From contig NC_049989.1 in assembly GCF_000003815.2 (NCBI RefSeq), positions 11,487,273 through 11,551,272 on the forward strand: 64,000 nt of DNA, written 5' to 3'. Each line of letters opens with the position of its first letter. Positions within the stretch are counted from its first letter, which is position 1. This document shows, piece after piece, positions 1 through 64,000 of the stretch. The translations under genes were made by a program, and so were the position numbers. This stretch comes from Branchiostoma floridae (Eukaryota; Chordata; Leptocardii; Amphioxiformes; Branchiostomatidae). The notes below the pieces were generated by a model. It was not told where the DNA came from. It searched no databases and saw only the letters and a program-made list of their open reading frames with translations.

Positions 1-1
1 T

Positions 2-658
2 GTGGGTCGACAGAGCGGAAGGAAGAAGCAAAAGAAACAGAAAGGCAAGAAGAAAGGATCCAACAAGAAAAGACTGAATGGTGTACCGGAGAGAAGAAAA
101 TCAACAACGAAAAGCCCGAACCCATCTTTCAAGGAGATTGATTCAAGGGAGGTTTATGTGTCTCCAGAGTTGAACGAGTTGAAGCTAGCGCCGCCTGGCG
201 AGACCCAGCTTACCGCCATGTACTCGGAGACGCCAGAGGAACGGCGCTACAGGGAGGTCCGAGACGTCAACAGGTACGTTACCATGATGGACAACAGAAA
301 ATCCATCCTCGACCAGTTTGGACCGGATCCCACCGGTAAAAAGAAGTGTAAGAAGCCTCGCCCGGTCTCGCGGCCACATGACCCCCTCAGCTCACAGTTG
401 GACGGTACAGAAGGTATGTACGATGCTGACGACACTTTGGGAGGAGGGACCCACATGACGGAAAACACCCAGAACGCCATCGCGTTCCTGTACGGGGACA
501 AGGAAGTGTTCGAGAGGCGTCCTTCCGGATACTTCGCAAAAGCAGCAGCTGACTCAGCCGTCTGTCAGTCTCCGGTATCCATGGCAACGGACGATATTGA
601 TGCTGACTTTGGAGGACCCGGGTATGATCCAGGTGAAGACTGGACAACCCTGGGTTGA
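2..658 (+). CDS. Unrecognised protein, C-terminal exon (partial)
   Basis: The frame is open from the first base of the window to a TGA at 656-658, so this is the 3' end of a gene that starts outside. It gives about 218 residues. The first 35 are extremely Lys/Arg-rich (RKKQKKQKGKKKGSNKKR), which could be a nuclear or nucleolar signal or a cytoplasmic basic stretch. The rest is polar, with a charged middle (ETPEERRYREVRDVNRY) and an acidic, Gly/Asp-rich end (DDIDADFGGPGYDPGEDW). I see no transmembrane segment or known domain. A poly(A) signal lies 285 bases after the stop. The actual exon start may lie a little inside or before base 1. I do not recognise the family. Confidence 0.6.
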   Translation: MGRQSGRKKQKKQKGKKKGSNKKRLNGVPERRKSTTKSPNPSFKEIDSREVYVSPELNELKLAPPGETQLTAMYSETPEERRYREVRDVNRYVTMMDNRKSILDQFGPDPTGKKKCKKPRPVSRPHDPLSSQLDGTEGMYDADDTLGGGTHMTENTQNAIAFLYGDKEVFERRPSGYFAKAAADSAVCQSPVSMATDDIDADFGGPGYDPGEDWTTLG

Positions 659-942
659 GAGAATGTGGGTCAAGTTGTACCCACGCTGTGATCATCACGT
701 GACATTTCATTGTAATGCGCTACTCAAGTCAAGATATACGTTTTATGTATCTTTATCACCGATACCTTTAGCTTGCTATGAGAACCTCCGTAACTTGACG
801 TTGGTTCAGAGGTAACGTAGCATGCCAAATTGTAACAGAACACGTCTAAGTCATCATTGGGGCCCATATATACTGTACATTGTTTAGAGGTTACAGGCAC
901 ATGTACCTTGTATATTTAACTACAACATGTACGATGTAGATA

Positions 943-948
943 AATAAA
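943..948 (+). promoter_or_regulatory. Poly(A) signal AATAAA
   Basis: AATAAA occurs 285 bases after the stop of the first gene, in AT-rich sequence with no other gene, and is the likely 3' end signal for that transcript. From here to 1460 I see no gene. Confidence 0.5.
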
Positions 949-1460
949 AATTGACAATTGTCAGCGCTAATTTATTCCCTTCTTAAATCGTACCATATTG
1001 TATACGTTACACTGTGCAGTGCTGATTACATTTAGGCCAGGCAAATTTACTAAAACCTAGATTGCAGGAAAACCACTCAGTATCATTTTCTTGCACATTA
1101 TCATTTCTTCCAACGAATTATTGGACTTACACGTGCTAATTACTATCACATAGCATTATACATCCACATCCACTGTATCCATTTGCAGAAAAGCAGTGTT
1201 CTATAATCAACAGAAGTCAGATAATATTGGTCTGTTTCTGATGGTGAATTGACCCACATCAATGTCATTCATGAAATAAAGTTTGTGTTAGGCTTTAAGG
1301 GAGCCTTCTGAAGCGTTAACACAGGAATTTAATGAACTGCATTTTTCATGGATGTGGTGAAACCCATGTTATTTATACTTGTATGAAATCTATCAGCAAC
1401 TCATTACAACCTTTCACAAAAAAACACACGCACGAAAATCTCTCGTATTTCGATCTGGTT

Positions 1461-1466
1461 TTTATT
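1461..1466 (-). promoter_or_regulatory. Poly(A) signal of RPL6
   Basis: TTTATT on the plus strand is AATAAA on the minus strand, 34 bases after the RPL6 stop codon, a normal spacing for a short ribosomal-protein 3' UTR. Confidence 0.75.
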
Positions 1467-1499
1467 GAATGTTTTTAGTCAGTACAGATAGCCGACATG

Positions 1500-4400
1500 T
1501 TAGAACACCATCTCGTGTGGGTATTGGCCGTTCTTGAGGGAGAAGGTGGAGCGCATGTAGCTCTTCAGGTGTTTCTCATTGGTGAGGAGTGGCAGGATCT
1601 GACTGTCCACTTTCACCTGGTCCTCCTTTCTCTCCTGACTCACAGAGTATTTCTGAGGGAGGAAAAACATTATGATTCAGTAACAATGCCTTACACACCA
1701 GGGCTCGAAATACTTTTTTTCTGCATACCTGCACTGGTGCAGGTAACATTGAAAATTACCTGCACCACTCTAAATTTAGGAAGTACAGATCATACTAAAA
1801 TTGTTCAGAAATCATTGCTATTTTTTCTTTCATACTTTATAGGTGGTTACAGTCAATGCAGCTACTAACAATCCATACACACCTACATCATAGGACATTT
1901 ATGTATAAAACCCAGTACATGGACCAGTGCAGTTTACACTAACCTGCATATGCAAGTGGTATTTTGAGCCCTGCACACCAACTTTTATCAAACAACACAT
2001 GATTTATGTTTATGAAGGTTAGACATCCGATGTAAACAATGTTCAAATACAATTCAATCTCTATAACTGGATAAAAATGTAGATTTACTTCCGGATCATG
2101 TTTCGAGTGACATCCATCACTCTTCAGAGAACTCTTCTTCAATTGAATTGTACTGCCGGTTCAATTTATTGATGCTGAATAAGAGTGATGGATGTCACTC
2201 AAAACGTCAGTAAGTAAGTAGAAATTGAATTGTATTTGAACACATGATTTAACACTGTAACACTAACTAATCAAGTTTATTCAGAAACCTAATATTCAGA
2301 AAAAGTAGTGAAATGTCACCTCTTCCTCCGTGTCAAAGATCTCGCCCTCTTGGTGCTTGGGTTTCCTCAGCCTCTTGCGCTTGAAATACCGGTCATTCAG
2401 GCGGGAGGGGAGCTTCACACCGGAGATGTCGATCTTTGTCTTCGTGGCAATCACGTAGATCTGGTTGACGCGGCGCAGGGGGACAGCGTTGAGCTTGAAC
2501 GGACCTGCAAAGAGCAAGAGGTCAAGTCACATCAGCACTGATCACATCTTCTACTACAGACATCAGAATGTTTTCCTTTATCATTGTAGATCCAATGAGC
2601 AGCCTACTTTGTAAACCCCCCACATTTAACTACCCATATATTTTTTTTCAATGAGATTATTCAAAGCAAGGTCACGAGGCCACTTCAAGGCAATTAACTG
2701 GGAAGTTGGAAAGTGTGCACGGAGATAGCGGTGGACATTTGTTTTGAAGGCTGATAAGTTGTAGACAGGGAGGGAAACAAGAGTCACCAACTGAGTTCCA
2801 TAATTTTCTGTCCAGGGAAAGAAACTGTTGCTGTAGAAGAACTTCGAAACCGGCAATTGGACAGTACAGCAATGTGAGGTTGAAGAGAACCTTGATACCT
2901 ATGATACTTTTCATACTGTAGAAATTTAAGTACAGAAAACAAAGAATTACGTACCAGTGACCAGAAGAAGACCAGACATTTTCAACTGCTTCAGGAAAAT
3001 AACTTTCTGTGAAAGGCAAAAAATGATGTCATCAGTTACATGAAGATACCTGTCAGTGATTAAACAAGATTTTAATTCTAACACGCATTAATGAAAAATG
3101 TCAGTTCTAATGAGCATTGTCTACAAATGTTTTCACAGAAATATGTCTAAAGACTCTATGGAAGATTTAAATCATGTAAGTACTAGTAGTGTTGTGCCCA
3201 GAATTTAACCTGGACCTGAATCCAGTCCTTAACATGAGTTCAGTTACACAGCACTAAATGGTAGTTTGTGTGTGGTCCTGCGTTATATATGGGTTAACTG
3301 TGGCAACACCTGTTAGAGCCATGCTCACGGTAAACAAGCAGAGCTATCTTAGTGTTGCCTAGAAAATTATCTTGCTACCAGTCTATCAATCTCCATAATT
3401 TAGTATACAGGACTGAGAAAGTGGGTAGCACAACTGTTTATTCAACACAGTTATTATCTATCATCTCTTCTATTCACTTTGTTTAAGTTACCTTAGTTGA
3501 CCTTTGTTATTTTCCTGCTTACAAATGGTATAGGCTTTGTTTCTTACATTTCATTTTATTCAATTATTGTACGTGTATTGTGACAGACTCGAGGAAGAAT
3601 AGTGAAAAGATATCAGGGCTCGAAATACTTGCACTAGTGCAGGTAACACTGAAAATAACCTGCACCGGACAAATTTTACCAGCACCACTCTAAATTCAAG
3701 AAGTATGGATCATACTAAAACTGTTTAGGAACCATTGCTATTATTAATTCTTTTATACTCTCTAGGCAGTAACAGTCAATTCAGCTAATAACAATCCACA
3801 TACACCTACATCATATGAAATTTATGTATAAAACCCAGTACATGGACCAGTGCAGTTAGGTGCACTAACCTGCATGTGAAGGTGGTATTTCAAGCCCTGA
3901 GATCCAAATAAAAGAAACAAATAAGCAGCAAAATCAATGGTTATGAGTTACCTTTCCCTTATGCCTGCCTGACACCAAGATCAAGACAGTGCCAGGTGTG
4001 ATGGAAGGGCGCAGCTTCTTCTTGTGCTGGGAGAAGGGCTTCTTGTTGCTGCGAAGTTTGCGGGGGACGTCCTCTGTAGGGTAGTACTTCGGCTGTGGGG
4101 ATTCAAAAGCACATGGATGAATCAAGGAGGTTGAAAGAGGGGACCCCCTTTCAACCTCCTTGGATGAATAAACTGAATGACAATGCATACATTTGATTGT
4201 CAGAAATGACTTCACCGTTTGTTGAAGGTTCCGGTTCGAAATTTGTTTTGACCAGATGGAGTAAGTAATCCATTAAAATAAGACTCAATCATAGGTCGCC
4301 ACCTGAGTTTTGGCTCTCAATATTTTGGCTAAAAAAATTGATTTTAATTTTTATTGATATTTTTTTACCAAAAATGACACTTCTACAAAAATCCACTAAG

Positions 4401-5491
4401 TCTGTTGGTCAGCCCTTCTATCGGAAACTTTAAATTGTCTGAAAACCGATGTTTTGAGAGAACTAGCGCTTTTCCGAGAGACAGTCAAATCGGCCCAAAA
4501 TCGTAACTAAAAAAACAACAACTCTGAACCGAGACCTATTACGGTAACATGTCAAAGTTCATGGCATCCAACACATGAACAAAAAACATTGTATAATACT
4601 AAACTTTGTTCTAACACAAAACATTATTTTCCTTAGCATTGTACTATGATTACTACCAACACAGATAGCTTCTATGAATACATCAGGACATATGTTAAGC
4701 ATCGTCTAGACAATGACTGTTTAAAAGTTAGGGGCCTTCAGCATTGATTACATGCATGTATGTTTGATTCAAACCAGCATTGTGCTATATATCAAAATTA
4801 TTATAAATATGACAGTACATACCGTCCTGCTGACTGGGACCTTTCTGGTGCCTCCGTTCTTGTCACCACCAATGTCTTTGTTGACGAACCGGGTGTTTTT
4901 CTTGGTTTCTGTCTTAGCCCTAGATTTAAGAATAAAAAAGGTTATATAAATCACATGGGAATGGAAAAACATTAAGAGAATTAGCAACCATTCCAGTATA
5001 ATTATGAGCATTCATTAAGGCCGTGGCCTGGCTGCAGTACTGGCACGGAACGCTATGATGATGATGAGCATTCATTGTGAACACACTGGATTACTGTGGG
5101 TGGTAGTGAAAATGCAGTTTAAGACATGCACATGTTTTTTTCTCGCAGTTTTACAGTGGGAGGAAGGATTATACATCAGTAGTAATAAATCACAAATGCG
5201 TATTCTCAGTATCATGAATTCACTGCAAAAACTAAACAAACCTAAATAAAAGTTTCAAGATTTATCCCCACCTCTCAAACTAAATATACGACACTTCTGG
5301 TGCCATAAATGAAATAATCATTCAACTTATAAGGACTAAGATACTTACCTAGGCTTTTTCAGGGCCTTCTTGATGCGCTCATACATGAAGGTCTTGGCCC
5401 ACATCTTAGAGCGGCTGTTGCGGCCAACCCCCTTGATGAGGGTGGCATTGCGGGAGCAGTGCTTCGTCGCCTTCTTTTTCTTGTCCGGCAT
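1500..5491 (-). CDS. RPL6: Large ribosomal subunit protein eL6 (RPL6)
   Basis: Six coding exons on the minus strand: 5349-5491, 4823-4919, 3952-4092, 2955-3006, 2320-2504, 1500-1652 (771 nt, 256 residues). All introns are GT-AG and all junctions keep frame. Family blocks are read directly: [84 protein letters not shown] and the terminal [10 protein letters not shown]. These match animal eL6, a structural protein of the cytosolic 60S subunit. The N-terminal basic extension is shorter than in human eL6 (288 residues). The ATG sits 5 bases after an AG acceptor (5497-5498), so a non-coding 5' exon lies upstream, as is usual for ribosomal protein genes. An AATAAA lies at 1461-1466 on this strand. 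Confidence 0.96.
1699..1973. mobile_element. hAT-like MITE, copy 1 (RPL6 last intron)
   Basis: About 275 bp starting CAGGGCTCGAAATAC and ending TATTTTGAGCCCTG, so the ends are inverted repeats of the CAGGGCTYGAAATA type used by hAT elements. A second copy at 3614-3899 aligns through nearly its whole length, including the internal ACCTGCACCACTCTAAATT and ACCCAGTACATGGACCAGTG blocks. No coding capacity. I could not find an exact 8-bp target duplication, so it is probably old. Confidence 0.75.
2041..2240. mobile_element. Palindromic MITE / foldback
   Basis: The left end GTTCAAATACAATTCAAT matches the reverse complement of the right end (TTGAATTGTATTTGAAC). Inside, GAGTGACATCCATCACTCTT (2107-2126) is repeated inverted at 2187-2206. 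The roughly 200-bp unit is therefore a long interrupted palindrome in the RPL6 last intron. Non-coding. Confidence 0.65.
3614..3899. mobile_element. hAT-like MITE, copy 2 (RPL6 intron)
   Basis: Starts CAGGGCTCGAAATACTT and ends GTATTTCAAGCCCTG. It is homologous to the copy at 1699-1973, with scattered substitutions and small indels. It lies in the intron between the exons at 2955-3006 and 3952-4092. Its right end is only about 50 bases from the latter exon. Confidence 0.75.
4123..4162. mobile_element. Ultra-short palindromic element, 40 bp, with 7-bp direct repeats
   Basis: Two perfect 15-base arms (4123-4137 CAAGGAGGTTGAAAG and its reverse complement 4148-4162) around the 10-base loop AGGGGACCCC. 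The palindrome is flanked by exact direct repeats GATGAAT (4116-4122 and 4163-4169); an extra G makes this look like 8 bp. It shares its ends CAAGGAG...CTCCTTG and its direct-repeat flanks with the elements at 32229 and 57568. It lies in an RPL6 intron. Confidence 0.6.
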
Positions 5492-5759
5492 CTTGACTAC
5501 AATACAGTAACACATGAAAATAAATCACTAAAATATATTTTTGTTTGTTTGTTTGAACCTTTATTTATTCATTAATATATATTTCATTAATAATATTTAC
5601 GTTAACATTATATTGCCTTTATTTGGCTGTTTTATACACAATGATTTCACATATGCAGCTAACCTGAGTTGTAACGTTTCTTCTATGTTACTGTTGGAAC
5701 TTTAGAAGAAACTTTAAAAAGACTAGTTTGGCACACGACGATTTCCTTGAGTAGAGCAA

Positions 5760-6103
5760 GGACGTTACATCAGAAGGACTGTGGACGTAGTTAACACCCC
5801 GCTGCGCCCATTGTTTCGCCGTGCGAAATCCCGCTGCCTTTCTTTGTGCCCGCCCCGCCGCGGTATTTCTTTGTATAGAACGTCCGGTGCGGGCTTTCGC
5901 GGGGTTTTGCTGGAAATTACATATTAATGAGCAACGCTATGACGTCAGATAGCCCGAGCCGTCCCGAGGGCTCGCTCGGAATCCAGCTGTTTTCCGACTA
6001 TTTCCTTATTTGGGGAGCGTTTCTGTCATGCGCAGAAGTCTGCATCTTTTAGAGACAGAAATGGCGGACATTTTGGTGTTTATCTGATCGTCGTAGGACA
6101 ATC
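5760..6103. promoter_or_regulatory. Probable bidirectional promoter (RPL6 - / small gene +)
   Basis: A G+C- and CpG-rich stretch, unlike the AT-rich surroundings, between the RPL6 coding start and the small plus-strand gene. The plus-strand end has AAATGGCGGAC at 6059-6069, which resembles the YY1 site common just inside translation-related genes. On the minus strand CCTTCTG near 5775-5781 could serve as a pyrimidine-rich (TOP-like) start for RPL6, whose 5' UTR exon must lie upstream of 5498. No transcript data, so start sites are inferred. Confidence 0.45.
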
Positions 6104-6639
6104 ATGGGTGAGTTTACGGACTTTTTCGTCCAAATGTCTTCATATTCTCGGCCGCTAAATATGTAAGAAAATGCACAGATTTATGCTGCTATAACATAGT
6201 TTCGCAACTTTTCCTGTTTTAGCGAAACCTTTTTAATGAAAGTACGAACCCATTTTTTTGCATTCCTGCGTTGTTTTGATCAGATCTCGGCTCATTTTTT
6301 CAGATCGCGGAGCTCAAACTTTGCTCACAGTGTAACAAAATGCCGTAGATGGCCTTCCTCCGTGAACCAACAAAGTGGTGGGAGGGGGAAAAGTCCGTAC
6401 TTTTTGGGGATCGTCGGGGAACTTCTGAAGCTAAAATCGTTTGCTACATGCTGGAATACGCGGAGACATGTGCGGACAAGTTCATTTTAATTTGTTTATG
6501 TAACGTTAACGTTGTACATCTAGGTTCCCAATCTTATCGAGTCCATGTTTGTGCATTTTCAGGTCGCAAACTGCTGGGGAAGGGAAGGCCACTCAATCGA
6601 CGTCATGGAGCATACAGCTTTGCCGAAAAGGCCACATAG
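6104..6639 (+). CDS. Candidate two-exon microprotein gene (26 residues)
   Basis: ATGG at 6104-6107 is followed by a strong donor (GTGAGT). An acceptor TTTTCAG ends at 6562, and joining to 6563-6639 gives an 81-nt frame starting MGRKLLGKGRPLNRRHG and ending AEKAT. It is highly basic. AATAAA follows at 6644-6649, so the transcript would be short. A second small frame, ATGGCGGAC at 6061 with a stop at 6085, precedes it and could be a uORF or simply a transcription-factor site. The coordinates suggest a real transcript from a shared promoter with RPL6. Whether the peptide is made is unknown, and I do not recognise the sequence; a non-coding RNA is possible. Confidence 0.35.
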
Positions 6640-8029
6640 TCTGAATAAAAAAATTCACGCAACTGAAGCAAGAGTAGTAATCATCGTGTTCTATTTTTAT
6701 AAACTGTAACGTTATTTCTAAATAGAGTAAGTAACGGTTATATCTTGTAAATCTCCGAGTCGGTATCAGACTTGACGGTAGCGATGAATAAAGATCCCCC
6801 CTCCCCACCGTTTATTTATTTCCGCTACGCAAGCACACTTGCGCTACGCAAGCAAAGTATGAACAAGGACGTTAAATATTGTTATGAACGGGTCTTGAAG
6901 GTAAGATTTTTTTTTATAAGGATGCTCTTAAAATACAAAATTGTTTTTAAGATAAACTTCTAACATTAAGTCTGGTGTGTCACTGTCAATTATTGTGCCA
7001 GTAAAGTCAGCTATAAACCGTTACGTATTGCAAGTAAACGTGTTACTGCTATTGCTAGTTCTGCGCTGTTTGCATGACATCCAGCTGTCTCCAATTCTGC
7101 AAGAACTTCAAAATATCACTCAAAACCAAGGTCTAACCCAAGTCATCGCCATTATAGTGAATTTGTGTTACAATAGAGGGATGCTTGTGGAAGCCTGGAA
7201 TCTATGCAAATCAGGGGTAATTCATATCTAGGTGCCAATTGCTCTCTTCACACATGAATCGAAGCTTGATGAATAGGCACTGAGTTTGAGCTCAGTCCTT
7301 CTGATGTAACGTCCTTGAGTAGAGAAGGTATTTTCCTTTTAACGAGAAGACTTTCGCCAAGGCGTGAACATGGTGCAATGAAGAAAAGAAACATGGGATT
7401 CAGAAAATTCGATGCGAAAACTTTAAACAGCAATCTTGTAACTGTTCATAAGGTGTCACAATATTGGTTCGAGAGACAACGTGATCACCCAGCACCATTT
7501 CATGGAGGCCGCCATCTTTGATAGGTTTTTATGGCAACAATCGCTATATCGGCGGCATTTTTACCCCATGGAATGTCACATTATCAACAAAATACTCGTG
7601 GTAAAGTTATCCACAAACACCTATCTAACAAAGTACTGAGTATCTTTTACTGATGGTTTACTATTGCTGAGAAATTTATCAGATTGTGTGGCATGTCACT
7701 ACAAATGCAACCATTACCTTTCAGCCACTGCTGCAAAGAGGAGGAACATCCGGGGATTTCACCCTAACCAACATTTTCATGACGTCACTGCTACACGTGT
7801 TTTGGTGACGTTGAGGTCACTACACACAACAGGAAAAGGTCATCGTCATTCTTGCAAGATTTCGTCGTATTGGTCTTCTTGAACGTCGTTTTCTACGATT
7901 TTGTGACATGTTGGAATAGTTTACACAACAGGGAAGTACAAGCATTTGTTATGTGAGGCTTTGCGATTACGTTTCTCTTTGTGACGACTAAAGCTCAGTA
8001 TCAAAAGGGACGGAAAGAGTACGACAAGT
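6640..8029. other. Intergenic, upstream of INO80E
   Basis: About 1.4 kb without a supportable gene. It holds the right copy of the 25-bp inverted pair (7293-7317). The last part (about 7780-8029) is richer in ACGT, CACGTG-like and GTCAC words and is the probable INO80E promoter. Confidence 0.4.
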
Positions 8030-11000
8030 ATGCCAGTTTCAGGTACGCGTTCTTTGTTTGTGTTTTGTACAAAAATTCCTACCTCTAGAGTAGATTAGAG
8101 TAAGACTGAGTAGACTGACACAGGACAAATTATGCATTGTACGAAAAACTATATTTTATAATTTTGAGCGATGCGTTCGCTTATTGATAAAAAGAGTAGC
8201 TACTGTTAGCATGAAAGTTCATCTGTTGGTAAATGACAATGTAATATTAAACAATCGTCATGTGATTGTTTAGACATTCCAGATAGACATGAAGTAAGAC
8301 TTCTTTATATCAATGATCCTAACCTTAAGAATGTTTTGGACTTGTCTAATTTCTTAAATGCCTCTGCCCATCTCAGCTGAAAATTCTCAAGAGGACCAGG
8401 TCAACTATAGACATAAGTACAAGAACTTGAAACGGAAGCTGAAGTTCCTGGTCTGTGTAAGTCAACCAGCCCAAATAAAGATGCTGGAAGCTGTTGTTAC
8501 GTTTTCTATCCGTAATCCATAGGTGTTACTGTAAATTCAGTTACTTTTGTGGCAGTTATATTTCATTGTAGGAGGGTACTAAGTACTATCTCATTTGAAA
8601 TTTAAAGTACTACTTTAAATGAGATTTTTGTGGTGTTTTGAATTCATGGCTGAAACAATTCTGTAGTACATTATGGTCATATTTGCTGTCAGCACGAAAA
8701 TAACACCACTGATATTTTCAAGGATGTAGTTAGTATCTTGTTTGCAAAACTGATATAGGGTAGGCTACAACTTTTGTAAAGTTGATGTAAAATCATCAAT
8801 CATGAACTCCTCTGATACTTGTTATTGTTCAATCTTTTACTGTTTATCATTATGAATCACATTTAAATGTGGAGTATTTTCTATGAAGCACTCAAACTTT
8901 TTATAACATACATTATTTCAGTGGCTTTTTTTTTATAACATTGGTGACAATCTTTTTTTCTAGGAACAAGAATGTTTCCAAGAAGAACTCAGAAAATCAC
9001 AGAGGAAACTACTGAAGATCAACAGAGATAAAAGGTGTGGAAAATAAATACAATAACATTTTACTCCTGCTCCACTCTATAATTCTTCATAACAAGAACA
9101 ACACCAGAGGCAAATCTTGTTCTTCATCTGTTGGTATTTGTAAATGATTAATATTCTACCTTTTTATTATTTAATATAGGTAATTTTGCCTTTGTTTTTA
9201 TTTACAGCTTCCTTTTGGATAGACTGTTGCAGTATGAATGTATTGACCAGTCATCATCAGGTATGTGTTACCTGTTGTGTGTTTGTGTGCTATCATGCTA
9301 TGAATATAAAATCTAGTGAGGCACCAACTTTATATGATATTAAAGATAGAAGACACAGTGTTTTGTGGTAGTGATATGGTTGTTACAAGCGTTCTTTTTA
9401 GACATCTTGAGCAAGTAATAATGAATAAACATAATGTCAACTTGGGAGCTGAGCATACTTGTACACTTTGTTTTTCAGTTGTGTAACTGTAAGTTTATCC
9501 CATGTTTTTTTCTTCCACACATATATCAGACTCAGAAGAAACTGCATCATCTGATAATGCTAGTGACACAGAAGGACAGAAGGTTACAGGGACTGAAGGT
9601 TCCAAACACAAGTGAGTGACTCTAATTTGTGACATTGTATCATAGATGTACCATTTGCTTGCTTACTGGCTAATATCATTAGCTTTGCCCTTCTTGATTC
9701 TTGATAGCTCCCCATACTAGGTGCCCCTTACATTCCTGTCGCCCATTGCTTGGATTGTGTTGTCTAACTCAAGGCCAGCATCCTTCTTAAGGGTGTATTT
9801 TTAGATTGTTGCTGGTCTTCCTGGCTTCCTCTTTCCATAAACTATCTAATGTTTTGCACTTGGCAGAAATGGAACTGTCTACTTTATCACACTACCCTTG
9901 CAAACTGAAACACAATCTTGATAATTTACAAAAATGTTGTACATTTTCAGGAAGAAGACAGCCCCTTATGCTCCCATGTTTAACCCCAGCACCATGTCGG
10001 GCATGTTCGGACCCTTGGGATACCCACAGACTGGTGCCATGACACAACCCATGATGGTAACTCCACTTTTTCTCTTTTTCATTCTTCGTTTTATTGTTTA
10101 TCATTGTGGGGGTGAACAGATACCTGTTCTGTTGTTCACACCTGCATGACATTGATGAAAGGAGGCATACAGCTGGTCTTTCCATTTTTTCTACTGTTGC
10201 ACACAATTTTCAGGCATTTTTAATACCTTCCTTGACATATCAGTACTACTGTTCATGGCCCATACAGGCTCCGACCATGGCTGGATTTGCAGGCTATTTC
10301 CCCTCGGCACAGAGAGTTAAGAGTGAGAGTCCAGGGCCAGGCAGACCAAGGAAACAACAACAGAGACCCAAGAAATGTAAGCTAACTGGAAACGATTTCT
10401 AGTATTATATTACATGTAATTGTTTACTTTTGATAATTCAATATTTTTCATTTGTTTTCTTTTTAGGAAACTAGTTCTAGTATATAGCTATTAGGGTAAA
10501 CAATTGTACTACTTGTGCTATCATTATTGTGATTGTGTTCTTGACTGTACAATGTACTACCCTTTTTTAGCCTCAACTAAGTCTAGCAAATCAAAAGCGG
10601 CCAAAGAACATGGTGACTCCAAGGGACAGTTGTCATCCTTACAAATGCCTGGGCCGCCCTCTGCCACTGTGCCACATGAACTCTTTAGTGGGGGCACTGG
10701 GAATCCAGAAAGGTGGGTAAAACATACTTGATCCCTGTTATTCCTGTTATAAACCCACTGTGAACCATGTGATCACAACTACTCAAACCCCCCTATTATA
10801 GTAGACTAGTCCTGTTACAATTCCCATTTGAGGAACAACATCGAGAAATTACATAATGTTTACCTTCACATAGGCTAGCCTAACAAACTACTGCTCAGTT
10901 TATTCTTACTCATACTGAAATTTTGTATATAATGACCAGGCAGGTTCTTTGGCTCTCTCCTAGTCTTAGTTACAAGTTGCTACATTACTAGTATGTTATC

Positions 11001-11380
11001 ACAATGAGCCACAAGGTGTCTGATACACTTCTGGTAATCATCGACTTTATTTGTTTTGGAGAGAAAAAAGAATTGGAGCCAAAACAATATGTTCCCTTCC
11101 ATGAAGGTTTCCATGAAGGGTAAATATAAAAAATGCTTTGCATTCTATCACAACAAAGAAGTCCTACAGAATTATCAGCCGTTTTCAGAGAAGTGCAGGT
11201 CATTTAATGTTGTAGCATCAGTGACATTTTCCCTCACATTGAGATCTCTCTGCCTCTTTTACCATTACCAGTGAGCCAGACGCACCGATGGATGAGTCCA
11301 TGTCATCACAGAGTTTACCAAGTGACTTGGACGATGCTTATGATGGTGACGACAACTTAGTCATTGACATACCAGAGTAA
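8030..11380 (+). CDS. INO80E: INO80 chromatin-remodelling complex subunit E
   Basis: Nine exons: 8030-8042, 8377-8456, 8964-9034, 9208-9260, 9530-9611, 9951-10056, 10268-10376, 10571-10712, 11272-11380 (765 nt, 254 residues; human 244). All introns are GT-AG and in phase. The N-terminal block VNYRHKYKNLKRKLKFLVC, the coiled-coil ECFQEELRKSQRKLLKINRD, KSFLLDRLLQYE and the acidic C-terminus DGDDNLVIDIPE are hallmark INO80E sequence. It is an accessory subunit of the nuclear INO80 ATP-dependent nucleosome remodeller. The middle is Pro/Met-rich and low complexity (NPSTMSGMFGPLGYPQTG) with a basic patch GRPRKQQQRPKK. The start was chosen because its 13-nt exon splices in frame into the conserved block. 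AATAAA lies at 11619. Confidence 0.95.
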
Positions 11381-11618
11381 AACTTACTGGAAAGATATAA
11401 CGTCGTCACATCCAATGGTAATAATGATTAGCCAAGATCATTATAAGACATTATTCGTTTAACCTTAATGTAGGCTTCTTTGACCTTTCTCACACAGTGG
11501 TATACGTCAATGGGCAATGGCTAAAAGTGAGAAGTAAATCATGTTAAAGCAGACTTTAACATTGATATGAAATGTACTTGCATCAAGTGGTCAGCAATTT
11601 TTGTTGTACAGTGAAGTT

Positions 11619-11624
11619 AATAAA
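11619..11624 (+). promoter_or_regulatory. Poly(A) signal of INO80E
   Basis: AATAAA, 239 bases after the INO80E stop. PIPOX ends at 11856 on the opposite strand, so the two genes converge with their 3' UTRs close together or overlapping. No canonical minus-strand AATAAA is obvious for PIPOX in this gap. Confidence 0.6.
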
Positions 11625-11855
11625 AATATTACACTAAGACTTCTCCCATCCACCTGACTACTGTGCATATCATTTGAATTTATCATATCGTAATGAAAGT
11701 TTCTCTCTTATTGTAAATACTTCTTCTACCCACTACAAAATCTTGTACTTCTTGATGTTTTGGGGTAAACTTCATTGAACTTACAATTGCACCAGTATTT
11801 AGCATTTATCAAATTATCAAAAACTGTAGACTTGCATGCAATGTTAACACAAGTA

Positions 11856-14800
11856 TCACAGCTTTGAGACAGTCTTTTTAGAGGTGAATCTGTCCACTCT
11901 GAAGGGAGTCATGTCCAGACTGGGTGCCCTGTCCAACACCAGCTCACACAGCAACTTACCCACCATGGGTGCCAACTTGAATCCATGCCCTATGAAAATA
12001 GTAGTTGTAAGATACATTCCTTATTGTAACCCAGTATTTTGATTAGGAATTTTATAGACACATCTTGTCTGAATTTATCTTAAATGTGACAAAAGTCATT
12101 AAAGTTCAAAGACTTATGTAAGGCTACAATAATTTTTCTCTTGCTGATCAAAACTAGTATTCTGCACAAAACATGTCTGATTTTCAAGATTGGTCAGTAG
12201 AAAAAATGTTTGATCTATATGAAGCTGTTACAAATCTAAAATAGAAGTTCAGCGACTTTGTTGAATTTCTTCTTTCAACACTTCACTTTTGAAAATGAGT
12301 TCAAAATCCTTCAGTGAGTTACCTGAGAAGCCAGCACCAATGACAATGTTCCTGTGTTTTGGATGTCTGTCTAGAATATACTCTCCATCTGGGGTGTTCT
12401 GTAAGGCAATAGTTCAGCAAATAATAGTAGGTTATACCAATTCTAACAACAACAATTACTGTATACATGTAAATACTGTGACCACATCTGTAAGCAGAGA
12501 TACGTATTGCTGCGGTACAATGTAAACCAGTCAGAATTGCCCTTAGGAAGGTGAGAGATGGTCACCGAAATGTCGTTGAAATTAAAGCTGTGTTTGTGTT
12601 AAAAGAGTGTCTTAACTCAGAAAAACAATTATAACTGAAAAATGTCCTCAATGCTGAACTACAGAATGATTGCTTCAGCAGAACATGAAACCCTCTATCC
12701 TCCTAATCTCTAAGCAGACCCTACGGTGCCATAAGATAGTATCAAAGCTGGCCAAGGAGTGTAGCCGGCTAAGGGAGTCAAACGGGCCCTACGGGAAGTT
12801 TGATACTAGACATTTTTTTTTTTTATTAAAAACAACAACAGCAATAGTACATCTGGCAACCACTAAGACTAGTGTTTGTACAGTCGAGTACTATTGCACA
12901 TGGAGGGATAACATATACTGGTGTGTCTGGACGAATTACATGGTTAATTTCACAAGCAATACATGGGTAGTGGAACAGTCAGGAAAGATACTAGACATTA
13001 CGCACCGTGGATCTGGTTGGAGATTACTATCCTCCAAGGAAATAAAACCACTGCAAAGTAGACAAATTTACAGTACTGTAAGTTTACTTCTCATCCGAGG
13101 AAAAAGACATAACTTGCTTGCATAGCCTAGTATCCAGCCGTATTATAGCTCCAGAGTCTCCGTGGAGAGGACAAGAGACTCGGGAGCTTTGATACGGCTG
13201 GATACCAGGCTAGCTTGCATACCGTATACATGCAGGTCTCCACGATGCTAGGCTTGTCGTGTAACCCTGGGAAGTGTTTCCTAACAAAGTCCCTCAAGAA
13301 CTGCAGGTCAAAGGTCAAGTCTGCCTGCATGTTAACATCCCTGTTGTCTGGGTCAGCTGGATGTCCAGTGTGGCGACAGATCTATAAAAAGACAATGGAA
13401 CAGATGGACTTGAACTTAGACTTAAACATAGGATTTATGACCAAGGACATGTAAAGTGCTGTAATGGTGCCATCCAAGCTTTAACATATTGACCAAATTC
13501 ATACAATCTAGGGTTGATAAGCTTTTAAAATAAGCCCATTTCAGTAACCAAACCTGAAACATAGATTCAACCATAATCCAACCCAATAACAAAAGATTTT
13601 CTACAGGACCTCTGGTCTCCTGCAGGCTTATTTCAGGTTGCTCAAAACACCTCACTTTTTCATATCAAGGCGTGACAGGGTATTCAGAGAAGTGGTCAAA
13701 GATTTGCTGAGTGAGTCAGTCCTTGAGTTGGTCCAGAAGAAACGTTTACATCCTTTGTCACAATGTTGATAATGTGTACCAAGACAGATGCAGAAGTGTA
13801 AATTCTAAACCTGAATGAATTTATCCTTGCCCTTAAAAGTGTATTCAAGCAAGCTGGGTTTTTTTACTGCTACTGGATGTCGTGGAGCCCCTATGACCAC
13901 TGTGGTTATGGGCCATGAGTGAGTGAGAGTGAGTGAGCAAATTTAGTTTACCTTCATCATGTCTGGATATTCGAAGCATGGCAGCCCATACACCTCTACC
14001 TCCTCATCCTTAAACACTGGGAAGTCAGACAGCAGGGAATAGGAAGGTGGGTCCTTTTCTTTCCAGTAACACACATTGATACGAAGTGTCTGAGAAGAGA
14101 AGAGTGCAGTCACTAATGAATATTATTGGAAATTTGAGAAAAGCTCTACATGTGTATGTATAACAGTTTACTATGAATGTCAATAAAAGAATAGATGGAT
14201 GGGTGAATTGATGAATAAATGATTAGATGCAAACTATACATTGTGACTATCTCCCCACATCATTGTGCTCAGTTCTTATGGTTGATATACTTCATCAGTA
14301 TGAATTTTTTTTGCAGAAGTTTAACACATTGTGGCAATGCTAAGGAAAATGCAGCACTCCTGTACGGGATGTGCTATGGGTGGTACGCTGTGGTACGCGA
14401 AATGAAAGAGGTCATAGCTATACTGTACATCGATGAAGGTTAGACATCCAGGTAATAAGATATGCCAAAAAGTAATTACTCAAACAACTGCATATGCTTT
14501 TGGATACGGTCAAACATTTCAACTGGCATCCACCAGTTTTCGTAAGTGACACTGAAGTGATCTGGAAGAAACAGGTCTTTTATACTCTAACTCTGAATGA
14601 AGACAATTTTAGATGTCCAATAGGAAACGTTATATTGTAACACAATTTTAGGCTGAAGACAACTTGGATTCCAATAGAAAATAAAAGGTAAGGCAAAGTC
14701 AAGCTGAAGACAATTTTGGATTTCAATGGGAAACAAAGCTAAGACACAGTTAATGCAAATACTGATTATACCTTGAGAGGTAGGTCCAGGCCAAGATTTG

Positions 14801-17463
14801 ATAACAGCTTGCCCGCCCAAGGTCCGCATGTCAACACCAAACGTTTGGTCTGTAAGGTCCTCTTAGACGTGGTAACTGACACTGTCGGCCCTGGTATGAT
14901 CCCTGTCACTGCCTCACCATCTCTCATACATCCACCTTTCTGTATAAACAGGTCCTAGGGTGGAACAGTGATAATGTTATATGTTGTTGAGTGTTGAAAT
15001 TTGCAAGGAAATGCAAAACATTTCATGAGACTGGAACTAATTTTGCTCAGCACAGAATACATTCAATGATTGTACTAGTAACTTGACAACAATACACAAT
15101 GTTCTAAGATTAGTAGATTTTTAGAACATATTACCTAATGGTAGAATCTAAGACAGCATCTGGGTTCTACCTGAGCACATATTAAATAGAAGTAAAAGCT
15201 ACCTATATGACCATAATTTTTCATGTTGATGAAGGTTCGACATCCAGGTTATAAGATACATGTAAGCCAAATAGCCTGGATTGCTCAAGCAACTGGATAT
15301 GATTTTGGAAACGGTCAACTGTTTTAGGTTACCGTAGCAGTTCTATTACCTTTTCAGTGAAACTACGTACATGACCAATATAGCATGTCCAGAGCGAGAT
15401 ATCAAAACCAGAAGTTTTGCTGTAGAACTGTAGAAAGTCACTAGGACAAGTAGGAGGCCCATATTGACCTTGACTTTCCTTTTGCCAAGCTCTTAACCTA
15501 CATAACCAAATATCACAAGGATCCATCTACTAAAGCTTCTTGAGTCAAGCTGAAACAAACATTCTCAATCCCTGGGATTTAATTTCGCGGTAGCAGGAAA
15601 AATAACTTTTTGCGGTGGTTCTAAGTTTGCGGTAGCACCATGCACTGTACTCTCGTACTGCTATGGAAAAATGTTCGTGGTGTTTTTCAGTTCATGGTGA
15701 AGTGGCCGCCACAAAAACTGCGAACATTAAACCACTGGATTGCTTTTACAGTAATTAAGGGTTCTATAAAGCGAGATCACCTGAAGAGCCCTAACAGCCT
15801 GGTCTGCCTTGATGAGTCCGGCCCCCGCCTCCGTCACGCCCACGTAGTTGCCAGGGAAACGCAGCATGGGGAACTGGTGTCGGAGGTCCTGATTGGTCAG
15901 AACCTGAGACTGAACTCCGACCTTGTGCAGGTTGGTATGTATGTCCTGTAGTATAGGGTTGTCTGGTCTGCCCCAAGCAAGCTGTCTGGCATCCCTGATT
16001 AAATTGGAACAACAATTTCTTTTTAATTTCTTCATGGAGAAATCATTTCATCATTTAAAGAATCATGATTTGTTTTAAATGGCTGGACAAGGGCGGCCCT
16101 TCATCTCTCTCTATATATATTACCTTGATTGAGCTGAAACTTTTGCAGTGGTGCCTCATTGAAATGAATAACTTAAAATTAAAACATTCTAAAAAGAGTA
16201 ACAGTATGAAAAAGAAACTTAACTATCTGACATATGAATATGATTATAAGAGGGTCTGCATGGGGGCTCCCGACAACGATTTACACTGAATTCAGAAGAG
16301 CCCCCTACGTATTACACTAAATCAAGGAAGGCAATTACGCTAAATTTGGTCGCCTCGCTACGAATTACGTAGATAAGATGGTTTTCCCTAAGAATTATGG
16401 GAAATAAAATAGGCTGCCTACACCTTACGCTGCTGCATGCAGACCCTCTTATAAGAATTGTCAGTTGCAGTGCTTATATTTGCCACATGTAGGCACTTTG
16501 CTCACCAAGAAAACAATTTAGAAAGACTCTGACCAAGCAGAGGTTTGGCTCTGGCTGTTTTGACGTGTTATTCAATTTCTTTGTCTCCCAGCCATGTTTG
16601 GCCGTAAGTCAAAAAGAAAATGGTACAGAATAGAAAGTCTGTCAATAAAATGGCTTAAGAACATTTAAAAAAACAGCTGCTGCCAAACCTCTGCTTGGAG
16701 AGTACTGTAAATGCATTTAAGTTCCTGGGGATTTAATTTCACAGTGTAGCGGGAAAAGGGACTTTTTGCGGTGGTTTTAAGTTCGCGGTAGCAGCATGCA
16801 CTGTAGTCTCTTACTACCATGGAAAAATGTTCACGGTGGTTTTAAGTTCGCGGTAAATCGGCCACCGCGAAAACCGCGAACATTTGCATTTACAGTTTAG
16901 AAAGCTACAGCAAGTGTACAATGTCCAATCCTTACACGGTGAGTTTGGTACCAGATTCAGTCTCCACCTGCCTCCACAGCTTGTTGGACTCTGCTGCCAT
17001 CCTGGCATAGTGTTCCTGCCTGTACGATTTACGTGTCGCCCTCGTCTGGCCCCACGAACTTCCGCGGGAATGGGGGAGACAAAACTGTGGGGAATTCCGA
17101 CATAATCAAGACACAATATTGCTAAACAATTGTACGGCTATTGCAGTATATTCTTAGATTTACTATGTTTTTATTATCCCTTATGTTCATTATTTATGGA
17201 AATCACTTAATTGATATGCTAATTAATGTTATTGCCTTTATTTTCTAGTACACAATCTAATTGTTGCAAATTCATAATGTTTAAAAAATTTGATAATTTC
17301 ATAAACTTTAAAAATCTGAGCATGCAAGTAAAGCAATTGCTAAATGTTTTACCTGCTCCAGCAGTAGTGTTCTGACTCCATTCTGTACCAGCTGGAGACT
17401 ACAGGCTGACCCCATGACCCCTGCACCAACCACCACACAGTCCCACACACCAGGGTCTGCCAT
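11856..17463 (-). CDS. PIPOX: Peroxisomal sarcosine oxidase / L-pipecolate oxidase
   Basis: Eight exons on the minus strand: 17353-17463, 16936-17084, 15781-15994, 14772-14954, 13952-14089, 13223-13381, 12323-12398, 11856-11989 (1164 nt, 387 residues; human 390). Every junction keeps frame. The N-terminus has the FAD-binding dinucleotide motif [12 protein letters not shown], followed by the [15 protein letters not shown] block, TLRINVCYW, the [19 protein letters not shown] segment holding the Cys expected to carry covalent flavin, and [15 protein letters not shown]. It ends in SKL, a canonical PTS1 peroxisome-targeting tripeptide. The family oxidises N-methyl amino acids and pipecolate, making H2O2. 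Introns contain at least six short mobile elements. Confidence 0.95.
12704..13026. mobile_element. Mutator-like MITE with exact 9-bp target duplication
   Basis: Ends TAATCTCTAAGCAGACCCTA and GATCTGGTTGGAGATTA are imperfect inverted repeats. The flanks are exact 9-bp direct repeats CTATCCTCC (12695-12703 and 13027-13035). A second copy with the same left end lies at 53957-54129. A 9-bp duplication is typical of Mutator-like elements. Non-coding, in a PIPOX intron. Confidence 0.75.
13124..13212. mobile_element. 89-bp hAT-like foldback MITE at a splice donor
   Basis: Ends AGCCTAGTATCCAGCCGTAT and ATACGGCTGGATACCAGGCTA form inverted repeats with a further complementary GAGCT/AGCTC core. Flanks are exact 8-bp direct repeats GCTTGCAT (13116-13123 and 13213-13220). 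The right duplication abuts the PIPOX exon-6 donor (GT at 13221-13222 on the minus strand), so intron 6 starts with the target duplication followed directly by the element. Confidence 0.8.
14432..14545 (+). repeat. Dispersed repeat (GATGAAGGTTAGACATCC family), copy 1
   Basis: GATGAAGGTTAGACATCCAG, then AAGATA, ACTCAA.CAACTG and GATACGGTCAA blocks shared with 15228-15325 in the same orientation. The first block also occurs at 2012-2030. Unclassified interspersed repeat in PIPOX introns. Confidence 0.6.
15228..15325 (+). repeat. Dispersed repeat (GATGAAGGTTAGACATCC family), copy 2
   Basis: GATGAAGGTTCGACATCCAG, ATAAGATACATGTAAG, GCTCAAGCAACTGGATATGA and GGAAACGGTCAA align with the copy at 14432-14545. 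Class unknown. Confidence 0.6.
15564..15753. mobile_element. MITE with TACTGTAAA ends, copy A
   Basis: Internal blocks GGGATTTAATTTCGCGGTAG, CTTTTTGCGGTGGTT, GCACCATGCACTGTACTCTC and GGAAAAATGTTCGTGG align with the copies at 16703-16896 and 22188-22356 (the latter inverted). The right end is TTTTACAGTA; the left end is worn. It resembles the short amphioxus DNA-transposon families; the exact family is not assigned. Confidence 0.7.
16244..16454. mobile_element. MITE with 19-bp inverted ends
   Basis: TTATAAGAGGGTCTGCATG at the left and CATGCAGACCCTCTTATAA at the right are exact inverted repeats, about 211 bp apart. Non-coding; first of three adjacent MITEs in PIPOX intron 2. Confidence 0.75.
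16533..16698. mobile_element. MITE with CCAAGCAGAGGTTTGGC ends
   Basis: CCAAGCAGAGGTTTGGC at the left is the exact reverse complement of the right end GCCAAACCTCTGCTTGG. The inverted match continues loosely through GGCTGTTTT / AAAACAGC. 166 bp, non-coding. Confidence 0.75.
16703..16896. mobile_element. MITE with TACTGTAAATGCA ends, copy B
   Basis: Starts TACTGTAAATGCA and ends TGCATTTACAGT, with internal GCGGTGGTTTTAAGTTCGCG inverted and repeated. Only four bases separate it from the previous MITE. Same family as copies A (15564) and C (22188). Confidence 0.8.
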
Positions 17464-18448
17464 CACTCAACCTGGACAGGCCTGGGGTTTTGATTTGTCA
17501 AAGCGGCCTACTGTAAAATCAAGCTTCTACACTTCTACAGCACTCCTATATATAGAACTTCCTGGCCAGGCACCTGTAGAGTAGAAGCACCAGACACTGC
17601 AGACAGACAAAGATCTAGATTGAGTAACTGGTTGAAGCTGATTAAACATATTTAATTAGTAAGTCCCTCTAGGTCACAGCAATTTATAGCACCAGCAGTT
17701 TCAAAGCACAGAAGATGGTAGTTCACAAGAAATTGTGGACACAAGATATTGTTACAAAATCAAACCAGTATGTGCAATCATATGGGTCAAGGACACCAGC
17801 AAATTGTCCATCCAAGGACCCTTGTACCTTGCACAGATGACAGACTTACATGTGGACTGAACCATTAAGGTCCAGGATGGGGTTGTCAGCAGAAGTGAGA
17901 AATTGTTGCGGCAGGTTGCTATTGTTTGCTTCAACCCTTTCTTCCCCTATTGATGTGAACGTTATCGTGTTACGCTGTAAATTATTAACTTCAAGAGTTG
18001 CCCTGTCACCCCTGGAATGTTTGTGGAATGACCCAAACTTTGCAAGGCCTGAGGGCTGTCAATGAATGACTAAACAACACTGGAAATGTTCTTGTTTGAA
18101 TAGGGAACAGGCCACTTAGCCTAAGTATACCTTATATGCCCAAACTGCGGACACGACTGTCATGCGAGGATTGGGTTACAGTCCCACAGTCGACGCTGTC
18201 AACCGCCCTAACTTCAAGGAGAGAGTGCTACCATCATCTGGAAAGATGCCTACTACTACCTTTTGTGAATAATGTCAAGTTCACTTGGCAAATTACCCAT
18301 GGACCTCATGACACAATCTTTAAAAGAAAACTTTCTATCCTCCTGAAAAAGATAACTATAAGAAATGAGATATCCCTTACACTCACTCATTCATTATCCA
18401 GTTTATTATCTGTTGTTCCATTATCTTTCAAGGGTTAGATGTGCAGGC

Positions 18449-18875
18449 TAGGGCTGGGTACCGGTACAGAAAATTCAGGTCCAGGTCTGGTTCAGGTCCA
18501 GAGGATCAGGTCCAGGTCCGGACCTGAACCTGATTCAGTATGACTCATACCAATGGTCCATTTCACTACAAAGAAATCTGTTTGGTGGAGTATTAGACTT
18601 ACACTGACGTTCTAAAATCCTACAATGCTAACTGCACCTGTATGATTGGCTGTAAAACTTGGTAGAAATTACTATATACTGCACTCTACTTCACTCTTGT
18701 TATTTTCTTCCACCTGCAAGCGCCAAAACGTGTGAATGCCTGATAAAATAATCTCTTAATTTTCTAATCGGTCCAACATCCGGTCCACCAATTTTTTTAA
18801 GGTCCGGTTTTTCTGGACCGGTTCAATACGAAAAAACGGTTTTGTACCGGTACGCTGTACCGATACCCAGCCCTA
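18449..18875. mobile_element. hAT-like MITE (TAGGGCTGGGTACCGGTAC) with 8-bp duplication
   Basis: 427 bp with ends TAGGGCTGGGTACCGGTAC and GTACCGATACCCAGCCCTA, flanked by exact 8-bp direct repeats GTGCAGGC (18441-18448, 18876-18883). The interior is rich in inverted GGTCCAGGTC / GACCTGAACC words. A shorter relative is at 55547-55807. Non-autonomous hAT element by end sequence and duplication length. Confidence 0.85.
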
Positions 18876-18929
18876 GTGCAGGCACATAAAAGTTGTGGCC
18901 TTAGGGAAAACTACCTGAGGTGTCTCTGT

Positions 18930-19141
18930 CCTGCAAAAATCGATCGGACGACGATTCTGCAGCAATCGCCCAAGCCTCCCTTATAATTATAACTTTATTT
19001 CACAACAATTGTACAAGGTACAAAGTATGGCTTATCTGTGACAGGGACGGTTTTCAGGTGAAAAATACGCGCAACCCTCTGTCAATCTTACAGAAGGCCA
19101 ATATGCCTGAGATCTCGGATAATGTGACGGGTATAACCCCA
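18930..19141. mobile_element. Remnant related to the Harbinger-like element at 46406
   Basis: GGGACGGTTTTCAGGTGAAAAATACGC, the AGATC core and GATAATGTGACGGGTATA match the right part of 46406-47220 (GGACAGTTTTGAGGCGAAAA..., ATAATGTGAAGGGGGTA). Left end not clear. Confidence 0.5.
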
Positions 19142-20702
19142 GTATATGGCTAAAGTCAAACCTTGGAAACATAAAAATCTTAAATCATTTGTACATATTT
19201 CTCTGACATTGACACAATAAAAACAGTATTTTAAAACTACATAGCCTCTTAGGTTTGCACATGTACATCTTTTATTAAACATCACAGTAATATACATTAT
19301 TTTACAGACTTTAAGACTTTGCGCTGATTAAAAAGCCAGTTATAAATAGTTCTTGTCAATATGGCATTCTGAAGTAATAATGTCACAGGCAACATATTTA
19401 ATTTTCAAACAGGTTAAAATGCTTCATATGCGTGTTGTATCCTGCACTTATTGTGCCTAAAACTGTGTTTCTAAAACTGCATGATAAATAGCGCAAAAGC
19501 AAATGCTGACATTAAACTACTGTTCAAATAGTGGCTCCACATATAACAACTCCATTTTAAAAACATCTTCAGTTGTCATTCTTAAGTTTAACAACAGTTT
19601 TCCATAAACAACAGAAAACATGCATATAAAGTTATCAATTGAAAACTATTTAAAATTCATTTAACTGACACAAACAAGATGCTAATACAAAACAGTTTTT
19701 TCTTGAATACAGGTTCACAGTTTAGAAACCAGAAAAATGTCAATGCCAGTCCACAACACTAGGGGGCACTATTCTACAGTTATGCAGGGTTTCAAACAAG
19801 TTTTTCTTCACACTCCTGACATCCCTTTACAATGTTCCCTATTTTCCTACCTTTCTTAAAGTGTAGCCATAAAACTGTGGGTAAGCTGTATTGTAAGCTG
19901 TGGGTAAGCTAATTAAAAGCACATATAACGTTCTAGATTTATATATTATACCATAAAAAAAAGCATCTTGCATTTCTGAGAGACATCAGTTGTTTACTAT
20001 CAATAAATAATTTCCATAAATTCATCTTAAGTTACTGTCAATCATTCTTTGTAAAGCCTTGCTATATGTGTACGGGCAGCCTGCATTTTTTTGGGTCAAA
20101 ATTGGATGTTTGAAAGGCAAAGATTCAATGGACATAAAAGCACTCTTCCTATCCTTTGTAACATGGTATGGAAATCATTTTCAAGTTTTAAAAAATTATC
20201 GTAAATGCACACTACCTAGTATAAAACAAGGAAGACATCATTTTGAATATGCAGCGACTGAAAATACAACTTTGTAATTGATCTTAAGTGACCAGAGTCA
20301 AATTCAAGTTAAATGCTACAGTAAAAAGTTGATGTATAGACAGAATAATATTAAATATGACATAAGTATTTGTCTTCAATCACAGCATACTTCATGAGGT
20401 ACTGTATTTCTCATGCAGAAGCTGCATAGCCTTCTTCTTACTGAGTTACAGTGTAAAAACATAAGTTTGCTTCATGGATAATACCCTAGCAGGAAGAAAG
20501 TTAATAAGGCAGGTGCCCTCTTGGTTCCAGGGACAGAAAAGCATTATCATATTTCATAGTGATAAAATCAGGCACAACAATACCTAACAAATTTGTACAT
20601 TTACCAAAAAGATTACATTTCTTAAAAACTCCTTGGGTCACACTATCTCAAATCCTCAGTTCTGAGTCTTTTTTGGGATAAAGTTACAATTTGTCAGCAT
20701 CT

Positions 20703-20708
20703 TTTATT
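20703..20708 (-). promoter_or_regulatory. Poly(A) signal of VPS37
   Basis: AATAAA on the minus strand about 100 bases after the VPS37 stop. Confidence 0.5.
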
Positions 20709-20809
20709 TACAGCTACTACAAACTACAATAAAAACTGCTCTTATCAGACAATAACTTGACACACTTCAGACACATTATTTGACAGACTGTACTCAACAT
20801 TGGACCACA

Positions 20810-23800
20810 CTACCGATGATACTGCATCATGGGCTCCGGCATCCTAAGAATCCCGTGTGGCTGGTTCGGAACCGGCTGATACGGCTGACTCTGGTACGGC
20901 TGTCCCTGCCCGTACCCGTAGTTCCCGTACACGCGAGGCTGCGGCGCGGGAGCGCTCTGTGAACGGTTCATGAGTTCCTGCATCTTTTCTGACTTGACTC
21001 TGCGCAGGTGTGCTAGTCTCCTCTTCTCCTGGTACTGTGAGAGGAAGTCTTCCACAGCCATGCCTCCTTCAAGGAACTGGTCAGCTAGGGACTGGGAAAT
21101 ACAGGTGCTGTCAGTATCAGCAAGAGCATATATGTAATGTAATACAATGTCATGTATAGCTAATTGGCATATTACACTAATTTAAAGGACAGCTATAATT
21201 CACATGCACCTACCATGGAGCACCAAATAGCAATTTTACCAGCCCATGTAAGAAACTGCCCATTGGTCAAGCAGACTGGCCTAACCAATTTAGGGAAGCA
21301 AGTGTCCCATATTTTGGCGACACGTATACGAAATTGGACTGAAGTACTGGTACTGACATTGCCCACCACGCTACCCACAATTTTGTACGATGCAACAGTT
21401 TCATATGTGTATGGGTTTCATACACTTGTAAATCCCACGTAGGAATGAGACCCTAATTCTTGGCCAAAACGATAGCTCCTCTCCACAAATTTGACGTGAT
21501 AATCCCCTTCATGATCTCAGTCTACGTATAAAATCACCAACGGTACCTCAGATTCCTCCTCTATCTCCGCAGCAGCGGCCTGCAGTAGTGCATGGGTCGT
21601 GTCCAGGTCATTCTTCTGCGTCAGGGACTCTGAAACCCAGGTTAAAACTTCAAATTTTCCTTTTTTTACAGTGTCTTAATTACGTTTACCTTGTTGTCTT
21701 TGACTTTGCATCATTTCTTCTTCTTCTCCAAACAAATTACCTCTACCCGATGGCTGTCAGTACAGTTAATACTGGTAAAGTGGCAAACACCTCATATCAT
21801 GTAGCAAGTGGCAGGACAGAGCTGGAGAGGCTGGTCATCATACATGTGTTTGAGTAAGAGCTGGACACTATATGCATTTGCATAAATAGATATAATGGCT
21901 GTGTTGTCCTTAAAACGTTCACAAACATTTCTAGAGTACGAAGACATGGCATTCTGAGAGAAAAAAATGGCATGCTCTAGATTAAGACACCAGTTACCTA
22001 GTCGCTGTTTTTTCTCGTCGTACAGGACTCGTAGTTCGGCAGCCTCCTGGTGTACGCGGGAGAGTTTCTGTCTGCCCGACACCAGCTGAGGTTCCTTCTC
22101 CAGGTTAAACTCAGCCAGGCTGCGGTTACTGGCCAGTAACATCTCACGCTCAAGCTGAAGGGACTTCACCTGGATGTTTATATATAATACTGTAAATGCA
22201 GAAACTTTCGTGGTGGTTTAATGTTCGCGGTTTTCGAGGTAGCCGTTTCACTGCAAACTTAAAACCACCGCAAACACTTTCATTGGTAGTAAGAGACTAC
22301 AGTGCTACGAAAAGTCCTTTTTCAAGGTACCGCGAAATTAAATCCCTGCATTTACAACTTTGGTACCACATACCAATGAATTACCGCTTTACAAAGCCTT
22401 TGCTACTGTAATCAAGCTAAGAATAACTTTTTTGAGATCAGAGGTCAGGCCTGGCGGCCGGTGGTGGTATTTTCGGGCTCCCGAGTTTTTTCGCCATTCT
22501 CGCCCGTTTTCCAGGGCAACGGTAGGATTAGAACGGTCTAGAACAGCTGGGTATATTAGCTGAACTTTACAGACACCTTCTAGTTAACAGTTTTGACGTT
22601 TTTGTACTGCATCGATCCTCTATTCCGGAAAACATGCACTCGAGTTTCGCGCCAAGCGCTACGACGCGGCGCCATGTTGGCTTATTGTTGTGCGTGAATA
22701 TCTTGCTCGCCCTTTACCGTCACTTTATGTGCGCAGCATGCGATTTGAAACATGCAGAAGAAATATGTAAAAGTTGTGATTTTGGCAAACAAACAGGTTT
22801 TAACATACTCTTTAGCAAAGGAGGTTATGAGACACACTCGCCCAGCCTGCTGGGCTTGGGTATATCATCACTAGTCAAACCACTCGGTTCAAAATACAAC
22901 AGGGGATACGGGGCGCCGGTACCTCTGGGTTTTGAGGGTCCATCTGGATTTCTGCTTGCTATCCTCCTCATGTCAGGGGATGTGCACAGTAACCCCGGAC
23001 CTATCAAGTTCCCGTGCGGAGGGTGCGGTCGCGCCGTGGCCTCAAACCATCGAGCCATGCAATGTGATAACTGTGACCAATGGGTTCATATCAAATGTTG
23101 TGGAGTGGGGGATAAAATGTACAAACATTACCAAAACTCGTCATGCTCATGGATCTGTAACAACTGTGGTTTGCCTAGCTTCACCTCCAGCTTGTTTGAC
23201 TTTAGCTCATGGATTCATGATAGGGATGAATCATTCTATAGTCCTCTCCTAGAGAGGGATATAGATGATGACACCGACGACAACATTTCACACATTGCAT
23301 CCAATTTTACCACAGGTTCCAATACCCACAGCGAATCCTGGTCTTCAGATAACAACACTTTCAATGACAGCATCCCATCCTTCAAACCTACCTCCACTTC
23401 CTCTCCCTGCACTACCCAATCCCTGGGCAAAGGTAAGGGAATTTTACAGAACCTACACGTATTAACTATTATCTTTGAATTGTAGGAGTCTAAGGGGAGT
23501 AGATAAAAATGCCCAGTTTAGTGCATTAGTAGCCACAGAAAACCCTGATGTTATCTGCGGAAATGAGTCACACTTAGATCCTGATTATACAAATGCAGAG
23601 ATTTTCCCAGAAGGCTACGATATATATCGTAAAGATCGTAACAGCCAAGGAGGGGGGGTGTTTATTGCTGTTAGGTCCTCCTTGGTCTCATCGCCTGTAC
23701 ATGACCCCTCAAATGCGGAGATTGTATGGGCTATGATACAACAGGCAGGATATAGACCCTGGTGTGTGGGCTCAGCTTATAGGCCCCCAACCTCTGGACT

Positions 23801-26800
23801 TGTGTATGTGGATGAACTTGAGACATCTCTGAACAACACTGTAGATAAACCCTCCCCACCAAATTCGCATTATTCGGGGACTTCAATATGCTGGACATAT
23901 GTTGGAGCTCTGAGACGCCCACCGTCAATCCCACGCCCCAATATGGGACGGGACTGAACGAGAAATTTCTAGAGGTTGTACAGAGCTCTAGCCTGTCCCA
24001 AGTGGTATTGGCCCCTACTCGTGGCCATAACATACTTGACTTGGCTTTAGTGTCTAATCCTGACCTGGTGGAGAATGTCAATGTCACCCCAGGGATAAGT
24101 GACCATGATGCGGTAACAGTAGGCATAAAAACCCACGTCAAACACAACAGGAAGAAACCTCGTACAGTTTACTTATACAAGAAAACGGATAAACCAGCGT
24201 TAGTAGAAGGGATAAAAAACCTAGAGAAACAATTCACGGAAAGAGTCCCAACCAACCACTCAGTAGAAGACAACTGGAACTACTTCACAAAAGGTCTCAA
24301 ACATCTCATTCTCAAACATATACCCCAGAAAAGACTGTCTAATAAAAATCAATGTCCATGGTTTAACTCATCTCTTAAACGTATAATCAAGAAGAAGAAA
24401 AAACTCTACAAAAGAGCTAAGAGTACAATGGAAGAACAAGACTGGGAAAACTTTAAGACCATGCGCAGACTGGCTAAGCAAAAGATCAAAAAAGCACACA
24501 ATGATTACTTAAAAGAAATCCTAGATGAAGCTTTGGAAAATCCCAAGAAATTTTGGCAGTACATAAAAAGCAAAAAACAGACGTCGTCTGGGGTGGCCCC
24601 CCTAGCGCAACACAACAGCCTCGTTGTGGATGCCCAGGGTAAGGCAGAAATCCTCAGCAGGCAGTACGACTCTGTCTTTACAGATGAAGACATGGTCAAC
24701 GTACCCGACCTAGGGGACAGCCCCTACCCCGACATGCCAGAGGTCGAGGTGACCCTGCTGGGGGTGCAAAAACTCCTACAGGGGATAAACCCTGTGGGCC
24801 AGATCAAATTCCCTGCAGAATTCTTAAGGACTACGCCATAGAGATCAGTCCAATTTTACAAATAATCTTCAACCAGTCCCTTGCAACTGGGCAGGTACCG
24901 ACAGACTGGCGGACCGCTTTTGTGAACCCAATTTTTAAAAAGGGGGACAGAAGCGACCCCGCAAACTACCGGCCCGTCTCTCTCACCTGCGTCTGTTGTA
25001 AGCTCCTGGAACACATACTTTTCTCAGCCACCATGAAACATTTAGAAACTCATAATATCTTACTCCCCACCCAACATGGATTCAGAACAAAACACTCCTG
25101 TGAGTCACAGCTGATCACAACTCTACACGACCTAACGTCTTGGTTTGACATAGGGCAGCAAATAGATATGGCTATTTTGGATTTTTCGAAGGCATTCGAC
25201 AGCGTTCCGCACCACAGGATGCTGCATAAGTTACACTTTCACGGGATCAGGGGGCGAACACTCACCTGGGTACAAAACTGGCTACTGGACCGTCAGCAAC
25301 AAGTGGTGATCGATGGGGAAAAGTCTGGTCCTGTCAGAGTAAGATCCGGAGTACCTCAGGGAACGGTGCTAGGGCCATTACTTTTTTTGATTTACATAAA
25401 TGATATCAACAAAGACATAACATCCCAATCAGACTATTTGCTGATGACTGTCTCGTTTACCGCCCCATAGTCCGTGACGAAGACCATTATGCCCTCCAAA
25501 CTGACCTAGATAATCTTTGTATGTGGTCTAACACTTGGCAGTTGCGCTTTAATGTAAAAAAATGTTCCATCTTGCACATCCACAAGTCCAGAAGCTCACA
25601 TGATTTTTTGTACACAATGCTTAACGAACCACTCAACTGTAACAGCCAGCATCCGTACCTACATGTAGGTGCCATTCTCACCCACAATCTTACTGTATAG
25701 GTGGAAGCCTCATATCAATGACATTACAGCCAAAGCCAACAGCACCTTGGGATTTGTCCGACGCAACTTAAGGGGGGCAAGTAAAGAGGTAAGAGCTAAG
25801 GCTTACACTTCCATAGTCCGCCCTAATAGAATACTGTTCTTCAGTCTGGGACCCCCACAAACTAAAACACGCACAAACGAACAGCCTTGAGGAGAAGCTG
25901 GAATCAGTCCAGCGTAGGACTGCCAGGTTTGTCACAGGCAACTACAAACAATCCACCAGCAATACATCACTACAACAATCACTTGGATGGGCGACCCTAG
26001 CACAGAGAAGACAACAAGCACGACTTACACTAATGTACAAGGCAGTCAACAACCTCATTGCAATACCCATCCACACCATACTTACACAAAACAACAACAT
26101 TACAAGAGGTCACAACCAACGTTTTTAACATGCAAAACCGAAACATACAGGGCAAGTTACTTCCCCCGGACAGTCATAGAGTGGAATAGCCTGCCAGAAC
26201 ATCTGATACATACCACCTCCGTAGAACATTTCAAAGCTGGGGTAGCCAAGTATTATGGCTACCCTAGCTCTACCCAGCTGTAAGACCGAACTATGCCCTA
26301 GCAACTTGTACAGCACAGCACTGTTATTTTTGTCTGTTGAATGAATACGTTTTTTTTTTTTTTTCACTATTTTTGTCTCACCACCACCGGTTTGCTAGGG
26401 CATCCTCACTCCCCTGGGCACAAAGTCCCGCGAGGGGCATTGCCCAGTATTACGTAGATGTAGATGTAGGAGTCGCTGGAAAAAGTAGAAATTGGCCAAA
26501 TAGACTGAAAGTTAATTAACACACTACTTTGGCAAATTTCTACTATTTCCAGTGACATATGATTTACAAAGCCTAGTAGAGGTCGTTTCATACGTTTATA
26601 TGTATCATAACTTGTACTCCAATATTATGATTCCAGCCATTTAAAACGCATTCGTCCAACCGGGCTGGAACAACTCTACTCTACTCTACTCATTNCCGAA
26701 CCTTCTGCACGTCCGAGTCGTGAACTCCTCTGAACCTTCCCGATATGCGGAGGGGTCATGTGATAAGGTAACGCACCAAATATGGAGCTTGATTCTGTCG

Positions 26801-29800
26801 GCGTACGTCGGAGGCTGTCGGAAACTCTCGGAAAAAGTAAAAAATTCCCAGAGATCAGTGCGGTCCATAAAAGTTTTATCGACGCCCGGACGGACGCCAA
26901 CATGGCTCCAAAACGGAAAGCGAAAGATGGAAATTCGTCCTGCAAGAAGAAAACGACAATCCTGTCATTTCTCACCCGTGGTCGACCGGAAGAGAGTGCG
27001 ACCAATAACAACCAGAACCCTGACGATCAATCCAGAACTCGAGAGCTTCAAGACAAGGTATGCATCTATTTACAAAGATTGTTTTGGTATATCTCTGCGC
27101 CAGCTGTTTTTTATATCAAATTTATGTTTGTATTTTGTCATTTCTTACTCTGTTTTTTTACGGTTAAGTTTAAATGCGAGTGTGATGGCTGATGGCGTAC
27201 ACAGCGTTCCGTCAGGGTTACACAAAATTACAGCGGCGCTCTCATAGTGATACTAGTGATATATAATTTGCTGGACTAATATAAAATATTGTTGATTCAT
27301 CATCTTGTATCAACAAATATTTTACATCGTGCAGTCCCCGGCGGAGGAGAGTCCGGCTGTCACATATTTGTTTGGGACGGAAATACTCAACCGAACCAAA
27401 CGAACAGTTTGCTGAGAAAAAAAAAAACTATACAAACTGCTGCATGGTTTTGTTACGGCGTGGGGACGATGTGGACACTCACTTTATTCAGGAATAATTG
27501 GTTACAGACGCACGCACTGTCAGCGGCCGGGGAATGATGCCTCGGACTATCCCGCCGGTCTGGAGCGAATTAGCTAGGGATGACCGTGGCAAGTCCGTGT
27601 GTGGTCAGATCAAAACATAAATAAACATCATTTATCTTAACGACTTAATTTCTTGGGATTATATAATAGACTCCCTTATCAACCAACCGGGCAAATCAAC
27701 AAGAAATGCAATTTGTATCATAACAGGTCTTGGATGTGCCACTGACTTTGCCCACAACACCCGAGTCAGGAAGAGCGCAGCCTACATCGTCTCAGAAAGA
27801 GCCGGGAAAAGCGCAGCCTACACAATCCCAGGAAGAGCTGGGACAAGCGCAGCCTACATCGTCTCAGAAAGAGCTGGGAAAAGCGCAGCCTACATCGTCT
27901 CAGAAAGAGCCGGGAAAAGCGCAGCCTACATCGTCTCAGAAAGAGCCGGGAAAAGCGCAGCCTACACCGTCCCAGGAAGAGCCGGGAAAAGCGCAGCCTA
28001 CATCGTCCGTGTCATCTCCAAGTGTTTCATCCCAGCCTGCTGCTTGTGACTGCATAGGATGTACCATTACAGGCCCTGGTGCATTTCAACCCAAAGATCC
28101 CACAGTTCTTAGCGCATTTCAGAACAAGGGAAGAAAGTTTCAGTCGGACTGGTACAAGGATCGCAAGTGGATCACCTTATGCACAAAACAGCGAAAAGTG
28201 TTCTGTGCCCCCTGTCGCTATGCCAAACAGCACAGGCTCACCTTTTCCACTAACCAAGAATCTTCCTTTGTGACAGACGGGTTTGACAATTACAAGAAAG
28301 GGATTGAAAGGTTGGACATTCACGCGGCTTCAGACCCACACACAGAAGCTGTGTTGAAGTGCTCTGCCATTTCCGGACAATCCATTGAAGCTCAGCTCAA
28401 CTCACAAATGGCGGAAACACAGCGGCTCCATCGGGATGGCCTCCTGAAGCAACTGTCAGCCCTGAAGTTTTTGTTAAGACAAGGACTTGCCATCCGAGGT
28501 CACCACGACAAGGATGGCAACCTTTACCACCTTCTACAAACTTGGGCTGACGACAGTGAAGTTGTCCGTTCGTGGTTACATCAAGGACGCTTTATGTCGC
28601 ATGACCATATCAACGAACTGATCAATCTCATGGGCAACGATGTCTTGAGGTCGGTGCTGGCACGAATAAAAGGCAGTAATCCAGCGTATTTTGCTATCAT
28701 TGCGGACGAAGCTACAGATGTCTCTTGCAATGAACAGCTGAACATCAGTGTCCGGTATGTAGATCATGATTACGAGGTTCATGAGGACAGTCTTGGCCTC
28801 TACAAGCTCTCATCTACAGACGCCGCCACCATCACAGCAGCGATCAAAGACACCCTTCTCCGGACAGGTCTTCCACTGAAACTGTGTCGCGGACAGGCGT
28901 ACGACGGGGCAGCCAACATGAAGGGCCATCGCACTGGGGTCGCAACGCGAATAAAAACAGAGGAGCCTGCCGCCGTCCCAGTCCATTGCTGGGCCCACTC
29001 ACTAAATCTGTGTCTTCAAGATACCTGTAGACAGATCGTGGCCGTTCGGGACGCAATGGATCTTGCCAGAGAAATTGACAAACTGATCAATTACTCGCCA
29101 AAGAGGAAGACCTTGTTCACACAATTGGCCTCCGGAGCTGATTCATCAACTTCAAGTGGAACGATCAAGCCCCTCTGTCCCACACGCTGGACTGTACGAA
29201 CAGGAGCCCTTGAGAGTATCCTCGCTAACTACAGCACTCTCATGGACACTATGCAGCAAGTCAACGAGACCACAAGGGACGAATATGGATTGAAAGCTGG
29301 CGGTGTCCTCGCTGCGTTGGAAAAGTTCGGCACGCTCTTTTCTATCCGCTTAGGCCAGCTTCTGTTCTTTGCGGCGGAGACGACGTCGACGACCTTGCAA
29401 AAGAAGGACTTGAGTGTACAAGAAGCCATGGACAGTGTGGAGACACTTAAGAAGTACTATCGGCGCCAGAGAACGGAAGAGTCGTTCGACGCATTCTACG
29501 CATCAACGGTGGAGAAGGCTCGAGAGCTGAACATAGACGAGCCAGTGCTTCCACGGTACCGACGTCAGCCGAGGCGCCTGGACGATGGAAGTGATCCGCA
29601 CAGACACGCCTGCCCAAAGGATTTCCATCGTCTGGTTTACTTCCAGGCATGTGACCTCCTGATAGGAGAACTTACAGAGAGGTTTAACCAGGAATTCCTG
29701 AAGCCTGTCGTCGCCATGGAGAAGCTCCTCCTGAATGCGGCGAACGGAGACGACTTCACAGAGAAGATGGATGAAGTCACGTCGTCAGTCTTTGGGAACG

Positions 29801-31661
29801 ACCTGGACCCCCCCAAGCTGAGACGCCACCTCTCCATGCTCCCCGACATAATCGAGCAGGCACTTCCCGAGGTGAAGAAAGTCACAAGTATACGAACCAT
29901 TTGTTCTGCAATGACCACAGCCTCACATCGATCGACATTCACACAAACCCACAAACTGCTCCGGCTCTACCTGACAGTACCCATCACATCCGCCACTTCT
30001 GAGAGAGCATTCTCATCATTGAAGAGACTACTGACGTACCTACGCTCCACCATGACAGAGCAGCGACTCAACAATTGTATGCTAATGCACGTCCACAAGG
30101 ACATTGTGGATGACATGGACCTGTCAGACATTGCGGCTGACTTTGCGTCGCTGAATGGAGATCGAATGCGGCACTTTGGACAGTGGAAAAACAAGTGAAC
30201 AAACAAGTAGACTATTCAACTTGTAGAAACTTTACTTCTATGTTGGATGCACATTTAATAGTCTGAGTATAGTACTAGCCTTCGGCGCTCTATTTGTTGA
30301 CATGTACTGCATGTATTTTTCGTATTATTAGTATATAGCCATTATAATGTATAGGTGCGTATAGATTACTTAACGTCTATTGTACATTCACTGTAACGTG
30401 TGACTTAACTAACGACCTACCGACGCTGTGCATGTCAGGACCATGTTGGCACATAGACCACGATCTTGAAGTCTTGACCCAATGTATTTACCTACCGTGG
30501 TTGGCTCATCGTTTAAGACATGTAATTGTGGCCTTTGGTGCTGCTTGATATCCTAGACCTGGTCCCTTAACATAATTTGTTGCTACTTAACAGTGTTAAA
30601 GTAAGAATGTGATGACTTGTAAAAGGCTACAATGGCGATTTTATATACCGAGGGAGCCCCTCGGCGTAAGTTACGAAGTTATGAAGTTCCCACATCGTTT
30701 TACTTATGTCTAATAAAGGTTATTTGCAAGTTTGGAAACGGTGTTGTGAGTCGATTATTATATAGTCAAATGTAGTTAGTAACACAAGAATAAGTTAGTA
30801 GAAAGCTTTGTTATTACATAACGGAAAACACCAAATGAAAATCGAGCCGAGAACATAATTTTGAACGACGAAACTGTTAACAAACTGAATGAAAACAGGT
30901 GCCTAACGAATTGTAACCCACATCACGATTTTACAAGTCGAATCTGAAAACGAAAACAAGAAAATAGTTAAAACACTTGCAAATACATGTTTGTAAATAC
31001 TATAGTATATAATTCTTGCGATCCCGTTGGTAATGCGGCATTTGCTCCGCCCCGCCCCCTCAATGTCGCATGGGTCAGTCTATTTTCGCGACAGTCATAC
31101 ACCCTTCTCCAGAAAACGTAAGAGTAATATACCTAAGTACACCATCAAAATTTGCTCCACAAAATGCAGGAAACAGCGTTTCAGAGGGTCTAGATTTGAA
31201 AATTTTCCCGGGGGAGCATGCCCCCGGACCCCCCTAGAAAGGTCGCGCCTTCGGCGCGACCCCTCGCGCCTTCGGCGCTCGATTTGGTGATATTCACAAG
31301 CCAGAAGTTTCGCCCCCACAGTCAAAAAAACGTGCCGCCGCCTCTGTACACTATACTTTGAGATGCTTATCTCATAGTTTGTGTAACGTTAGTGAGCTCT
31401 GAGGTTACTTCTTTTTGCCACTGTTTTATCCATATAAAGTTATAATCGTACAATTCGGTCTGGTAGTGTGACTCATAAGATTAAGAACATGACGAGACAA
31501 GAACTACACGTAACGTGGACACTCACAGATTCATGGTCGTTTACCAAGTCCTGGATTTTATCATCGTCACTCAGCATTCTCTGCAGTTCCTCCCTGTTCA
31601 AGTGGTTCAGAAGTTCGAAAGAAGCTTCTGAGGGACCCCTTGAACCTTGAGACCAAGACAT
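20810..31661 (-). CDS. VPS37: ESCRT-I subunit VPS37 (B/C-like)
   Basis: Four exons on the minus strand: 31527-31661, 21998-22169, 21547-21629, 20810-21091 (672 nt, 223 residues). All junctions are in phase. Exon 1 encodes LLNHLNREELQRMLSDDD and LVNDHES. Exon 2 continues VKSLQLEREMLLASNRSLAE, the conserved Mod(r)/VPS37 core. Exon 4 has FLSQYQEKRRLAHLRRVK followed by a Pro/Gln/Tyr-rich tail. VPS37 forms part of the ESCRT-I coiled-coil stalk that sorts ubiquitinated cargo at endosomes. The first intron is about 9.4 kb, far longer than the others, because it has collected a CR1-like retrotransposon and a hAT transposase gene, both antisense to VPS37. Which vertebrate paralogue (B or C) it matches best cannot be settled here. 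Confidence 0.9.
22188..22356. mobile_element. MITE with TACTGTAAATGCAG ends, copy C
   Basis: Starts TACTGTAAATGCAG and ends CTGCATTTACA. The interior GTGGTGGTTTAATGTTCGCG, AAAACCACCGC and GGTACCGCGAAATTAAAT align (inverted) with copies A and B. It begins 18 bases upstream of VPS37 exon 2, very near its acceptor. Confidence 0.8.
22634..23485 (+). CDS. Retrotransposon ORF1: hydrophobic leader, 2A-like peptide, PHD finger
   Basis: 283 codons. Residues 14-33 are hydrophobic (signal-like). A second hydrophobic run LLAILLM leads straight into SGDVHSNPGP (NPGP at 22991-23002, residues about 120-123), a 2A-like ribosome-skipping motif; canonical 2A has E where this has H. Directly after comes a PHD-type zinc finger with spaced Cys/His pairs (CGGC, CDNCDQWVHIKC, WICNNC). 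The rest is acidic and Ser/Thr-rich. 2A-like peptides are known from APE-type non-LTR elements of amphioxus and sea urchin. ORF1 runs out of frame just before the endonuclease; one small indel near 23470 would explain this. Confidence 0.75.
   Translation: MHSSFAPSATTRRHVGLLLCVNILLALYRHFMCAACDLKHAEEICKSCDFGKQTGFNILFSKGGYETHSPSLLGLGISSLVKPLGSKYNRGYGAPVPLGFEGPSGFLLAILLMSGDVHSNPGPIKFPCGGCGRAVASNHRAMQCDNCDQWVHIKCCGVGDKMYKHYQNSSCSWICNNCGLPSFTSSLFDFSSWIHDRDESFYSPLLERDIDDDTDDNISHIASNFTTGSNTHSESWSSDNNTFNDSIPSFKPTSTSSPCTTQSLGKGKGILQNLHVLTIIFEL
23475..26283 (+). pseudogene. Retrotransposon endonuclease-reverse transcriptase, frameshifted
   Basis: Pieces in successive frames: endonuclease start NCRSLRG...NPDVICGNESHLD and GGGVFIAVRSS (23475-23957), a frameshift near 23870, then LDLALVSNPDLVENV and GISDHDAV (to 24841). 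A frameshift near 24820 leads into reverse transcriptase with NYRPVSLT, DFSKAFDSVPH and SGVPQGTVLGPLLFLIYIND (to about 25430). A further shift puts the catalytic FADD box in another frame, a stop follows near 25700, and the CR1 C-terminal block ends at 26283. All core motifs are recognisable but the gene is broken by at least three frameshifts and a stop. Confidence 0.85.
26695..26695. other. Single unresolved base (N)
   Basis: One N between the retrotransposon and the hAT gene, next to a CTCTA simple repeat. It may mark a join in the assembly, so the left end of the hAT unit may be misassembled or missing. Confidence 0.8.
26902..30198 (+). CDS. hAT-superfamily transposase-like protein (TTF zinc finger, DUF4371, hAT dimerisation)
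   Basis: Two exons, 26902-27057 and 27727-30198, join in phase (875 residues). An upstream in-frame ATG at 26782 is also possible. Order: basic leader MAPKRKAKDG and KKKTTILSFL; about seven 12-residue repeats (SSQKEPGKAQPT type); a TTF-type zinc finger (KVFCAPC and following His residues); the DUF4371-like region with FAIIADEATD and GQAYDGAANM; CWAHSLNLCLQD; the CPTRW motif of hAT catalytic domains; and the C-terminal dimerisation block TSATSERAFSSLKRL. No stop or frameshift interrupts it, so it is either recently active or retained by selection. It is transcribed opposite to VPS37, in its first intron. Related human proteins are the ZMYM1/THAP12-like domesticated group. Confidence 0.85.
27767..28007 (+). 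repeat. 36-bp coding minisatellite
   Basis: About seven tandem 36-bp units (…GAGCCGGGAAAAGCGCAGCC type) at the start of the hAT gene's second exon, each a whole number of codons. The middle units are almost identical, implying recent expansion. Confidence 0.85.
31170..31346. mobile_element. Probable right terminal region of the hAT transposon
   Basis: GGGGGAGCATGCCCCCGGACC and the CGCCTTCGGCGC palindromes precede CGTGCCGCCGCCTCTG ending at 31346. The reverse complement, CAGAGGCGGCGGCACG, has the CAGAGGCGG form expected of a hAT end. I could not find the matching left end between 26283 and 26900, perhaps because of the N at 26695. Confidence 0.45.
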
Positions 31662-33949
31662 GGCGGCAAATAAATCACAAGAAAACTAAAAACGAAAGGA
31701 AAACATTATTACACTGCATAGAAGATGTCGGTCTTCGTCTGAAATTGATCGCATCTACACGTGGCAATTAAAATATGTACGTCTAAGTCTAATATCCTTT
31801 GCATACGCCATGCATACGTAATAAAATCGACTAGAATATTTATAGAATAGTTTTTATTCAAGATGCTTGGAGGAGCATCTCATTTTCAGGGGTGATATTC
31901 TTTTTTGTTGGAGAAAATAATAGGCTCATGCTTCGATGCGGTGTATAGCCATGTCGACGGTACAGAAGCGCCGCTATGCGACAGATAATCAAAATACATG
32001 CACCAATACCGTTGTCACACGCAACAAGCCTCTCCGTGTTGGGCTGCCTGTTGCCATATACGGAAAACGGGTTTCCATAAATGGTGAGGGAAGCCCTGTA
32101 ATCTACGAAGGCGTGATTGCTCATGACACCGCCTTCATCGTTTCTCGTGCAGTAGCGACCTCTTGCGGAACTTCCAATGACTTGCGTAAAGGAGAAGAAA
32201 CTTATTCTCAAGTTTTCCTTTGTGAAATCAAGGAGCTTTTATCAGATAAAAGCTCCTTGGTGAAATAGAGAACAGGAAACAAATACATGTAGTATAAGAA
32301 TTTGACTATGTGTCCAAATTATTTGATGACTCACAATAATTAAAGATTAAAGAATCATTCCAAATGTGCATACAGTGCTGTTAATGCAACTTTATTACTC
32401 ATTTTCTGTGTGATGTCCCAAACTAACAGACTAACGTTACCAGTAAAAAAACCTGAACCATGAGGGTCATCCTTACTGAAAACATCAGTCTGTATGGTGT
32501 GAACAAGGAGGGGAGGTTCAACTTTTTAAGTCACAACAAATTGATAACTGGTACATTCTATGTTACAGTTCTCAACGTTATAGACTGGTTTCATACTAGT
32601 ATATTCAGCAATTTCAGTATCATCATTATCATAGAACACTGATAATGCTCAAGCGAACAGAAGGGTTCCTTCCAATAACTGGATCATTTTCTGTCAAAGC
32701 TTGGTACAGTAAGATGAAGTGGATTGTCTACAACTTAATTTGTTACTTTTTTCAAGACCACCTTCTTCATACGCTTCATTCAATTTTTGTATTCAACCTA
32801 AAAAAACACAGGTGACTTCATTATTTCTCTGTAAGGCCACACTGACCTCACTACATGGATGACATCTACAATGTACATATGCATCAATTGTTGTCTGTTT
32901 CAAAAAAAAAAGATTAGGATCATAATGTAAGTCTTTTTTCTTTGCACGCTTGCACGTCAGTTTTGTGTTGTGCATGGGATGTCATCCATGTAATCAGTAT
33001 GGTTGAAACTATTATTTTTCTCTGTATTGGAAAAAATAGGATTTGTTTTCTTACACATTGCAATAACCATTCTTCAATCTTTATCATCACAATACACTGT
33101 GTCAAAGACTTATAAGTAGGCAAATTACTTCTTTTAGAATGTGTAGTATCTCTGGCCTCATCAAATATCAGAGACATTTGCAATTGCAACATCCTCGCGC
33201 CATCCAAAGTACACATACCAGTACAACGGGCTATTTTTTCTTTCTTTGATCATACAATCGAACATACTGTTGTCTTAACTAACTTCTTTCTTACAACTGT
33301 AACCTCTACATACTTCTGGCAAGTTGTTGCAATAAATGTTTCAACAATTAACAAAAACTCTTAACTGTAGTGAAAAAGTATAACAAAACTATTGGACTCT
33401 TCCCAGTTAATCTTCTTGGAGGACAAATTACCACAAAAGTTTGATCAAATGGTCACTTTGGCACCTGTCTTTGCTGTGCTCTATGTTACATAGAGATTCT
33501 AGAAAAAGATCTAGCGTTTCACTTTTCTTATGTATTCAGAGTATTCAGAGCTATTGGTCCACTTGGCTTCATATGAAACATATCCTTAATACTAGCATAC
33601 TTGTATTTCCACATTAAGAATATACATTTCACAGTAATTCTATAGCAGTCACTATATCATGCATGCAGAAGCCTTTTGACAACTGTGAAAATGCAACTAC
33701 AGTGTTTTTGTATGTCAGAACAGATTATCTAATGATGCTTCACAAAACTTACAATACAGAAAGTCTGAACAGTCAGACTGTAGTGTCTTGCTAGTCAGAC
33801 CATGAAGGATCAAGAAGTAGTGGTAAGGAGAAGATTTCAAAACCATGATTGATGTAAGATTGTGATCAATTTCATAGAAAATGAGTTTTGAATATGAAGA
33901 TGTTAATTCCTGAATCACCAGGTCCTGACATCGATACAACGGGGTACTT
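31662..33949. other. Intergenic between VPS37 and the large nuclear-protein gene
   Basis: No supported gene. A 110-codon plus-strand frame (31936-32268) has no recognisable domain and an overlapping open frame on the other strand, so I do not call it. The stretch includes the VPS37 promoter (just above 31661), an ultra-short palindromic element (32229-32259) and the AT-rich 3' flank of the gene on the right. Confidence 0.4.
32229..32259. mobile_element. Ultra-short palindromic element, 31 bp, with 7-bp direct repeats
   Basis: Perfect 15-base arms (32229-32243 CAAGGAGCTTTTATC and 32245-32259) around a single A, flanked by exact GTGAAAT repeats (32222-32228, 32260-32266). Same ends CAAGGAG...CTCCTTG as the elements at 4123 and 57568. 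Confidence 0.6.
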
Positions 33950-36900
33950 TTAAAGCATGCTTAGCCTCTTCTTTGCTTCCATCTCTGTCATCACCGCAGA
34001 CCTGCATGGGGGAGGGGGGCAACAGGGCAGGTCAGTTAGTCTCCATCACAATATTTTTGAGACATTTTAACAGTGTTACTGGCTAACCCCTGCAGTGCAT
34101 GCACAACATGTAAACAGTTGAGATATTTCAAAATCTGTCCTGAGCTTGAAACACAAAAACACATATTCTGATGTTTTAAGTTCTCTGACACCAACTGGCA
34201 AAAAACACACCCCATTCTATAGCTCAAATCAAACAATGTCCTTCATTGAATCAAGTTTACTAATACTGTCAAATTTTACTAATACTGCCTAAATACAATA
34301 GTGAACAGTGCAAAGTAAAAACAAATCTGTTAAAATTTGCTTTAAAGCATATTTTTTCTGATACTGGATTTGCACAGATGAAAAGGTTGCTTTAGACCAG
34401 GCTTGACCCCTGACCCCCCAAAAAGTCAAAGTCCTTCCCATGCCTGATGGCGCATAGGGTGGCGCCCATCTCCGTTTCAGTAGCCCTGGGCCACACAACT
34501 TAGTCCAATGACTATAGCAGGGGGCTAGTCCACTGGTAGTGGCGTGTGTTCAACTTCCATACTCCTTCCCGAATGCTGAGTTCTAAGCAGAGAAAGCAGC
34601 ATGTACCATTTTTAAAGTCTTTGGTGTGACTCGGCCAGGGATCGAACTCACGACCTACCAAATGCAAGGCGAACACTCTACCCACTAGGCCATTGACCCC
34701 TGAACCTCACCTGGCGAGTTTCCCAGCATGCTCTGATCTCCTTTTGCGGGAGCTGCGAGTCCGTGCGCTGATGCTGCCTTCCTGTTCCGAGTCTACAGCG
34801 CTCATGTCCGACATACTAGAGGCGTTGGACAAGGTTTCTGGGGAAGAAATAATTATTGCTTTCTTACGAAGGAAGAAACATTACATGTACTAGAACTACA
34901 TCTTAAAATTGAATGAGAATAGATTGTAGATGTAAGTTCCTAGAGCCTGCTAGATAACATAGAACAAGCATAATTTGAAAGACTGGCTCTGTAACAGATA
35001 ACGTGTATGTCAGCATTACTTGGTGTACAGTACTACTAAGAAGCTATAATCAAACCTCATATTAAACACATCTATAAAAGTCTTGCACAATGCAAATGTT
35101 TTTTCCTGTACTTCAGCTAAATAGCATTGCTACAACTTTACTGTAGTGGAGTAATACAAGTATCTTGCTGAACAGGCAAATAAGTGACAGGCAGTATCCA
35201 AACCTAGTTACAACAGAACTTGAACAAACAGTCACAAGTAGAGAAACTGTAAATGTTGGTCGTCATGTATGAATACTGTTAATCCAATTTTCATCAATCA
35301 ATGACAGTTTTGTAAAGGTATGGTACATACATAAACAGCACATCTTTATCACAGGGAATGTCACCGTGATAAGACCAGGTCATTCCCCGTGATGAAGATG
35401 TGGTGTTAGACATCGAAAATTTGGGAGGTATGTAACTTACCTTAACAAAACAGTCATTGATTGATACAAATTGGAGTAACTGTAAATGTTGGGACCTCAC
35501 CATGCACAGCCTTCAATCTGTTGCCCCGTCTGGTGTGAGGTGGGGACAGACTAAACATGTCTACATCAGACCACACTTCAGAAACTGTCGTGCTCTCTGA
35601 TTCTACAGGTTAGACATGAAACACAGGCTTCTGTTAGTGCAGTGATATTAGTAAGAGCATTAGAAGCACAAGATGCACAATACTAGAGCCATGCATTAAA
35701 AAAAGTAGTATAGCAGACACTTTGATTATAAAATTTGAAAAGATGCTCAAACCATTTTTAGCACAAATAAACAAAAGGGTAATAATTTTAAGATGTACAA
35801 GCACATTTTAAGGCTTCATCATATTTCTTATACTAATACTTTAGTGACTGTTAGTTAAAACTACCATATCTTCTGTTAGCAGATGAGAGCTACAAATGCC
35901 AGTTCTTAAGTTTATGCCTGGTATCAAAAGGTGGTGATCTTTAGTAAAGAATGACTACTTGTCTTACTTCATCTGTGAACATGCTTTACACATACAAGAT
36001 CTACACATTTATATATAGTTACCTCTTTTAACCCTGCTCCTTGTTGCTGGCTTGTTGTCACCCCCCGCTTCAGGTGGATTCTCCTGGGAACTGTCTAAGA
36101 CAATGAGCTCTGGACCACTCTCCATCTCTGTCTTCATCTTCTCAACATCTCCTTCTCCGTCACCAGTTGTCTTCACCTTCTTCGGTGGAGATTCCTTGTC
36201 TCTTCCTGTTGCTCTCTTTCTTATGCTTCTTCTGGTTGCCTGGCTGTCAGAGACGTCGAGATCGGCCGCAATGCCAGCAGCCTTGCTTCTCCTTCTACTA
36301 CTACTGCTCTGTGAGCTAACGCTAAGATCTGAGTCAGTGTGTTGGGAGCCTATGTCCTCTAACATAACCCTGGGTACCTTGCTTCTTCTGGAACGTGTGC
36401 CAGAGGTACTTGGAAGGGTTGTATCAATAGGTTTTTGCTCATTGTCATCGTTGTCTTCTTCCTGGACCACAGGTTCCATCTCAAGTTTCCTTAAACTCCT
36501 CCTGCTCTTCCTCCTGGTCCCGCTATCAGACATGGATGACACAGATGTCAGCGAGCTAGAGTCTGAAGGGATGGGTGACTTAGATCTGGTTCTGAGGACC
36601 ATCCTTCCCTTGGGAACGTCCAAGCCGGCCGAGGATGCATCTCTCTTGCTGCCCGTCCCTTCAGCAGGTTGTCCTTTATCTTTATCAGCAGTGCCTTCAA
36701 AGTCAAGCCTCTTGGCATTACCAGTAAGATCTGGGGCCACCACCACTTTAGGATTGTACGCCTTTATGATGAGTTCACCACTTGGCGACTGCACGACCAC
36801 GGGTTTGTGGTCAGGAGAATCGCTGCTCACCCTAACCATGATGGCTCCACTGGTTGAAAACTGTAACTCAGGACTACCTTGGGGAGAGACCAACTTGATC

Positions 36901-39900
36901 CTGTCTTCCTCTCCCTTGTTTCTCTTTGGAGTTGGCGATGACTTAACCATCCGTAACACTTTGCTTTGCTTCTTGCCTGCACTTTTTGTCAGTTGTTCTG
37001 AGCTCATGTCACTGGATTGTGCCATTGCAACATCAGCCTCCTCTTCCCCTCTCTCCACAACTGCTGTTTCTGTGTTTGGTGTCACATCTGTTGTAGATGT
37101 TGACGTTTCCTGACTTCCTTTGTCTTCTGTGTCCAGCTCTGACTCCTCTGACTGTGCAACAGTTTCCTCTGACAACTTCTCACTTTGCGTCTCCAACTCT
37201 TTTTGACTACTTTTCTCAGCTTCTTTTTTGTTGTTCAACTCTAGCTTCCTTCTGCGCAGACTTTTCCTCCTGTTGTTAGAAGACAGGGAGCTATCGCTAG
37301 AATCTGGAGCCGCCTCGCTATTGGGCTCTTCTCCGACGGGCTGCAATGTTTGCTGCTGGGAGGTTTTGCGGCGTTCTCGTTTCACCATGGGGGTTGGTTC
37401 CCTCTCCTTGGTTTCCTTGGCACTCATTCCTGAAGACGTCACTGTCTTGGAAGACTCCTCGCCTTCATCAGAACACACACTCTCTGACAACAACTCGTCT
37501 ACCTTTGAAGTGTCCGGATCTTTTGCTGTTGGGTGCTCCTCAGGTGAATCTTGGCTAGTTAAAGTCCCATCTGCAGGAGTTTCACTTTTCTCTGTCTGGT
37601 CAGAAACTACGTCACCAGCATCTGCTCCTTCCATGATAACATCGGGGAAAGTTTGCTTCTCGATGTACTTGCCGTAACTCTGGCCCAGTGTGGAGCGCCG
37701 CCGCTTGTCTGACGACTTCGAGGGAGGGGTAACTGGAGCGAGGCTCTTCACGTCATCTTCACTGTTTTCCTCGGCTATTTTCTCCGTCACTTCTGCCGCC
37801 AGCTCGTGGAGCTCCTCATCTGTTGACAGCCACCGTCTACGGGTTGCCGGCGACGACACCAACCTTGTAGTCTTCACAGGGGACGCCTTTGAGGGAGAGA
37901 GGTTAGCTCTTGCAGGGGAAGGCTTTCCTCTAGCTGGTGACAAAGGGGTCTTGAAGATGCTTTCCATCTGGGTTTCCCCCATCTCTGTGATGTTAGCTGT
38001 AGGTGCCTCTGCAACAACTTCTTCATCTAGTTCCTGTTCTACTTCTTCACCAGTATTACTTCCATTTGCTTCAACTACCAATGGCATGATGTCAGATTGG
38101 TCCAAATTAGGTTTTGCTGGAGTGCCTAGTTTATGATGCAACTTCAGGATACTTGGAGTAACGCTATCATCAGGATCGGACTGGGAGTCAGGAACAGACC
38201 CATCCTGTATATCTACAAGCCCCTGCTCTTCTACAGTGGGAGACCCCTCATTGTGACTTATACCCTGTGACTGGAATCCTTCTTCATCATCAGCATCTGA
38301 CTGTTTGCCAGAGTCAGCATCACATTCCACTACTGCTGATTCAGTGCCCTTTTTAACTTGGCTCTCCTCACTAAGTGTGATCTCAGCTTCTTGGCAGTTT
38401 TCTTTATTTTCAACATTTTCTGCACTTGAAACTTCTTTGATACCTTCAGACGTGTCTGTTTTACTTCCCTCTTTGTTGATGTCCACCTGCAGTTCCTGTT
38501 CTCCCTCCTTGGTGGTGTTCATAAACTTCTCCACGTCTTGAAGCAACTCGGACGCAGTCGCCTTGAATGCCATCATTTCAACACTCTCCTGGCTGGAGTC
38601 ATAGCTCTCTCCTTCCAGACATTTAATGTCTTCAAAACTTCTCTCAAGCTTATCCTGTTCCTTGCCACCTCCCTCCTTACTCTTCTTGCCTTTCTTCTTT
38701 TCTTTCTTACCCTTCTTATGTGGCTTTTCTACAGACTTTTGAATGTCTGTTCCATGCTTAACAAGTTTTCTGCCACTTCCTTTGTCAAGAGAGGTGATCT
38801 TGACAACTTCCATTTCTTGTTCAGAAACACTTTCTCCTACTGTGGCTGACATGCTGTCTTCACTGGCCCCCAGTTTGCTGTTCTCTACATCTACTGTCTG
38901 TTCCTCTGTGCTGTCCATGCTGTCCTTCTGTGCTGCTCTTGCTGCTGCTCTTGCTGCCCTCCCCTGTAGAGGAGAGATGGGGCTCTTGATAGCCCATGGA
39001 CCGGAGGTGCTGTCCCTCTCCTCTTGAGCTCTGCTCCTGACACTGTGCTTCCTGTAGGTCTGCAGGGAGTGAGCCACGATCTCTGCAACTTCCTCCTTTC
39101 TCTTTGCTTTACTTTTTGGCACCTGAAAATCAACCAGAAAGACATTTAATATAAAGCCGTCATCCTCAAGTGAAGCACAAAGCATTTTCTAGTAACTAGC
39201 GGTAGTGCGGCTTTGCTACGACTTGTGTTTTTGGCCTAACACACCGGGTCATCCCCACTTTTCTCAATACATATGTAGGTTCTTTATGTAAAGAGGTTTG
39301 ATGCTTTATAGGCTAAGGTCTAAAGCTCCCAAAAAATGAGGTTAAAGGCTTTATGTCCCCCTACAAAAGGATGATACAATGTTTATTTTCCAGTCATGTC
39401 TAGTCCTGGGCACGAACCCAAGCCACTGGCTACACCGAATTCAAACCAGATGTGGTTGTAGACACGAATGACATATCTTGCAGGTGGTTACTTAGTAAGA
39501 GATGTTTTATTGCCAGTATCACTACAGCAATAAAACTGTAGTTCCACCGAGTAGGCTGTAAAGATGGAGCAAAAGTCTCTATACTGGTGACAAAAAACAA
39601 TATTGTCACATCCAATATCTTACCTGGAACTCTACTTCCTCCACATCTGAATCTTCACTGCCCTCCTTCTCCTCAGGCATGTCCTGCCCTACGTTGATCC
39701 CCCCCAGCAGAGAGTGGATCTGCCCCAGGAGCTGGGTCTCCTTCCCACTGTGGTCCACTTCATCTGTTCCCATCTACACAATACAAACACAAACAGGACC
39801 TTAGAATATAATCACAGTCCCATGTGCAGAAATTCTATCACACAACGTGTGGAGTTTCCACACGACATGGGCAGCTTTCCACATGACGTTTTGAATCTCC

Positions 39901-42900
39901 ACACGTTGTGTGAAAACTGCAAACGTTGTGTGGAAATTCCACACATCGTGTGATAGAACTTCTGTTTCTAGTTGAGAACATGTGAATATCTGTTTCAAAA
40001 GGGAAACAGAAAAAGATGAGTTTTCCAATTGGGAGATACTGTAACAGTTCTACCTTGAGATTCATAGCTGAAATTTGAAATTCCTTTCATAAGTAGGTAA
40101 AATATAGGCCCATTTTTGACCAACAAAATCAAACAGTTGGGTGAAAGTTTCTGTGTCTGAAGACAGGCCATCTCTATGCTGGTCATGCAAATCTTCAGCA
40201 AAAGCCAGAAAATATTCCTCCTGTGTAAAGTAAACTGAAAGGAAGTGGGTCATATGCTATGAAGCCTCCTCTCGTCATTTCCTTTGCAGATACCGTATGC
40301 ATATTACAGACAATCTTCGCTCACACCAATAGTCGCACAGCAGTATACTGTTGTCATTCTAACACAGGCCTTAAGGAGTTATCACACAAGCGTGTATATC
40401 AAGTTCGTACGAGGTCCGTATTGACATTTTCTTGTTGTGCGCACAATTCGCACCTCAACCGATTTGTGTCAGTTTACGGTACACCTAAGCTACTGGACTG
40501 TACTGTCCATATGCCTGCATACCTAAAACTAGCACAAAACGATCAAGATGTGTATGAGATGCATATTGTGCATACGACTGCATACGGAAAAAAAAATCAA
40601 TAGACCTTATATGGATTTGGTATATAGACTGGTGTGACATGTACTCTCTTGTATTCTCTTCAGAAGTATGTTCTTGTCTTGTAATTCTTATTTGAAAGTC
40701 TGTATTTAGTGAAAGATTCATCTAAAATGGTGTGCCTCTATCAGAATCCACCAGTACTGCACCTGTACTGCTGTGTCCCCATCCTTTGTTGTGTCCACAA
40801 AGAACAGGTCTGTGTCACCACCAAGCCTAGTCTCTTTCTCTGCCTGAACTTTGACCTCTGGTTGCTCAACACTCTCAGACTGCTCAAGACCTTCGGTCAA
40901 AAGCTGTGGAGTAAACAACAACACAAAGGGATGAAAATATATATATATATATATATATACATTCATAGTAACATTCTAAACCATACTACCCTAGGAATAA
41001 TTTGTTAGAAACAATTTCTTTAAGAAAGAAAATGAAAGGTTAGACATCTGAGAAAATATCAGCTCGTTCCAAAGGGAATGTACTAAATGTACACCAGAAA
41101 TACATAGAGTCTATACATGTCAAAGTGTTAAAATATGTTTGGTATAAATGTAACAATAGTCATTTGGCTATCTGAAGGTGTCATATACCTTTACCTGTAT
41201 AGCCATAATATCCGTCCTTCAGATTAACACATCAACTTCTGTATCTGTATAGTCTGTACATCCACCAATCGACCTAATTAACACACCAGCTTCTGTATTT
41301 GTATTTGTATCTGTACATGTATAGGCATTATATTGCCTTTGGCTTAACAGACAAACTTCTGTATCTGTATCTGTATATGTATATTATTAACCAGTATTTC
41401 CACTCTTTGGCTTAAAAGTTTATAAAACACCAGCTTCTCAGTCTGTATCTGTTTTGAGCTAGGAAATTTGGCAGCTTAACAGCTTAACATACCAACTGCT
41501 GTATCTTTACAGTAGGTAGTGTATTAGGCCTTAGGCATAACAAACCAACTTCTGTATCTGTATAGTAGGTAGTGTATTAGGCCTTAGGCATAACAAACCA
41601 ACTTCTGTATCTGTATAGTAGGTAGTGTATTAGGCCTTAGGCATAACAAACCAACTTCTGTATCTGTATAGTAGGTAGTGTATTAGGCCTTAGGCATAAC
41701 AAACCAACTTCTGTATCTGTATAGTAGGTAGTGTATTAGGCCTTAGGCATAACAAACCAACTTCTGTATCTGTATCTGTATAGACAGTATATTGGGCCTT
41801 AAGCTTATTGGCATAACAACTTCTGTATCTGTATTCTGTATGGCCAATATTTCCACCCTTAAGCTTAAAACACTGTAGCTGTATCTGTACTAGTCAGTAT
41901 ATCAGGCCTTCGACTTACAACACCAACTTCTGTATCCGTATTCTGTATAGCCTGACAGTGTATATCCTACTAATGGCTTAATGCACTGGTCAGCTTGAAA
42001 TAGATGTCATATTTCAAAGACATTTAGGTGTGAAAACACACGTGCATCTGTATGGCAGGTGTATAATTGGCTCACCAGGTAACACATCACATCACAGTTT
42101 CTACAAAGGTCTAATAAATTGACAAATAATTGCCTTGTCTACTTTCTTAATGCCGTGTCTCAGAGTACTAACAAAGTGACTGAGCAAATATTTCCAACTG
42201 TTTTGTATACACACACTGTTGAGAAAGCAAAAGTTTGCGCCTGAAAAGACCGCAGTAATTGAGTAAGCAATGCTGTGTTCTTCTTTCCCACGCCATGACA
42301 GTTACACAATAGGTTCTAACTCTTAAACAAACGAGATAAATATAGAGATACAGACATGCGCAGTTTGAGGGGTGTACTTTGCACAGGTAGACCTGGTTCT
42401 GTTGTGTTGAGTCAACAGTGCAAAACGGTCCCCAGCAACGGGGAACAGACAACACAGAAAAGACACCAGACCTGACAAGGAAGAAAATCCCTTTCCTTAA
42501 CTCTGCAGCTCAAAAGCTTGAAGGATGCAGAAACTTAAAGAAGATGTGGTATTTTTCTACTCCTCTTGCTTGTGATGCTCCATGTCAATCCTGAGAAGTA
42601 CTTCAAAGGTTTGAAACTTTGAGAGACAAAACGGGTAAGTTACATTTCTCTACGTCTTTTCTGTTTAGTCATAGTGTTGTTACAACATAGACTGATAGAG
42701 CTTTTGAAAAAGAAAAGTAAAAAAGTATTACTGTATTTTCTCTTTAAAGTATACATCATGTTTTCTTATCTCTTTCCCCGGGTAATTTTGCATAAATCAA
42801 GGACTTTTATACAATATCCTCGCTTATCATTTGTAAAAATGTCAGGATTCCCCACTGGCATTGTGTCTACAAAATTGTGAATCCCCTACAGTACTGCAAA

Positions 42901-45900
42901 TTACAAAACCGCACAGAATAGAAGAAAAAGTTACATTGATTATAGTTTTGCATCCTTCCTAGCACTGTAGCACCACGTTGTATTATTTGAGGTCTTTCTT
43001 CTTGCATCTGTCCAATAACCTTAAATAAAGTAAACACCCCAACTTTGGCAACTTGCAGCACCTTTGGGGATTTTAAAATGTTTAAAAAAGTGTGTACTTT
43101 ATTCAAGAGAATATGGTACACACATTCAACAAATTGGAGAAGTAATACTTTTCAGTAGTGTTTGTCACAATCAGGGGAGCAGATGTAAAGCAGCAAACTT
43201 TGGACCACTCGACTTTTGTACGTAACAGCAAACTGACCAAAGAGCAAAGTTTGCACTATTTACTTAGTTTGGCTGAATCACATGTTTTAACTAGACGAGA
43301 CGTCCTCATTTCAACATTGGAATGGCAGTTAACAGCTAGCTTTAGACAAAAATTGATGAATTTTAACTAATGAGTGCATGCAGCAATTCTGGTTGCCCAT
43401 GAAAGACTACAAATCAAAATGAGATATCCCATTTTGAGGATTACGTTCAAAATGTCCATGTGCTTTGGGAATGTGAGTGGGGAATGGGTGGGGCAAGGGG
43501 TTTTGGCAGCTACATGAAGTTACAAAGGTAACGATCAGTAATTTCTGAGTATGTAATGTTTAAGGGCAATAAAACACTCGAAAAAAATGGATGACAATTG
43601 TTGAAGTTTACTCAATGGAATTTCTTGAACCCTTTTAGAAAACTTTCCAAAATGGAGGAAAGGGACGTGGAACTTTTGCGAGATCACCAGCGCGACATCG
43701 TGAATAATCTCCGTGTACGAGACATCAAGTCCTACCTAATCGAAAAGAAGGTCTTCAACTCCGACATGTTTGAAGAGATACAAATGGAGCCAACGAGAAG
43801 GCAACAAGCTGAAAAGTTTCTAGACCTGCTTGTTTTGAGGGGTCCCGATGCCTTTGGACACTTCTGTGATGCTCTCAAAATCGACTACAATTTCCTCTTT
43901 GAAAAACTCACAACGGATCAAAAGAAAACACCAGATCAATCATCGCTCAAGGAGGAAAACAAAAGACTGAAAAATGACAACGTATCAAAAGGAAGGAAAC
44001 TTGCTGAGGTTTCCAAAGTGTTGTCTTTTCTGTACCAAACGTTGGAAAACATTGAAAAGGAGCTATCTGAAGGGGTGTCATATGACGATGTGATCAAGCT
44101 GGTTAAGAAAGGAATGAGGAAGCTGCATAAACACCTGCCACTGTCCAGACTTCAAAACAGACGTTCACCAAAGGAGAAAACAGTTTCTGCTCCAAATATA
44201 CAACCTGACAAGAGTAAAGACACCACCACAAATGTGAACGACAAAATCATGACCAAACCGCAACAAACCAAGAGCAGTACATCAACACTGTTAAGTTCAT
44301 CAGAAACTACCGAGAGGACACTAAGTCAGCACTATACAAAGCAAGATGCTAAGAAAAGAGAGGGGTGTGATGATCTGTCAACTATCTCATCTTCAACAGC
44401 CTCCCAACCTTCATCTGAAGAGAACTCAGGGATGTCAAAAGTACCCTACCAGCAAAGCTTTGAAGGGCTAATACGTGACAAGCTTCCTACCAAGTCAGAA
44501 AAAGAAAGCAACCTCCCCCCTGCACCCATTATCTGGAAGGCTAGACAGCAAGTATCAAAAACAGGAACCAGTCAAACAAAAGAACCAAAAGATTACACAG
44601 AGGCAAAGCACAAACAAGAAAGGACTGGTTTCACAAACTCTTTGTTTACTTCTGAGAGTCAAGGAACGTCCAACACTGTTAACCCATACAGAGGTAGAAG
44701 ACACTCTCTTCAACGAACACAGATACAACCGTTTGGTCAGATCAGAGTTTCTGGTTTTAAAACTAGTGGTGGTGTGGTCAACAACACTAGTTCATATCCT
44801 GCACATGCGTTTCAGCCAATCCAGGTTCAGGCCTGGAAAACAAGATCTAGAGAAGATGCTAGAAAAGAAGATCAACCTACGCTTGCGCAGAAAAGAAACT
44901 TGCAAAAAAGCCAATCTCTTCCCAAACTTTAAGGTTTAGTTGAAAAGGATGTAGCTTACTACATGTAAGCAAGGAGGTTAAAAAGCATAGCTGAACCTTG
45001 CTCAAGCATTTTTCTGTTTGAAATAAAGCAGTGAAAACTTCTAAGTTTACATGTGTACATGTTAGTATAGGACTTACAAAGTCTTGATGTGTCTGCCTTG
45101 ACTGCTACATTTGAATGACTGTACATTGTACAAGTTTTGTTAACACTGTTAGAATCAACACAATTTCTTAGTTCATGTGACATGTTTACCATGTGCTATT
45201 TACTAGTAACATAACTCACATCAAGAAGCTCCTCTCGGAAGTTCTGGCTTGCCTCCTGGATGATGAACTGAGTGACATGTGAGCTGCTCCACTTGGGAGT
45301 GTTTGGCACCTGGTCCATCAGGTCAGTACTGCACCTGCGCAACCAGGACAGGAAGCTAGGAGGCGCTGGTGTACTGAGGGCTGCCTGGGGACCCAAACAT
45401 AAACGGTAGATTATTTCTAACCATTGATTCTGAGAAAAGAAGAGACTGGATCAGGAATTCAATCTCTGTACCGAATCCACTGCTAAATCAACTCTGCAGC
45501 AGAAAGACTGCTAAAAATTGTCGGCACTATGCTTTAGCGGCATATTATTTTTATACAAAAAGAGAAACTCGAGTATGAACATGACGTCCTTTGATTTGTG
45601 CGTACAAAGTAACACTTACATGTAGGCACAGAGTAATGATATCAATAGCCAGATTACAACATATATATTTGCTTGTTTGCACTGACGTTGTGAAGAAATA
45701 CAGATATGTTCATGCCCAGTACCTTCTGTAATGTCTTCCATGTGAGTGAGTTTTTCGGGATGACTTCCCTGGCTTTGCACACAGCACACATGTATCTAAT
45801 GTAAGACTGGTGAGTCAAGGGTGAGGGGGCAGTGTGCAGAAATCTCCTGCAATGATAGATCAAAATACCATGTTTTTAGAAAATAATACAGATATAGGTT

Positions 45901-48900
45901 ACCCAACAGATAAAGGTGAACTAGCATTACTACTAGCTAACAAAAAAGCAACATGTTTTGACCTCAACCAGAGGTCGTTCACTGAACTGAATTGAAATCT
46001 TCTCAGTCCAGGAAAATGTTTTCTTTGGGACAAGTCTTACCTGTAGATAGGTGTGAGGATAGCCCCATCTCTCCCACTGTCAGCCTCCAACTGCACAAGT
46101 ACATCCAGGATGTGAGCTGGGGAGTGGCCTGCAACAAACACAACAAGAGGTTCACATCATCACAACACTTCAATCATATTCATTTAAACCAATCCTGACT
46201 GTCCATCACAATTAGCAGTTCAACCAATGACAGCATGGCATTTAGCTGTTTAACCAATAAGGCTGCACCTCCATTAAATATTTGCATGTTTGTGTTTTGA
46301 CTAAGGTAGGTGGGGGTGTGGGATCAGTCTATTACAGGTGTAGATGATACTTGATTTAACCTTCCCTTACCATGTGCTCTTGTAAGTGCAGAATGGCAAT
46401 GCTTATACCCCCTTCACAATAGGCGCGATTCGATCGGAAGACTAGTTTACGAACTCTGATTGACATTTTCGTGAGTAAGACGTCCGGTGTTCTCACGATC
46501 ATCTTGCGATTTTTAGGGATCGCCGGCAGTTTCCAGGAGTCTTACGACGGTCGCGGTGCAGCGAAACATGTTCTTAACATATGCGACTAGTCGAAGGAAA
46601 TCTCCAAAATCGCACAGCTGTTACCGAGTCGCAGATTGTGCGTACAAATCGTGCGTACCTTGCAAGGGTATCGGTCAATAGTCTTGCGTCAATCCAACGA
46701 TTGAAGACCGATAGGCGAGCAAAGACATAGTTATTAATCATCGAGCGTAAATCGGATGGCGAACGCCCGTCAGTTGGGCAACGTTCGGGCGACGTTCGTC
46801 CGACTTCCGTTTGTTTACAAATATTGAATTTCTGGGAATGTGAGGGTAATTCTAACATTGTGGCCCCTGTGGCAGTATGTAGGCTGACTTTGTGACACAC
46901 TTTCTTTTCTTGCGTCATTTCTATTATGCCCGCGCATTCCATTCATTGTTTAAAAAGATTACGACAACAAAATAAGCAACATTTAATGATCTCTTGCCTT
47001 TTTTTAGGAACGTTTTGTGTTACCTTGTCCGCGTGCAAGAGGTCATGGGAGGTTTATTATCATAGATTTATTCACCGTCGATCTCACGAGCCTCGCGTAT
47101 ATGTGAGGGGGACAGTTTTGAGGCGAAAAATACGCAAGACCATCTTAAGATCTTAAAATCAGCCGACCTTCCTGCGATCGCGAAGAACGTCCGAAGATCG
47201 TATATAATGTGAAGGGGGTATTATGACACAACCCAGTATGAAGAAGGTTAATTGACTAACACTTCAGAAACTACTACTTCATGTGCTGTTATCATCTTTA
47301 TATGAAAAACATTTGAAATATGATCATTGTGCATGTGCTTACCTCATTCTGCATCAAAACTAGGACTTCACAATCTAGACTAAGTGGGCTGAATACTATA
47401 GATATACTGACTATTGCTTGTTTCTACAAACCTTAAAAATAGTTACTCACCAAGCCATACAAGTATGCAGTTTCCTATGGACTGTGACACATTGACAACG
47501 GACTCAGTGCTGCAAATGAGAAAACAGTTTTCTTTGATTCAAATATTCACAATAGCTTCAATCGGGCCTATGTGATTGTTGTTTGACTTTTACCAAAATG
47601 AGTCAAGTTAGTTTTACTCTAAGTAGCATATGAAGTTTACCCGAGTTGTGTTCTTGTCACCAGTAGACTCAGGTCCACATACAGGGAGACAAAAGCTGCC
47701 ACAAGGTCTTCATATGCAGTGTTCTCCCACTGAGTACACATGGCAAGAAAGGAAGTATGCACAACATTAGAATCTTATGGTGAGAAATGATTAGATAAGT
47801 AAGATATGCATCTACGACCTCTCGTCAGTCGCTAAAGAAAGGTAGCATATGCTATCTAAAATGTTGGCCCGGTTTCAAAATCTATCCAGTTGTTGAAGTA
47901 ACTGTTACTAGTACAATGTACCTTCCATTATGTAATGACTAAGTTTTCTTTTGGAAAAGAAAGATTTTGAAAACATAATCATAACTGATGGTTGTAGATC
48001 TACCCTTATGTAACAAAGAATCATAGCAAATTTACAATGCTAGCATCCCCAAAGACTGAAACAAAATAAGTTCCACTGTCACCTTGACTGCAGGGTCCCT
48101 TTGTATGTTGAGCACAGTAAGGAACCTGAGAACAATCTCCCTCAATTCTGCTGCTTGCTCCTGTGTGTCTCCCTGCAGGCAGTTGGCATATGCCTGCTCC
48201 AATCTCCTGGATACAAAATGTCCGAATTGTAAGTCCTGTAAACTGGGAAATTCAACTTCTACCTCAAGGCAGACAAAACAAACTTCCTATATCAAAACAG
48301 GAAAAAAAACAGCTCATCCATACCAACAGCACAGCAGCTATCTACCATTCAAAAATCACAACCATGGCATGTCCAGAACATAAGGTATCAAAGGTGGAAG
48401 TTCTGCTGCTGCAGCAGTAGCACTAAGACCCCGTTCACACTCAAAAAAATGAAGCGGCTTCAACGTGGAAGCCGCTTGAACGTGCAATCCGCTTCAAAAA
48501 AATTACGTTCACACTCATCACAGACAATCAGATTAATCGCACACAATCCAAGCTGATTGTGATTCCGTACCTGGACTTCAGGTACTTTTTGTACAACATT
48601 GTTTGTAGGTTTTCTCAAACCCACTCTTAATAGTCTTATATCATGATCCAGAGAGAGATCTGTTCAAAGATATGCTTCTTTTTTGTGATTTTTTTTTAGC
48701 TTGCTGTGGTTCCTCTCTCTTCGCGTGATAAAAAAAGCTTTGTTTGCTTCCCATTCCACTTGCCTTGACCCTACAGCGTTTTTTCTTTCTATCCAGACAT
48801 TATCATTGGGCACAAAAATTAGTAACGTGAGCAAACCTGTCAATGTGGCGTGTGTTCCTGCTCTCGATACATGGATATATAACCTCCAACAGGGGGCAAA

Positions 48901-50970
48901 TCGGAAATTTACATAGAATCTAGCCACATTGCGTTCACACTCGCGATTTCAGCCAAGCGGCTTGTTCACAAGTGTCTCAAACTACCTCCCAGGGATGGAT
49001 TGCAAACGAGCCGGATCGGTGAAAATCCAAGCCGCTCAGAGCGTTCAGACTCAAGAAAACGATCCGGATCAAGCGGCTTCCATGTTGAAGCTGCTTCATT
49101 TTTTTGAGTGTGAACGGGGTCTAAGAGGTCTGTTTTCCAAAACTCTCTCCACCTAATATTGATGAAATTGAAGCATTGCTGCCTGCCACCATAACCTTCT
49201 CCCTAGTGCTCATACCCAATATAGATTTGGAGAAAACAAAGGATCTAAAAGACGAGTTAGCTAAGCAGCCTTTGAACTTGATATGTTGCGTTACTTCTTC
49301 AAACCAACCTGAAGAATGCTGCAGCAACTTTCTGCAGTGCTACTGCCTGCTTGTTGAGGTTCAACAGTTGTGTCAAGGTCACCAAACAGTCAAGGTCATC
49401 CTTCTTGGAGGAAATGATGTTGTCCAGCAGGGCATCGGAACCTTCAGCTGATGGAAACCATCTTTGGAACAGGTTCAGGTCTGGTGTGAGGTAAGGGGAG
49501 TAAAAGTTAACAACAGAAGCAAAATGATATATCAACTTGCCAAATGTAGTGTACAAACTGTCGGTCTTGCACAATGATAATTTCAATTGCGAGCGGTGGC
49601 TACATCACAGTCCTTTTTGTCAACTATTCACATGTGTGTATCACTTAGGTAACTAATTTGGACATGTGTAAGAAAAAAGTTATTCAAGAGTAGGAGTATG
49701 CTCTAGCTTGTAATGTAGTTAACTTGTATGCCATGGTTCAAACACTCTCAGTCACACTTTATCACCTGCTTATCCAGTATTGCCAAGTGTATTGCCCAAT
49801 CAAAATTTGTGAATACCAAAAATTATATGTATAAGGTCTAGCTGTAATATAGGTCATGCAGTGTGGTGTAACCAGCAACATGCTAACTCTGTGTCCAATG
49901 TCAACCATATTAGTGTGTTTCACCAAAAGGCTTTTCTATACGTTTACCAATGAAGAAGTACTGCGTTACACTGTGTAGTACAAAAATGGTAAAAATCCAT
50001 TTACTTTTGTGGTGGTTTTATTTCACAGCAGAAAGGAAAACGAGATCTCACAGTGTCTTAAACTCTAGGACAGTAGTCATATAGGGAAATATATTTGCAA
50101 TATCATGGATTCAAGTGTATGTGTAATGCAAACTTCGCTATCCGGAGCTGGTAGGCTCCTCCCCGCGCGGCAATGTAGGACGGGCCTAAGAAGCGTGATT
50201 AAATCAGGCTATCCAGATTTATAGTATTCTATCAGTTGTGTGACTCAGACACAGCAGACAAGCCGTACAGCAGACTACAAACTCACAGTGTGGCATCTGC
50301 TCGGCCTGGGGTAACGTTCCCACCCACGACAGCGCCGATCGTAACCCGTCGGCGGCCCGCAGGTTGTAGCGGCGTTCGATAGAGCCTGGCACTGTGTCAT
50401 GTGCTGAGGTGATGCCTTGGACATTTCTGTGATAAACAATGTTATGACAAACACATTTATATACCTCTATAAATCACAAAGCTTTGAAAAAACAAACAAA
50501 AAAAGCATCAGGATAATCTACAGTTATACAGTTTGGTGGGAGGTTGACATAAGTAATTTACAACTTTAATTTTGTCTATAAAAAGGTTCAAATATGATGA
50601 TCATGCTTTATTCTTACATGTATAGAGGCTATGGATAACACTAAATACAAGACAGTCAATGTAGCTACTGAAAATAGATTAAGTCATACTAGTAAACCAT
50701 AAAGTAATATTTGCAACAAGAGTAAACTTTTGAGATCTACAATACTTTTAGTACTGACTCCTAAAAAAGTTTTCTAACAGAATTAGATTGGGTCTTTTAT
50801 TGTTCATGCTCAGCTTCAACTCTAATCAAGAGTCTACCTCCACAGTTTGTTGAAGTATGTGTCAAAGTTGTCTACAAGGAAGTCCTTCAGCCTCTTATTG
50901 TCAGGAAGGTCGTCCACAGCAGCCTGGAACATGGCCCTGAACTTGGCCTCTCCCATAGTGGCATACTCAT
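33950..50970 (-). CDS. Large multi-exon nuclear-type protein, 5' end missing
   Basis: Fifteen minus-strand exons that all keep phase: 50838-50970, 50287-50426, 49309-49480, 48083-48206, 47641-47729, 47451-47509, 46041-46128, 45723-45846, 45220-45384, 40763-40903, 39624-39773, 36023-39122, 35501-35602, 34711-34837, 33950-34001. They encode about 1,588 residues; the first exon is not identified. The front (about 390 residues) is Leu-rich and helical, HEAT-like in texture (LDCLVTLTQLLNLNKQAVAL, HILDVLVQLEADSG). A 3.1-kb exon then encodes a disordered acidic tail with Lys/Arg clusters, many S-P/T-P sites and one TPSILK motif (38142-38153), a PP1-docking SILK. The end ...EAKKRLSML is short and basic. 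The layout recalls RIF1, but I see no RVxF beside SILK and no RIF1 C-terminal domain, so no name is given. Confidence 0.75.
34400..34695 (-). mobile_element. tRNA-derived SINE
   Basis: Read on minus, TGGCCTAGTGGGTAGAG (34676-34692) is a pol III A box and GAGTTCGATCCC (34638-34649) a B box, at tRNA spacing, followed by an unrelated tail. The tRNA part would not fold as a complete tRNA gene with an acceptor stem, so this is a SINE head. It lies directly beside the exon at 34711-34837. The tail boundary near 34400 is a guess. Confidence 0.7.
35275..35483. mobile_element. MITE with long inverted ends beside a splice donor
   Basis: Left TCATCAATCAATGACAGTTTTG and right CAAAACAGTCATTGATTGATA are inverted repeats that extend through TCCAATTT on each side. 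The inner parts GCACATCTTTATCAC / GTGATGAAGATGTGGTG also pair. A 15-bp direct repeat AACTGTAAATGTTGG occurs at 35245-35259 and 35478-35492. The right side is within 20 bases of the donor of exon 35501-35602. Confidence 0.7.
39827..39964. mobile_element. 138-bp MITE with CACACAACGTGTGG ends
   Basis: CAGAAATTCTATCACACAAC at the left and the inverted copy ATCGTGTGATAGAACTTCTG at the right, with further inverted TGTGTGGAAATTCCACAC words inside. Intronic in the large minus-strand gene. Confidence 0.75.
40936..40960. repeat. (TA)n microsatellite
   Basis: About twelve AT dinucleotides in an intron of the large gene, just before its exon at 40763-40903 in transcript order. Confidence 0.9.
41220..41960. 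repeat. 53-bp minisatellite with degenerate flanks
   Basis: The core 41521-41785 has five near-identical 53-bp units beginning GTATTAGGCCTTAGGCATAA, at 41521, 41574, 41627, 41680 and 41733. On both sides are divergent units sharing ACTTCTGTATCTGTAT. Intronic. No protein-coding sense. Confidence 0.9.
42500..42642 (+). other. Putative 5' UTR exon of the CARD gene
   Basis: A good donor (CGG|GTAAGTT at 42643) precedes an acceptor CCCTTTTAG at 43631-43639, just 12 bases before the CARD start codon. This suggests a non-coding first exon here. The transcription start is a guess. Confidence 0.35.
43652..44932 (+). CDS. CARD-domain protein, nested in an intron of the opposite-strand gene
   Basis: One open exon, 426 residues, beginning MEERDVELLRDHQRDIV. 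Residues 1-90 form a CARD death-fold domain: six-helix pattern with LRVRDIKSYLIEKKVF, EPTRRQQAEKFLDLLVLRG and the PDAFGHFCDALK ending typical of caspase-2/RAIDD/APAF1-class CARDs. A short coiled coil follows (LKEENKRLKNDNVSKGRKLA, residues about 105-150) and a helical LVKKGMRKLHKHL. The last 250 residues are Ser/Thr/Gln-rich and probably disordered. CARDs join apoptotic and innate immune signalling platforms through homotypic contacts. The ATG was preferred over an in-frame upstream TTG. Amphioxus is known for expanded CARD repertoires, which fits. Poly(A) signal at 45022. Confidence 0.85.
   Translation: MEERDVELLRDHQRDIVNNLRVRDIKSYLIEKKVFNSDMFEEIQMEPTRRQQAEKFLDLLVLRGPDAFGHFCDALKIDYNFLFEKLTTDQKKTPDQSSLKEENKRLKNDNVSKGRKLAEVSKVLSFLYQTLENIEKELSEGVSYDDVIKLVKKGMRKLHKHLPLSRLQNRRSPKEKTVSAPNIQPDKSKDTTTNVNDKIMTKPQQTKSSTSTLLSSSETTERTLSQHYTKQDAKKREGCDDLSTISSSTASQPSSEENSGMSKVPYQQSFEGLIRDKLPTKSEKESNLPPAPIIWKARQQVSKTGTSQTKEPKDYTEAKHKQERTGFTNSLFTSESQGTSNTVNPYRGRRHSLQRTQIQPFGQIRVSGFKTSGGVVNNTSSYPAHAFQPIQVQAWKTRSREDARKEDQPTLAQKRNLQKSQSLPKL
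45022..45027 (+). promoter_or_regulatory. Poly(A) signal of the CARD gene
   Basis: AATAAA 90 bases after the CARD stop, still well short of the opposite-strand exon at 45220-45384. Confidence 0.6.
46406..47220. mobile_element. Harbinger-like non-autonomous element, 815 bp, TTA duplication
   Basis: Ends TACCCCCTTCACAATA and TATAATGTGAAGGGGGTA are inverted repeats, flanked by TTA on both sides (46403-46405, 47221-47223), the 3-bp TWA duplication of PIF/Harbinger. The interior is CpG-rich with inverted CGAAGA / TCTTCG words. The 122-codon frame inside has no transposase motif. Confidence 0.8.
48334..48420 (+). repeat. Dispersed repeat shared with 60560
   Basis: GCTATCTACCATTCAAAAAT, CACAACCATGGCATGTCCAG and GGAAGTTCTGCTGCTGCAG align with 60568-60650 (GCTACCTGCCACCAAAAAAT..., ATAGCATGTCCAG, GGAATTTCTGCTACAG). 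Unclassified. Confidence 0.6.
48427..49121. mobile_element. Harbinger-like non-autonomous element, 695 bp, TAA duplication
   Basis: Ends GACCCCGTTCACACTCAAAA and TTTTGAGTGTGAACGGGGTC are exact inverted repeats continuing through the GAAGC...GCTTC words, flanked by TAA (48424-48426, 49122-49124). No transposase. Intronic in the large gene. Confidence 0.85.
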
Positions 50971-51489
50971 CTGGAAAAATACAAAGCAATTCAGAACTTT
51001 GTCATCTAGTATATAATTGTAATACTGTAAACAAGGCTCACAGTTCAAATACTGGGTGATCTGCACAATGTGACTTTCATTCACTTAGATCTACAATTGG
51101 AGCTTTTCACCTAATTTTTGACTGAGTGTACATCTGTAGATACTTGTGCAGGTTCATGTAAGAAAGGGTAAGAAAAGGTGCGTATAAAAAGGTAAGACTT
51201 AACTTAAGTTCAATAAAAAAAATCTTTCTTCTACCTTCACATTTTGCTGACATGCTACTTGATATCATATTGTGCACCCATTTTTTTTCTGTGCACCTAC
51301 ATTTTCCCACTCAAAGTTTTCAGTCTGCACAGTGCAAGTCTAGTCTGCTCCCAGGCCATAAACTTGGCAGGACTGTGAGAGAGCCAGTGTCCCAGTCTTT
51401 GCTCTTCCCAGTGCTCAGAGTCATGGATTTGAACTTTGTTTCAAACTTTTACATTTTGTCAAAGATTGAACCGACATGTCACTGTGCAG

Positions 51490-51702
51490 ATGAAGGACCC
51501 GCTTTGCAAACCAGTTACACAACCGGACCTGTCCGTGCAAGGAGCTCCTTGCAATTGGTTCGTGGATCCAAAAAATGAGACATCAGTGATCAACAAGAGG
51601 TTCAGCATGCAGCCCGGTGTGACGACAGTTCTGACTTCCACATGCAAGAAGCCATCCCAACTGTTCGTTGTGCCCCACTTTATTCCCCTGAGCAATTACT
51701 AG
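51490..51702 (+). CDS. Possible small or terminal exon, unassigned
   Basis: A 71-codon frame MKDPLCKPVTQPDLSVQG...FVVPHFIPLSNY with ordinary codon texture, starting right after an AG (TGTGCAG|ATG). It contains a 14-bp perfect palindrome CAAGGAGCTCCTTG at 51539-51552. No recognised family, no clear partner exon. Could be non-coding. Confidence 0.25.
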   Translation: MKDPLCKPVTQPDLSVQGAPCNWFVDPKNETSVINKRFSMQPGVTTVLTSTCKKPSQLFVVPHFIPLSNY

Positions 51703-51757
51703 TTCCTTACAGTGTCCTACGGGTATTTGACACTTTTTAATTAGCCAGCCAGTGGTT

Positions 51758-51870
51758 CAGAAAAAGTGCGGTACGGAAAAAAGTTTGGTACTATGAAAAA
51801 AAGTGTGGCTCTGTCTGATGCAAATGAGTTCATAGTACCACACTTTTTTTCGTAGCACCTTACTTTTCTG
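51758..51870. mobile_element. 113-bp foldback MITE (CAGAAAA ends)
   Basis: Left CAGAAAAAGTGCGGTACG and right TAGCACCTTACTTTTCTG pair inverted, with inner TTGGTACTATG / CATAGTACCA and GAAAAAAAGTGTGG / CCACACTTTTTTTC. Flanks CAGTGGTT and CAGTAATT agree at 6 of 8 bases, a worn hAT-type duplication. Confidence 0.7.
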
Positions 51871-51880
51871 CAGTAATTGA

Positions 51881-53761
51881 ATGAAGGGCTCTGATTTACA
51901 TAATCCCTTTCACAGAGATCAGAACGCATGTGCGGCAACAGGAATTCTAGGTGATATTACTCTCCAAGCAGAGGTTGNNNNNNNNNNNNNNNNNNNNNNN
52001 NNNNNNNNNNNNNNNNNNNNNNNNNNNNNNNNNNNNNNNNNNNNNNNNNNNNNNNNNNNNNNNNNNNNNNNNNNNNNNNNNNNNNNNNNNNNNNNNNNNN
52101 NNNNNNNNNNNNNNNNNNNNNNNNNNNNNNNNNNNNNNNNNNNNNNNNNNNNNNNNNNNNNNNNNNNNNNNNNNNNNNNNNNNNNNNNNNNNNNNNNNNN
52201 NNNNNNNNNNNNNNNNNNNNNNNNNNNNNNNNNNNNNNNNNNNNNNNNNNNNNNNNNNNNNNNNNNNCTGGCATTCCTGTACACAGGCAGCTGTAGAGTC
52301 AACGTGTGGACAGCTGTGGACGTCCTGATGGCAGCAGACATGCTGCTCCTACCAGACTTAAAACAACGGATGATTGACTTTCTGATCGAGAAGGTTTCAC
52401 TTGACGATAACATGCTCTTTCTGCACCGCCTTGGTAGGGAGTATAGCATTAGTAACTTGGAACTTGGAGCTAGAAGAAAGATAGCAACAGAGTTCTTTAA
52501 CTTTGTCAAGACAGAAGATTTCCTACAACTGACAAAGGATGAGTTTGCAGTGTTTCTTGCAGGTAATGACATAGTTCTTGGGGGTCCAAGTGTAACTCCT
52601 GAGCAGCGTGAGGAACTTGCATTCCAAAGTGTGGTGAGGTGGGTCCGGGCGGACTCCTCGAGGGAGCAGCACGCTAAAGAGTTAATGTCCCACATCCGAT
52701 TCCCTTTCATGAACAAGTCGTATGTGTCAGATGTTGTGAAGGAAGAGCCATTGATGGCAGTATGTCCTGAGTTTGTAGATGAGGCAATGGAGTATCAGAA
52801 TACAGAGGAAGGTGGGAGGGGGCACCTCCAGACTAATCGTACCCGCCCTGTTTTGAAAAGCTCTGAGCCAGTCATCTGTGCTGTGAGACAGGAAGGCCCG
52901 CGAGCCAATCTCGCTTGCTTTGTGGTGAGTCACAATAGATGGTACGAGCTTCAGACTCTATGTCTACAGGACGGAGAGTCTGTCACTTGTGCGACCGCGT
53001 TTGGGTCAGGGCCAGCACTCAGTCTACTGGTAGGGACGTCGTCTGGTCGTGTGTATGATGTCCAAGTGACCCAGGTAGTGGAGTTAAGCACCACCCTTCC
53101 TGGTCATGTAGCATGTGACAAACTGTTGTCATTGTCAGTGAAGGGAAGCAAGAATGTCTATGCACTTTGCAGTGAAACAGATCCAAGTACAGGATCTACC
53201 TTCTCAAGGATGTTCTGTTTGTCTGTTAAGCAGTATGTTGATACTGCTAGTTGTGAGGAGCTCCCGGGAATCCCTCATCCTTTGAAACAGTATGAGGCAA
53301 CAGTCATGAACCAGAAAATTTGGGTGTTAGGTGAAAGTGTTGACCCAAGGCAAGACTACAAGACCCTGCAATGTTTTGATGTCAGTTTCTCTACCTGGTC
53401 TGAAACTGTTATCCCACTCACGTTCCTCCCCAAGACACCATATATCGAATGCCTCTCTGTACCAGGCACCTTGTTTAATTCAGTATTTTCATCACTGTGC
53501 TTTCCTTTTGGAAGGCAAAAGCTGTTGTTCTCTGAAAAGTTGGCCAGATGGGTGGTATGCCGCAGCTTTCGGCTTCCTGGCGATTCTGACACAGTCGATG
53601 ACTATTTCATGGTGCAAGAAAATGGCTGTCATCTTCTGTCGAAGGTACCAGTGGATGGAAAGTGTCAGTTTCGCGTCCAGAAGCCTTTCAGAGCAGGAAG
53701 GGGCTGGGACCCCAGGCCTTCCCTTCCATGGGACAGCTGCACCTTGTTGTTTGGCACCTAG
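51881..53761 (+). CDS. BTB-BACK-Kelch-like protein, interrupted by assembly gap
   Basis: Before the gap the frame reads GILGDITLQAEV, the start of a BTB domain (L.DVTL pattern). After it, LAFLYTGSCRVN is the BTB end, followed by a complete BACK domain (LGREYSISNLELGARRKIA ... AFQSVVRWV, to about codon 305) and a long beta-rich region with weak Kelch-like units (NRWYELQTL, KIWVLGES, FSTWSETVIPL). Stop at 53759-53761. Such proteins are usually Cullin-3 substrate adaptors. The 300 N stand for the middle of the BTB and their count is probably arbitrary. The start ATG at 51881 gives about 20 residues before BTB, but an acceptor CACAG at 51911-51915 means the start could be in an earlier exon. All coding after the gap is in one exon. 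Confidence 0.8.
   Translation: MKGSDLHNPFHRDQNACAATGILGDITLQAEVXXXXXXXXXXXXXXXXXXXXXXXXXXXXXXXXXXXXXXXXXXXXXXXXXXXXXXXXXXXXXXXXXXXXXXXXXXXXXXXXXXXXXXXXXXXXXXXXXLAFLYTGSCRVNVWTAVDVLMAADMLLLPDLKQRMIDFLIEKVSLDDNMLFLHRLGREYSISNLELGARRKIATEFFNFVKTEDFLQLTKDEFAVFLAGNDIVLGGPSVTPEQREELAFQSVVRWVRADSSREQHAKELMSHIRFPFMNKSYVSDVVKEEPLMAVCPEFVDEAMEYQNTEEGGRGHLQTNRTRPVLKSSEPVICAVRQEGPRANLACFVVSHNRWYELQTLCLQDGESVTCATAFGSGPALSLLVGTSSGRVYDVQVTQVVELSTTLPGHVACDKLLSLSVKGSKNVYALCSETDPSTGSTFSRMFCLSVKQYVDTASCEELPGIPHPLKQYEATVMNQKIWVLGESVDPRQDYKTLQCFDVSFSTWSETVIPLTFLPKTPYIECLSVPGTLFNSVFSSLCFPFGRQKLLFSEKLARWVVCRSFRLPGDSDTVDDYFMVQENGCHLLSKVPVDGKCQFRVQKPFRAGRGWDPRPSLPWDSCTLLFGT
51968..52267. other. Assembly gap (300 N)
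   Basis: Run of 300 N inside the BTB domain of the gene above; a round number suggests a placeholder or estimated length. Confidence 0.99.
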
Positions 53762-53956
53762 ACAGTTGCCATGCTCACACAAATAGCCTCCCTCACAGAG
53801 TCACAGCCTTCCGTGAGCATTGGCGGATATTGTTGGGGTAAGCACTGATTCACGATTTTTAACATTATGGGCCAGGCGTAGACATAACTTTAATTTCTTG
53901 GTATAAGACCCTGGCCCAGAGAACCTGGCCCTCAATGCTAAAAATTGCAAGTATGC

Positions 53957-54129
53957 TAATCTCTAAGCAGATCCTATGGTGCCGTAAGATAGTACAAAAT
54001 GTATCAAAGCCAAGGAGTATAGTCGACTAAAGGGAGTCAGACGGGCACCGTACTCCATAGCATACACACTCCTAGATTGGCTTCACTCTTCTACCAGCTT
54101 TTGATACTGTAGGATCTACTTGGAGATTA
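53957..54129. mobile_element. Mutator-like MITE, second copy
   Basis: Ends TAATCTCTAAGCAGATCCTA and GTAGGATCTACTTGGAGATTA are inverted repeats. Flanks CAAGTATGC (53948-53956) and CAAGTCAGC (54130-54138) agree at 7 of 9. Left half matches 12704-13026. Confidence 0.75.
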
Positions 54130-54649
54130 CAAGTCAGCCTCTTCTCCCAACAGTAACCGCCAATACTCATGGAAGGCTGCGAGGGAGGCTACGCACAAGC
54201 ATGTCTGCTGTTCCACAGTTTGACTTCATAATGTTTAGTGCCAGAAATTATTTTCCTACACATGAGGTGTACATCCGTACCCTGATTGTGGTCTTTGAAT
54301 ACCTCAGGGAATGAGTGCCAAAAGTAACACATCTTTTATTAAAAAATATTATCTCAGGGAATGATCGGCGATAGCGTAACCTTAAAATGTTACATGATTT
54401 TAGCGTAAGATGCTAATAGAGATTTTTTACACATGGTTGGAATATCCCCATTGTGGAAGACTAGCTTTTGATTCTGGTACATTCTGTAATGTACAATTTG
54501 GTTCCCAGCTAGCCATTGTAAAACAAGCCTTCTAATGTCTACTTGGTGACGATTGTGCACTTGACTTTGAAGTTATAATTATGTCTAAGTGGTGGTAACA
54601 GAAGAGTGATGCACTGACTTCTGTGGAAAAAAGCTTAAAGATTGTTTCA

Positions 54650-55100
54650 GTATTGATAGCTTTTATTTTATTTGTTACGTACAATCTTTTACTAGGCTGT
54701 GTTTTAGGAAATGTTACAAGCTGTGGCATTTATTTCTGTATTGATAGCTTTTTGTGTAAGTCTTGACCAATATTTGTTATGTACTAACTCTTAGGCTGTA
54801 TTTTAGGCAATGTTACAAGCTGTAACATTATTTGTTTCTTTACTGATAGCTTTTTGTGTAAATCTTGACCAATATTTGTTATTTAAAAACTTTAAGGCTG
54901 TATTTTAGGCAATGTTACAAGCTGTAACATTATTTATTTCTTTAGTGATAGCTTTTTGTGTAAGTCTTGACCAATATTTGTTATGTACCAACTTTAAGAC
55001 TGTGTTTTAGGCAATGTTATAAGCTGTAACATGATTTCATGATTGATAGCTTTATGTTTAAGTCTTGAGCAATATTTGTCATGTATCAGCTTTAACTGCA
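54650..55100. repeat. About 102-bp tandem repeat, 4-5 copies
   Basis: GATAGCTTTTTGTGTAAGTC recurs at 54743, 54845, 54947 and 55045 (spacing 102, 102, 98) with a shorter start at 54655. Each unit also has TTGACCAATATTTGTTATG and GGCAATGTTACAAGCTGTAA. It lies downstream of the BTB gene, possibly in its 3' UTR. Confidence 0.85.
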
Positions 55101-55309
55101 AGTAGTATGGTGCTGTCAAATGTGGTGTTCTACTATTATTTGTGTGATAGCTTTACTCTCAAAAAGTACTTGCTATGGGTTTAAGGTACTAAATGTAGTT
55201 TAGTAATTAATGTTCTACAATGTACTAATACATTCCATATATGTGGTACCCCTCTGTGGGATTTAAAATGAAAGGCACAGGAGTTTTGAATTGTAAATGT
55301 TTAAGTTTG

Positions 55310-55870
55310 TACCTGTCCCTGGTGCTGAATTTACTGTCCCCGGTGCTCAATATACGTATACCAACTCTGTACCTAGTGCTGAATATACCATGCCCTGTCC
55401 CTTGTGTTGAAACTCAATCCCTGTTCGTAGTGTTGACTACACTACTCGTCCCTGAAAATACTGTCCCAAGTTCTGAAAATACTGGTGCTGTAAATATCGC
55501 TCCTGTCCTTGGTGCTAAAACAACCATCCCATCCAATGGTGCTGAACAGGGCTAGGTGCCGGTACACCGTAAAACCTGTTTTACAGTCAATCATACAAAA
55601 GCAGTTCAGGGGACTTTCATGGGCGTCGAATACTCCACAAGACAGATTTCTTTTTAACGAAATGAACCTTTGTTTTGAGTATCGTCCATTCACAAGTTAT
55701 TACATACTGAATCAGGTTCAGGCCCAAACCTGAACCAGATGCTCTGGACCTGATTAGGACCTGAACAGGACCTGGACCTGATTTTTCAGTACCAGTACCC
55801 ACCCCTAGTGCTGAATATACCACCCCTGTTCCAGGTATCGAATATATAGACCTCATGCCCCTCGTTAGTA
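55310..55870. repeat. Degenerate GTGCTGAATATACC array, interrupted by a MITE
   Basis: Many imperfect short units of the type CCTGGTGCTGAA / CTAGTGCTGAATATACC. The array is split by the hAT MITE at 55547-55807. AATAAA at 55872-55877 could end a long BTB-gene transcript. Confidence 0.6.
55547..55807. mobile_element. hAT-like MITE, short relative of 18449-18875
   Basis: Starts CAGGGCTAGGTGCCGGTAC and ends GTACCAGTACCCACCCCTA, with inner CAGGTTCAGG / CCTGAACC words as in the 18449 copy. Flanked by GTGCTGAA on both sides (55539-55546, 55808-55815). Because the host array itself repeats GTGCTGAA, part of that identity may be pre-existing. Confidence 0.75.
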
Positions 55871-56751
55871 TAATAAAGCTAGTGTATTATAGCTGGCAGC
55901 ATATCTGCTGCCACATCTTAAGTGTATTCTTCTTATTTGACTTGATACTGCAGCTCAAGACTCAACACAACTCGTTTCTGTTAAAAAATATGTATTTGCA
56001 TATCCTACTTCCATTCACTTGTTTTCCTGTACATTCCACATAGAACATTGATTTGCAAAGTTGATGAAACCGTTTTCGAAGCACTGTTTGGTGGCGGTTA
56101 TATGGCGTGTGTTAGTATTTAATCCCTGATGACGAAAATAGAATCTCATATTTTCATGAAAAAGTTGGTAATGTAAAATAAGGAATAATAGCTGTCAAAA
56201 ATTAAAAAAAAAATGTTTAGCGAATGGCGAATAACAGCAGCAAGCGAAGACACGTGTAACAATAGCATGTCATCTCTAATGAGGTACCGAGTAGCCTAAA
56301 CTCGTGGCCACCCTTGGACAATGACCAACAATGATTCAAACGTACCGATTGCACGCTTTACGTAAGAGTCCGTGGCTCTTCTAGACATACTGTTCACTAT
56401 TTCAGTTACCCTAACTATGATTTGGAACTACAATTGACTTGTCCTGAACGGAGAGGGAGGAGTTAACTTGTGGCGGACTGGTGTATACGAGGGATCGCGA
56501 TGATGTCACGGTGACGCAGTGGTAGGCAAAAAGCAGGTGTTTGGCAAAAGATTGATTTACATATTAACCGGTGATTTGATCTGCTAATTTAAATGTCAAT
56601 TTACAATCCAATCTGCTGACGTCCTGGTAGGCACCAACCGCCGAATACCGCGGATATAAACAACAGCGATCGCTCGTAACTGCTAGGGACATTTTTCTCG
56701 TCTTACAAAAATACTAGTATTAGTTCCAAGCTAGTGCACCACAAGCCTATG
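55871..56751. other. Intergenic, between BTB gene and sulfotransferase
   Basis: About 0.9 kb, AT-rich then mixed. No exon, RNA gene or clear repeat recognised. Confidence 0.4.
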
Positions 56752-56757
56752 TTTATT
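56752..56757 (-). promoter_or_regulatory. Poly(A) signal of the sulfotransferase gene
   Basis: AATAAA on minus, 126 bases after the stop codon. Confidence 0.6.
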
Positions 56758-56882
56758 TTCATGCATTCATTGAAAATTCTTAAGCTCAATGATAAGTAGC
56801 CTGATACCAATGCGTTGAATTCAATAATTAATTGATTCCCTCCCTAAATTCATTTTCTAGATATTTTACCCTAATGTTTTAG

Positions 56883-59800
56883 TCATCTATTCTGATTTTC
56901 ATGCTGGGCTATTAACATATATACAGCCTTCTTGTATACATTAACGACAGCTCTCTGTTGTCTTGAAAACGGGTCAAAATCGTCCTCTGGATTTCTCCGG
57001 CGCTTGAATTTTCCTTCAGAATTCCTTACGACGCAGTTCATTCTGTCTTGCGAGATCGCCGGAAGGTTTAAGAATATGGCTATTCTTCTGAGTTGGTTTT
57101 CAAGGTCGTCTCTTAGTCTCTCGTATTGGACGATGAGCAAAGGGCCGGGAAACTTCAGCCAATCAAGAAACGTGTTGCTCCATGTCTGGGATTTCCCTTC
57201 GACGAACTCCCGCCACGCTGCAGATGAAACAGAGAAGTCGATTGGTTAGTATAGGGTAATTTACCGTTGGCAGAAAGTGCCTTCACCAACTATACATGTA
57301 TATGATTCTTCATTTCAGTAATGCAATAAAAAAATATATTTGTCAAAATAATCATAATATGATGACACTTCCTTAAAAACCCTGCCCTACCTTGGCTCTT
57401 ATATCTAGCCTTGGCAGCAAATCCGTTATGGCCGCCGTAGTGTCGGTTAAACTCTGCTAAGATAGCGTCGTATGGGTCTCGCACCATCAAGATTGTCTGT
57501 AGAAAACAAAATGACATTCATAAGGCACATGTGCACAGTTTTTTTTAGAAACCTACATATGAGACACCAAGGAGCTTATATAAGCTCCTTGGAGACACAT
57601 ATAACCTATATATAAGGTAGAAACGTGTAGAGGCAGCTTCCGTCATTCATTTTCTTTTGTTTTTTACATAAAATATCTCCACATATATTGTACAGCGGAC
57701 ACACAATGAACTGAAGCTATTTTCAACTATATATAGCTATATAACAAGGTTCTATATTCACAATCACAATGCAGGATCTGAATTCTGATGTTTTGGCGAC
57801 CGTCTAACTTCCCAGCAAAAATGGCTGGCACTTCTTCGTATTGCCGCTAGGTGTCGCTGCAGTCTTACAAATGACGTCGTGAATAAAGAACATTGTTATA
57901 CAGTCATTACCTGCATGTATGCAGGTATGGTTTTGATGCTGGTGGAAACTTTTCGGTAGCCGGGGATGTAGGGCGCTGTATCTCGTGAACGGATGGTGCG
58001 AGCACGACGATTTTTGGTACGTGGGTTGGGGGTGGTAGCCTAACACTCAGGTTTGATTTTGGGCCTCCTGGCGTTTGAACTTGACATTGCAGGTGGCATT
58101 TTTGGTGTTTTTTGGGCACTTTTGGCGCTGTGTGTCCGGAACGATACGCGCGATTGCGACGATTTTTGGTGCATGGGTGGGGGGTTGTTGCCTGTTGCCT
58201 AGGATTGACTTTGGGCCTTGTCGCGTTTGAACTTGACCCGGCAGGTCAAATTTTGTGTCCGGGAGGGGTGTTTCCGGAGTTATATCTTCTGAACGGCTGG
58301 TGCTGGCGCGATGATATTTGGCACATGTGTCGGTGGTGGCTGAATAATGCTCAATTTTGATTTTGGCGCCCTTGGTGCTTGAACTTGACATTTTAGGTTA
58401 CCTTTTGTGCGGGCACGGGGCGTGCGCTGTATCTCCGGAACGCAAGGTACCATTGTGTTGCTATTTGGTACGTGAGTTGTTTGTGGTGTCCTGGTGGTCA
58501 GGTTTGATTTTGGGCCTCCTAGTGCTTGAACTTGATACTGTATAGGTTGACCCTGTTTTTGTGTGGTTGGGGCATCCTCCCAATATCTGCTTGGTTTTAA
58601 AAACAGATTATGGTTGGGTGTAGAACCATCATCTGACCTGGGCCACCTTCAATGTATCAGGTTACTTAGTGGCACTGACAGTTTGCCAGATGACGGGAGT
58701 GTACAAGATTATATATCTGTTGGTCAGGTATAATTGGAGTTTGCTTATTACTCTTTGTGGTGTTTCTAGAGCTGTATAGTACTGAGTTTTAAGTTCCGGT
58801 ACAAGTTCCTTTACCCTGTTGGCAACCATGGTTGAACTTGAACTTAAACAGAAGAAGATGCAATTTTCTAATGTGGAGGAGAACTGTATAGAGTGTGGGC
58901 ATAAGAGAAAGGTATGTGTATGATTTGTCCTGTGTTTCTTTTTGTTTCTTTGGTAATGCCATTTCCATACTGTATACAGGTAATTTGTTGTTTTGGGCTA
59001 GTCATATTCGCTTGGTTTTTGGGCCTGCTTAATCTATGGTACAGGCAGGGTTAAGTGGTGGAGGCTTAGCTTTGTTCTGTTTTGAATTCAGTATCGTTTG
59101 TTGCATTTTGTCGCGGCAAATATATGATGAAATTCCCCTTCTAAGCAACTGCTCATTGGTTTGCGGGGATGTTTGCTGGGTGTTTGCTCTGACTACAACA
59201 GCTTCTGAACTTTTCAAAGCTTCCATTGCCAGCAGCTTGCCATCTATAAATGGGATTGACAAGGACATTTTTCATAGTAAATTGTGCTGTTAAATTTGGC
59301 TTAGATACTACAGGAGATTTAGGTTTGGGTTGGATGGATTGAATGAAAATATCATACCACCCTGGGGACTAACTGTTGCTGCTGCATGGGGGCTACCACT
59401 ATTCATATTGTCTAATGTCTATGGAACTACAGATAAAAGTATCATTGGTCAAATTATGCAAGTAACATTCCGATGTCAAGTGAATAACACCCCAGAAATA
59501 AATCTTTAATGAATATCATTGGAAGAACACAAACCAAGGAGACTTAGCAGCTGCATTAGGTCAGTACATTGAAATAGGAAGATATTAGTATATCATGTGA
59601 CAGAGTAAGTACATGTGCATGGGCCATCTGAGACAAAAACAAGTACTGTGGTTGGTTGGTTACATACTTAAGAAATCCAAAATAAGTAATGTTCACCCAT
59701 GTCCAAACTTACAAATTCAGAAAATGGAATTTCAGAGTCAGACTTTTGCATGGTGCACAACCAACACGGTAAAAAGCTCATTTTTCCAACCACGTACCAC

Positions 59801-61659
59801 AGACAAAAAGGCAAAAATACACAATAGGTCTACAGAAACCCAATACATTTCATGCAGGCCTGAGGTCTACGAACTCTTGTTTAGGCTGCATTTCAGTATT
59901 TCATATGCGTATTCTTAACAATGGGAATCATGGGAGAAAGAGGCTGTCAAAAATCACCTACCTGACTTTTAGAACATGAAAAACTCACATTGGCATGGTT
60001 GTCCGACCTCTGAAGAGTAATTTAACGACAAAAAAGGAAAAAAATTACGGCGGAATTATATTATATGCCGTCAAAACATAGGTGTGAGACCTTTTCACCC
60101 CCTTTCACTGCATGTAAACAACACCAAAACACCTAACTTCTAAGGCCTACTGCAGCCACAAATATCACTAAAAATCTGTTTTTTCAACATGATATAGAAG
60201 CTACAACCCTTACCTATAATATGCACCTCCAAAATCCAAACATATCCCAAGAAAAACAATTTTACAGCCACTTTTGCCAAGCCCGGAAATACCGAAATTT
60301 GCCCTTTAGATCTTCCAACCCGATGGAATTATGCATGGATCTATAGGTACTTCTTTTACTGATTTCCCAGTATGGACTTAGGAAATGTATTTTGACGGAC
60401 TGCATAACAATTAAAATTGCGAAGAAACTGCAGAAGCATGTAGCAAAAAATTCGTCGTTCCTTTGTTCCGTTATTCTCCTTGTAAAATTTTGACAAAAAC
60501 GCCCATGCAGTTCCATAGTACGCCGCTAGGGAACTCAAACATGCACCACTTCTTCGTTACATCACAAGCTACCTGCCACCAAAAAATCAACACCATAGCA
60601 TGTCCAGGTCAAAAGACACAAACAACGGAATTTCTGCTACAGTAACGAGGTCACATACTAGGCCCAAAATCGACCTTGACCTTCGTTTTCCCAGCACCTA
60701 CTCACATACCAGATATCACCATAAACCATCTGAGTTACGTTGACTACATACATCCAGAAACACAAAGTTTTAACACATCTCCATTTTTCATGAGATAAAA
60801 ACGTTTTCCCAGTAACCTCACCCGTACTCACAGCCATGAATTGGGACGCAGTAACAACGGGCTAACGTTAACAGATCTCGTATTTCTCAACAATAGGTCT
60901 CGACGACAGATCTTCATTTTGTCTAAATGTGGTGATCTTAATGGGCAAGATTTATCGACCACAGCTTAAATGGGACGGCGGTGAATACCGGCCCTTTGAC
61001 GATAAAGATAAAACACTCTGCCGGGAATAGAAAATTGAAATTTATATCACCAAGTAAGAGCAAGGAAAGGCCAGTGCGTGGGTGGCGTTTTCGATATGTC
61101 TTTTCATTAAGGACTTGATATTGAAATTTGAATTCTCGTATTCACAACAAAGAAAAATACATTTTGACATCTGTATAGAATTTCAAGTTTTTTTTACGCT
61201 TTGTCCTAACCTACCTTTCAGGCAATTTTGTGCACGACGTGGTAGAATTGATACATTCACATGTTTATCACTTCTGTGTCATCTTTCGGACAATGATCTG
61301 TTTTTGGTATTGTAGAACAAGTGTGGAATAGGACAGACTCTGTTGTAGTTGTTTTCTTTGTCTATAAACTTTCATTTTGTTCTTAATCTTCGTCGACGTC
61401 GTTTTTACTTGTATCCTAAGGCATAAATTTGACATCCTCCGTGCTTTTCATCAATCAAATTTTACAAATCTGCTCTTTCGGTTGAATGGTACTGCGTCAC
61501 GTGACATGACGTCACATACCTTATCAAAATGCTTGAAGGAGTTGTTCCCGCCGAACTCGTGCGTCTTGACGAGCACGACAGAGCCATTGATGCACCCTTC
61601 AGCCGGAAACCCGTGTCTTTTCAGCTCCAAGTCTTTGTAGACACTTCCCGTCAGAATAC
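56883..61659 (-). CDS. WSCD-type sulfotransferase, C-terminal three exons
   Basis: Minus-strand exons 61520-61659, 57391-57496 and 56883-57217, all in phase, about 193 residues. They read ILTGSVYKDLELKRHGFPAE, VVLVKTHEFGGNN; then TILMVRDPYDAILAEFNRHY with the P-loop-partner RDP motif of sulfotransferases and GGHNGFAAKARY; then WLKFPGPLLIVQYERLRDDL and a C-terminal CVVRNSEGKFKRR. This matches the sulfotransferase half of WSCD1/WSCD2 (WSC-domain Golgi membrane proteins acting on glycans). The upstream exon with the 5'-phosphosulfate (PSB) loop GNTW is needed but I could not find it up to 64000, so the gene continues outside or in unrecognised sequence. It has two large introns with repeats. Confidence 0.8.
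57568..57591. mobile_element. Ultra-short palindromic element, 24 bp, with 7-bp direct repeats
   Basis: A perfect 24-base palindrome beginning CAAGGAGCTTAT, flanked by exact GAGACAC repeats (57561-57567, 57592-57598). The ATAT on both outer sides also matches. In the sulfotransferase intron. Same ends as the elements at 4123 and 32229. Confidence 0.6.
57960..58560. repeat. About 150-bp tandem repeat, four diverged copies
   Basis: Anchors near 58010, 58162, 58314 and 58462 (ATTTTTGGTACGTGGGT, ATTTTTGGTGCATGGGT, ATATTTGGCACATGTGT, CTATTTGGTACGTGAGT), each preceded by a TCCGGAACG-like block and followed by TTTGATTTTGGGCCTCCT and GCTTGAACTTGACA. Open frames run through it on both strands without known domains. 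Intronic. Confidence 0.8.
58828..58911 (+). CDS. Possible first exon (28 codons)
   Basis: ATG at 58828 opens MVELELKQKKMQFSN and ends ENCIECGHKRK just before a strong donor GTATGTG. The CxxC could bind zinc. No acceptor partner found. It lies in the sulfotransferase intron on the other strand. May belong to a mobile element. Confidence 0.2.
60560..60790 (+). repeat. Dispersed repeat
   Basis: Contains GCTACCTGCCACCAAAAAAT and ATAGCATGTCCAG, shared with 48334-48420, then AGGCCCAAAATCGACCTTGA and CGTTTTCCCAGCACCTACTC. The rest of 59000-61500 is intronic with no recognised gene. Confidence 0.5.
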
Positions 61660-63560
61660 CTGAAACACAATATGTAATCACATTAAATATATTATGACTT
61701 TCTATATGTATCGTGCTACTTCCGGTGCAAAGAGACAGTTGATTGGGTGTTTGGAGTCACGTGATTGCGACGTAAATATTGTTCGCTATGCCATACTCAT
61801 GCCACGTCAGTAGCGAATCAAAAGTGGCAGGAAGACGGACTCTACCACCGTCGCGGATCAGAGAGGGTTGATTCACTTGATGCGGCAACCCTCACTGAAC
61901 CGTGAGGTGGTAGAGTCCGTCTTCCCGCCACTTTTGATTCGCTAATGACGTCCTTCCAATTTCTGCATCGTCAACGCAATGAAGCAGTCATCTATTGAAG
62001 GTCGATGAGATCGACTGAAAATTCATGGTGAGTGTGTCCTTTATGTAGGATCAAAGTATAAAACTGCTCAACTATGGATTCTACCAATACAGATATGAGT
62101 CTTCATTCTTATTAGCTGTGACGTCGTGTGCAAACATTCTACACAGTCTAGGTAAAACCAAGCCCGTCAAAAGGCAACTACGTCACCCAAAATTAGAAAT
62201 ATACATCATACACAATCATTACGAATAAACCTGGCACAATTTCTCACTCTTTCCCATTTTCTCGTTGCTAAATTTCTGATGTTGTAACGAACCATTTATA
62301 AAGGTGTTTCCGACACATTGAGGGTGTGCAAAGCGTGAGATATGTTGCATGAGTAATAAGTCACGCGCTTATATTAGCCAGGCTGACAGGGTTATTAGCT
62401 GGGGTGTCGTGATTTACGTACTCTGCTTGTCGCTACAGGGTGCAACAAATGACAAATGACAACCCTCGGGCGCAGAAACGCCTCCGTAAATCAACATGCT
62501 GCGGGTTGAAATGCTGAGATAAGTTATTTCAGGCTTTAAGTTGTCAAGGAAATACATACTTGTACATCCATTAGGGACATTCGCATTCCAAGATAACTTG
62601 CCTGTGGCCGAATACCACAAACAGGTCAGCGAGAACAAAAAAAAATCGATATTTCAAAAATCCTAGTTATTAAGGAAGGCAAATCAGTAAGGTTATCGAA
62701 TTGAGAAAGTTAGATCAATCTTTTAAAAACTTCTCCGATCGACAACGCAAAAACTTATAATCTTTATTAATATTTGATACAGCAAAATTTTTGTTTTTAT
62801 CATTCACTACTGCATGTATATGTTCTTAAAACTGACTCACTCACTCAAAACTAAGGCACTTGCAAAATCTGTCTACCTACCTAATCCTCTTCGCTCCCTA
62901 GGTGGAGCATAAAGCACACAAAAATCTGTCTAAGCATGGTAAAATGTACAACATTAAAAGTTCAAGACGAACTTTTGTTTGAGTATTTGCTGCTAAAAGA
63001 TTTCATTACTCTTCGGTAAAAGGTATAGTGGAACAGATGGCACTTAAATCCCATAGATAAGTGGCAGAATTTCAATAAACCGCGTTGTTTCAATCGTTAT
63101 ATTTGTGTTTCTCTTTCTTGGTCCATCAAGGCATGGCAAAATCTGAGAACGATTTATGTAGAGTTGCGTTTCAGTGCCAAGGACGTGGGCATCGTAAAAG
63201 CATATGTAACCACGGTAGGAATATAAACACAAAGATTCCAGTCCCTAGTACGTGATAAACCGAGGAAGTATGGAATGAAAAGCGGCCTGCAGGCCGATTT
63301 GAGCTTTCATGAATAAATAAAGGTTCAATGTTTACACTTACTAAAGAGGGAAGAAGCGTCTTTCCCAAGAACTTAGTTTTGTATGACATGGTGGGAAGGG
63401 GGCAACTTGTCTGTTTCGTTCCATTTTTTGCGCGCGTTTGAATCAAGTACATAGATACTATTCTAGTCATATACTTTATTCCTACCTCACATTTTAGGTT
63501 GTTGAGCTTAATACAAAGGGAACTACCGAAGAATTTGACCTACACGTACCATACTTTCTT
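61660..63560. other. Upstream of the visible sulfotransferase exons
   Basis: About 1.9 kb with one foldback element (61811-61944) and no coding exon I can support on either strand. The missing 5' exons of the sulfotransferase would have to lie here or beyond the window. Confidence 0.4.
61811..61944. mobile_element. 134-bp foldback element with about 38-bp arms
   Basis: TAGCGAATCAAAAGTGGCAG and the following GAAGACGGACTCTACCACC are repeated inverted at the right end (GGTGGTAGAGTCCGTCTTCC, CGCCACTTTTGATTCGCTA), with one mismatch. The short spacer contains its own inverted AGGGTTG / CAACCCT. The pairing runs on outward through ACGTCA / TGACGT. Confidence 0.8.
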
Positions 63561-63569
63561 ATTTTCACG

Positions 63570-64000
63570 TTATTCTATTTCGATCTGTCTTTCTTTGCTA
63601 CTAATTTTATGTTACCCGGTAGATTTCTGTCAAGTTAAATTTACAATTCATACACTAATACTGGTACCCTTCAAACGCAAACTAGGTGAGAATGCAAAGA
63701 AGGATACTCTTCAACCTTGAAAGTTTCAGACACAAATGCCAACTCCTTAAACGACAAATGAAGCCTATAGAATGCCAAACGTTGTTAGTCAAGCGAAGCC
63801 TTGATTTTCGACACCACAGCCGACTCTATTTTGACCTGTCATTCCTTTCCACTGATTTCATGTTACCCGGCAAATTTCCGTAAATTTAAAACGCAAACAC
63901 GTGTACTGGTACCCTCCAAACGCAAATTGTATGAGAATGCAAAGAAGGCCACTCTTTAGCCAGGAAAGTCTTAGAGTCTTACAAATGCCGACTCCTTGAA
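63570..64000 (+). repeat. About 245-bp tandem duplication at window end
   Basis: ATGTTACCCGG (63609 / 63860), CTGGTACCCT (63661 / 63906), GAGAATGCAAAGAAGG and CAAATGCC.ACTCCTT recur at 245-251 bases spacing. The second copy runs off the window. Unclassified; could be longer than two units. Confidence 0.75.

What the first reader, a model, noticed from the sequence alone, without database searches (positions are those of the whole stretch)
4116..57598. Three ultra-short palindromes with target-site-like duplications: a possible family of minimal mobile elements
At 4123-4162 (40 bp), 32229-32259 (31 bp) and 57568-57591 (24 bp) there are perfect-arm palindromes that all begin CAAGGAG and end CTCCTTG. 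Each is flanked by an exact 7-bp direct repeat that differs from site to site: GATGAAT, GTGAAAT, GAGACAC. Direct repeats outside unrelated loci are what transposition leaves. At 24-40 bp they are far below normal MITE size and are almost only terminal repeats. The loops differ, so these are not copies of one sequence; only the ends are shared. This suggests end-only mobilisation, remnants after internal deletion or excision, or a palindrome-inserting repair process.
Basis: partly seen in the sequence, partly recalled or inferred. Interest (0 to 1): 0.85.

Follow-up and report, generated by a model that had tools for sequence, protein, structure and literature searches.

The report
Scars left by departed P-type transposons
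The three tiny palindromes are most likely not miniature jumping genes but scars left where full-size P-element-like transposons were cut out and the break was rejoined, and the many such scars in this genome preserve where the cutting enzyme cut.

Summary
CAAGGAG(N0-30)CTCCTTG occurs 3347 times in the 513-Mb genome, control 59. Of the first 50 sites, 27 have an exact 7-bp flanking repeat and 11 one mismatch; mispaired flanks give 1 and 21 of 2450. They are best read as excision scars. The only two long open P-type transposase frames found lie in 8.4- and 8.7-kb elements with CAAGGAG terminal repeats and exact 7-bp duplications. Scars carry the two repeat tips, joined blunt, by microhomology or with short inserts. 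In the family of 32229 tips stop at nt 17 (11 of 46 go on, chance level), as with Drosophila P, whose 17-nt tails rejoin in the same ways (PMC7776569, PMC2895639, passages). In the family of 4123 tips run past 17 (72 of 90) and fade by about 21. Empty sites with one 7-mer exist. New as far as searched: the scale, family-specific tip length, and a RAG1-N-terminal-like module where THAP is expected.

The parts
4116..4122 (.). left copy of 7-bp target-site duplication GATGAAT
4123..4162 (.). 40-bp excision scar, type B (tips of a CAAGGAGGTTGAAAGAGGGGAAGG-like element; 21 and 15 nt match, plus filler)
   Evidence: (listed as C11:11491395)
4163..4169 (.). right copy of GATGAAT
32222..32228 (.). left copy of 7-bp target-site duplication GTGAAAT
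32229..32259 (.). 31-bp excision scar, type C (tips of the L050 element family: 17 nt on one side, 15 on the other, sharing 1 nt); the same junction is at 13 of the 70 listed type-C sites on C1-C3, which do not include this one
32260..32266 (.). right copy of GTGAAAT
57561..57567 (.). left copy of 7-bp target-site duplication GAGACAC
57568..57591 (.). 24-bp excision scar, third type (tips CAAGGAGCTTATATTGAG..., read by eye from sister scars; no intact element was sought), joined at a 4-nt overlap ATAT
   Evidence: listed as C11:11544840
57592..57598 (.). right copy of GAGACAC

Best explanation
Each palindrome is the repaired donor site of a cut-and-paste transposon with P-element-type chemistry. 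Shown: elements with CAAGGAG terminal inverted repeats and 7-bp duplications are in the genome, two of them with open frames for a transposase with a P/THAP9-type catalytic core; the palindromes carry only the first nucleotides of those repeats from each side, up to nt 17 in the L050 family and up to about nt 21 in the 4123 family. Inferred: the element inserted and duplicated 7 bp; the transposase later cut one strand at the element boundary and the other some 17-21 nt inside, so each broken chromosome end kept a 3' tail made of the element's tip; end joining with trimming, 1-4-nt microhomology or short inserts united the two tails. Because the tips are inverted repeats, the join is a palindrome between two copies of the 7-mer. 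The scar has probably no function.
For: (1) Elements: 8442 bp (TSD CTCTAAC, TIR CAAGGAGCTTTTATCAGGAGGAGAGAGCAAG) and 8684 bp (TSD AAGTCAT, TIR CAAGGAGGTTGAATAAGGG...) around the two long transposase frames. (2) Transposase core: RNaseH_N in both, GBD in L050, RNaseH_C in both; QDPLEQHF motif in both, DVPH in L051. (3) 15 facing pairs of exact L050-type ends (13 of 1187-1190 bp, one 4111, one 8442); 10 of the 15 read at both ends, 10 of 10 with exact 7-bp TSD, and the 8442-bp one too; 3 of 3 pairs of the 1217-bp type likewise. (4) Tip length: type C, 46 arms reach nt 17, 11 reach 18 (overlap removed 30 and 8). Type B, 72 of 90 go on from 17 to 18, but 9 of 35 from 21 to 22 (overlap removed 7 of 21). 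(5) Joins, relative to those repeats: type C 19 blunt, 26 with overlap, 25 with insert of 70; type B 41, 14, 25 of 80, the classes seen after real P excision (PMC2895639 Table 1, passages). (6) TSDs prefer G then T at the outer positions (35 and 42 of 60, both strands pooled), compare Galileo GTANTAC, also 7 bp (PMC4168063, passages). (7) Empty sites: 5 of 5 repeat copies spanning the L026 scar position carry one GGGTAAC and no palindrome. (8) A scar inside a scar, each with its own exact TSD.
Against: 12 of 50 sampled sites lack a 7-bp repeat within one mismatch. A few scars retain more than the edge: 27 nt (51-bp scar), 26-28 nt (54-bp scar), both with exact TSD, as internal deletion would leave. 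Arms already thin out one base before the type-C edge (46 of 78 go from 16 to 17; 30 of 69 with overlap removed). The type-B edge is soft: on distinct joins 8 of 19, or 7 of 17 with overlap removed, go past 21, and two repeat variants were allowed in the scoring. One 31-bp junction recurs at 13 of 70 sites, which a mobile mini-element would also give. No intact element was sought for the type of 57568. Drosophila P has an 8-bp TSD, here 7. No individual with the unexcised element at a scar site was available.
Confidence: 0.92

Rival explanations
1. The palindromes are themselves minimal mobile elements, moved in trans by end recognition alone.
For: Different flanking 7-mers (27 of 27 exact ones differ); one 31-bp sequence at 13 of 70 type-C sites, with different TSDs at the five read.
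Against: Junction diversity: 36 distinct palindromes among 38 sites with TSD, 39 distinct among 70 in type C and 56 among 80 in type B. Tips stop at a family-specific place of the full element's terminal repeat. Full-size elements with the same ends and TSDs exist. Recurrent joins are also what real P excision gives (one (AT) join at 14 isolates in PMC2895639 Table 1).
Confidence: 0.03
2. Internal deletion derivatives: aborted copy-back repair of the gap left most of the element out, leaving only tips in place.
For: A few scars keep 26-28 nt of the terminal repeat (51- and 54-bp scars). That interrupted gap repair makes deleted P elements is recalled, not looked up.
Against: Deletion end points should scatter along the terminal and subterminal sequence; in type C they stop at nt 17 and in type B mostly by 21-22. 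The 41-71-bp class is small (549 vs 3347) and partly other repeats.
Confidence: 0.04
3. Chance or an unrelated palindrome-making repair process.
For: Some matches are other things: 2 of 5 close pairs in the window and 12 of 50 in the sample have no 7-bp TSD.
Against: 3347 vs 59 genome-wide; exact TSD at 27 of 50 vs 1 of 2450 mispaired; arm sequences are those of resident elements for types C and B.
Confidence: 0.01

Closest known systems
Drosophila P-element excision products (P{wa} donor-site repair in Rad51-lacking flies, PMC2895639; review PMC7776569; passages read)
   Same: TSD + up to 17 nt of each terminal repeat + TSD; blunt, microhomology and insert joins; a favoured microhomology join; P-type transposase with GTP-binding insertion domain (found here in L050)
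   Different: 8-bp TSD there, 7 here; experimental breaks there, resident genomic scars here; tips past 17 nt in type B here; a class there in which the tips are lost, invisible to my patterns
Galileo (P superfamily, Drosophila, PMC4168063; passages read)
   Same: 7-bp TSD, preferred target beginning GT and ending AC
   Different: Long terminal repeats and a THAP domain there; repeats of 36-40 nt here, no THAP signature found
zebrafish Pdre2/THAP9 (PMC10983969; passages read)
   Same: P-type element in a chordate, ends CA...TG, short terminal repeats
   Different: 8-bp TSD there; at least 50 homologous sequences reported; no scar survey in the passages I saw
Transposons with the RAG1 N-terminal/Chapa module (Chapaev, TransibSU, PMC4411706; N-RAG-TP of Aplysia as told in PMC8355894; passages read)
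   Same: RAG1-N-terminal-like match at the start of the transposase frame (Pfam RAG1_imp_bd); that this is the Chapa domain was not tested
   Different: There on Transib/Chapaev cores or alone; here on a P-type core

Membership tests
P superfamily (parent elements) | transposase with P/THAP9-type RNase H core split by a GTP-binding insertion domain | tested here: met
   L050: RNaseH_N E 9e-22, GBD E 2e-5, RNaseH_C E 3e-8 in order on one strand, in separate frames. L051: RNaseH_N E 7e-21, RNaseH_C E 3e-7, GBD not detected in the frames given
P superfamily (parent elements) | N-terminal THAP DNA-binding domain | tested here: not met
   No THAP among Pfam hits of the frames given and no C2CH signature in any frame of 40 aa or more on either strand of either element. 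A THAP split by an intron would be missed. I therefore call the elements P-type by core and chemistry, a variant rather than a plain member
P superfamily (parent elements) | 7- or 8-bp TSD | tested here: met
   exact 7 bp in 2 of 2 coding elements, 10 of 10 and 3 of 3 further pairs read
P-element-type excision scar (window palindromes) | two copies of the TSD around the two terminal-repeat tips | tested here: met
   3 of 3 in the window; 38 of 50 genomic sites within one mismatch
P-element-type excision scar (window palindromes) | tips end at the stagger, 17 nt in Drosophila | tested here: met
   type C edge at 17; type B runs past 17 and fades by about 21; third type about 18, by eye
P-element-type excision scar (window palindromes) | staggered cut made by the transposase | not testable with these tools
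   inferred from tip lengths; needs a cleavage assay
MITE (mobile mini-element) | copies of one sequence with an internal region between terminal repeats | tested here: not met
   36 distinct palindromes among 38, no internal region. The 1187-1190- and 1217-bp elements fit non-autonomous copies; only their ends were read

The most novel reading that the evidence does not exclude
The stagger is a family trait: transposases of related families cut at different depths (17 nt in the L050 family, about 18 in the 57568 family, about 21 in the 1217-bp family), and thousands of resident scars act as rulers from which the cut position and the germline end-joining habits can be read even for families with no intact copy left; the transposase itself is a P-type core carrying a RAG1-N-terminal-like module instead of THAP.
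Probability: 0.45. Interest if true: 0.75.

Novelty: new variant of a known kind. Interest (0 to 1): 0.62.

Why it matters
P-element scars are known from Drosophila experiments. Here one genome keeps some thousands of them; for type C about 400 scars (581 strand matches times 70 distinct per 100 rows) stand against 15 elements with both ends exact, about 27 to 1, so excision dominates the visible record. That makes three things measurable from sequence alone: where a transposase cut, how germline breaks were joined over long times, and how often a transposon left. If stagger length really differs between sister families, it is a new variable in P-type transposition. The RAG1-N-terminal-like module on a P-type core bears on where that module travelled; [quoted passage not shown]

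Tried and rejected
Transposase: PF12017 found nothing, also not in the 14 control genomes; PF21787 found it. A solitary end in L001 looked like an element end, but the only other exact copy of its 26-mer shares sequence upstream too, so it is part of another repeat. No element over 70 bp with exact TSD was seen in the first 24 loci (210 kb). C3:4867539-4877247 looked like a 9.7-kb element, but its outer flanks are reverse complements of each other, so it is an inverted duplication and was dropped. A 14-bp case (L021) has inverted, not direct, flanks. The CAAGGAGTATAGCCGGC... hairpins are another repeat. One search was given a hand-picked part of the joins (37 of 56 distinct type-B, 36 of 39 distinct type-C); one search repeats it on all 80 and 70 listed sites and replaces it. 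That recount softened the type-B edge, and I lowered the novel-case odds from 0.5 to 0.45 for it. PDB sequence search of the transposase frame gave 3 hits, the best a RAG1 fragment at E 0.22. NCBIfam: one hit, E 0.094, not used. The TSD motif counts pool both strands, so their symmetry is imposed. Paper searches: open-licence papers only, seen as listings; passages were read of PMC10983969, PMC4168063, PMC5802833, PMC7776569, PMC2895639, PMC4411706, PMC8355894 and PMC7204232, no paper in full.
Full report
OBSERVATION. A blind scan of the window for a 7-bp repeat around a short inverted-ended segment finds only these three, against 0,0,0,1,0 in five simulated windows. I fetched flanks for all 50 sites that one search printed, all on contig C1: 27 of 50 have an exact 7-bp flanking repeat and 11 more one mismatch; pairing left flanks with other sites' right flanks gives 1 and 21 of 2450. 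The 27 exact repeats are 27 different 7-mers. Twelve of the 50 fail (2 or more mismatches); they include other repeats and possible decayed scars, and one (L002) has an exact 8-bp repeat instead.

THE PARENT ELEMENTS. A search with Pfam PF21787 (P/THAP9-type RNase H) gave 3 matches among 10 scored candidates. The two long ones lie inside elements with CAAGGAG terminal repeats: L050:633-9074 (8442 bp, TSD CTCTAAC) and L051:957-9640 (8684 bp, TSD AAGTCAT), with inverted terminal arms of 36 nt (94% complementary) and 39 nt (100%). The 767-aa frame of L050 has a RAG1_imp_bd match (E 7e-8) near its start and RNaseH_N (E 9e-22); further frames on the same strand carry the GTP-binding insertion domain (E 2e-5) and RNaseH_C (E 3e-8). 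In L051, RAG1_imp_bd (E 7e-10) and RNaseH_N (E 7e-21) lie in two overlapping frames that are out of phase, so a fusion in one frame is seen only in L050; RNaseH_C is present (E 3e-7); a GTP-binding domain was not detected. No THAP signature was found in either. The two transposase frames share 47% identity over 577 aa. Each element also has, on the other strand, a frame with a weak C2H2 finger match and a 350-aa frame without Pfam match, perhaps one gene; the latter is 54% identical between the two. A protein search with the L050 frame gives 23 matches (59 of 136 candidates scored, so a lower bound): the L050 copy, two pieces of the L051 copy (one with a TAA inside the aligned stretch), and 20 partial ones, 10 of them with stops and at least four over the repetitive P/T-rich stretch only.

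OTHER FULL-SIZE COPIES. The 23-nt L050-type end occurs 48 times, forming 15 facing pairs: 13 of 1187-1190 bp, one of 4111, one of 8442; the other 18 are single. I read both ends of 10 of the 15; 10 of 10 have exact 7-bp TSDs. The 26-nt type-B end occurs 30 times with 3 pairs of 1217 bp, 3 of 3 with exact TSDs; two of the 30 belong to one 54-bp scar and two to the inverted duplication that I dropped.

THE SCARS. Type C (L050 family; window 32229): 291 forward and 290 reverse matches, control 0. The 100 rows printed are 70 distinct sites, so about 400 in all (extrapolated). Their best tip match to the L050 terminal repeat is 15:4, 16:21, 17:34, 18:6, 19:3, 20:1, 27:1 (the pattern itself demanded 15). 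As a survival curve, 78 of 100 arms go from 15 to 16, 46 of 78 from 16 to 17, but 11 of 46 from 17 to 18, the 1 in 4 expected of unrelated bases. Without bases that either arm could supply it is 69 of 84, 30 of 69 and 8 of 30. Some sites read CAA at 15-17 and may belong to a variant end. Type B (window 4123): 55 and 52 matches, control 0; 80 distinct sites among the 100 rows. 72 of 90 arms go from 17 to 18, 35 of 45 from 20 to 21, 9 of 35 from 21 to 22. Twelve of the 80 share a 29-bp join in which nt 20-21 could come from either arm; with such overlap removed it is 72 of 90, 21 of 33 and 7 of 21, and on distinct joins 50 of 64, 17 of 26 and 7 of 17. So tips clearly run past 17 in type B, and the end near 21 is real but soft; two repeat variants differing at nt 20 were allowed in the scoring. 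Third type (window 57568): 28 and 27 matches, control 0, all printed, 32 sites; a 36-bp member is two 18-nt tips joined blunt (by eye). The window's 24-bp palindrome is the same tips joined at a 4-nt overlap, and occurs at C10 and C15 too.

JOINS. Type C: 19 blunt, 26 with 1-2-nt overlap, 25 with insert, of 70; type B: 41, 14, 25 of 80, counted against the repeats used. One 31-bp join (that of window 32229) is at 13 of the 70 listed type-C sites; five of these read with flanks have five different 7-mers, four exact and one with one mismatch, besides GTGAAAT in the window. The same kind of spectrum is printed for Drosophila P excision in Rad51-lacking flies: 8-bp TSD, up to 17 nt of each tip, blunt, microhomology and insert joins, one microhomology join at 14 isolates, and another class of 14 in which the tips are lost (PMC2895639 Table 1, passages). 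The review PMC7776569 (passages) names the 17-nt stagger as a feature that sets P transposition apart.

EMPTY AND NESTED SITES. Of 41 scars whose flanks I joined and compared with the 318,723 bases then held, two had matches elsewhere spanning the join. For the L026 scar (TSD GGGTAAC) five copies of the surrounding repeat, in L045 (2), L023 (2) and the window at 45930-45863, each carry one GGGTAAC and no palindrome. For L028 one diverged copy in L005 has no palindrome and a diverged 7-mer. L090 shows a scar (TSD GATATAT) inside an older scar (TSD GAATATC).

MECHANISM. Shown: elements, duplications, tip-only palindromes, limited tip lengths, join classes. Inferred: the transposase cut some 17 (or about 21) nt inside one strand, tails stayed on the chromosome, end joining made the scar. 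Six scars of 40-54 bp read with flanks all have exact TSDs; two of them keep 26-28 nt, and there interrupted gap repair may be the better account.

NUMBERS. Scars trimmed past CAAGGAG cannot be seen with these patterns, so the count is a lower bound; on the other side about a quarter of the sampled matches have no clear 7-bp TSD, so 2500 to 3300 is a fair range (inference).

KNOWN AND NEW. P-type excision scars are known in kind. The scale in one genome, the family-specific tip length and a P-type core with a RAG1-N-terminal-like module did not turn up in the ten paper searches listed (open-licence papers, listings and passages only). I did not see Repbase, whose entries may hold the elements.

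Noticed in passing
L050:1992-4295 (+), L051:7748-8509 (-): RAG1_imp_bd (PF12560) match on a P-type transposase, where THAP would be expected; E 7e-8 (same frame as the core) and 7e-10 (frame out of phase with the core).
   Followed up: partly
L050:6974-8062 (-) and 8636-8986 (-); L051:2043-3098 (+) and 1061-1453 (+): Possible second gene on the opposite strand of both elements: weak C2H2 finger match plus a 350-aa frame with no Pfam match, 54% identical between the two elements.
   Followed up: partly
G000:C3:4867539-4877247: About 9.7 kb bounded by two type-B ends whose outer flanks are reverse complements: an inverted duplication or assembly palindrome, not one element.
   Followed up: partly
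window 12753 and 54011; L011:5101-5138; several (e.g. G000:C1:939227-939285): Another repeat that also begins CAAGGAGTRTAGYC..., seen as hairpins of about 60 bp; by eye unrelated to the scars; it adds to the 41-71-bp count.
   Followed up: no
window 27724-30198 (+): 824-aa open frame that looks by eye like a hAT-type transposase (recalled resemblance, not searched).
   Followed up: no
window 22532-25470 (+): Open frames that look by eye like a PHD-finger plus endonuclease/reverse-transcriptase non-LTR element (recalled, not searched).
   Followed up: no
window 51978-52267: 290-base run of N inside an open frame that continues on both sides; plus a single N at 26695.
   Followed up: no
L021:4504-4517: CAAGGAGCTCCTTG at the centre of a longer perfect palindrome with inverted, not direct, flanks: a different kind of object.
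   Followed up: no
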